Below are positions 1 through 34,126 of a stretch of DNA of 34,126 nucleotides, piece after piece; within the stretch, counting starts at the first letter, position 1, and every line of letters starts with the position of its first letter. The translations under genes were made by a program, and so were the position numbers. The notes beneath the pieces were generated by a model. The model searched no databases. It was not told where the DNA came from and worked only from the letters and a program-made list of their open reading frames with translations. The stretch is from positions 1-34,126 of the forward strand of contig QEVT01000024.1 in NCBI GenBank assembly GCA_003576755.1. The letters run 5' to 3'. This DNA comes from a bacterium (GTDB lineage: Bacteria > Chloroflexota > Anaerolineae > Epilineales > Epilineaceae).

Positions 1-1128
1 CTGGGGCTGGGGCTGGCGGCGACGGCGGCGGACCTGCGGCGGGGGCGCGCCCCGCGCGGCGCGGCGCCGGGGGGCGGGTGGCTGGTCGTCGGGGGCGTGG
101 CGCTGCTGGTGGCCGCCATCGGCGGGATCGTGGCGTGGAAGGCCGACCTGCACGAGCGCTACTTCCTGCCGGCGACGCCGCTGTTGTACATCGCCGTCGC
201 GCGCGGGCTGGGGGCGCTCGGCGGGGGGCGGGTCCGGTTCGCGAGGCCGCTGGGCCTGGCGCTGCTCGTGGCGGCCAGCGGGGTGTCCCTGTGGCACCAC
301 TACACGGACCTTGCCTTCAGCAAGCCCGACTACCGCGAGTTCACGCGGCACATGGTCGAGGTCGGGAACCGCGAGGACGCCCTCTTCCTGCTCGGTCCGG
401 GCCGCTTCCTGACGGCGCGCTACGGCGGCGACGGCCTGCCGAAGATCTACAACCTCGAGAGCACGAAGAACCGCGCGAAGTCGCCGGCCGAGGTCGAGGC
501 GCTGCTGGACGAGGTCGCGCGCGAGCGGCGGCGGGTGTGGCTGGCGGTCGAGGGCCGCGACCCGGGGACGGTGATGGGCTGGCTGGACGCGCACGGCTAC
601 CGCGTCGAGGGCGGCTGGCGGGTGGGGGTGCAGCTCTTCTACTACTCGTTCCCGCGCGCGGCGAGCCCGCTGCGGCCGGCCGCGGGCTTCGCGGGTGGGG
701 CGGGCGAGAACGACGTGGCGTTCGCGGTGAGCCCGCCGCGGCCGGCGGCGGGGGCCATCGCGCACGTCGACCTGACGTGGCGCACGCGCCGGCCGGCGCC
801 CCTGGCGGACCCGCAGGTGTCGCTGCGGCTGGTCGATCCGCACGGCGCGACGATCGCGGCGTGGGACGGGGCGCTGTCGGCGGCGGGAGGCGGGGAGGCG
901 GGCGGAGGAGGGGACGGCGGCGGGAGCGGGGGGCAGGGCGGCGACGCAGCGGTCCTCTCGGCCCGCGCCGGGCTGCGGGTGCCGGCGGACGCCGCGGCGG
1001 CCCGCCATCGGCTGGTCGCGATCCTGTACGCGCGCGAGGGCCTGGCGCCGCTGGGCGAGGCGGACCTCGGCGACGTGGCGATCGCCCCGGCCGAGGACGA
1101 GCGGGCGCGGGTGCAGCGCAAGCCGTGA
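1..1128 (+). CDS. Membrane glycosyltransferase-like protein (GT39/ArnT type), C-terminal part
   Basis: The frame is open from the first base of the window, so the 5' part of the gene is missing. The visible protein has hydrophobic stretches at about residues 27-45 and 83-98, separated by a loop with HERYFLPATPLL (51-62). That loop resembles the (E)RYLLPxxP motif near the last membrane helices of PMT/ArnT-type lipid-linked sugar transferases. After the last helix comes a soluble domain of about 200 residues, then a beta-rich tail interrupted by a Gly-rich, low-complexity run encoded at about 880-945. By family knowledge such proteins transfer sugars from polyprenyl carriers in the membrane. 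The substrate cannot be read here. It converges on the DUF4143 gene, with 118 bp between them and no clear terminator. The family call rests on one motif plus topology; a generic polytopic membrane protein is the alternative. Confidence 0.6.
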   Translation: MGLGLAATAADLRRGRAPRGAAPGGGWLVVGGVALLVAAIGGIVAWKADLHERYFLPATPLLYIAVARGLGALGGGRVRFARPLGLALLVAASGVSLWHHYTDLAFSKPDYREFTRHMVEVGNREDALFLLGPGRFLTARYGGDGLPKIYNLESTKNRAKSPAEVEALLDEVARERRRVWLAVEGRDPGTVMGWLDAHGYRVEGGWRVGVQLFYYSFPRAASPLRPAAGFAGGAGENDVAFAVSPPRPAAGAIAHVDLTWRTRRPAPLADPQVSLRLVDPHGATIAAWDGALSAAGGGEAGGGGDGGGSGGQGGDAAVLSARAGLRVPADAAAARHRLVAILYAREGLAPLGEADLGDVAIAPAEDERARVQRKP

Positions 1129-1246
1129 CGGGGGGGCGGGCCTGGCGATGTGGGGCACGGTAGTCGCGCGCGCTGTGGTCTGTCGTCGCATCGTCGGGCG
1201 GCAGGTCGGGGCGCCTGGGCTTTCCCCGCTGCCCATCCGCGCGCCC

Positions 1247-2488
1247 TCACACCAGCCCCACCGGCACCGCCGTCGCCTGACGGTCGATCGGCGTCACCGT
1301 CGGCGCGAGGCACAGCACCGCCCCGTGGCCCCGCGCCGGGGCGAGCGCGTCGAGCACGGCAAACGCCTTCGACCAGTCTGGCCGCGGCGTGGCGGCGCGC
1401 TTGACCTCGATGGGGTGGAGCAGCCCGTCCTGCTCGATGAGGAGGTCGATCTCCCGCCCGTCGCGGTCGCGATAGAAGTACAACCGCGGCTGCCGGCCCA
1501 CGTGCCACCAGCTCTTCAGCACCTCGACCACGGCGTGCGTCTCGAGCATCGGGCCCGCCATGGCGCCAGCCGCCAGCGTCGCCGGTGTCGACCACTCCGT
1601 CAGGTAGCTGGCCAGGCCGGTGTCGAGGAAGTACAGCTTGGGGGTCTTGACGAGGCGCTGCGTCACGTTGCTGTGGTACGGTCTGAGCACCAGGACCTGG
1701 AAGCTCGCCTCGAGGATCGACAGCCACGCCTTGGCCGTGCCGTGGCTGACGTCGACGTCGCGCGCCAGGTCGGACAGGTTGAGGAGCTGCGCCGTACGCG
1801 CCGCGCAGGCGCGCAGAAACCGCAGGAACGCCTGCTCGTTTCCCACCTGGCTCAGATCGCGCACGTCGCGCTGGAGGTAGGTCTGCACGTACGAGCCGTA
1901 GAAGAGGTCCCGATCCACGTCGTCCCGCGCGACGACTTCGGGCAGGCTCCCCCGCCAGATGCGCTCGTAGGTTGCATCGGCGCCTTCCGCCGTTCCCGCC
2001 AATGCCTGCTCGCGCTCGTGGATGCCCGCGAGCGTCGGCAGGAACGGCGGTAGCGCGAGGCCGCGGCCGGCCGCCTCGCGCTGCGAGAACCCGAGCAGGT
2101 TGACGATCGCCACCCGCCCGGCGAGGGTCTCGGAGATGCCGCGCATCATGGCGAACTGCTGCGAGCCGGTCAGCCAGAAGTCGCCCGGCCGGCGCGTGTC
2201 GTCGATCCGCATCTTGATGTAGGGCAGCAGCTCGGGCGCGTACTGGATCTCGTCGATCAACACGGGCGGCGCGTACCGGTCGAGGAAGAGGCGGGGGTCG
2301 GTCGCGGCCAGCGCACGCAGCATCGGATCGTCGAGCGAGACGTACCGCCGCGCCGGCGCGCACAGGTGCCGCAGCAGGGTGGTCTTGCCGACCTGGCGGG
2401 GCCCGGTGAGGAGCAGCGCAGGGAACTGCGACGCGGCGGCCAGCCACGCCGGTTCCATGGCGCGAGGGCGATAGTTCGGCTGATTCAC
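1247..2488 (-). CDS. AAA ATPase with DUF4143 C-terminal domain
   Basis: This 413-residue protein has the usual DUF4143 plan. It has Walker A GPRQVGKT at residues 29-36, Walker B LIDEIQ at 77-82, the sensor-like LTGSQQF at 106-112 and a SETLAGR box at 119-125. The C-terminal part contains EID (346-348) and EVK (361-363), resembling a PD-(D/E)xK nuclease-like core. The start is a GTG, because the usual N-terminal (Y)xPRAxEPxW segment lies upstream of the first ATG (2458). It begins 14 bases after the stop of the UvrD-like helicase, so it is probably co-transcribed as the last gene of the defence operon. No strong ribosome site precedes it. The family is very common, often in mobile or defence neighbourhoods, and its biochemical role is poorly defined. 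Membership of the defence system is inferred from spacing only. Confidence 0.9.
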   Translation of the reverse strand: MNQPNYRPRAMEPAWLAAASQFPALLLTGPRQVGKTTLLRHLCAPARRYVSLDDPMLRALAATDPRLFLDRYAPPVLIDEIQYAPELLPYIKMRIDDTRRPGDFWLTGSQQFAMMRGISETLAGRVAIVNLLGFSQREAAGRGLALPPFLPTLAGIHEREQALAGTAEGADATYERIWRGSLPEVVARDDVDRDLFYGSYVQTYLQRDVRDLSQVGNEQAFLRFLRACAARTAQLLNLSDLARDVDVSHGTAKAWLSILEASFQVLVLRPYHSNVTQRLVKTPKLYFLDTGLASYLTEWSTPATLAAGAMAGPMLETHAVVEVLKSWWHVGRQPRLYFYRDRDGREIDLLIEQDGLLHPIEVKRAATPRPDWSKAFAVLDALAPARGHGAVLCLAPTVTPIDRQATAVPVGLV

Positions 2489-2502
2489 AGTGCGATTGTA
2501 GA

Positions 2503-4569
2503 TCAGCCGAGCCGGGTGGGCAATCGATCGTTCTCGAGCAGCGGCGACGGCCGGCCCTTGTAGATGATCAGCAGCCGCTCCCGGGCCCGCGTGCAGGCGA
2601 CATAGAGCAGGTTCCGCTCCTGCTCGAGATAGGCCTCGCGGTCGACCTCGTCGGCCTGCTTGGTGCGCAGGAACGCCAGCGGCACGGTGCTCGCGTCGCA
2701 CGCCATCACGGCCACGGCCCGGAACTCCAGGCCCTTGGCCCGGTGCATCGTGCCCACGCCGATGCCCGCGCCATCGGCACCGCCTTCGTCGCTCAGGGCG
2801 CGGTCGGCCTGCCCGCTTTGCCGCACCGCGAGGCGTGCGCGCTCGCGCACCACGGCCTCGGTCCGCCCGAAGATGGCGATCTCCTCGGGGCGGAAGCCCT
2901 GGCTGACGAGGCGGCGGATCCAGTCGGCGACGGCGGCGATCTCGTCGTCGACGGTCGCCGTGCCGACGACCTCGGGCTCCGGGCCTGCCAAGAGCGAGAC
3001 CGTGGCCCGCGTGGCGGTGCTGCCGTCCGCCTCGACCACGGCCGATGGCATGAACCCGTCGGAGAAGCGGCGGATCTGCTCGGTGGTGCGGTAGTTGACC
3101 CGCAGCCGCTCCGAGCGCCCGCGCACGTCGATGCCCGCCGCCGACCATGTGAACGGGCGGCGGTAGATCCGCTGGCCGGCGTCGGCGCACAGGAACAGGT
3201 CATCGGCCCCGGCCGGCGCCAACATCCGGAGCAGCCGCAGCTCGGCCGGACCGAAGTCCTGGCACTCGTCGGCGACGACATGCCCGAACGGCGCCGTGTT
3301 CGTCGCCACGAGGTGATCGGCCAGCGCATGGCAGACCTGGCTCCACGTCAACTGGCCGAGGAGCGCGAGATCGCCCCACACCCGCTCGAACACCTTCCAG
3401 GCCGCCTGCCGCTGCCGGGCGCCCAAGGGCGTGCCGCGCCCGACCCGCGGGTGGGCGCGGTATGCCTCCCACGTGCGCAGGCCCCACGGGTCGACGAGGG
3501 CGTCCCACTCGGCACGCAGGAACACGGGATCGAGGTCGGTGGGTACGGCCGCGGCCGCTTCGTCGATCAGGCGCGCTACGGTGGTGGTGGTGGCCGGCAC
3601 GAAGTCACCGCCCGTCCTCGCGGTCCAGAGATCGACCGCCAGCTTGTGGATGTGGACGATCTCGAGGCGCGCGCGGTGCGGGTCGCCCGGGGCGACGAGG
3701 AGGTCCATCTTGGCGAGCAATCGCGCCGACAGGGTTTTCGAGAACGTTGTCAACAGAACGCGGGCATCGGGGCGCGCGCGGAGCAGCCGCGCCGCCCGGT
3801 GGAGCGCCACCACGGTCTTGCCGGTGCCCGCGCCGCCCGTCACCAACAGCGGGCCGCGGGCTTTCGCCTCGACGACCGACGCCTGTAGCGGGTGCAGGAA
3901 GACCACCCACCGCTCCCACGGCGCTTCCAGGGCGAGCCGGAGCTGCTCTTCGCTCTCGACCACCAGGAACCGGCGGCGTGCGTCGGGGTGCTGGAGGGGG
4001 CTTGCGGTGCTGAGCCCGACGGGCACGGGCACGGGCTGCCCGCAAGCCAGCTCCAGCAGCCGCTCGGCGGCCTCCTGGGGCAGCCGAGCCAGAAGGTCGT
4101 CGATCCCGCTCTCGCCGACATGCCGCACGGCCTGCAGCCATGCCTCGGGGACGCCCAACGCCAGCAGGTAGTCGGGATCGAAGCGCGCAAAGACGGCGGG
4201 CTCCTCGTCGCGGGCGATCCGGTGCACCACCTCCTCGACTCGCTCGGTCACCTCGACCACCTGCACGGCGCGCGTGCGCGGGTTGACCTCGAAGCGGCGC
4301 GCCTCGGCCCAGCGGTAGGCGGCGTCGTGGTGGTCGACGTAGCAGAGGGTGAACGCGTCGGACGACTGGTGGATGATCAACCGCAGGTCGCGGTTGACGC
4401 GGTAGGACCAGAAGCCGGGGTCGCGCGCCGACTCCAGGCGGTGGAAGTTGCCGCCCGGCTGGACGGGATGGACCTGGAAATCGAACACCGTCTGCTTGAC
4501 CAGGGCGCGCTCGTCGTTCTGCAGGCGCTCCAGGGACCGGGTGAAGGTATCCGCGATCACGGTTTGCAT
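2503..4569 (-). CDS. UvrD/Rep-type superfamily 1 helicase with RelE/ParE-like N-terminal domain
   Basis: The protein has 688 residues. Residues 1 to about 92 look like a RelE/ParE toxin fold, with a basic helical start (FTRSLERL), then a strand-rich segment containing SYRVNRDLRLII (55-66) and YVDHHDAAYRWA (77-88). The remainder is a superfamily 1 helicase: Walker A GGAGTGKT at 245-252, DECQD at 434-438, the GQRIYRR motif near 465-471, NYRTTEQIR at 492-500, GTMHRAKGLEF at 606-616 and YVACTRARERL at 656-666. All ATPase motifs appear intact. By family knowledge it would translocate on single-stranded DNA and unwind duplexes. The toxin-like domain may bind nucleic acid or ribosomes, which is unproven. 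Its ATG lies three bases after the stop of the YprA-like helicase (TGA-GCC-ATG), so the two are almost certainly translationally coupled. Similar fused architectures occur widely among bacterial helicases, so the fusion itself is real and not an assembly artefact. Confidence 0.92.
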   Translation of the reverse strand: MQTVIADTFTRSLERLQNDERALVKQTVFDFQVHPVQPGGNFHRLESARDPGFWSYRVNRDLRLIIHQSSDAFTLCYVDHHDAAYRWAEARRFEVNPRTRAVQVVEVTERVEEVVHRIARDEEPAVFARFDPDYLLALGVPEAWLQAVRHVGESGIDDLLARLPQEAAERLLELACGQPVPVPVGLSTASPLQHPDARRRFLVVESEEQLRLALEAPWERWVVFLHPLQASVVEAKARGPLLVTGGAGTGKTVVALHRAARLLRARPDARVLLTTFSKTLSARLLAKMDLLVAPGDPHRARLEIVHIHKLAVDLWTARTGGDFVPATTTTVARLIDEAAAAVPTDLDPVFLRAEWDALVDPWGLRTWEAYRAHPRVGRGTPLGARQRQAAWKVFERVWGDLALLGQLTWSQVCHALADHLVATNTAPFGHVVADECQDFGPAELRLLRMLAPAGADDLFLCADAGQRIYRRPFTWSAAGIDVRGRSERLRVNYRTTEQIRRFSDGFMPSAVVEADGSTATRATVSLLAGPEPEVVGTATVDDEIAAVADWIRRLVSQGFRPEEIAIFGRTEAVVRERARLAVRQSGQADRALSDEGGADGAGIGVGTMHRAKGLEFRAVAVMACDASTVPLAFLRTKQADEVDREAYLEQERNLLYVACTRARERLLIIYKGRPSPLLENDRLPTRLG

Positions 4570-4572
4570 GGC

Positions 4573-7500
4573 TCAGCCTTCAAGCATTGCGCGCAGGCGC
4601 CGCGCCACGTCGTCGGCGGGTGCGTCGGGTACGGAGACGACGACTCGGGTGCTGGCGTCGCCGACCGGTCGATCGTGGAGCAACACCGCTCCGGCGTCGG
4701 TCGGCCACGCCATCGTGGCGACCTCGCCCGTCGTGAAGCCGCGGACCGCCACGTCGAAGTCGATCTCGGGCGGCGGGAGGCCGCGGTGTCGCAAGCCCTC
4801 CGCCAACGGGCGCCAGCGGGCGTCGAGCAGGGCGAGGGCCTCGGACCATGGATCGCCAGCGGGCGGGTCATCGCCGCCGGTCCCCGCGACTTCGGGCGGC
4901 TGGAACCACGACGGGTCGGCAGCGAGCTGCTCGGCGTGGCCGTTGCCCAGCATCAACCAGCGGGCGAGCCGCTTCAGCTTGGCCGCCATCTCGGCGCGGT
5001 CGAAGAGGTCGCTGGCGGCGATGACCAAGACGCGGTAGTCCATGGCCTTCAGCCGATCGCGGAGCACGCGGTCGCGCTCCGCGGTCGCGGGGTTGCCGTG
5101 CAGGTGCCGGCTGAGGCCGTCGAGGTAGATGCAGATGCCGGGCTCGTCGTCCTCGCCGGGGTAGAAGCCGTCCGGCTCGGTCCAGCCGAAGCCGGAGCCG
5201 AGGTCGATGCGATGGTGCCAGATCGGCGCCGGGAAGCCGGCCTTCGCCAGATCGTCGCGGAGCGCCGCCTCGGCCCGGTTGACCGGGAGGCCGGCATGGT
5301 CGGCCGGTGGCGAGGGCAGTCGCGGCGGGACGAGGTGCTCGAACGCGAGCTCCGGTCCCCATGCCGCGAACCGCTCCGCCGCGACGGTGCGGTCGAGATG
5401 CCGATGGAAGAAGCCGTTCTCGAAGCTGAGGAGGCAGTCGACACACGCCCGCTCGCAGGCGGACGGGCAGCTCGCCACGACGTCGCGCGCGGCGGCGAGG
5501 ACTTCCGGGAACCGGCCGACGAGCTGGTCGAGCAAGCCCGAGCCGCCGGGCATGGGATCGTAGAGCACGGCCTCGACGGCGTCCTGGCCGGCGAGGCCGA
5601 TGACGAGCACCTCGAGGTCGTCGCGCTCCATCTCCAGCACGCGGGACGCGCCGATGCGCAGCGCCTCGAGGACGGAGTACGCCTGGGTGCGGTCGGCGAC
5701 GTCCGGGAGCACCATGGCGTCGGCGGCGATGTCGGCGTAGAAGCCGGTGGGCTGGACGGGCTGGCCGCAGCGCTCGAGATGCTTCTGGGCGAAGTGCTCG
5801 CGCTCCTTGGCCGAGGACAGCGGCGACGCGCAGTAGCCGCAGACCAGGCACAGCGGGTAGCCCGGCACGGCATGGGCCAGCGCCGGACCGACGTTGACCA
5901 GCCGGAACCGCGCGCCGCGCAGGTGCTGGACCGCGACCTCGCCCCAGCGGTGCGCGGCTCCGCCGCCGTGCTGCTCGCGGCGCAGGCCGTACACCGCCAC
6001 GGGCAGTTGGAAGCGGAAGTCCTCGTTGTCGCTGATCTGGGAGCGGTGCTGAAGGTCGACGTCGCAGATCGGCACGGCGCGCAGCTCATGCGCGGCCAGC
6101 GGCGCGACGCCGCCGGCGGGCGCCTGCCCCACTTCCGTGACGGCCTCGTGCGCGGGGTCGACGGCGAAGCAAGCCTGGGCTCGTGCGCCCGACGCAGCGT
6201 CGACGACCTCGAGCTGGTAGTTGCCGGCGACAAACCGATGCCCGTTGGCGTAGAGCAGGTTGCCGGGGACGAGCTCGCGCAGGGCCAGCGTAGGCGGGCG
6301 CGACAGGACGAAGGCGTCGCCCAGCGGCGGGCGCAGGTCGGCCAGGGCGCGGATGGCGCCGGTCTCGAGGCCATAGCCGGGCAGGAACCCTTCGGCGGCC
6401 AGGAGGCCGTAGGTGTAGGTGTCGTCGTCGGGTTCGGCGGCCGCCCGACGGCGCTGACGGTCGGTGCCCTTGAGGCGCCGGACCAGGCGTTCGCAGCGGT
6501 CGAAGTGGGCCTTCTCGTCAGGGTCCAAGGCCCCCTTGCGACGGCGGACCTCGTCGAGGCGCTGCATCTGGTCGCGGGCCCAGTCGAGGCGCCGGCGCAG
6601 GCGCCCCAGCACGGCGCCGAGGTCGTCGGCCATGCCGTCGATCAGCGCGCCGAGGCGCTGGGGGCCGACCCCTTCGGCCTCGGCCGCTGGCCACCCCTGG
6701 CGGAACGCGGCGGTGACGCTGTCCAGCAGCGCGACGCGGTGGGATTGGATGAGGTCTCGCAGCGGCGCGAGGTCGGGAAGAGCGGGCAGCACCGCGCCGC
6801 TCTCGTCGAACAGGTACCCGCGCACCCAGGCCGGGAAGGCCCGCTCGAGGACGGCGAGAGTGGGCGACGGCGGCCCTTCGCGGCGGGCGGCCTGGTGCAG
6901 GCCGGTCAGCACGGCGGCGTGCACGTGGCGGGCCACCATGAGGTCGTTGCGCAGGTTGAAGCGCGGCGGCTCGACGTGGCCGCCGAGCAGCTTGAGGGGG
7001 TCGGCGAAGTACGCGCGGTCGTGGCTGACGGGCCGCGCGTAGGTGAGGTTCACGGCCATGCGCATGCGCCGGCCGGCGCGACCGACGCGCTGCCAGTAGT
7101 TGGCGGCTTGCGGCGGCACGTTGCGCATCAGCACGGCGTCGAGGTCGCCGATGTCGACGCCGAGCTCGAGGGTCGGCGTGCAGACCAAGGTGTTCACCGC
7201 GTCGCCGTGGCCCTTGAAAGCGCGCTCGATGGTCTCGCGGACGGCGTGCGGCACCTGCGCCGAGTGCTCGTGCGGGCGGAGCATGCCGGTGTCGTCGCGC
7301 AAGAGGAGGAGGTCGTAGTTGTCGGGGTCTTCGAGTTGGTGGACCAGGCGGCCGTCGCAGCGCCAGGCGGTGCACCGCTGCCGCGGCGCCCCGCGGGGCG
7401 TCGCGCGGCGGCAGCGGTCGCAGCGCCACTGGCCCTCGTGGGCGGCGAGCACGAGGTGGCCGGCGTCCAGCTGGTAGGCGCCGGTGCAGTTCGGCAGCGG

Positions 7501-10326
7501 CTTGGGCGTGGCGCCGCTGCCCTTCAGCGTGACGGGGGTCAGGATGCCGAGGTCGGCGGTCAGGACGCGCCACAGCTCGGTCAGGCAGTCGTCGACGCGC
7601 TCGGGCGGGATGCCCCAGCGCGCGGCGTGCTGGCGGGCGGTGGTCTCGCCCTTGGTGCTGAGCCAGTGGTCGAGCCGGGTGCGGTCGTCGGCGGCGGCGC
7701 GGCGCAGCTTGACGCCCTTGGGGACGCCTTGCAGCACGGGGAAGTAGCCGCGCTGCACCTCGAAGTCGCCGTCGCGCCAGAAGCGGCCGAAGAGGTGGTC
7801 TTGGGGGTCGTGGACGATCGACTTGCGCCGGATCTGGTCGAGCAGGCCGGCCACGCCTTCGCGCAGCTCGGCAGGCGGCAGGCCGGCCAATGGCGCCCAG
7901 GTCTGGAAGAAGGGGAGGCCGGGCTCGAGGCCGTGGTACTGGACGATCATGCGGCCCCACGGCTCGAGGCCGATGCGCTGGCGGAAGGCGGTGGTCACCT
8001 CGCGGAGTACCTGGATGCGGAGGTAGCGGCGCCGCTCGTCTTCGTGCCGGTGCCCGGCCTTCTCGGGGAGATGGACGGCCCACACCTCGGGCACGAGGGT
8101 GCGCGAGAGCTCGTCGTCGGCCGCCAGGCGCTCGTCGAGCGTGGCGGCGAGGTCGCCGACGGACTGCGGGCGGTCGCGCAGCGCCTGGTCCATCAGGGCG
8201 CGCAAGCGGTAGCGGCGGGCATGGTCGCGCATCCAGCCGGCCTGGAAGGCGGCGTCCTGGCGGTTGTCGGCGAACACGAGCAGGCGGGGCCGCTCGGCGT
8301 GGCGCAGCATGTCCTGGGCGAGGATGTGGACGTCGGACACGGCCACGGCGCGCAGCTCGCGGGCGGGCTCGCGGTAGCGGGCGCCCATGGACCGGCCGCG
8401 GCTGCCGCACGAGAGGCAGGCGGTGAGGTAGCCGGGCGTGTCGGTCTTTTGCTGTGCGGCCAGGAGGGGCACGAGCGGGCCGGAGCGGGTGCAGGCGTCG
8501 CAGCGGGGACGGGGCAGGGGGTGCAGCGCGCCGCAGTGGCGGCAGAGGTGCACGGGCGCGCTGCGGCGCGGGATGTCGGGCTCGTCGGGGGCATCGGGGT
8601 CGTCGCCGGGATCGGCGGCGGCGCGATCGTCGGCCAGGCCGGCGAAGCGGTCGAAGAGGACGAGCCGCGAGCCGCCGTTCAGCGCGTCGAGGGCGGGCCA
8701 GTACCAGCGGTCGTCGACGGCGACGCCGCCGCCAGGGGTGTCGCCGTCGAAGGTGAAGTCCTGCACGGTGTGCACGAAGTAGTGCTGGCCGCAGGTGGTG
8801 CACGTGGTCAAGGGCAGACGGGCGAGCGGGACGTCGGTGCGGGCGGCGGCCTCGTCTTCGGCGGACAGCCACAGGCGCGGCTCGGCGGCGCCTGCGGGGA
8901 AGGTGACGATGGCGCCGCCGAGGCCGCGGGTGAAGGCATGCACGATAGGCCGCAAGAGCGGCCGGCCGGCGTTGCGGGCGGCGGCGCCGAGCACGAGCCA
9001 CGTTAGCAGCTCGGCCTCGGCCACGGGGCGCCCGACGCGGCGTGACAGGTCGTCGAGGGTGCTGTCGAGGGGTCGAGGCTCGGCCAGGGTTTCGGTGAGC
9101 TGGTAGACGAGGTCGTTGGCGGCCATGCGTCGATACAGGTCGTGGCGCCAGTCGTCCCAGAGGGGCTCGCCGGTCATGGCCTGCCACGCGGCTTGGATGG
9201 CGGCGGGGTCGTCGGCGTCGACGGCGGCGAGCACGGCCTGCAGGTGCACGGTGGGGTCGCCGGGGGGCGCGGGGCTGGGGGCACGGACGCGGGACCAGTC
9301 GTCTTCGGCGTGGGACTCGCCGACGACGTGCACGGCGGCGGGATCGACGCCGAAGAAGCGGGCGGCGAAGGCGCGGCCGGGTGCGTCGCCGCCGTCGGGG
9401 TCGACGAGGGTCGCGGAGGTGGCGACGCAGACGGTCTCGTCGGCGGTGCGGCCGCAAAACGAGCGCAGGCGGCGGATGAGGCAGGCGGTCTCGGCGCCGG
9501 CGGCGCCGCTGAAGGTGTGGGCTTCGTCGAAGACGAGGAAGTCGAGGCGGGCGTCGTCGAACAGGTCGACGTCGGCCTGGCGGGTGAGGAGGAGCTCGAG
9601 CTGCTTGACGTTGGTCAGGAGGATGCGGGGCTGCTGGCCGCTGGTGCGCATGGCTTCGCGGGAGCAGCGTTCTTCGGGCGGGTTGACGGCGGTGGTCTGG
9701 AAGGTGGCCTGGGCGCGGGCGAGGGCGGCGGCGTAGTCCTGCCGGGAGCTGCCGGCATCGAGGCGCTGGCTGGCGACGTCGGTTTCGGCGCGCGGCGTGC
9801 TGCCGACGTACAGCCCGAAGGTGACGCCGCTGCCGGCCAGGAGGGCGCGCAGGCGGCCGATCTGGTCTTCGGCGAGGGCGTTCATGGGGTAGACGAGGAC
9901 GGCGGTGATGCCGGCGGGTGCTCCCTGGTCGCGGAGGTTCAGGCAGTGGCTGATGATGGGGTACAGGAAGCACTCGGTCTTGCCGGAGCCGGTGCCGGTG
10001 GAGACGAGGGTGGTCTGGCCGGCGGCGATGGCGCGGATGGCCTCTTCCTGGTGGCCGTAGAGGCGGTCGTGGGGGTGCAGGCTGGCCAGGAGGGGGTGGA
10101 GGAGGCCTTCGTCGACGAGCTGGCGCACGGCGGCGCCGGGCCGAAAGGCGCGCGACAGGCTGATGTAGGGGCCCCTCAGGAGGGGGCTCTTGCGGGTGGC
10201 GTCGATGGACAGGAGCTGGCGCATCTGGCGGCTCAGGCGCTGATCGGCCAGCGGGTAGGCGGTGAGCTGGTAGCGGAGGAAGCCGCTGATGACCTTTTCG
10301 GTGTATGCGACGGGGTTGATGGCCAT
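4573..10326 (-). CDS. Giant YprA/DrmAB-like DEAD/DEAH helicase with DUF1998 region and possible C-terminal nuclease fold
   Basis: This is a 1917-residue superfamily 2 helicase. Walker A is STGTGSGKTE (K116), followed by VYPMNALAEDQ (145-155), DEAH (267-270) and motif VI RVGRAGRR (1080-1087). Several CxxC pairs in the middle (roughly residues 500-660 and near 970-1000) suggest zinc ribbons. The Cys cluster C1620, C1624, C1628, C1631 matches the DUF1998/MrfA-type C-terminal region. Near the end, EPD (D1719), IYLDG (D1736), a following His and an RDRVLRDRL helix resemble the Vsr/DUF559 endonuclease fold. The ATG has GGAG six bases upstream. The gene is coupled to the UvrD-like gene downstream. 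In DISARM, helicase and DUF1998 functions are split between DrmA and DrmB; here one protein holds both, as in YprA/MrfA and Druantia DruE. The role as motor of an anti-phage complex is inferred from context. Confidence 0.92.
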   Translation of the reverse strand: MAINPVAYTEKVISGFLRYQLTAYPLADQRLSRQMRQLLSIDATRKSPLLRGPYISLSRAFRPGAAVRQLVDEGLLHPLLASLHPHDRLYGHQEEAIRAIAAGQTTLVSTGTGSGKTECFLYPIISHCLNLRDQGAPAGITAVLVYPMNALAEDQIGRLRALLAGSGVTFGLYVGSTPRAETDVASQRLDAGSSRQDYAAALARAQATFQTTAVNPPEERCSREAMRTSGQQPRILLTNVKQLELLLTRQADVDLFDDARLDFLVFDEAHTFSGAAGAETACLIRRLRSFCGRTADETVCVATSATLVDPDGGDAPGRAFAARFFGVDPAAVHVVGESHAEDDWSRVRAPSPAPPGDPTVHLQAVLAAVDADDPAAIQAAWQAMTGEPLWDDWRHDLYRRMAANDLVYQLTETLAEPRPLDSTLDDLSRRVGRPVAEAELLTWLVLGAAARNAGRPLLRPIVHAFTRGLGGAIVTFPAGAAEPRLWLSAEDEAAARTDVPLARLPLTTCTTCGQHYFVHTVQDFTFDGDTPGGGVAVDDRWYWPALDALNGGSRLVLFDRFAGLADDRAAADPGDDPDAPDEPDIPRRSAPVHLCRHCGALHPLPRPRCDACTRSGPLVPLLAAQQKTDTPGYLTACLSCGSRGRSMGARYREPARELRAVAVSDVHILAQDMLRHAERPRLLVFADNRQDAAFQAGWMRDHARRYRLRALMDQALRDRPQSVGDLAATLDERLAADDELSRTLVPEVWAVHLPEKAGHRHEDERRRYLRIQVLREVTTAFRQRIGLEPWGRMIVQYHGLEPGLPFFQTWAPLAGLPPAELREGVAGLLDQIRRKSIVHDPQDHLFGRFWRDGDFEVQRGYFPVLQGVPKGVKLRRAAADDRTRLDHWLSTKGETTARQHAARWGIPPERVDDCLTELWRVLTADLGILTPVTLKGSGATPKPLPNCTGAYQLDAGHLVLAAHEGQWRCDRCRRATPRGAPRQRCTAWRCDGRLVHQLEDPDNYDLLLLRDDTGMLRPHEHSAQVPHAVRETIERAFKGHGDAVNTLVCTPTLELGVDIGDLDAVLMRNVPPQAANYWQRVGRAGRRMRMAVNLTYARPVSHDRAYFADPLKLLGGHVEPPRFNLRNDLMVARHVHAAVLTGLHQAARREGPPSPTLAVLERAFPAWVRGYLFDESGAVLPALPDLAPLRDLIQSHRVALLDSVTAAFRQGWPAAEAEGVGPQRLGALIDGMADDLGAVLGRLRRRLDWARDQMQRLDEVRRRKGALDPDEKAHFDRCERLVRRLKGTDRQRRRAAAEPDDDTYTYGLLAAEGFLPGYGLETGAIRALADLRPPLGDAFVLSRPPTLALRELVPGNLLYANGHRFVAGNYQLEVVDAASGARAQACFAVDPAHEAVTEVGQAPAGGVAPLAAHELRAVPICDVDLQHRSQISDNEDFRFQLPVAVYGLRREQHGGGAAHRWGEVAVQHLRGARFRLVNVGPALAHAVPGYPLCLVCGYCASPLSSAKEREHFAQKHLERCGQPVQPTGFYADIAADAMVLPDVADRTQAYSVLEALRIGASRVLEMERDDLEVLVIGLAGQDAVEAVLYDPMPGGSGLLDQLVGRFPEVLAAARDVVASCPSACERACVDCLLSFENGFFHRHLDRTVAAERFAAWGPELAFEHLVPPRLPSPPADHAGLPVNRAEAALRDDLAKAGFPAPIWHHRIDLGSGFGWTEPDGFYPGEDDEPGICIYLDGLSRHLHGNPATAERDRVLRDRLKAMDYRVLVIAASDLFDRAEMAAKLKRLARWLMLGNGHAEQLAADPSWFQPPEVAGTGGDDPPAGDPWSEALALLDARWRPLAEGLRHRGLPPPEIDFDVAVRGFTTGEVATMAWPTDAGAVLLHDRPVGDASTRVVVSVPDAPADDVARRLRAMLEG

Positions 10327-10421
10327 GGGTGGCTCCGGGCTTCGTTCGCGCTTCCAGGGACTGGGGCTGACCGATTCTGTCCAGAGGTGCGCTCATGCGA
10401 GCACAGGGGTGATCGACTGGA

Positions 10422-10682
10422 CTACCGTGGTTCAGCTCGCCTCGTCAATTCGTCGGCGCCTCCACGATCCTCAGCATCGAGCATGTCTGCCCACTCGGCC
10501 AACCCCTCTGCCGCCAGGGTGAGGTCATCCTCATGCCCCATCTCTGAAAGGCGTTTGACATTCCATCGGTCTGGATCGGGAACGCGAAGGGCAATCAGCC
10601 GGACACGTTCGCCTGGCCGTAGTGCCAGCGGCGATGTGGGCTTGAGCAAGCCATCCTCATAACGGGCCTCGACGGGTTGCAT
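10422..10682 (-). CDS. DUF104/AF2212-type small antitoxin, without a visible toxin partner
   Basis: This 86-residue protein starts MQPVEARYEDGLLKP and continues to LRPGERVRL, the beta-rich pattern of the DUF104 (AF2212-like) antitoxin family, followed by an acidic helical tail. The ATG at 10682 was chosen because the family begins right there; in-frame Met codons slightly upstream lack a better ribosome site. Members normally sit just before a PIN-domain RNase toxin on the same strand. Here the next minus-strand gene, 95 bases downstream, is the giant YprA-like helicase, and no PIN gene is present. It is divergent from the MNT gene, with a 106-base gap that should hold both promoters, although none is clear. 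It may be a leftover antitoxin or may regulate the helicase gene; neither role is shown. Confidence 0.75.
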   Translation of the reverse strand: MQPVEARYEDGLLKPTSPLALRPGERVRLIALRVPDPDRWNVKRLSEMGHEDDLTLAAEGLAEWADMLDAEDRGGADELTRRAEPR

Positions 10683-10777
10683 GTGTGGCATCATAGCATC
10701 GGGTCGATGCCTTCGCAACCAGAGCGATCATGGGAATCCGTTAGACTGCCCCGAACGCGCGTGCTTTGCTGACAATC

Positions 10778-10783
10778 GAGGAG
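10778..10783 (+). promoter_or_regulatory. Shine-Dalgarno site GAGGAG for the MNT gene
   Basis: A near-perfect GAGGAG lies five bases before the ATG at 10789. It decides the start over the longer open frame, which reaches back to 10681 without such a site. Confidence 0.8.
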
Positions 10784-10788
10784 TCACG

Positions 10789-11256
10789 ATGACGATTCCG
10801 GTTGACATACATCGGATTCGACTGCAAACCGTGCCGCGAATTGTGATCCTGGACGTCGCGCGGCGGATCGGCGCGACGTTCCGGCCGCTGCGGATCGTCC
10901 TGTTCGGCTCTTATGCCTATGGCGATCCAACGCCGGACAGCGACGTGGACATGCTCGTCATCATGGACACCGACCTGAGCGAGACCGATCAAGCCGTGGA
11001 GATCGCTCGGGTCATTGAGCCCCGTTTCGGGCTGGACCTTCTCGTCCGAACGCCCCGGAGCCTCGACCGCCGCCTGGCGCTCGGCGATCCGTTCCTGCGC
11101 GAGGTCGTCGAACGTGGCGAAGTGATCTATGAACCGGACTCACTAACGCTCAGGCGGGCCCATTCGGCGATGGAATGTCCCAAACTTGCCGGGCCAAGCT
11201 CGCGAGCATGGACTGACGCCGCTCGATCGCGGCAGAGTCCCATCGATCAAACGTGA
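10789..11256 (+). CDS. MNT-type minimal nucleotidyltransferase, HEPN partner missing
   Basis: This 155-residue protein shows the MNT signature: GSYAYG at 40-45, SDVD at 51-54 and a third acidic residue in GLDLLV (D83). By family knowledge, MNT antitoxins in MNT-HEPN pairs transfer AMP to a Tyr of the HEPN RNase toxin and neutralise it. The start is fixed by GAGGAG at five-base spacing. The normal fold ends near VIYEPDS (residues 112-118). The remaining 37 or so residues read through the 3' end of the convergent DUF262 gene (107-base overlap) and look like out-of-frame filler rich in Ser, Arg and Pro. No HEPN gene follows, so the pair seems to have been truncated. It is the only plus-strand gene inside the defence island. 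Polymerase reading the island end to end would produce antisense RNA across it. Confidence 0.85.
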   Translation: MTIPVDIHRIRLQTVPRIVILDVARRIGATFRPLRIVLFGSYAYGDPTPDSDVDMLVIMDTDLSETDQAVEIARVIEPRFGLDLLVRTPRSLDRRLALGDPFLREVVERGEVIYEPDSLTLRRAHSAMECPKLAGPSSRAWTDAARSRQSPIDQT

Positions 11257-12937
11257 TGAGCCCGGCGGACTTGATTGCCTTGTCGATTTTTGTGTCACCA
11301 ATTGTCATGATCGCACCAATGGTCTTGGACAACAGGAACTTGGACTTCGAGTACACCAGGAACTTGTCTGAAAACGGCTTATTGCTAACGGAGCGATTCA
11401 AGCTTTCTTCCAAGATGGTCAAGTTTCCGAGGCGACCGACATAGGTCGAGTACTCTTCTGGTTTGTCGAATAGGATATCGGGACCGTCAGTTTGCGGTAG
11501 GATGTGCTCGAGGTCGCGCTCGTTCAAGAACAGACTGAGATTCGCCTCGGACTCTCCATATGCCCGCTCTTCGACATACTGCGCGAGCTTGCCGAGAATA
11601 TAGCGCATGCGGTACCGTGGGACGCTCGCTTCTGTCAAGCTGTGAAGGGCGAGATCGAATCGATCCGACAATTGCTGCTTTGCGGGATCGAAGTAGCGTT
11701 GGACGTATTGGTCAACGTCGGGTTCGTTTCGGCACTGCGTCAGGTCCGAGGCCCAGGCAGCAAACTTACGCTCGAACTCTTTGGTCGGCTCACGTGTGAT
11801 GATGTAGGCAAAGAACAGGTTCTCTATTTCACAGCACAACTTGGTGAAGGCGCCTGTCGGCAAGTGCATCGCCGACAGGAGTAGGATATAGTGCTGGCGG
11901 GCAGCGTAGCTCAGCGCCGTGATGTTGGAGAGGTAGCGGTTGGGGGAGCCATCTGGATTCTTACCAACTGCGAAGTTGGCGTAAGCTGTCGCCGCATCGC
12001 ACAATTGGTCGACGAACTTGAGCGGATCAGCAGAAAACCCCACGGCTTTCTCGTGATCTGTAAACCAGCGATAGATTCCTTCCTCACGAAGGCGATCGAC
12101 GTCATACTTGGCGAAGATAAAGTACCGAAGGAATCGTAGAGGCTTCTCTTGTGCTCGGTGAAGTGTATCGACCATGCTCTTCCATTTGTCCTTCAATTTA
12201 TCGTAGTCGGCCTGTGATGCATGGATGAACATCAAGTTCTTCAGAAGATCCATCGGACTGAGACCTACGCCTCTGTCGTTGACGGTCTCGAAGACCTTAA
12301 GCGCGTGTGCCTCGCTCTGAGTCTGGATACGTACGAGTTTGACATGGTTGATGATGTAGGCGAAGAAGCGTTGGACTTCGCTCGGCTCCTCCTTGAACTC
12401 CTGGGCCAGGAACTGCCTGATGTTGGTGTAAGCATTGAGCAGTCGCTGTGCGGAGCGCGTGTTGGGCAACGACTCCGGATCAATGGCCTCTCCAGCCCCG
12501 ATTCGGTCCAAGACATCTGCGCTATCGGAGTACTGCAGCTTGATTCGGTAGCGTCTTACGGCGTGTCCCAAGTCATCCATGCTCTCAAAGCTGATTCGCG
12601 ATGTAATGATCTGGGGCGGCATGACTCCCAGCTCCATAAGACGGTCACGAACAGCGCACGTGATGAGGAAGAACGTCGTCATGCGTTGCTGGCCGTCGAT
12701 GAGGTTGAGCATGCCATCGATACCGGGGCACACGACGATACTGCCCACAAAGTACTCTGCCGCCGGTGCTTTGAGATCGGGATACTCGGCGAGGATATCT
12801 TGTAGCAGTTGTTCGACTTCCCGTTCAGTCCACACATATTCGCGCTGGTAAGTGGGTACGGCGTAAAAGTCCTGCATGATCTTGTCGACAGAGAGATCGT
12901 GCGACTCGATCGACTGCAGTGGAACGTTCTGGCTCAT
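11150..12937 (-). CDS. DUF262-DUF1524 protein (GmrSD-like restriction family)
   Basis: The protein has 595 residues. The N-terminal DUF262 domain carries the ParB/sulfiredoxin-like motifs VPTYQREYVW (27-36), YFVGSIV (62-68) and IDGQQRMTTF (80-89). The C-terminal DUF1524 HNH-type domain shows LEHILPQ (476-482) and GRLGNLTIL (501-509). By family knowledge, GmrSD-type enzymes are NTP-dependent nucleases that cut modified DNA, and DUF262 proteins occur in many defence islands. The ATG is preceded by a moderate AAGGGA six bases upstream. It sits 50 bases after the methyltransferase gene on the same strand, so it is probably co-transcribed with it. GC is strikingly low for the window: the line at 12061-12120 counts 28 of 60, against 47 of 60 at 6601-6660. 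This suggests recent acquisition. Its last 107 bases overlap the convergent MNT gene. Confidence 0.92.
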   Translation of the reverse strand: MSQNVPLQSIESHDLSVDKIMQDFYAVPTYQREYVWTEREVEQLLQDILAEYPDLKAPAAEYFVGSIVVCPGIDGMLNLIDGQQRMTTFFLITCAVRDRLMELGVMPPQIITSRISFESMDDLGHAVRRYRIKLQYSDSADVLDRIGAGEAIDPESLPNTRSAQRLLNAYTNIRQFLAQEFKEEPSEVQRFFAYIINHVKLVRIQTQSEAHALKVFETVNDRGVGLSPMDLLKNLMFIHASQADYDKLKDKWKSMVDTLHRAQEKPLRFLRYFIFAKYDVDRLREEGIYRWFTDHEKAVGFSADPLKFVDQLCDAATAYANFAVGKNPDGSPNRYLSNITALSYAARQHYILLLSAMHLPTGAFTKLCCEIENLFFAYIITREPTKEFERKFAAWASDLTQCRNEPDVDQYVQRYFDPAKQQLSDRFDLALHSLTEASVPRYRMRYILGKLAQYVEERAYGESEANLSLFLNERDLEHILPQTDGPDILFDKPEEYSTYVGRLGNLTILEESLNRSVSNKPFSDKFLVYSKSKFLLSKTIGAIMTIGDTKIDKAIKSAGLITFDRWDSAAIERRQSMLASLARQVWDIPSPNGPA

Positions 12938-12987
12938 GACGATTCCCTTCCCAGAAGCGGTTGATCTACGGTGCGGCCTGCTGCCGC

Positions 12988-15900
12988 TCAATCCTCCCAC
13001 AAGCCGCGCTGCTTCCCCGCCTCGTACTGCGCGCGTTCCTCCGCCACGCGCCGCTCCTCGCGCTGCTCGCCGGCGAGCTCGCGCTGTAGGCGGCGGAACT
13101 CGGTTTCGCCGAGGATGTTCCTGGCGTGGCGTTCGCACTCGGCCCAGCTTTCCTCGGCGGTCTGTTCGAGCTGCCACGGCAGGAAGCGCTCGCCCAGCCG
13201 GGCGCGGACGGGCTGGGCGACCCCTGCGCGGTCGTCGTGGCCGAGGCCGAGGTCGGCGAGGCGCAGCGTTTCGGGGAGCATCCACCCGTCGCCGTCGTGC
13301 TGGCGGCAGAAAGCGTCGATGCCGCCATGGCGATCGCCGGCGCGGGCGATGGCGCCCTTGAGGTCGTGGAACGCGACGAGGCTCAGCACGGTGTGCCGCA
13401 ACTCGGGGTCTTGGGTCTTGTCGACGCGCCAGAAGCCCTTGGGGTCGAGGGCCCGGGTGAAAGCGCTCTGCCGCATCGCCGCGGCGGGATGATCGCAGTC
13501 GCGCAGGATGTACGCGAAGTCGTCCCAGTCGAGGCCGTACAGCTCGGCGACGACGGCATCCAGCATGGCGCGCAGGCGAAGGCGCTCATGGGGGGTGATG
13601 GCCCAGAGGCGGCGCCAGGAACGCTTACCGTCGAAACGTTGCCATAGGGACTGTAACCGAAGCCACATGGGCGCGAACTGATCGTTGGGAGTAGCAAGCT
13701 GGGCAACGGCCGCCAACCAAATGTCTCTGATTCCAACGAACACAGAGCGGGGAGGCAGTGCGGTCTCCACCATTACGAACTCACTCATGTTGAGACCACC
13801 AAGTCGACCTCGGGCCTGAAAGTCGAACACGATAGAGTTGAGTACGCCCACCAAGCTCAGACAGTCCGAACTGCTGTGTGTACGAGAGCGAAAGAAGAAC
13901 ACGCTGTCCCCTGCTGGCAGCGAATCCAAGTACGTGGCTATCGTTGTTCTCGAATTCGTCGCGGAACTGATCCGCATGTAGGCAAGTTTGGGGTGGAGGT
14001 ACGACTTTTTCGATCCGCGGGCACTCGCCAACCCCATCAAATACTGCGGCTCAACCACCTTCGCTCCCCAAGGAATCTCCCGCCATACAGCCGTTCTCCC
14101 CTTGCCGCTAACCCACCCTTTATCACTGAAGTCGAACTGCCCGATCATCCGCCCTTCGTACAACGGCAACGCCACATCCCCCCGCGGCCCCACCCACCGC
14201 CCATACTCGTCCGGCCGATAGCCCTTGGCTTCCCACTGGGGGCGCGGGGGGAAGAGGTGGGAGTCGTTCGTCATATGGAACTCGGTTGCGTATCGGATTC
14301 CCCACCCCTCCGGTCCGTCGTCGCCCAAGAGGACCGTGCCCGTGTAGATCTTCTCGAGGATCGCGATGTCGCGCTCGCCCCGGATTTCCAGGATCGCCTG
14401 CGTGCGCGGGCTGAAACGGTCCACCTGCGCCCGGCCGTACGGGATCACGTGCCGCTCGGCGTTCTCCCAGTCCGCCAGATCGTGCCGCATGAACGCCGCC
14501 GTCACCGCGCGCGTGGCGCCCCCTTTCTGCACGATGATCGGGCAGAACTTGAAGCTGCGGTGGATTCCGAAGATGCCATCGCGGTTCTCGAACCCGAACA
14601 ACCACTGCCACCGCGAGCGATCCAAGAGCAGCACCCGCAGCGCCGTCGCACCCTTGTCCGTGTAGAGTCCCGACGGCACCACCAGGCCCAGACGCCCGTC
14701 ATCCCGGAGCAGCGCGCGCCCTTGCTCGATGAACATCTTGTACGTGTTGATGTCCGCCGCTCCCTGGTGGCGGAAAGGGTGCTCCGCGTCGGCGTACGAC
14801 ACCCATCCCGCGCGCCGGTGCCGCCATACCGCGTGGACGCCTTCGCCGCCCTTGCCCAGGTTGAACCGCCCTTCCCCGTCCGCGCCATCCCCAAACGGCC
14901 GCCCCGCGTGTTGGCTCCAGCTCGACAGCGCCTTGAACCGCGCGTTATAGGCCAGCCAGGCCCGCTCGTCCGCCGCGCTGGCCGCGAAGATCTCGCGCTG
15001 CCGCCGCAGCGCCTCCTGCTTGCCGTAGCTCCGGTAGAGCGGGTCGAGGTTCGAGAAGAACTCCTTGCTGTTCGGCTTCTGGATCTCCCACGGCGGGTTC
15101 CCGATCACCGCATCGAAACCGCTGCCCTCCGCCGCGAAGACGTCCGGGAACTCCAGCTCCCAGTGGAAGAACCCGTGCCGCCGCGCCAGCGCCGCCACCC
15201 CCGCCGCCGTCGCCGCGCTCGGCCGCTCGAACGACTCCGGCGACGGCGCCGACGCCAGGTCGTCCGCCGGCCAGAACCAGCACGCGCACCACGTGTCGAA
15301 GGCCGCCTTCAGCGCCAGGTAGCCCCGCCCCTCCACCAGCGCCCGGTAGGCATCCGCCTGCCGCTCCGGGTCCGCCAGCCCCACCCCGTGCACACCCTCC
15401 AGCCCCGCCCGCAGCGCCGCGTGCAGCGCCTCCGGCGCAGCGCCGTCGACCACGTCCAGGAAGTGCCGCTGCCCCGTGATCCACCGCGGCAGCTCCTCCT
15501 TCACTCGCTCGTTGCGGAAGGCCTTGATCGCCCGCGTCCACACCTCCTTCCCGAAGTGCACCCCCGCGTGCCGCTTGTCGCCCCCCTCGCGCTCCCACGC
15601 CAGCGCCGGGTAGTCCCGGAACCGGTCGAACCAACAGCCCACCAGCGCGTTGCCCGCCTTCAGCTTGTGGTCCAAGAAGCCGAACGGCAGCGAGCGGTCC
15701 ATCGTCTCCACCCAAAGCGCCAGCCGCGCCAGCTCCACCGCCAGCGGGTCGACGTCTACACCGTAGATGCACCGCTCCACCACATAGCGCTTCAGCCGCG
15801 CCCGGAGCGTCGACTCCCCCTCCGGCCCGTCCAACGCCGGCATCCGCTCCTCCCCCAGCCCCCCCGTCTCCGGCAAGCCCAGCGGCATCGTGCGCCCCCG

Positions 15901-18033
15901 CCCATCCGGCAGCGGCGCCAGCCGATCGTGCGCGTGCAGGCTCTCGAAGAGCGCGTCCGTCAAGAACCGCAAGCCCGCCACCAGGAACGAGCCCGAGCCC
16001 ATCGCCGGGTCGCACACCCGCAAGCCCAGGATCGCCTCCGGGGCCCGGACCCGCCACGCATCCGCCGGCGCCCGCTCGTCCGGCAGCCCGTCCGCCCCCA
16101 GCGGCGCCTCGTACGCCAGCGGCCGCAGCGTGCGCTGCGCCGTCGGCACCGCCAGCCCCGGCGGCGTGTAGAACGTCCCCGCCCCCTTCCGCGTACCCCC
16201 CCAGCGCACCAGGAACCACTCGCCCGGCAACACCAGCCGCGCGATCAACCCCTCCGCCGCTCGGTCCAGCGCCGCTTCGTACGCCCCCAGCGCCGCCTTC
16301 GACGCCCCCCGCGGGCGCCGCATCCCCAACGCCGCCGCCCGCCGGCCCCACGCCAGCGCCCGTGTCCGCGCCCAGTGCCACGCGTCGTCGCCGGCACCGC
16401 CCACACCCGCCGCGTCGCCGCCCACACCGCCGCCCTCGGCCACCGACCCGACAGCCCCGATCTCCCCCGTGACGGCCCGACCGTCCACCGACTCCCAATC
16501 TCCGCCGGCAACCGACTCCCCGTCGCCGTCTCCCACCACCCCTTCGTCGTCCTCGCCCGCCGACTCCCCGTCGCCGCCATCCTCCGACTCCCCACCGTCC
16601 GCTGCGTCCCCCTCGCCGTCCAGCGACACCGCCGCTTGCGTCACCTTCAACTTCTTCAACAAGTCGCGCAGCGCGCTGTCCGGGAGCCCCTCCAGCCGCG
16701 ACAGCGGCAGCGCCGGCTCGTCGCCCAGCGCCAGGAACACCATCGGGTCGCCCGCCGGCGCCCGGCGCAGCTCGAAGTCCAAGAGCCCCTCGTAGAGGAT
16801 GCCGATGTACTCCGTCGAGAGGTCCGCGAAGTCCACCGGCACGTCCACTACCGTGCTGCCGCGGCCCTGCCGCAGCCGCGTCGGGCAGCGCGTGATGAGG
16901 TCCAGGATCGCCCACGTCGTCCCGTCGTGCGGCCCCGCGTCCGGCAGCTCGAACACCGCCAGCGCCCGCCGCACCGGGTCCGCCGACGCCGCGTCGCCCG
17001 GCTCGAACAGCCCGCCCCCGTAGCGCGGGACCGGCAGCTCCGGGTGGTGACAGCCCCCGTGCACCAGCCGCCACAGCGCCAGGATGCGCGGCCACGCCCC
17101 CCGCCGGTGCCGCAGCCGGTCCACCCCGCCCGCCGCCGCAAGCTGTTCCCGCAGGCCGCCCAGCCCATACCCCGCGTGGTACAGCGCGTTGTCGCGTGGC
17201 AAGAGGTCGCGCGCCTCCGCGAAGAGCACCACCACCAGCCGCATCACCGCCCGGCACGCCGCCACGTACACCGCCTCGCCCGGCACCGAGTCCTCCAGCG
17301 CTTCCAGCCGCGGCCCGTAAGCCTGGATGAGCAGCTCCACCGCACGACGCACCCGCTCCCCCAGCGCATGCGACAGCTCCGCCTGCCCCCGACGCGAGTC
17401 CAGCACCGCTGCCAGCAGCACCCCCGGCCCGCCGTCCGGCGCCGGCGCCAGCACCTCCGGCGCCAGGAGCGCCCGCAGCGCCGCCACCTGCGGCCCCGGC
17501 CGCCCGTGCTCCAGCCACAGCGCCGAGTCCCACTCGGCCCACGCGTGATGGTCCAGCCCCGCGTACACCAGCCGCCATTGCCGCCCGTTCGTCATGAGCG
17601 CGAGGTGCAGCCGCGCCCGCCGCAGCCACTCCACCACCCGCGCGAAGCCGCGGCGGCCCCGGCCGAGCCCGAGCCGCGGCGCGTCGTCCAGGAACACCGG
17701 CAGCGGCGCCGGGCCGTCCGCCTGCCACACCCCCCACGGCCGGGTGGCCGCACCCGTCAGGTCGCGGTGCGTCCACGTCGTGTCCAGCGCCGGCCCCAGC
17801 CGCCAGCCCTCCAGCGCGTCCAGCCCGCACACCCGTTCCAGCACCGTGCTCATCAGCGCCGCGCGGGCGTCCGTGTCGCCAGCCTCCGCCCGCACCAGGT
17901 CGCGGCGCAACCGGTCCGCCAGCCACGGCGCCAGCGCATGCGGCTCGGCCGGCAGGCCGCGCAAGCGTGCCGGCGCGATCAGGAGCCCGCCGTGCCGCAG
18001 GCTCGACCACCAGGCGTAGGGCTCGCCCGCCAC
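12988..18033 (-). CDS. drmMI: DrmMI/PglX-like Eco57I-type N6-adenine DNA methyltransferase
   Basis: The protein has about 1681 residues. Motif I CDPAMGSGSF is near 674-683, the YGVDVDPLAVELARLALW segment is typical of the Eco57I/PglX group, and the catalytic NPPW is at 979-982. The N-terminal 450 or so residues are a large helical region. The region after about 1300 looks like a target-recognition part, ending with LNSIVFDFQARG. By family knowledge it methylates adenine N6 and marks self DNA in DISARM or BREX systems. The GTG at 18033 was chosen because it follows the drmD stop by one base (TGA-C-GTG) and its first residues fit the family better than the frame extension into drmD. A Gly/Asp/Glu-rich low-complexity stretch (about residues 465-548) precedes the catalytic core. 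Codons at about 13630-14110 have lower GC than the rest. It is longer than usual for the family. Confidence 0.88.
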   Translation of the reverse strand: MAGEPYAWWSSLRHGGLLIAPARLRGLPAEPHALAPWLADRLRRDLVRAEAGDTDARAALMSTVLERVCGLDALEGWRLGPALDTTWTHRDLTGAATRPWGVWQADGPAPLPVFLDDAPRLGLGRGRRGFARVVEWLRRARLHLALMTNGRQWRLVYAGLDHHAWAEWDSALWLEHGRPGPQVAALRALLAPEVLAPAPDGGPGVLLAAVLDSRRGQAELSHALGERVRRAVELLIQAYGPRLEALEDSVPGEAVYVAACRAVMRLVVVLFAEARDLLPRDNALYHAGYGLGGLREQLAAAGGVDRLRHRRGAWPRILALWRLVHGGCHHPELPVPRYGGGLFEPGDAASADPVRRALAVFELPDAGPHDGTTWAILDLITRCPTRLRQGRGSTVVDVPVDFADLSTEYIGILYEGLLDFELRRAPAGDPMVFLALGDEPALPLSRLEGLPDSALRDLLKKLKVTQAAVSLDGEGDAADGGESEDGGDGESAGEDDEGVVGDGDGESVAGGDWESVDGRAVTGEIGAVGSVAEGGGVGGDAAGVGGAGDDAWHWARTRALAWGRRAAALGMRRPRGASKAALGAYEAALDRAAEGLIARLVLPGEWFLVRWGGTRKGAGTFYTPPGLAVPTAQRTLRPLAYEAPLGADGLPDERAPADAWRVRAPEAILGLRVCDPAMGSGSFLVAGLRFLTDALFESLHAHDRLAPLPDGRGRTMPLGLPETGGLGEERMPALDGPEGESTLRARLKRYVVERCIYGVDVDPLAVELARLALWVETMDRSLPFGFLDHKLKAGNALVGCWFDRFRDYPALAWEREGGDKRHAGVHFGKEVWTRAIKAFRNERVKEELPRWITGQRHFLDVVDGAAPEALHAALRAGLEGVHGVGLADPERQADAYRALVEGRGYLALKAAFDTWCACWFWPADDLASAPSPESFERPSAATAAGVAALARRHGFFHWELEFPDVFAAEGSGFDAVIGNPPWEIQKPNSKEFFSNLDPLYRSYGKQEALRRQREIFAASAADERAWLAYNARFKALSSWSQHAGRPFGDGADGEGRFNLGKGGEGVHAVWRHRRAGWVSYADAEHPFRHQGAADINTYKMFIEQGRALLRDDGRLGLVVPSGLYTDKGATALRVLLLDRSRWQWLFGFENRDGIFGIHRSFKFCPIIVQKGGATRAVTAAFMRHDLADWENAERHVIPYGRAQVDRFSPRTQAILEIRGERDIAILEKIYTGTVLLGDDGPEGWGIRYATEFHMTNDSHLFPPRPQWEAKGYRPDEYGRWVGPRGDVALPLYEGRMIGQFDFSDKGWVSGKGRTAVWREIPWGAKVVEPQYLMGLASARGSKKSYLHPKLAYMRISSATNSRTTIATYLDSLPAGDSVFFFRSRTHSSSDCLSLVGVLNSIVFDFQARGRLGGLNMSEFVMVETALPPRSVFVGIRDIWLAAVAQLATPNDQFAPMWLRLQSLWQRFDGKRSWRRLWAITPHERLRLRAMLDAVVAELYGLDWDDFAYILRDCDHPAAAMRQSAFTRALDPKGFWRVDKTQDPELRHTVLSLVAFHDLKGAIARAGDRHGGIDAFCRQHDGDGWMLPETLRLADLGLGHDDRAGVAQPVRARLGERFLPWQLEQTAEESWAECERHARNILGETEFRRLQRELAGEQREERRVAEERAQYEAGKQRGLWED

Positions 18034-18034
18034 G

Positions 18035-21000
18035 TCAGCCGCCCGACCCCGGCAGCCGGATCTCGACCGCCACCGGGAACACCTGCGCCTCGCCGAACAG
18101 CGAGTGACGGCGCGGCAGCAGGTGCTCAAGCACCCGCTCACGCTCGCGCTCGAGCTGCGTGCGCAGCTCGGCGCCCTGCCGCTTGCGCCGCTCGATCTCC
18201 TCGGCCCGCGCCTGCGCGCTTCGCGCCAGCTCCTGCAGGTAGGCCTCCTCGCCCCACAGCGGAAGCTGCCCCCGCTGGCGCTCGATCTCCTTCAGCTCGC
18301 GCTCCAGCCGCTCCACCGTCTGCCCTTCGATGAGCGTCGACAGCTCGCCCTGACGGCTCTGGAAGCGCGCCTGCGCCTCCCGGCGTTCCACCTGTCCCGC
18401 CGCCGAGAGGGCCGCGCGCAACTCCCCCGTCAGCACCTGCCGGCGCGCCTTCACCACGTCGCGCACCGCGCGCTCGACATCGTCCCAGACCTCAGCGGCC
18501 GCGGCGATGTCGCGGGCCGTCGGGACCGCCGCCGTCGGGACCGCATCCCCGGCCGCGCCCGTCGACGGCGCGTCCGGCTCCTCCGGCAACAGCGCCCCGC
18601 CGCGCACCGGCAGGCGCAGCGTGCGCACCCAGTGGTGGAACGTCTCGCGCAGCGCGTTGACCGCCAGCTCCTCCACCGTCAGCACCACCATGGCGTCCGC
18701 GCCGGCCGGCACCGCGCCCCGCCGCACCGTCCAGCGCGTGGCCGTGCCGACGCCCGGGTAGCGCTCGCGCGCGAAGACCGCGAGCATGCGCTCCACCAGC
18801 GGGTGGGCCAGGTGCAAGAGGGCGGTGTCGCGCCGCGGCCTGAACACCGGCCGGCCGCTGCCCGGCGCGGGCTCGACCAGCCCGGCTGGGTCGAAGAGCA
18901 GCGCCGGCAGCGCACCCGGCGCACCGCCAGGGCCCGGCTGGCGCAGCGACGCGTCGATGAGGTCGACCCAGTCCGGCGCCAGCGGGTGGCGGAGCTGGCA
19001 GCGGCCGCGCCCGTCGGCCGCTTCGAGCCGCGGCCGTCCGGCGCGCAGGCCCATGGCCACGTCCAGCGTGGCGCGGAACGTTCCGGCGTTCAGGTCGAGC
19101 GCCATCCGCAGCGCTCGCTGGCGCTCGGCCTCCGCCGCGCCCGTGGAGTCGGCGGCCGCCGCGTCGTCGCGCGGCACCTCCGACTGCCCGCGCAGCCGCT
19201 CGCCGGCCTCGTCCACCGCCCGCCGGAGCACGCCCGGATCCTCGTCGTCCAGGAAGCGCCGCTGGAAGGCCTGGTCGAACACCTCGCCCATCGACCCGAG
19301 GTCCTCGCGGATCTGCTCCACCTTGCCGACGACGTAGCCCAGGAAGTCCAGGTCCGCGTCGTCGTTGCTGACGAAGTGGAACACCTTCACGTCGCGCGCC
19401 TGCCCGTGGCGGTCCAGCCGCCCGTTGCGCTGGTCGAGCCGGGCGGGGTTCCACGGCACGTCGAAGTGGAGGAGCAGCCGCGCCGTCTGCTGGAGGTTCA
19501 GGCCTTCCGAAGCGGCATCGGTGGCCACCAGGATCCGCACCGCGTCGTCGGGATCGTTGAATGCCGCCTTGATCGCCTCGCGCTCGTCGTGCCCCATCCC
19601 CCCGAAGAGCGTCCGCACCGCGCCGTCCGCGCCGAACCGCTGCGCCAGCCGCCGCGCCAGGTAGTCCAACGTCGTCTTGTACTCGGTGAACACGACGAGC
19701 CGCTCGTCGCTGCGCCAGCCGCCGCGCCCGCGCAGGTACGTCTCCACCAGCCCCAAGAGCTGGTGGACGCGCGCGTCGTGCCGCGGGTCGTGCGGTGACG
19801 CGCCGCCGTCGGTCGCGCCGAGGTCGAGGTCCGCCAGCGCGGTTTCCACCGCCCCGATCGCGCCCGCCAGCTCGCCCGCCCGTGGGCGCAGCCACGCGCC
19901 CACCGTCCGGGCGGCGTGCGCCAGGCGCCCTTCGACCTCGAGGTCGTCGTCCGTATCCTCGCGCGCGGCCCGCTCGGCCGCCCGGACCTCGGCGTCGCCG
20001 ACATCGTCGACGGCGCCGTGCCCGGCCCGGAAGCGCCACCACGAGTCGGCGAAAGCCACCGGGCACGACAGCAGCCGCTTGCCGAGCACCTCCACGGCGA
20101 AGCCGCCGGCCAACTGCTCGCTGCGGCGCGCCGTGCGCAGGAGCCGCCGCACCGCCTTGCGGAAGTCCTGGAAGGCCGCCGCCAGCCGGCGCTCCTCGGG
20201 TGAGAACGACAGGCGCACGGCCTGCAACTCGCGGCTCCCGAAGCGCGGCGGGCTGACCTGGGCGTTGATCTCACGCTTCAGGCGTCGCACCACCGCCTCG
20301 GCGACGCGCTCGCGGGCTGCCGGCGGCAGCTCGCTGGAGCGCGAGAAGCGCACCGGGTCGAGCAGCTCGAGCAGGCCCGTGAACGACCGCGTGTGGCCGC
20401 TGTGCGGGGTGGCGGTGAGGAAGATCCGGTGCTCGAAGTGGGGCGTGAGCTCGGCCAGCATGCGGGTGCCCTGGCTGTCCTCGCCGTAGCCCACGGGCGC
20501 CAGGTTGTGCGCTTCGTCCAGGACCAGCATGTCCCACGGCAGATGCGGCGAGCCCTCGGGGACCTGGCACGCCGCCACGAACTCCGAGAGCACGTCGGGC
20601 TGCTTGAGGTAGTCGAACGATGCGATGACGCGCGGGTAGGCCCGCCACGGGTTGGCATCCAGCCCTTGCTGCTTGCGCAGCCGCCACGTGGCTTCGCGGT
20701 CGACGGTCTCGAAGCGCAGCGCAAACTTGTCCTGCATCTCCTGCCGCCACTGCGCCCGCAGCGAGGCCGGGCAGAGGACGAGCACGCGCCGCAGGCGCCG
20801 GCGAAGCGACAGCTCGGCCAGGATGAGCCCCGCCTGGATGGTCTTGCCGAGCCCGACGTCGTCGGCCAGGAGGAGGGCGACGCGCGGCATGCGCAGCGCC
20901 TTGAGCAGCGGCACGAGCTGGTAGTCCTCGGGCTGGATGGCGCCGTGGAAGGGCGCGGCGACCGGGAGCGGACCCAAGGGCCCGTCGCCGTCGGGATCGA

Positions 21001-21301
21001 GGAACGGCACGAGCGCCGACCACCGCGTGGCGCGCACCAAGGCGTCGAAGACGTCGGGCGCCATGGGCGCGGTGGCCGTCACGTCGGGCAGCGCGGTCGG
21101 CTCGAGCAGCGCCGCGCCGGCCTCGCGCTCCCAGATCAGCGTCTCTTCCGCCGGCCCGTCGGGGTCGCTGAACGCCACCGTGGCCAGGTGAAGCTGGTCG
21201 CCGGTCGTTCCGCCGACGGCGTCGACCGCGTTGACGACCCCGCGGCGGTTGCGCACGGTGGCCATCATGCCGACCCGCGGAGGAAGCGCGGCAGGGCTCA
21301 T
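18035..21301 (-). CDS. drmD: DrmD-like SNF2-family helicase
   Basis: This 1088-residue SNF2-type helicase has ADDVGLGKT (146-154, Lys153), CPASLRAQW (177-185), DEAH (262-265), LTATPHSG and, in the second RecA domain, ATDAASEGLNLQ and RLDRHGQ. A charged coiled-coil region (about 970-1050) precedes the C-terminus. In class 1 DISARM, the SNF2 protein DrmD is encoded just ahead of the adenine methylase DrmMI; that order and a one-base junction are seen here. By family knowledge it is an ATP-driven duplex-DNA translocase. The ATG at 21301 is the first good start. No strong ribosome site is visible, and Met11/Met12 are alternatives. A promoter candidate lies about 140 bases upstream, making this the first gene of the island. 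Similar SNF2 proteins exist in other systems, so the DrmD name rests on the neighbour. Confidence 0.85.
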   Translation of the reverse strand: MSPAALPPRVGMMATVRNRRGVVNAVDAVGGTTGDQLHLATVAFSDPDGPAEETLIWEREAGAALLEPTALPDVTATAPMAPDVFDALVRATRWSALVPFLDPDGDGPLGPLPVAAPFHGAIQPEDYQLVPLLKALRMPRVALLLADDVGLGKTIQAGLILAELSLRRRLRRVLVLCPASLRAQWRQEMQDKFALRFETVDREATWRLRKQQGLDANPWRAYPRVIASFDYLKQPDVLSEFVAACQVPEGSPHLPWDMLVLDEAHNLAPVGYGEDSQGTRMLAELTPHFEHRIFLTATPHSGHTRSFTGLLELLDPVRFSRSSELPPAARERVAEAVVRRLKREINAQVSPPRFGSRELQAVRLSFSPEERRLAAAFQDFRKAVRRLLRTARRSEQLAGGFAVEVLGKRLLSCPVAFADSWWRFRAGHGAVDDVGDAEVRAAERAAREDTDDDLEVEGRLAHAARTVGAWLRPRAGELAGAIGAVETALADLDLGATDGGASPHDPRHDARVHQLLGLVETYLRGRGGWRSDERLVVFTEYKTTLDYLARRLAQRFGADGAVRTLFGGMGHDEREAIKAAFNDPDDAVRILVATDAASEGLNLQQTARLLLHFDVPWNPARLDQRNGRLDRHGQARDVKVFHFVSNDDADLDFLGYVVGKVEQIREDLGSMGEVFDQAFQRRFLDDEDPGVLRRAVDEAGERLRGQSEVPRDDAAAADSTGAAEAERQRALRMALDLNAGTFRATLDVAMGLRAGRPRLEAADGRGRCQLRHPLAPDWVDLIDASLRQPGPGGAPGALPALLFDPAGLVEPAPGSGRPVFRPRRDTALLHLAHPLVERMLAVFARERYPGVGTATRWTVRRGAVPAGADAMVVLTVEELAVNALRETFHHWVRTLRLPVRGGALLPEEPDAPSTGAAGDAVPTAAVPTARDIAAAAEVWDDVERAVRDVVKARRQVLTGELRAALSAAGQVERREAQARFQSRQGELSTLIEGQTVERLERELKEIERQRGQLPLWGEEAYLQELARSAQARAEEIERRKRQGAELRTQLERERERVLEHLLPRRHSLFGEAQVFPVAVEIRLPGSGG

Positions 21302-21444
21302 CGGCGCCCGGTCGGGTGATGAGGCGCCGCGTGGTCGGGGCGATGGCCCTGGAACGAGCAGACCGTGGCGGTGTGCCCGGGCGTGCGCCTGCGCCGCGGA
21401 CGGGATGGCGATGAGGAATCCATGGATGGCAAACCGTGGCGCGG

Positions 21445-21473
21445 AGGATATATGGCCCTGTCGGCGGCGTCAA
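21445..21473 (-). promoter_or_regulatory. Candidate sigma70-type promoter of the defence operon
   Basis: On the minus strand, TTGACG (21473-21468) and TATCCT (21450-21445) are separated by exactly 17 bases. They match five of six and four of six consensus positions in an otherwise GC-rich region. Transcription would start near 21438 and leave a leader of about 137 bases before the drmD-like ATG. It lies downstream of the hairpin that ends the preceding gene. This is a motif match only. Confidence 0.5.
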
Positions 21474-21503
21474 CTGGTTCCGCCGCGACGAACTACCGAA
21501 GGC

Positions 21504-21545
21504 GGCAACCGGCCTGCCCCATTGCCGAGGGCAGGCCCGGTCGCC
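21504..21545 (-). terminator. Strong hairpin after the conserved hypothetical gene
   Basis: The arms 21504-21520 and 21529-21545 pair over about 16 bases with one mismatch and one bulge, around an eight-base loop. The hairpin starts about 15 bases after the stop of the gene at 21560. There is no following T-run on either strand, so it may be a non-canonical terminator or an mRNA-stabilising stem. It separates that gene from the operon promoter. Confidence 0.55.
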
Positions 21546-21559
21546 ATTAACCTGCCCGC

Positions 21560-23350
21560 CTACGCCAGAATGGACGTGAGACTCTGGCAGAGATGGACGC
21601 CTTCGCGCGCCGCGCGCCGAAAGCCGGTGCGCGCGCCGTCCATGGCCGCCTCGAACGCCGCTTCGTCTTGCCGAGCCGACATCCTCTCGGGCGGGTAGGG
21701 GAAAGCCTGCCGCATCGCCACGAGCGCCGCGCCGAGCGCCACGTCTACCAACGGCATGGGATCCACCATGGGCAACGGGCCGGACGCTTCCTTCTCGAGT
21801 CTGAGCTGCGTCAACGGCTCCCACGGATCGATCCACTCCACCAGCATCGGCGCGACGTCGATGATCCAGTCGAGCAGCCATTCGATCGTCTGACACTGAC
21901 TCGCCCGGCGGCCGAAGGCATCCCGCGCATGGATGCCGATGGACAGCAGCGTGCTGACCGGAATCTGTTCCAGGGCCACATCGGGGTCGATAAGGGCGGC
22001 TTCCATGATCCGGTCGGCGTACACCAGCTGCCACCAGGCGAAGCGGTTGAAGCAGCGTTGCCGGGCAGGAGGCGAGATCCACACGCCGATGTTGGTGTAG
22101 TAGTTCTTGATCTGGTCAAGCACGCCCTGCCCGTAGGGTGAGCTGAGGAATCCATCGTGCTTGGAAGCGTGCTCGCCGGGATGATGGTCGCCGCCGAGGA
22201 AGTCGAATTGGTCGAACCCCCCACCTTCCACCACGCCGATCAGGTTGACGTTCACGAAGTGATGCCAAGTGGCGTCGCAGATCACACGGCCCACGCCGGC
22301 GCGATGGCCGTCGTAGGCGCTGATGGCTCCGAAGGAGTGGGCGATCGTCGCCGCCTTGCTGCCGGCCTTGTCGGCCGTGTTGCCTGCCGGGACATGGCTG
22401 AACGCGATCACCTCGGGAACGATCTGAAGTCCGCCCGGGGAGCTGGGGTACTCGACGCTGCCGTCCTGCGGAAAGGTTTCGTTCAGGTTGCCCGGCACCC
22501 GGCACTCGCCCTCGTGCGGATGATCCGGCAGCACGTCGATGCGCCCGGTCCGGCCGCATAACACCGGATGCGGGTAGCGCGCCCGCCGGAGAAAGCTGAC
22601 GTAGGTGCTGTAAAGCTTGAGGTCCAGGAGCTGGGGGATGTCATCGCTCTGGTCGCTGAACTGTGTCCCCACATCGTGTCCGACCCTATTCGTGTCGTTG
22701 CGTCTTCGCCCTCCCATGCTGACTTCGTTGTTCTCGTCGATGCTGTCCGGGAAGTCGGCCCAGTGACGCATGCCGCGCACACGGGGGAGGCTACCACATA
22801 GGGCTCGTCCGAGGAAACCATGATCGCCGGTGGCAAAGACACCGCCTCCCCGGTTCATGTGGGCGCTGATGTTCGAGAGCTCCCCGTCGCTCAGGCGATT
22901 CGCGGGGTACTGGTTGGCGCTGCGATACTGGTATTCCGCGCCGAAGCTGGTGGCGATGCCGAACAGCCAGATCTGGTCGTACATCTCGGGCGTGAAGTGC
23001 GTGGGCTCGTCGAACCGGAAGCCCTTGATGCTCTTGGAGATGCCGGGTTGCCCCATCATCACTTCGGCGTCCGTCACGCCTTCTCGAAGGTGCGCCAGCG
23101 TAAGGTCGAACTTCACCCGTGAAGGGGCATCGTTGAGCAACACGTGGACAAAAGTGGACAGCCCAAAGTCCCCCGGTCCGAAGTTGAGCCCACCGTCGGT
23201 GACGAGCAGCACCTTCACGGCGCACCGGCGCCACCAGGGGTAGATCAACTCAGGCTTGTGGCGGAAGTCGAGACGCCGCTTCAGGTTGATCTCGAGCAGC
23301 TCCCGATTGCTCAATCCGATGTTTCGAAGGTGTTGTGGGTCGATAGGCAT
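21560..23350 (-). CDS. Conserved hypothetical protein, possible GATase1/ThuA-like core
   Basis: I do not recognise a named function for this 596-residue protein. It begins a sheet-forming segment with KVLLVTDGG (46-54). Further on come YDQIWLFGIATS, LSDGELSNISAHM and GGGVFATGDHGFLG, a pattern like class I amidotransferase/ThuA folds in which a glycine-rich turn follows a hydrophobic strand. Conserved-looking blocks RVRGMRHW and ICDATWHHFVNVNL follow, and the C-terminal third is helical. No signal peptide or membrane segment is seen. The ATG has AAAGGAA seven bases upstream, a good ribosome site. GC is lower than in most neighbours (34 of 60 at 22681-22740). It is on the same strand as the defence operon but is set apart by a hairpin and a separate promoter candidate, so a role in that system is uncertain. 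Confidence 0.8.
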   Translation of the reverse strand: MPIDPQHLRNIGLSNRELLEINLKRRLDFRHKPELIYPWWRRCAVKVLLVTDGGLNFGPGDFGLSTFVHVLLNDAPSRVKFDLTLAHLREGVTDAEVMMGQPGISKSIKGFRFDEPTHFTPEMYDQIWLFGIATSFGAEYQYRSANQYPANRLSDGELSNISAHMNRGGGVFATGDHGFLGRALCGSLPRVRGMRHWADFPDSIDENNEVSMGGRRRNDTNRVGHDVGTQFSDQSDDIPQLLDLKLYSTYVSFLRRARYPHPVLCGRTGRIDVLPDHPHEGECRVPGNLNETFPQDGSVEYPSSPGGLQIVPEVIAFSHVPAGNTADKAGSKAATIAHSFGAISAYDGHRAGVGRVICDATWHHFVNVNLIGVVEGGGFDQFDFLGGDHHPGEHASKHDGFLSSPYGQGVLDQIKNYYTNIGVWISPPARQRCFNRFAWWQLVYADRIMEAALIDPDVALEQIPVSTLLSIGIHARDAFGRRASQCQTIEWLLDWIIDVAPMLVEWIDPWEPLTQLRLEKEASGPLPMVDPMPLVDVALGAALVAMRQAFPYPPERMSARQDEAAFEAAMDGARTGFRRAAREGVHLCQSLTSILA

Positions 23351-23822
23351 GTCGGGTTCCTTTCGTAGCGAGAGACGGTGGCGACTGCGTCACAAGCGAG
23401 GACGACGCCCGTATGGGTGTCAGCCCGGTATTGCGTGACGCCCTGTGGTTGGTCGGAGGGAGTGGCCGCCAATGACCTTTGCCAACCACGTTGTCACACA
23501 AGCTACCACGCGCGTGTCTTTTGAGCGTCCACGACACGTCTCTCCAGTCGTCTCGTTGACTTCGCCGTGCTTCGCGGTTGGGCTTCATCTCAGCCGCCTC
23601 CTTCCGCGCAGGCTCAACGCTCCCTTGCCCCGTACACCGCTGCCATCGGATCCGCCCGCCTTGCCGCCAGACCGATCAGCCGCCGCCCCGCGGGGCCGAT
23701 CATCGGACGCAACCCGCGGCCGCCACGCGCCAACTCTTCGGCCCAGAGCAGCGCCGGGACACCGAGAGAGCTGCACGCGCCTATTGAGCACCACCCGCCG
23801 GCTCACGCCACGGCGGGCGGCA
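23351..23822. other. Gene-poor stretch of about 470 bases
   Basis: No protein family is recognisable in any frame here. The part next to 23350 should contain the promoter of the hypothetical gene, but no convincing -35/-10 pair was found. The GC-rich half at 23640-23820 has open frames on both strands without recognisable motifs. It may be decayed coding sequence, like the adjacent pseudogene. Confidence 0.5.
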
Positions 23823-24486
23823 TCACCCCAGATGGGCCAGGAACGCCGGCAGGTTGAGAGAGGCGCGCCGCCCGTCACCGCTCGGCTGCTGGGTTTGGGA
23901 AACGAGGAAGCGCCGCGTCGCGCCGATGAGGTCGGCGGCCCGCTCCAGGCGTTGGAAGTCGATCGGGCGGGGAGACGCGGTCAGCTTCACCTCGACGGCC
24001 CACCGCTCACCGTCGAGCTCCAGCACCAGATCGAGCTCGTGTAGATCGCTCGTGCGGAAGTGGTTCGCGTTGAACGCGCGGCCCCGCGAGGCAGTCCAGA
24101 TAGCTGTTGATGGTGTGATACGAGCGATCCAGGCTCTGGCCGACCTGCGACGCGTTCCAGACGTGACCATGCAAGGCCGCCAGCATGCGCAACAGCCGAG
24201 CGGTGGTCTGCGGCCGTGCCGGCAGCCCCCAGCTCGGCAGGTCTCGCTCGCTGAGCAGAGCGGTGTAGTCCAGCTGCCAGCACGGGTATTGCCCGGGTGA
24301 CATCGCGCCACCGTCGGGATAGCCCCCGTACAACCACACGTCGTCCAGCGCCGCTTGGCCCGACAGCTCGGACCAGAGGAAAGGGGTGGGCTCCACGCGC
24401 GACAAGCGGCCGGCAAGAGACTCGGAGACCCGCGCCAGCGTCGTTTTGCCGCATTGGCGCGGGCCGATGAACGCGACCGCCGGTTA
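23823..24486 (-). pseudogene. DUF4143 AAA ATPase pseudogene with two internal deletions
   Basis: On the minus strand an in-frame TAA is followed at once by AVAFIGPRQCGKTTLA, a DUF4143-type Walker A. This jumps directly to RVSESLAGRLSRVEPTPF, a box normally about 80-90 residues downstream, so the Walker B and sensor region is deleted. The frame continues through LDDVWLYGGYPDGG and HTINSYLDCL to about 24085. The sequence then resumes in another frame with NANHFRTSDLHELDLVLELDG and WAVEVKLT, the C-terminal nuclease-like part, ending at 23823. The roughly 100 residues normally between these parts are missing. The N-terminus is also cut. An intact relative lies at 1247-2488, of a different subgroup (GPRQVGKTTLL), so this is not a simple duplicate. 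Confidence 0.85.
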
Positions 24487-24566
24487 GGCGGTCAACCGCT
24501 GTCTAATCGTTGGTTCGGCCTGGCGCGCGAGCATGGTCTTGCATAGTAGCAAGTAGCAAGGAATAT

Positions 24567-26552
24567 CTACTTACGAGGGCGTCGGACGTGCGTCGATCGG
24601 GGCGACGATCGCTCGCCGATCGCACGCCACGGCCACAGCCACACCAGGCCCACGATGTCGTGGAGAACGACGGCGCCGTCGGGTGCGGCCACCACGTCGT
24701 TGGCCGCGCCGGGGATGGCGTACGCGCCCAGGACCCGGGCATCCTCGGGCTGGGAAGCGTCCACTGCGATCACGCCGGCCCCGCGCACGATCACGTAGGC
24801 CGTCCCGCCGGCCACCGACACCCGCTCGGCCGGGCCGCCGAGCCACATCCGCCGCAGCCGGCGCGGCGCCGTCGGGTCGCGCACGTCGAGGATGTCGAGG
24901 CCCCCCATCCCGGCGGCCACGTAGGCCACGGTGCCCTCGACCGCGACCTCGTGCGCCCATCCGCCCCCGCGGTAGGTGCCCACCGCGACCGGCGCCGCCG
25001 GGTCGGACAGGCTCAGGATGGCCAGGCCTTCTTCGCCCATGGACGCGTAGAGGTGCCCGCGCGCCGCGTGCACGTCGTACACCCGCTCGGGCATCTCCAG
25101 CGGGGCGAGCGCGTCGGGGGAAGACCGGGCGTGGAGCGCGAAGACCGCGATCCGCCACGCGCCAAGCCCTCCCAGCACGTAGGCGTGGCCCTCGCCAAGG
25201 GCGATCTTGCCGCTGTAGCCTTCCACGCGGTGCTCCCACAACGTCCGCGGTGCGCGGGGGTCGGCGATGTCGACACCGGTGTATGCCGACGCGCCGCCGG
25301 GGCCGCGGACGAACAGGTGCGCGACGTTGCCGGCGAGCTTCACGTCGACGGCCGTGCCGCGCAAGGGCACGCGCGCGACGACGCCGGGACCCCCGGGCGC
25401 ATCGAGGTCGACGGCCGCGAGCCCTGGTGGGTCGGCGGCGACCCACACGCGCGAGCCTGCGCGCTCGGCGGCAAAGGGATAACCCAGGTCCGGCCCGATG
25501 CGCGTCTCGACGATGGCGGCCGGGTCGCGCGCGTCGATCGCCCACAGGCCGCCGGCGCGGCTGGCCACGAGCACGCGGTCGCCGGCCGCGACGACGTCGA
25601 CGGCCCAATCGGGCACGCTCAGCCGGTGGGTCGCCACGGGCGCGAGGGGATTGCGGATGTCGAACACGGCGAGGCCGTACGGGCCGTCGGCGACGAACAA
25701 GCGGCCACCGCCGACGGCGGCGTCCTGGACGGGGCCGGGCGTGCGGAGGGTGAGCAGGCGCCGGGGGGTGAAGGGGCGGCGGATGTCGACGAGGTGCACG
25801 TCGTCTGCGGCGACGACGTAGGCGTAGCGCCCGTCGAGCACCACGCGGCTGGCGGGCCCGGCCATGTCGAGCGTGGCCCTGAGATATGGCCCGCCGGGGC
25901 GCCGGACGTCGACGACGGCCAGCCCGGCCGCTCCGACGGCCACGTAGGCCACGTCGCCGGCTGCCACGACGTCGCGGGCGGCGTCGGGCATGGCGAGGCC
26001 GCCGAGGAGCACGGGGCGGGCGGGATCGCGGAGGTCGAAGATCTCCAGCCCGCGCTCGCGGACGGCGAGGTACGCCACGCGGGCGGGCGTGACGAACACG
26101 CCTTCGATGGGGGCGGGCCGTTCGACGACGGCCGTGACCCGCGGCCGGCCGGTGGCGTGGGGATCGACGACGTGCAGCTTCCCGTCGGCGGTGATGGCGT
26201 ACGCCATCCCTTCGGCGGCGGCCAGGCGCTGGATGGGGGCGGACAGCACGAGGTGGGTGTCGACGCTCCACGGGAGGACGGGGGCGGGCAGGCCGAGCAT
26301 CTCGAGCCGCTGTCCGGCGGCGGCGAAGACGGTGGCGGCGTCGATGGCGACGGCGGAGGCATGGCCTCCGACGAAGGCGCGTGGGAAGGCAGGTGCGGTG
26401 GCGGGCTGCTGCTCGTCGGACTCGACCTGATCGGCGACTACGTGACCGAGATCAACGTCACGAGTCCCACCTGCTGGTCTCGACGCGGTCGACCTCGCCC
26501 CGGCGCTCGCCGTCGGGCTCCACCCAGCCGTAGCCTTCGATGTGGAGACCAC
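24567..26552 (-). CDS. LVIVD-repeat beta-propeller protein, start uncertain
   Basis: A series of about ten repeats of roughly 40-45 residues, each of the form AYVAxGxxGLxVxDxRDPxxP, runs through the protein. Examples are VAYLAVRERGLEIFDLRDP and VAYVAVGAAGLAVVDVRRP. This is the LVIVD/WD40-like propeller pattern of exported bacterial proteins, and the function is unknown. The 661-residue frame has only two usable starts: ATG 26552, which overlaps the upstream gene by 95 bases and gives an unconvincing first 45 residues, and ATG 26300, which cuts into the first blade. No signal peptide is seen in this frame. Either the 5' end was lost, or a frameshift separates it from the secreted protein encoded at 26458-27075. 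A paralogue with an intact start lies at 29110-32175. Confidence 0.75.
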   Translation of the reverse strand: MVSTSKATAGWSPTASAGARSTASRPAGGTRDVDLGHVVADQVESDEQQPATAPAFPRAFVGGHASAVAIDAATVFAAAGQRLEMLGLPAPVLPWSVDTHLVLSAPIQRLAAAEGMAYAITADGKLHVVDPHATGRPRVTAVVERPAPIEGVFVTPARVAYLAVRERGLEIFDLRDPARPVLLGGLAMPDAARDVVAAGDVAYVAVGAAGLAVVDVRRPGGPYLRATLDMAGPASRVVLDGRYAYVVAADDVHLVDIRRPFTPRRLLTLRTPGPVQDAAVGGGRLFVADGPYGLAVFDIRNPLAPVATHRLSVPDWAVDVVAAGDRVLVASRAGGLWAIDARDPAAIVETRIGPDLGYPFAAERAGSRVWVAADPPGLAAVDLDAPGGPGVVARVPLRGTAVDVKLAGNVAHLFVRGPGGASAYTGVDIADPRAPRTLWEHRVEGYSGKIALGEGHAYVLGGLGAWRIAVFALHARSSPDALAPLEMPERVYDVHAARGHLYASMGEEGLAILSLSDPAAPVAVGTYRGGGWAHEVAVEGTVAYVAAGMGGLDILDVRDPTAPRRLRRMWLGGPAERVSVAGGTAYVIVRGAGVIAVDASQPEDARVLGAYAIPGAANDVVAAPDGAVVLHDIVGLVWLWPWRAIGERSSPRSTHVRRPRK

Positions 26553-27075
26553 AGCCGGGCGCGCAGAGCGCGAAGTGTCGGGTGGTGTTGCCGACGACGT
26601 GGACGCCGTCGTAGACGAGGTAGCGGCGCTGCTCGGCCTCGGACCACACCAGCCACCAACCTTCGATCTCGGCCAGGAGGATGGGGATCACCGGGGGGTG
26701 GGCGTCGAACCCGCCGTTGGTCGAGAGCTCGACGGTGCACGCGGTGCCGGGCGACGCGGGGCATTGGCTGGCGCAGCCGGCGACGCCGGTGAACGTGAGG
26801 GGCTGGCACCCTTGGAGCATGGCGGTGAAGCGGGGGCAGCCGGGCGAGCGGGGGCTGTCGAGGGTGGCGGGGATCCCGACGGCCATGCGCGCCAGCGTCG
26901 CCGGGGCGGGCAAGGGGATGGCCGACGGCGGGTCGGCGGCGGGAGGCGGTGGTGGCGGTTGAAGGGGCGCGGCGGATGTGCTGCCGTTGCGGGCGGCGAG
27001 CACGACGAGGGCGAGCACTGCGGCGATGCGGAGGGAGAGGGGCGCGGGAGGCGAGGGGTTGGCTTGGTGGTTCAC
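26458..27075 (-). CDS. Small secreted Cys-containing protein of unknown function
   Basis: The 205-residue frame starts at GTG. It has a short N-terminus followed by a hydrophobic segment (LRIAAVLALVVLAA, about residues 15-28) and a Pro-rich linker, fitting a Sec signal peptide and an exported protein. The mature part has eight Cys, including CPRFTAMLQGC, GCASQC and CAPGCG, so disulfides are likely. It also has an aromatic block, EGWWLVWSEAEQRRYLVYDG. I do not recognise the family. The 3' end overlaps the LVIVD frame by 95 bases in a different phase, so the two may once have been one exported protein. The ribosome site is weak. The GTG was chosen because it begins immediately before the signal-like segment. 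Confidence 0.65.
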   Translation of the reverse strand: MNHQANPSPPAPLSLRIAAVLALVVLAARNGSTSAAPLQPPPPPPAADPPSAIPLPAPATLARMAVGIPATLDSPRSPGCPRFTAMLQGCQPLTFTGVAGCASQCPASPGTACTVELSTNGGFDAHPPVIPILLAEIEGWWLVWSEAEQRRYLVYDGVHVVGNTTRHFALCAPGCGLHIEGYGWVEPDGERRGEVDRVETSRWDS

Positions 27076-27221
27076 GGGCGGTGATTCCGGGGTGGGCGTT
27101 CGAGCGGGGAGGCCAAGGCCAGGGGGCGGACGCCCTGCTGAACGCTCACTTCCATTCAACGAAGGCGCTGCGCCAAGCATCGGGGAATAGGTGTGCGGGT
27201 CTCCCATGCAAGGTGACGGGC

Positions 27222-28325
27222 TCAATACCCCCGCTCCAGATCCACCGCATTCACCCAATCCGCCCGCCCCGCCGCCGCGCGCCGGATGTTCTCGATCGCC
27301 TCGTCCCAGCGCCCGAGGTCGTCGAGCGGCGAGGCCGCGCGATGGGGCGAGAGGACGACGTTGTCGAGCAGGTGGAAGGGCGCCGTGTACGGGAAGCGCC
27401 GCCCGTCGGCGTCGCGCTCCGGGGCGTAGTCGTACCACACGTCGAGCGCCGCGCCGGCGATGGCCCGCTGCGAGAGCGCGGCGAAGAGGTCGGCCTCGAC
27501 GATGACCGGGCCGCGGGCGACGTTGACCACCAGCCCCGCCGGCCCCAGCCGCCGCAGCGCCGCCGCGTCGATCCAGCCCGTGGTCTCGGGCGTCTCGGGC
27601 ACCGCGACGACCACCGTGTCCACCCGTTCGAGGAACGCGTCCAGGCGGTCCGGCGTGAACGTGGCCGCCGGTGGCGGGACCTCGAACGGCAGCCCGCCGC
27701 CCGGTGTGCTCCCCGCTGCCAAGGCGCCTCCCGTGCCGATGGCGCGCATCCCCTCGTCGCCCGACCCACCTGCGCCCGGCGCGCCCCACGACCGCTTGAG
27801 GATCGCGAAGTCCACGCCGAAGCCCGCCAGCAGCCGGTGCACCCGCCGGTTGACGTGCCCGTAGCCCAGGAGGCCGACCGTCCGACCGGCGAGCGGGATC
27901 GACGCCGCCTCGGCGTCGCCCATGCGCCAGCGCCCCGCCGCCATCCACGCGTGGTGCGGGACGATCCGGTTGGTCAGCGCCAGCAGCAGCGCCACCGCGT
28001 GCTGCGCGACGAACGGCGCGTTGCCGTGCCCGTTGGCCAGCGCCACCGGGACGGCGCGGCCCGCGTTGGCCGCGCGCAAGACCGGCACGAGGTGCTGGAC
28101 GCCGGCGCCCGGGTTGATCCACAGCCGCAGCGCCGTCGCCGCCGCGAGCAGCTCCGCCGTCGGCCGCCAGCCCACGGCGACGTCCGCGCCCGGGGCAAGA
28201 TCGACGAGGTCCGCCGGCGACGGGTCGCGCGGGAACACCAGCGCGACGCCCGGCGTGTCGGCGAGCCCCGCCTCGAGGTAGGTCCGCAGCTCGGGTCGGA
28301 CGTCCCATGTGAAGAGCACGCGCAT
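27222..28325 (-). CDS. D-isomer specific 2-hydroxyacid dehydrogenase
   Basis: The protein has 367 residues. A catalytic N-terminal lobe starts MRVLFTWDVRPEL and contains INPGAGVQHL, the substrate-site loop of this family. The NAD-binding domain follows with VGLLGYGHVNRRV, a Rossmann glycine turn whose last Gly is replaced by Asn. NVARGPVI carries the conserved Arg, and a His lies in LSPHRA near the end. An unusual Gly/Ala-rich insert (around nucleotides 27680-27780) follows the Rossmann core. By family knowledge it reduces 2-keto acids or oxidises D-2-hydroxy acids with NAD(P); the substrate cannot be assigned. The ATG at 28325 begins the typical first strand, with no strong ribosome site. 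It is unrelated to its neighbours. Confidence 0.88.
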   Translation of the reverse strand: MRVLFTWDVRPELRTYLEAGLADTPGVALVFPRDPSPADLVDLAPGADVAVGWRPTAELLAAATALRLWINPGAGVQHLVPVLRAANAGRAVPVALANGHGNAPFVAQHAVALLLALTNRIVPHHAWMAAGRWRMGDAEAASIPLAGRTVGLLGYGHVNRRVHRLLAGFGVDFAILKRSWGAPGAGGSGDEGMRAIGTGGALAAGSTPGGGLPFEVPPPAATFTPDRLDAFLERVDTVVVAVPETPETTGWIDAAALRRLGPAGLVVNVARGPVIVEADLFAALSQRAIAGAALDVWYDYAPERDADGRRFPYTAPFHLLDNVVLSPHRAASPLDDLGRWDEAIENIRRAAAGRADWVNAVDLERGY

Positions 28326-28465
28326 GGGCGTGCTTATACCGGAATCGCGCCGGGCGTGCAATCGCGGGCGAGCCGTCCCGGGCGAGCCGTCCCGGGGCCA
28401 TGGGGGGTTGTGAACGCGGCTGCCGTCGCCCCTTGCCGCCTGCGCGGCGATTGGGGGAGCTGACG

Positions 28466-28795
28466 TTGCTCGCGGCGCCGCTGCCGCGGCTCGACGCCGA
28501 CGAAGCGCCGGCATTCGAGCGCGACATCGACCGCGCGCGCGACGAGCTCTCCGGTGAACCGCTGGCGGATCCATGGGCGTCCTCCCAGACACGAGCATCC
28601 TCAATCGCGCTCGAGCGGCGTCGGCTCGACTTCGCGTCGCGGATCGCGGCCAAGCCCGACGCGCCGTTCCACGTGTCGGCGATCAGCGCAAGCGAGCTGC
28701 TCCACGGCGTTCACCGTGCCGTGGACCCGGCAACCCGCACGCGGCGCGCGGCGTTCGTGGAACGCGTGCTGGACCTCGCCCATGGCCGCGAAGAT
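28466..28795 (+). pseudogene. Frameshifted VapBC-like toxin-antitoxin remnant (PIN toxin)
   Basis: A short antitoxin-like frame starts at TTG 28466, after GGGGGAG, and ends in ERDIDRARDELSG and DPWAS, as in small antitoxins placed before PIN toxins. The toxin ATG (28573) overlaps it and reads MGVLPDTSILN. The frame then goes wrong, while the other frame reads IALERRRLDFAS, ISASELLHGVHRAV and FVERVLD. Removing one A at 28603/28604 restores DTSILIALERR, the usual PIN start. The protein then loses similarity after about residue 70, so the 3' half with the remaining acidic residues is gone. By family knowledge an intact copy would be a PIN-domain RNase. Confidence 0.8.
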
Positions 28796-28874
28796 CTCCG
28801 GGCTGGGCGCCGGCGCGCGCGGCGGGCCGCCGGGCGGGACGTGGATCGGTCGGCCGCGGTGTGCGGCGAGCTCG

Positions 28875-29108
28875 CCCGCCGACGATGTCGGGCGCATGGG
28901 AGTCGCCGCCGTACAACGGGCCCGCGACGATGCTGTTCGTGACGCGGGCCGTCGAAGCCTGCGTGAAGACGCCGCCGGCCAGCCCACCGGCGGTCCGGGC
29001 GGAGCTGCCCGTGATGGCGGCGTTGCGCACGGCCGTCGAACCGCCATCGCGTATCCCGCCGCCAGCCTCCACGGCCTCCTTGCCGCTGATCACGCTGCCG
29101 TTCGCCCG
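28875..29108 (-). pseudogene. Fragment of a secreted right-handed beta-helix protein
   Basis: About 75 codons read VISGKEAVEAGGGIRDGG, NAAITGSSA, GGLAGGVFTQA and VTNSIVAGPL. This is the GGGI-N-G / N-x-x-I-x-G-N-x-A pattern of parallel beta-helix (CSLREA/choice-of-anchor) surface proteins. No start is credible: the frame abuts the stop of the propeller gene at 29110. The similarity stops near DIVGG at 28875, where the PIN remnant region begins. It is a piece of a larger gene left by rearrangement. Confidence 0.65.
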
Positions 29109-29109
29109 C

Positions 29110-32100
29110 TCACCGGATCCCGCGCGGCAACGCCAGCTCGAACACCTCGGCGAACGTGTAGTACGTCGGGCTGACGTACGCGAGCGGCGCCGACACCACC
29201 AGGTGCCGGCCGTCCGGCGCGAACCGGGGCTCGCGCAGCACGCGCGCCCCGTCGCTCGCCGGCCACACCTCGCGCGTGGCCACGTTCAAGACGAACACGT
29301 CGTCGCGGCCGCCGCGGTCGCTCTGGAACGCGATCCAGCGGCCGTCCGGGCTGAACGTCGGGTAGCCGTCGTGCGCCGGGTGTGCCGTCAGCCGCGTCAG
29401 GCCCGTGCCGTCGATGCCGACGGCGTACAGCTCGCTCTGGCCGTCGCGCGCCGAGCGGAACGCCAGCCGCGCGCCGTCCGGCGCGAACGACGGGAACCGG
29501 TCCACCGCCGGGTCGTCGGTCAGCCGCCGCACGTCGCCGCTCGCCAGGTCGAGCACGAAGACGTCCTCGGCCGCCGCCAGCCCGCCCGGCGCGTCGGGGT
29601 CCACCCGGTCGAACGCCAGCCAGCGGCCGTCGCGCGACAGCGACGGCCGCCGGTGCTGCGACCGCGGCCCGAACCGCCCGCCCGTCAGGTTGTCGAGCCG
29701 CCGGGTGGCCAGGTCGTAGCGCACGACGTCCCAGCGCGTGTGCAGCGCCGCGAAGATCAAGGCCGTGCCGTCCGGCGTGAACGTCGGCGTCTCGACTTGC
29801 CGCAGGTCGGGCCGCAGGTCGATCGCCACCTGGTTGCCGGTCGTCCGGTTGAGCAGCCACAGGCCGGCGCGCGGCTCGTAGGGCACGGGGGTGTCCCACA
29901 CCGCCACCATGCGCGTGCCATCCGGCGACAGCGCCGGCTGAGCCGCGCCGCTCATGCCGGACTGCTCGCCCGCGTGGGTGAGCTGCACCAGCTCGGCGTC
30001 CACGGCGCGGTTGGACACCGCCGGCAGGTACACCGCGCGCACCGCGTCGCCCACGGCCGCCCGGACCGCCCGCAGCCCCCACTGCCAGTCGGCCGCGAGC
30101 GCGTGGTCGCCCGCCAGGGCGATCCCGCGCGCCGGGGCCGGCAGCGGCGCCCGCCCGGCGCCGGCGATGTGCGCGGGATCGCGCGCGTCCAACACGTGCA
30201 GCGCCGCGTCCTCGCCCACGACCAACGCGAAGCCGCCGCGCGCGGCGACGGCGGTCGGCCAGCCCAGGCAGCAGCCCACGACGTCGGAATCGGCGTGGCC
30301 CAGGAACGTGCCCGGATCGGCGGCGTCCGCGACCGTCAGGCCGTAGAAGGTGGCCGCGTATAGCCGCGCGCCGTCGACGGCCAGCGCCGTCGTCTGGCCG
30401 GTGCCGGCGATGGTCTCGACCGCCGGCGCCGTCGGATCGGACGCGTCCACCGCCCACAGGCCGTCGAACCCGCCCGCGACGTACGCCCGCCCGCCGGCGC
30501 TCACGACGTCCAGCGCCCGGCCGGGCAGCGCGACCGTCGCCATCAGGCGCGGCGCGGCGGCGTCGGCGATGTCGATCACCGACAGCCCGGCGTCGCCCTC
30601 GGCCACGTACAGCCGCGGGCCGTCCACGGCGACCCGCGCGGCGTCGCCCGGCGTGTCGACCCGCGCGCGGACCACCGGCGCGGCGTCGTCGGCCACGTCG
30701 ACCACCGCGACCCCGGCATCGCCCGCCGCGACGTACGCCGTCGTCCCCGCCACCGCCACGCCAGCCAGCCGCGCGCCAGGCAAGGCGGCCGAGCCCAGCC
30801 GGCGCGGCGCGGCCGCGTCGACGACGTCGAGGACGTCGAGCCCCGCGCCGTCGTACGCCACGTAGGCCCGATCGCCGGCGACCGCCACGCCCGTCGCCCG
30901 CCGAGATGTCGGCGCCGCCGCCACGACGCGCACTTCCGTCGGGCCGGTGAAGTCGAGCCCGTACAGCTTGCCCCATGCGTCGAGGACGAACGGGCGGCCG
31001 TCTGGGCTGGCGAAGGCGATGTCCGCTGCCGCGACGTCCAGCAGCGCCGCCGGCGCCCCGATGACCGGCCGGAGCGGATCGGCCAGGTCGACGACCCGGA
31101 CCTCGCGTCCGCCGGCCAGGAGCACCCGGCCGGAGCCGGCCGGCGTGCGCGAGACGTCCGACCAGCCCGCGTGCCCGATCCAATCGCCGACGCCCTCGAC
31201 GCGCCGCATGCGCGCCGGGTCGGCGGCGTCGACGACGTCGATCCGGCCGGCGGAGGCGAACCCGCCCCACGGCCCCATGCTCAACTGCCAGTCCGAGAAG
31301 ACCACGACATGCCGCCCCACGCGCCGCAAGCCGCGCGGGTACGCATACGAGTAGCCGGAGCCCATCGACACCTCGACCATGCCGACCTCGCGCGGCCGGG
31401 CGGCGTCGGCGACGTCGATGGCCAGCAGCACCACGCCGCCGGGGCCGTAGATCTGCTTGGGCGACGCGTAGGCCGTGGCGAAGATCCACGGCCCGTCGAC
31501 CGCGACGTGGTAGAGCGCCAGCGACGCCGCGAGCCGCCCGACCTCGACGGGCGTGCCGTCGGGCGTGATGCCGGCGATCCGCAACACCCCGGCGGCGTCC
31601 ACCACCACCAGCCGGTCCCCGTCGACCACGACGTCGCGCGGCGCGGCCGAGCCGGACGACAGCGCGCCGAGGTACCGTGCCGGCGCGCCGCGGCGCGACA
31701 CGTCGAACAGCGAGATCCATCCCGCCACGTCGACCGCCACCAGCCGGGCGCCGTCCGCCACCAATCGGGCGATCGCCCCGTGCCGGCCGCGCGCCACCGG
31801 CTCGGTGTCTTGCCGGGGCGGCGGGGAGCCGTTGTCGGCAGGGGCGCCGTAGCGCCAGATGGCATCGGCATGCGCCGCGTAGAGGTCGCCCGCCGTGCCC
31901 GCGACGGCCGAGGCGGGCGTCTCGCCGCCGGCCACCGGGGTGAGCACGGCCCGGCGGCGGGCGTCGGCGGGGGGCGCGGCGAGGGCGAGGCAGACGAGGG
32001 CGAGAAGGGCGGGGCGTTGCGCGCGGCAGTGGCGGCGGTGGCGGAGGGGGCGATCGGGGTGGCCGCGGGTTGGGTGCGGGGGAGCGGGGAACGCCGTCCC

Positions 32101-32175
32101 CACCTCCCGGCCCCTGCCCCCGGCGCGGCCGGGGGCGCATGCGTCGCGCACATCCGCCGGTCGTCCAGTGTCCAT
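29110..32175 (-). CDS. Exported protein with LVIVD propeller repeats and C-terminal TolB/PD40 propeller
   Basis: The protein has 1021 residues. An Arg-rich start is followed by ALLALVCLALAAPPADA (about residues 57-73), a signal-like segment. Residues 80-710 contain many LVIVD-type repeats such as AYVAAGDAGVAVVDVADDAAP and LYVAEGDAGLSVIDIADAAAP. After a linker with VYLPAVSNR (about residue 725), a second propeller has PD40/TolB-like repeats: PALSPDGTRM, PTFTPDGTAL, PSFAPDGARLAFRS and PTFSPDGRWIAFQSD. It probably acts outside the cytoplasm in binding; no enzymatic motif is seen. The YLPxV linker is common in Chloroflexota exported proteins. The start is set by AGGAGG six bases upstream, although the frame is open further up and continuous with a truncated PIN gene starting at 32322. 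It is a paralogue of the gene at 24567. Confidence 0.88.
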   Translation of the reverse strand: MDTGRPADVRDACAPGRAGGRGREVGTAFPAPPHPTRGHPDRPLRHRRHCRAQRPALLALVCLALAAPPADARRRAVLTPVAGGETPASAVAGTAGDLYAAHADAIWRYGAPADNGSPPPRQDTEPVARGRHGAIARLVADGARLVAVDVAGWISLFDVSRRGAPARYLGALSSGSAAPRDVVVDGDRLVVVDAAGVLRIAGITPDGTPVEVGRLAASLALYHVAVDGPWIFATAYASPKQIYGPGGVVLLAIDVADAARPREVGMVEVSMGSGYSYAYPRGLRRVGRHVVVFSDWQLSMGPWGGFASAGRIDVVDAADPARMRRVEGVGDWIGHAGWSDVSRTPAGSGRVLLAGGREVRVVDLADPLRPVIGAPAALLDVAAADIAFASPDGRPFVLDAWGKLYGLDFTGPTEVRVVAAAPTSRRATGVAVAGDRAYVAYDGAGLDVLDVVDAAAPRRLGSAALPGARLAGVAVAGTTAYVAAGDAGVAVVDVADDAAPVVRARVDTPGDAARVAVDGPRLYVAEGDAGLSVIDIADAAAPRLMATVALPGRALDVVSAGGRAYVAGGFDGLWAVDASDPTAPAVETIAGTGQTTALAVDGARLYAATFYGLTVADAADPGTFLGHADSDVVGCCLGWPTAVAARGGFALVVGEDAALHVLDARDPAHIAGAGRAPLPAPARGIALAGDHALAADWQWGLRAVRAAVGDAVRAVYLPAVSNRAVDAELVQLTHAGEQSGMSGAAQPALSPDGTRMVAVWDTPVPYEPRAGLWLLNRTTGNQVAIDLRPDLRQVETPTFTPDGTALIFAALHTRWDVVRYDLATRRLDNLTGGRFGPRSQHRRPSLSRDGRWLAFDRVDPDAPGGLAAAEDVFVLDLASGDVRRLTDDPAVDRFPSFAPDGARLAFRSARDGQSELYAVGIDGTGLTRLTAHPAHDGYPTFSPDGRWIAFQSDRGGRDDVFVLNVATREVWPASDGARVLREPRFAPDGRHLVVSAPLAYVSPTYYTFAEVFELALPRGIR

Positions 32176-32181
32176 GTGTTG

Positions 32182-32187
32182 CCTCCT
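32182..32187 (-). promoter_or_regulatory. Shine-Dalgarno AGGAGG for the large propeller gene
   Basis: A perfect AGGAGG on the minus strand, six bases before ATG 32175, supports that start over in-frame upstream codons. Confidence 0.8.
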
Positions 32188-32249
32188 GCGGGCTTGACGA
32201 AGCGCCGCCCGACACGCTTGCAGCCCAACCCGCACCGACGGCCCGGCCG

Positions 32250-32322
32250 TATGCGCCGCCGCGCGGTGGTCGTCGGCGGCGTTGACCAAGGCGATCTGTA
32301 CGCTTGCGTCCAAGACCGCCAT
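32250..32322 (-). pseudogene. Truncated PIN-domain (VapC-like) toxin start
   Basis: The ATG at 32322 overlaps the stop of the antitoxin as ATGA. It begins MAVLDASVQIALVNAADDH, the first strand of a PIN domain with its catalytic Asp. Similarity ends after about 24 residues. The open frame continues without a stop into the propeller gene (ATG 32175, 49 codons later), so a long fused product is conceivable but unlikely. The rest of the toxin is deleted. Confidence 0.7.
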
Positions 32323-32459
32323 CAGCCGCGCCTTTGCGACTCGATCAGCGCGACGCCGGACCGGGACGAGGTCCACGCCTGGCCGATCTTCCGGGCGAGC
32401 TCGTCGAGTGCCTGAAGGTGCCGGGCCGCGCCACGCCCGACGGTGGCATCCGGAAGCAC
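32322..32459 (-). CDS. Small antitoxin-like protein preceding a broken PIN toxin
   Basis: This 45-residue frame starts at GTG and contains HLQALDELARKIGQAW, SSRSGVALIESQRR and a final Gly. The helical pattern ending in SxRSxxxLIxxQRR resembles short antitoxins encoded directly before PIN toxins. Its TGA overlaps the toxin ATG (ATGA), the classic coupled arrangement. No ribosome site is visible. The downstream toxin is truncated to about 24 residues, so the pair is non-functional and this gene may be a relic. Confidence 0.55.
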   Translation of the reverse strand: MLPDATVGRGAARHLQALDELARKIGQAWTSSRSGVALIESQRRG

Positions 32460-32614
32460 GAGGTGGCCACATGACGTGCGTGGCCATGGCCACCGCCGTG
32501 CGCGGGCATGATAACCACCACGCCCGTGGCGGTCCACCCCCGTGCGGTCGAGATCGCAGGGCGCATCCGAGATGCGCCCGTGCGGGATTTGTCGGGCTGC
32601 ACCCGGTCCACGGA

Positions 32615-32620
32615 TATAAT
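32615..32620 (+). promoter_or_regulatory. Consensus -10 box TATAAT upstream of gcvP
   Basis: An exact TATAAT stands in GC-rich sequence 113 bases before the gcvP start. The only TTG-like -35 (TTGTCG, 32589-32594) is 20 bases away, so the -35 is weak or an activator is needed. The leader of about 105 bases is GC-rich. I looked for a glycine riboswitch core there and did not find one. Confidence 0.5.
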
Positions 32621-32732
32621 GTTCGGACATCGCCCTGACGGGAGTGGTGCGGCGCGAGTCCGCCTTGCCGCCGACCCGTCGCTGCCAATGCCGGACGCCC
32701 CGGCGCGTCCCCAGCACGGAGACAACGCACCC

Positions 32733-34126
<1,394 letters not shown>

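Follow-up and report, generated by a model that had tools for sequence, protein, structure and literature searches.

Introduction

ARMADA is a defence system described by Bell et al. in 2025 (PMC12458937), of a type that unites three DNA motors with a DNA methylase. Its parts are a SNF2/RapA helicase (ArmA), a PglX-like methylase (ArmB), a YprA helicase with DUF1998 and a Vsr-like nuclease (ArmC), and a RelE-UvrD protein (ArmD), the last of which Bell et al. assign to Type II alone; the gene order A-B-C was reported for archaea and cyanobacteria (PMC12458937). ARMADA II of E. coli acts directly, is non-abortive and requires all four genes, while a mutation in the SAM motif of ArmB abolishes protection only in part (PMC12458937). 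BREX is known to host an embedded GmrSD-type enzyme, BrxU (PMC8565348), and offers further precedent for inserted genes (PMC12839542).

The window analysed here is a stretch of 34,126 nucleotides (contig QEVT01000024.1) from a MAG of the Chloroflexota (Anaerolineae). The original prediction placed in it a relative of DISARM with a YprA-type protein at its centre and named ARMADA as a possible home. Judged from sequence comparisons, the locus is very probably, in all these respects together, an ARMADA operon of the order ArmA-ArmB-cargo-ArmC-ArmD that works by the mechanism proposed below and carries independent cargo in a recurrent slot.

Results

All genes of the locus lie on the minus strand in the predicted order, with the exception of a nucleotidyltransferase gene (10789-11256), which sits on the plus strand flanked by the DUF262 and antitoxin genes, so that the run is not a single co-directional operon. 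The genes named in the prediction are all present; it had missed the nucleotidyltransferase, and it had ArmA begin at 21473 instead of at the ATG at 21301. The tight junctions were found as predicted, reading TGA-C-GTG between ArmA and ArmB, where the start lies 1 base past the stop, and TGA-GCC-ATG between ArmC and ArmD. In GC3, two layers can be told apart, with ArmA, ArmC, ArmD, the DUF4143 gene and most of ArmB at 0.90-0.96 and the DUF262, nucleotidyltransferase and antitoxin genes at 0.62-0.72.

ArmA (18035-21301, minus strand, 1088 aa, GC3 0.95) is a SNF2/RapA helicase of the BrxHII/DrmD family with the Pfam domains SNF2-rel_dom and Helicase_C, a Walker A motif GLGKT at aa 150 and a Walker B motif LDEAH at aa 261. 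It matches the PADLOC model of DrmD at 7e-202 and scores above the curated cut-off of NCBIfam DISARM_DrmD (675.8 vs 610 bits). ArmB (12988-18033, minus strand, 1681 aa) is a PglX/DrmMI/Type IIG-like adenine methyltransferase according to Pfam (Eco57I, 6e-21) and PADLOC (REase_MTase_IIG and DrmMI), showing the SAM motif DPAMGSGSF at aa 675 and NPPW at aa 979. The kinship with DISARM through a DrmD/DrmMI-type pair, as predicted, is thus borne out. Residues ~1251-1500 of ArmB (13534-14283, minus strand) have a GC3 of 0.72 vs 0.90-0.96 in the rest of the protein, and aa 1301-1500 are among the less conserved stretches in a comparison of 14 homologues; this is probably the target-recognition region, which we infer to have been exchanged recently.

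ArmC (4573-10326, minus strand, 1917 aa), a YprA-family helicase, contains the Pfam domains DEAD, Helicase_C and MZB (DUF1998, aa 1554-1632) along with cysteine-rich segments, and its conserved cysteines fall in the region where ARMADA has BrxA-like helical (after RecA1), beta-barrel and MarR-like inserts. Its C-terminus (aa ~1690-1800) is assigned to a Vsr-like nuclease, whose motifs PD (1718-1719), DG (1736-1737) and H are kept throughout the clade. The best Foldseek match of this domain is the catalytic domain of I-Bth0305I, a weak one (probability 0.98, E 0.05), and the fold search of the C-terminus returned no match under E 0.001. As predicted, DrmA, DrmB and DrmC are absent as separate genes; the nuclease of the 1917-residue protein is Vsr-like (PD...DG...H), not PLD.

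The best PADLOC matches of ArmC are all DruE, with DruE3 at 2e-109 vs DrmA at 8e-17, and a 2108-aa helicase (PDB 9tu7) is matched at 1e-50 vs 6e-28 for MrfA/YprA. By these profile and phmmer searches, the only means by which MrfA and DrmA were compared, MrfA is more remote from ArmC than the DruE-type defence helicases are; a place in the MrfA housekeeping clade would have spoken against the prediction. The trees held Type I, Type II and DruE references, those for Type I being from Nocardioides (L103), Rhodococcus (L108) and haloarchaea (L107, L109). In the 77-row tree, the window ArmC lies in a clade of 100% support that stands apart from the E. coli-type Type II clade, likewise supported at 100%, and an AU test rejects joining the two (p 9e-6). 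At the widest fork (support 99) it groups with the Type I references, yet as a clade of its own. Identity to ArmC of E. coli is ~25-33% in the aligned parts.

ArmD (2503-4569, minus strand, 688 aa) has the UvrD domains of a UvrD/GajB-like helicase with a Walker A motif GGAGTGKT at aa 245, and its AlphaFold model retrieves UvrD structures at E 3e-21. The N-terminus matches HigB at 3e-4, under the Pfam cut-off, and the putative RelE-like assignment draws on this sub-threshold match together with the description by Bell et al. (PMC12458937). ArmD is 33% identical over its full length to ArmD of the E. coli plasmid and forms a branch separate from the Type II ArmDs; it follows ArmC in only 4 of the 27 clade loci having downstream sequence. 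The Marinobacter operon L041, for example, has ArmA, ArmB and ArmC but lacks ArmD. The RelE-UvrD gene had been taken for an additional component; it is in fact a defined ARMADA gene (PMC12458937).

The DUF4143/AAA_14 ATPase gene (1247-2488, minus strand; Pfam DUF4143 4e-44) begins with GTG at 2488, 14 bases past ArmD, and its GC3 of 0.94 is host-like. The stretches that follow ArmD in L034, L039 and L051 hold nothing that matches it, for which reason we rejected it as a component; it is probably a neighbour. On the other flank, a gene of 596 aa (21560-23350) was rejected as well, as it belongs to no Pfam, PADLOC or NCBIfam family and has no match in related loci.

Between ArmB and ArmC lie 2.66 kb of cargo. 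A gene for a BrxU-like, GmrSD-type (DUF262-DUF1524) type IV restriction endonuclease of 595 aa (11150-12937, minus strand, GC3 0.69) starts 50 bases past the ArmB stop on the same strand and matches Pfam GmrSD_N (3e-35) and GmrSD_C (3e-21), with the motifs DGQQR and HILP intact. The plus-strand gene encodes an MntA-like minimal nucleotidyltransferase (GC3 0.72; NTP_transf_2, E 4e-10; NCBIfam MntA_antitoxin, 3e-9, below cut-off), beside which no HEPN partner was seen. The third is an AF2212-like (DUF104) antitoxin gene (10422-10694, minus strand, GC3 0.62; Pfam 6e-7), an orphan with no adjoining PIN/VapC gene. Because their GC3 is 0.62-0.72 vs 0.93-0.95, all three are, by composition, foreign cargo and not part of the core.

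Dozens of loci, drawn from many phyla, repeat the A-B-C order beside a homologous ArmC gene, and of the clade's homologous loci that could be resolved, most have the ArmA/ArmB pair upstream of ArmC; a drmD/drmMI-like pair is therefore a routine neighbour and no product of chance. Under simple ORF rules, and with loci that are not fully independent, the ArmB/ArmC junction was occupied in 30 of 48 loci (18 empty), the ArmA/ArmB junction in 2 of 33 (Fisher 1.4e-7 vs B/C) and the ArmC/ArmD junction in 0 of 12 (Fisher 1.2e-4 vs B/C). Mapped on the tree, occupancy changed state 13 times or more. The contents vary, comprising restriction, toxin-antitoxin, Fic and OLD-like genes, and the occupied slots of L034 and L036 hold no recognised gene. 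The ArmB/ArmC junction is a recurrent insertion slot for cargo in ARMADA operons of many phyla. Gaps of ~1.6 kb in tblastn between ArmA and ArmB of several loci were rejected as insertions, since an uninterrupted ArmB frame covers them, reflecting divergent ArmB N-termini. A search of viral contigs yielded a single locus (L102).

Discussion

In domain content and order the locus corresponds to ARMADA Type II as described (PMC12458937) and as found on an E. coli plasmid (L013) and in L104 and L105, which agrees with the home originally suggested. The order A-B-C followed by RelE-UvrD is interrupted in the window by the cargo between B and C. With Type II of E. coli NCTC 12900 and ATCC 8739 (PMC12458937) it shares gene content, architectures, the tight ArmC/ArmD junction and the residue classes essential there, namely the Walker motifs of ArmA, ArmC and ArmD and NPPW of ArmB; it differs in an ArmC outside that clade, an ArmD on a separate branch and the cargo itself. 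With Type I (L103, L107, L108, L109) it shares the A-B-C order and the side of the tree on which ArmC falls, while being a distinct clade relative to the references used and having ArmD. The same genome contains a second, Type I-like ARMADA, also with ArmD. Since ArmD thus occurs outside Type II as well, it is not a hallmark of that type, and the published two-type scheme needs widening.

The DrmD-level score of ArmA, the DrmMI match of ArmB and the DUF1998 domain shared with DrmB speak for a class 1 DISARM with DrmA, DrmB and DrmC fused into one protein. We regard this as very unlikely, given that the helicase matches DruE far better than DrmA and belongs to the DruE/ARMADA branch with fused DUF1998, that its nuclease is Vsr-like and not PLD, that Pfam and PADLOC scans of the window gave no separate DrmA, DrmB or DrmC, and that DISARM has no RelE-UvrD gene. 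Exactly such differences define ARMADA (PMC12458937). Even less credible is a Druantia whose DruE-like helicase has other partners: DruE is indeed the nearest PADLOC model to ArmC, but PADLOC 2.0 (2023) is older than ARMADA, so that DruE is merely the closest model available to it. Moreover, the ArmA-ArmB pair is present, the genes scanned gave no PADLOC match to DruH or other Dru genes, DruE III has PLD nucleases and E. coli DruE lies far from the window clade in the 77-row tree. Broken ArmC frames in relatives (L012, L044, L048, L051, L066) could mean that the cluster is decayed, or a product of chance, and has no function, which we hold to be equally far-fetched here, as frames and catalytic motifs in the window are intact, junctions overlap or abut and gene order is conserved across phyla.

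Less easily dismissed, though still improbable, is a new system of several components that has GmrSD, perhaps with the nucleotidyltransferase and antitoxin, as an obligate partner of ARMADA. The GmrSD gene follows ArmB closely on the same strand, another DUF262 gene occupies the same slot in L014, and BREX hosts such an enzyme too, likewise within a methylase-based defence operon (PMC8565348); the host operon here is ARMADA, with the insertion between ArmB and ArmC. Against this reading, only 2 of ~30 occupied slots hold a DUF262 gene, 18 of 48 junctions are empty, the GC3 is foreign, the nucleotidyltransferase runs antisense and BrxU works independently of BREX. We therefore rejected DUF262 as a conserved partner, and the additional component originally seen in it gives way to independent cargo within an ARMADA operon.

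For this operon, homologues suggest that ArmB would methylate a short motif in host DNA as a self mark, and that ArmA, as a RapA-like translocase, may inspect incoming DNA together with ArmB. Unmarked phage DNA would be passed to ArmC, which may translocate on DNA with single-stranded stretches and cut through its Vsr-like nuclease, while ArmD, with its UvrD motor and RelE-like domain, may aid in unwinding or clearing the substrate. Like BrxU in BREX, GmrSD would independently cleave phage DNA with modified cytosines, a target that may escape a system based on methylation marks. Because ArmC is so distant from that of E. coli and outside its clade, to expect the E. coli phenotype here is to extrapolate.

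The locus extends ARMADA by an ArmC/ArmD lineage and a cargo slot and adds no core part to it. Two points go beyond the main text of PMC12458937: ArmC groups on the Type I side although the ArmD behind it belongs to a separate lineage, with ArmD present in the second, Type I-like ARMADA of the genome as well, and the ArmB/ArmC junction recurs as an insertion slot. More speculatively, and with considerable doubt, the locus could stand for a third line of ARMADA that has ArmC and ArmD families of its own and reaches across many bacterial phyla. Its ArmB/ArmC junction would then be a docking site reserved for secondary defence genes, acting as backup effectors that are required once phages evade or block ARMADA. 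Current tools would label the locus an incomplete DISARM with a Druantia helicase beside it. The slot is a specific position within an operon that repeatedly takes in other defence and toxin-antitoxin genes; it gives searches for unknown defence genes a point of entry, and cooperation between passenger and host operon becomes directly testable.

Identity and gene layout of the locus

The host of the window appears to be a member of the Anaerolineae (Chloroflexota), and its genome is a fragmented MAG of 4.4 Mb in 489 contigs with a completeness of 82%, in which the window constitutes contig C90. On the minus strand follow ArmA (SNF2/RapA helicase, 21301-18035), ArmB (PglX-like methylase, 18033-12988), GmrSD (12937-11150), an AF2212-like antitoxin (10694-10422), ArmC (YprA helicase, 10326-4573), ArmD (RelE-UvrD, 4569-2503) and a DUF4143 ATPase (2488-1247). 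The junctions described in the original prediction were borne out by reading the sequence; its gene list had overlooked an MntA-like nucleotidyltransferase on the plus strand (10789-11256), which lies between GmrSD, whose end it overlaps, and the antitoxin. For a 596-aa gene upstream of ArmA with a lower GC content of 0.64 (21560-23350, minus strand), Pfam, PADLOC and NCBIfam all gave no match.

By the definition of Bell et al. 2025 (PMC12458937, main text), ARMADA combines a PglX-like methylase and a second helicase of BrxHII/RapA-like type with a YprA helicase that bears a DUF1998 module and, at its C-terminus, a Vsr nuclease; every defining part is present in the window. ArmA matches DrmD at 7e-202, exceeding the curated NCBI cut-off, and ArmB matches Eco57I-type methylases and DrmMI. 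The best match of ArmC is DruE (2e-109). The protein contains an MZB/DUF1998 domain (aa 1554-1632), and the residues PD, DG and H close to its C-terminus are conserved. ArmD is UvrD-like by sequence and by fold, its N-terminus displaying a weak HigB/RelE match. The RelE and Vsr assignments, weak on their own, rest partly on the published family. Walker motifs and NPPW were found at corresponding positions of the Arm proteins, and mutating these residue classes abolished protection by E. coli ARMADA, as the same main text reports. In ArmB, aa ~1251-1500 (13534-14283, minus strand) have a GC3 of 0.72 vs 0.90-0.96 in the rest of the gene and overlap a poorly conserved region, probably representing, as judged from composition and conservation, a swapped target-recognition domain.

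Phylogenetic placement of ArmC

A single genome scan yielded 80 loci. Placement drew on a tree of 77 proteins and a second one of 26 proteins under a mixture model, both without DrmA and MrfA. In the 77-protein tree, the window ArmC falls into a fully supported clade of ~50%-identical proteins spanning Myxococcota, Planctomycetota, Pseudomonadota, Actinomycetota, Acidobacteriota, Chloroflexota and others. Its widest fork places this clade on the side of the Type I references, and the clade of the E. coli-type Type II proteins is equally supported and separate. Both clades are likewise apart in the 26-protein tree, and joining them was rejected by the AU test (p 9e-6). Sequence matches also assigned members from cyanobacteria (L012, L051) and archaea (L053) to the window clade, although these were too fragmentary to enter the tree. 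In L012, L044, L048, L051 and L066 the ArmC frame is in pieces, for which decay, phase variation and assembly error are all possible. One window-clade ARMADA (L102, IMGVR_UViG_3300048599_000897) comes from a contig of 102 kb catalogued as viral.

A cargo slot between ArmB and ArmC

Counting loci with the order A-B-C, partly related to one another and with simply called ORFs, and scoring a junction as occupied when it contained 0.6 kb or more of additional sequence, we found the ArmB-ArmC junction occupied in 30/48 loci vs 2/33 for A-B (Fisher, 1.4e-7) and 0/12 for C-D (1.2e-4). The ArmC tree (38 rows) requires a minimum of 13 changes of occupancy, so insertion into this slot has been repeated. 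Its contents (77 ORFs, 66 Pfam families, many PADLOC matches) vary nearly locus by locus, including GmrSD (window, L014), nucleotidyltransferases and AbiEii (window, L029, L031, L042 and L016, L016 and L048 being one and the same contig), OLD-like ATPases (L032, L064), Fic (L038), PIN toxins (L012, L051), and DUF932 and HNH-like genes (L102). Such a slot is not mentioned in the main text, supplements aside, of Bell et al. (PMC12458937). One locus carries a second ArmA-like gene between ArmB and ArmC (L069:2114-10005), and a Thermus plasmid ARMADA has an NYN-domain gene at one of the only two interrupted A-B junctions (L106:4733-5446).

Since the three slot genes of the window have a GC3 of 0.62-0.72 vs 0.93-0.95 for ArmA, ArmC, ArmD and a housekeeping gene, their composition marks them as having joined an older operon recently. 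The antitoxin (10422-10694, minus strand) is an orphan without a PIN toxin, the nucleotidyltransferase (10789-11256, plus strand) lacks a HEPN toxin, and both are predicted to be remains of toxin-antitoxin modules.

Distribution of ArmD

ArmD follows ArmC in 4 of the 27 window-clade loci with downstream sequence (window, L034, L039, L051) and in the Thermus operon. The ArmDs of the window, L034 and L039 form one cluster (support 92), Type II ArmDs form a separate branch (support 100), and the majority of a third group (support 100) adjoin Type III-like restriction-modification genes. These ArmD-like genes come from other Chloroflexota (L141, L142, L143, L144), where RelE-UvrD adjoins N6_N4_Mtase and/or ResIII, not ArmC. 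The MAG itself holds a second, Type I-like ARMADA: its ArmC, 47.5% identical to the Nocardioides protein, lies at one end of contig C437 (L021:2150-7233), and ArmD-ArmA-ArmB lie on contig C286 (L148:192-9136), suggesting the gene order C-D-A-B. Occurring beside non-Type II ArmC, beside restriction-modification genes and in this second system, ArmD is therefore a module common to several methylase-based systems and is not restricted to Type II. The ArmC-ArmD pair of L039 (9947-17851), with no ArmA or ArmB within 10 kb upstream and an ArmC nuclease motif that has lost DG and H, is possibly a reduced system.

Proposed mode of action

E. coli ARMADA II acts directly and non-abortively and requires all four genes (PMC12458937, main text), and the related DruE, which loads where the 3' region is single-stranded, degrades long DNA (PMC13192584). 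In the window, ArmB would mark self, ArmA and ArmB would inspect DNA, and ArmC would translocate and cut, with ArmD in an assisting role. As in BREX, where nuclease effectors recur inside operons (PMC12839542) and the GmrSD enzyme BrxU, encoded between brxC and pglX, cleaves modified-cytosine DNA and gives complementary protection (PMC8565348), defence genes are embedded within the operon at the ARMADA slot; GmrSD may cover phages with modified DNA.

What the first reader, a model, noticed from the sequence alone, without database searches (positions are those of the whole stretch)
5040..5240. Possible Vsr/DUF559-like nuclease fold at the C-terminus of the YprA helicase
Residues about 1695-1765 read WTEPDGFY, then ICIYLDG, a His, RDRVLRDRL, and a final strand with YRVLVIAASDL. 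The order of acidic residue, strand with acidic residue, His, Arg-Asp helix and strand matches the very-short-patch/DUF559 endonuclease pattern. The usual Glu is Asp (D1736) and a clear catalytic Lys is missing, so it may be a divergent or inactive nuclease. A helicase-nuclease fusion could replace the DrmC PLD nuclease of DISARM.
Basis: partly seen in the sequence, partly recalled or inferred. Interest (0 to 1): 0.68.

Follow-up and report, generated by a model that had tools for sequence, protein, structure and literature searches.

The report
Vsr-type nuclease domain on defence helicase
The end of this large bacterial defence helicase is a DNA-cutting domain of the Vsr type with what looks like a complete active site, which fits a recently described anti-phage system (ARMADA) and is therefore real but not a new kind of thing.

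Summary
Residues about 1680-1795 of the 1917-aa YprA-family helicase (window 4573-10326, minus) form a Vsr/EDxHD-type nuclease domain. A model of the region matches I-Bth0305I (Z 12.6), a DUF559 protein (9.7) and Vsr-DNA (9.6) best. A profile of the domain matches standalone Vsr proteins at 96.5% probability, against at most 0.42% in 20 shuffles. The suspicion of inactivity is not supported. D1736 is not a replaced Glu: it sits at the Asp/His-Gly position of Vsr and DUF559, and Vsr-type sites need no Lys. E1686, D1719, D1736, H1743 and D1752 are all present, and 47 of 65 fused homologues keep all five. The locus is not DISARM: BrxHII/DrmD-like helicase, PglX-like methylase, a GmrSD-like insert, the YprA helicase and a UvrD/GajB-like helicase follow the published ARMADA Type II order. 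That paper already states that its YprA protein ends in a predicted active Vsr nuclease (PMC12458937). So this is a new member of a known kind. Cleavage is untested here, and I found no test of it in print.

The parts
4573..10326 (-). YprA-family (ArmC-like) helicase, 1917 aa
   Evidence: Open frame; DEAD, Helicase_C and MZB matches in Pfam; PADLOC best DruE
5431..5667 (-). MrfA Zn-binding (MZB/DUF1998) domain, aa 1554-1632
   Evidence: PF09369, 45 bits over cut-off 24.2
4942..5289 (-). Vsr/EDxHD-type nuclease domain, about aa 1680-1795
   Evidence: Structure match Z 12.6/9.7/9.6 to 3r3p/3hrl/1cw0; profile-profile 96.5% to Vsr with shuffled controls
5269..5271 (-). E1686, helix Glu (aligns with Glu of Vsr TKPE)
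   Evidence: 60 of 65 homologous domains; alignment
5170..5172 (-). D1719, Asp of the PD motif
   Evidence: 63 of 65
5119..5121 (-). D1736, Asp of the DG motif (His/Asp in Vsr)
   Evidence: 61 of 65
5098..5100 (-). H1743, conserved His
   Evidence: 49 of 65 in the aligned column, two more shifted by one; constant in the closest relatives
5071..5073 (-). D1752, Asp of the RD helix
   Evidence: 60 of 65
4576..4929 (-). C-terminal tail aa 1800-1917, unassigned
   Evidence: Low-confidence model; no profile match to Vsr
2503..4569 (-). UvrD/GajB-like helicase (ArmD-like) with weak RelE/HigB-like N-terminus
   Evidence: HigB-like E 0.0075, below cut-off; 33% to E. coli ArmD
12988..18141 (-). PglX/Eco57I-type DNA methyltransferase (ArmB-like)
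   Evidence: 56% to the L036 neighbour, 23-30% in pieces to E. coli ArmB
18035..21301 (-). BrxHII/DrmD-like SNF2 helicase (ArmA-like)
   Evidence: PADLOC DrmD 6.8e-202; 29% to E. coli ArmA
11150..12934 (-). GmrSD-type (GmrSD_N + GmrSD_C) gene between the ArmB- and ArmC-like genes
   Evidence: Pfam PF03235 and PF07510 over cut-off

Best explanation
The C-terminus of this ArmC-like YprA helicase is a Vsr-type (EDxHD) metal-dependent DNA nuclease fused to the helicase of an ARMADA Type II anti-phage locus. Shown here: fold, homology, a complete E-D-D-H-D residue set, and the gene neighbourhood. Inferred: the RecA core loads on and moves along single-stranded or unwound phage DNA in the manner of MrfA and DruE, the OB-CON-DUF1998 canopy feeds DNA to the C-terminal domain, and that domain nicks or cuts it with metal ions held by D1719 (with D1736 and D1752), helped by E1686 and H1743. 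Sparing of host DNA through ArmB methylation or ArmA/ArmB gating is also inferred.
For: Fold: best matches are I-Bth0305I (Z 12.6), DUF559 protein 3hrl (9.7) and Vsr-DNA 1cw0 (9.6). Homology: the 20-row profile finds 3hrl (E 2.8e-4) and 3r3p (E 3.3e-3) in PDB sequences; 96.5% profile-profile with Vsr, controls at most 0.42%. Residues: all five catalytic-type positions kept in this protein and in 47 of 65 homologous domains; four of the five are among the nine most conserved of 120 columns. Locus: ARMADA II gene order; the published class has a predicted active Vsr domain at this place.
Against: The model is modest (pLDDT 58, pTM 0.45), Foldseek alone gave no match at E up to 0.001, and no curated family model hits this sequence by itself. 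The PD motif reads PDG here, where 60 of 65 have Phe after the Asp. 18 of 65 relatives depart from the five-residue set, so the fold can persist without a full site. ARMADA mutants reported in section 6 of PMC12458937 do not include this domain.
Confidence: 0.72

Rival explanations
1. The domain keeps the Vsr fold but works as a DNA-binding or docking module and not as a nuclease, as predicted in print for the Vsr domains of Druantia I/II and concluded for the Vsr-like FASTKD4.
For: Ten of 65 related domains lack the His, and three lack most of the site; inactivated Vsr domains are described in sister systems; FASTKD4 has the fold without nuclease function (passages).
Against: All five residues are intact in this protein, and four of the five rank among the most conserved columns, which is not expected if catalysis had been lost in this branch.
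Confidence: 0.2
2. One reading: a DUF559/PD-(D/E)XK nuclease in which D1736 replaces the Glu, serving as the DrmC substitute of a DISARM system.
For: Superfamily is right; PADLOC labels two neighbours DrmD and DrmMI.
Against: Register: the DUF559 Glu falls on Y1734. In the own genome the MZB/DUF1998 model hits only two YprA-type proteins, so no separate DrmB is seen, and PLDc_2 hits only contig C68.
Confidence: 0.05
3. Chance resemblance of short motifs with no shared ancestry or fold.
For: No curated family model hits this sequence by itself.
Against: Structure and profile comparisons point to the same family, with shuffled controls far below.
Confidence: 0.02

Closest known systems
ArmC of ARMADA Type II (E. 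coli NCTC 12900 and ATCC 8739; Bell et al. 2025 preprint, PMC12458937)
   Same: YprA helicase with C-terminal Vsr-type domain; same neighbours in the same order; by eye the E. coli ArmC tail shows the same E, PD, LDG, His, ED order
   Different: Only 24-35% identical in pieces and weakly matched by the domain profile; a GmrSD-type gene lies between ArmB and ArmC here, not in E. coli
I-Bth0305I catalytic domain (EDxHD homing endonuclease, 3r3p)
   Same: Best structural match, Z 12.6 over 97 residues; profile match E 3.3e-3
   Different: Free-standing intron enzyme with its own DNA-binding part, not fused to a helicase (review passages)
Vsr mismatch endonuclease (1cw0, 1vsr; Pfam PF03852)
   Same: Fold (Z 9.6 and 8.5); positions of Glu, PD Asp, D/H-Gly, His and RD Asp
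   Different: No PF03852 match; lacks the GCFWHxH..C signature of the real Vsr proteins; fused to a helicase
DUF559 proteins (3hrl)
   Same: Fold (Z 9.7); profile-profile 97.7%
   Different: The Glu of ExDG is Y1734 here
DruE of Druantia III (9tu7 series)
   Same: Related YprA helicase core
   Different: DruE ends in two PLD domains (passages), not a Vsr-type domain

Membership tests
Vsr/EDxHD-type nuclease superfamily | Vsr-type fold | tested here: met
   Z 12.6, 9.6 and 8.5 to 3r3p, 1cw0 and 1vsr, on a model of modest confidence
Vsr/EDxHD-type nuclease superfamily | Sequence-profile homology | tested here: met
   96.5% against Vsr; 20 shuffles at most 0.42%; 3r3p E 3.3e-3
Vsr/EDxHD-type nuclease superfamily | E, D, D/H, H, D catalytic-type residues | tested here: met
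   E1686, D1719, D1736, H1743, D1752; which His corresponds to Vsr H69 is ambiguous because of a three-residue insert
Vsr/EDxHD-type nuclease superfamily | Metal-dependent DNA cleavage | not testable with these tools
   Needs an assay
Canonical Vsr family (PF03852) | Match to the family model | tested here: not met
   No PF03852 match in the protein or its C-terminal part at E up to 1
Canonical Vsr family (PF03852) | GCFWHxH...C segment | tested here: not met
   Here DGLSRHLHGNP; in the nine real Vsr proteins (V/A)(H/D)G(C/A)FWHxH
DUF559 (PF04480) | Match to the family model and Glu of ExDG | tested here: not met
   10 of 20 relatives match, this one does not; Y1734 at the Glu position
ARMADA Type II | Order BrxHII-like, PglX-like, YprA, GajB-like | tested here: met
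   with a GmrSD-type gene inserted
ARMADA Type II | RelE-like N-terminus on the GajB-like helicase | tested here: inconclusive
   HigB-like match E 0.0075, below Pfam's cut-off; N-terminus aligns with E. coli ArmD
ARMADA Type II | Placement in the Type II clade of the YprA tree | not tested
   No tree was built
DISARM | DrmA and DrmB as separate genes | tested here: not met
   Helicase and MZB are in one protein; only two MZB matches in the own genome, both in YprA-type frames; genome 82% complete
DISARM | PLD nuclease DrmC at the locus | tested here: not met
   No DrmC among the window ORFs scanned; PLDc_2 in the own genome only on contig C68
Druantia III | C-terminal PLD domains on DruE | tested here: not met
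   No PLD match in P0001; Vsr-type domain instead

The most novel reading that the evidence does not exclude
This lineage (the window protein, L036, and the frameshifted Synechocystis plasmid copy) is a separate branch of ARMADA in which the helicase carries a working Vsr-type nuclease with a characteristic DGLSxxxHGN loop; in the window a GmrSD-type nuclease gene has also been inserted inside the operon, so that one locus combines methylation-based self-marking, helicase-coupled cutting and possibly restriction of modified phage DNA.
Probability: 0.15. Interest if true: 0.45.

Novelty: new member of a known kind. Interest (0 to 1): 0.3.

Why it matters
It gives an independent, control-backed case that an ARMADA helicase ends in an intact Vsr-type active site, and it names five residues to mutate. 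In the section of the ARMADA paper that lists mutants (PMC12458937 section 6) the Vsr domain is not among those tested, so whether ARMADA cuts DNA, and with which domain, remains an open and directly testable question.

Tried and rejected
Rejected: DISARM membership; chance resemblance; the reading of D1736 as a replaced Glu. Left open: whether the tail aa 1800-1917 is the second, inactivated Vsr domain described for ARMADA II. hhalign of five aligned tails gave 0.15% against Vsr, 0.10% against DUF559 and only a spurious 11-residue overlap with the domain set, and the tail model is of low confidence.

Led nowhere: phmmer of the domain alone against PDB sequences (no match); a viral-contig scan (75 pattern matches, none a relative); tblastn in phages (two weak records); a paper search with Vsr residue names. 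The A4 profile on the six E. coli ATCC 8739 ARMADA/Druantia proteins gave a weak match to ArmC (E 2.1e-4 whole; 6.2e-4 for the PD to RD part) and none to DruE. Foldseek by itself was inconclusive: no match at E up to 0.001, and several of its top rows were other endonucleases. DdmD, Bax1, Hjc and others appear lower as common-fold matches.

Rows dropped: of the hits, named duplicates of one locus, L038 (its printed C-terminus is identical to L039's) and domain matches under 110 aa were left out before the 65-row count. The 20 rows of A4 were picked by hand and trimmed. Most of the 65 rows come from one phylum and are related, so counts are not independent events.

Full report
What is there. 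The frame window 4573-10326, minus strand, encodes a 1917-aa helicase with DEAD (aa 92-180), Helicase_C (aa 1021-1086) and MrfA Zn-binding/DUF1998 (aa 1554-1632) matches in Pfam. No Pfam, NCBIfam or PADLOC model matches the C-terminal part by itself, so the observation went beyond what standard annotation shows.

Homologues. A search with aa 1540-1800 in 301 genomes of the same phylum found a match in 86, many only in the Zn-binding part. A six-sequence alignment through the C-terminal domain matched 101 of 400 genomes. One genome-contig scan gave five named loci: a Bacillota-labelled MAG (58% in the best segment), a Ktedonobacterales MAG, and Meiothermus/Thermus. The Ktedonobacterales contig has the length and match place of G228:C64, listed as 'same phylum', so the window's genome is probably a Chloroflexota (inference; the placement of Ktedonobacterales is recalled).

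Fold. An AF2 model of aa 1640-1917 from five rows is modest overall (mean pLDDT 58.1, pTM 0.45); the blocks over aa 1680-1790 are mostly 71-90, with two dips to 54 and 57. Foldseek alone was not significant (3r3p had probability 0.99 but E 0.038). VIA-align 2 over Foldseek's 1000 top chains put the I-Bth0305I catalytic domain first (Z 12.6, 97 aligned, 2.4 A), then the DUF559 protein 3hrl (9.7), Vsr-DNA 1cw0 (9.6, 24% identity), a mitoribosomal chain (9.2) and 1vsr (8.5). A profile of 20 hand-picked domains (A4) found 3hrl (E 2.8e-4) and 3r3p (E 3.3e-3) among PDB sequences, with nothing else below E 0.9. Of those 20 members, 12 matched MTES_1575 and 10 DUF559 at E up to 1; this protein itself matched neither. 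Profile-profile comparison gave 96.5% with nine standalone Vsr proteins and 97.7% with nine DUF559-type ORFs; 20 column-shuffled versions gave 0.04-0.42% against Vsr.

Active site. Aligned with real Vsr proteins, E1686 meets the Glu of 'TKPE', D1719 the Asp of 'PD', D1736 the His/Asp of 'FV(H/D)G' and D1752 the Asp of 'RD'. H1743 or H1741 meets the conserved His; the loop here has three extra residues. In the relatives that share this loop (L036, the Synechocystis fragment L033, and L047) only H1743 is constant. Passages in PMC11879112 describe the D51-H69 pair of the Vsr site, and passages of a review say that the EDxHD family is named after its conserved catalytic residues and appears to use metal ions (PMC3943268). 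In a local alignment of 65 fused domains, E is kept in 60, D1719 in 63, D1736 in 61, H1743 in 49 and D1752 in 60; all five in 47. Of the other 18, one is a frameshifted fragment, two (L005, L032) have a His shifted by one column, ten lack the His (one of them also the Glu), one lacks the Glu only, one lacks D1752 only, and three lack most of the site; the last groups look inactivated. Four of the five residues are among the nine most conserved of 120 columns; His ranks 18th. The absence of Lys is normal for this type.

Context. On the minus strand the order is DrmD/BrxHII-like helicase (18035-21301), PglX/Eco57I-type methylase (12988-18141), a GmrSD-type gene (11150-12934), the YprA helicase, and a UvrD/GajB-like helicase (2503-4569) with a weak RelE/HigB match near its start. 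This is the order given for ARMADA Type II (PMC12458937 section 5), apart from the GmrSD-type gene. In E. coli ATCC 8739 all four genes have homologues of the window's (ArmD 33%, ArmC 24-35% in pieces, ArmB 23-30% in pieces, ArmA 29%). The E. coli ArmC C-terminus shows the same residue order by eye, with a weak profile match. In the L036 relative the methylase and helicase frames are adjacent, and ArmD was not found by tblastn. DISARM's separate DrmB and PLD DrmC were not found.

What is known. I read the abstract, sections 5-10 and the figure legends of PMC12458937. It states that ARMADA I and II YprA proteins end in a predicted active Vsr-type nuclease, that Type II often carries further inactivated EEP and Vsr domains, and that Druantia I/II carry inactivated Vsr domains. 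Its section 6 reports that each of the four genes is needed and lists Walker, NPPW and SAM-motif mutants; no Vsr mutant is named there (supplements not seen). Paper searches showed no report of cleavage by this domain. Passages of PMC13192584 describe DruE, a related helicase with PLD domains, nicking plasmid DNA. Passages of PMC13316683, PMC11090510 and PMC12904381 were also seen. One search shows that the 9tu7 series is DruE; the two PDB sequences that matched E. coli ArmC at E up to 1e-20 matched it only in part, so neither appears to be ArmC.

Mechanism. Shown: homology, fold, intact residue set, operon. Inferred: helicase-coupled, metal-dependent nicking or cutting of phage DNA by the C-terminal domain, with ArmB methylation or ArmA/ArmB gating sparing the host. 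I give about 0.72 to a working Vsr-type nuclease within an ARMADA II locus and about 0.2 to a fold kept for binding or docking.

Verdict. A correct observation of something real that belongs to a class published in 2025, so a new member of a known kind. Its main value is the exact residue assignment and the point that the domain looks active rather than dead.

Noticed in passing
window 11150-12934, minus: A GmrSD-type gene (GmrSD_N + GmrSD_C in Pfam; PADLOC Orf5/HEC-06) sits between the ArmB- and ArmC-like genes; it is not between them in E. coli ATCC 8739, and in L036 the two frames are adjacent.
   Followed up: partly
window 10422-10718 minus and 10681-11256 plus: An AF2212-like (antitoxin-type) frame and, on the opposite strand, a nucleotidyltransferase (PADLOC PDC-S09) just upstream of the helicase gene.
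   Followed up: no
window 1247-2509, minus: A DUF4143/AAA_14 ATPase (PADLOC PDC-S01, 7.8e-114) lies just downstream of the ArmD-like gene.
   Followed up: no
L102 (own genome, contig C437): A second YprA-type helicase with MZB; the frame holds the start of a similar domain (PPDFVYA) and the contig ends soon after.
   Followed up: partly
L112 5500-6500 (G321): A 161-aa frame carrying only the end of the Zn-binding region and the closest-type domain (DGLSKGIHGN); no further ArmC match in 8.5 kb around it, so perhaps a remnant.
   Followed up: partly
L033 (Synechocystis sp. B12 plasmid): A 42-54% identical ArmC and an ArmB that are broken by frameshifts and, in ArmB, by an IS701 transposase.
   Followed up: partly
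L078, L079, L081, L082, L085, L091, L096-L101: Fused Vsr-type domains that lost the His or most of the active site, suggesting repeated inactivation within the family.
   Followed up: no
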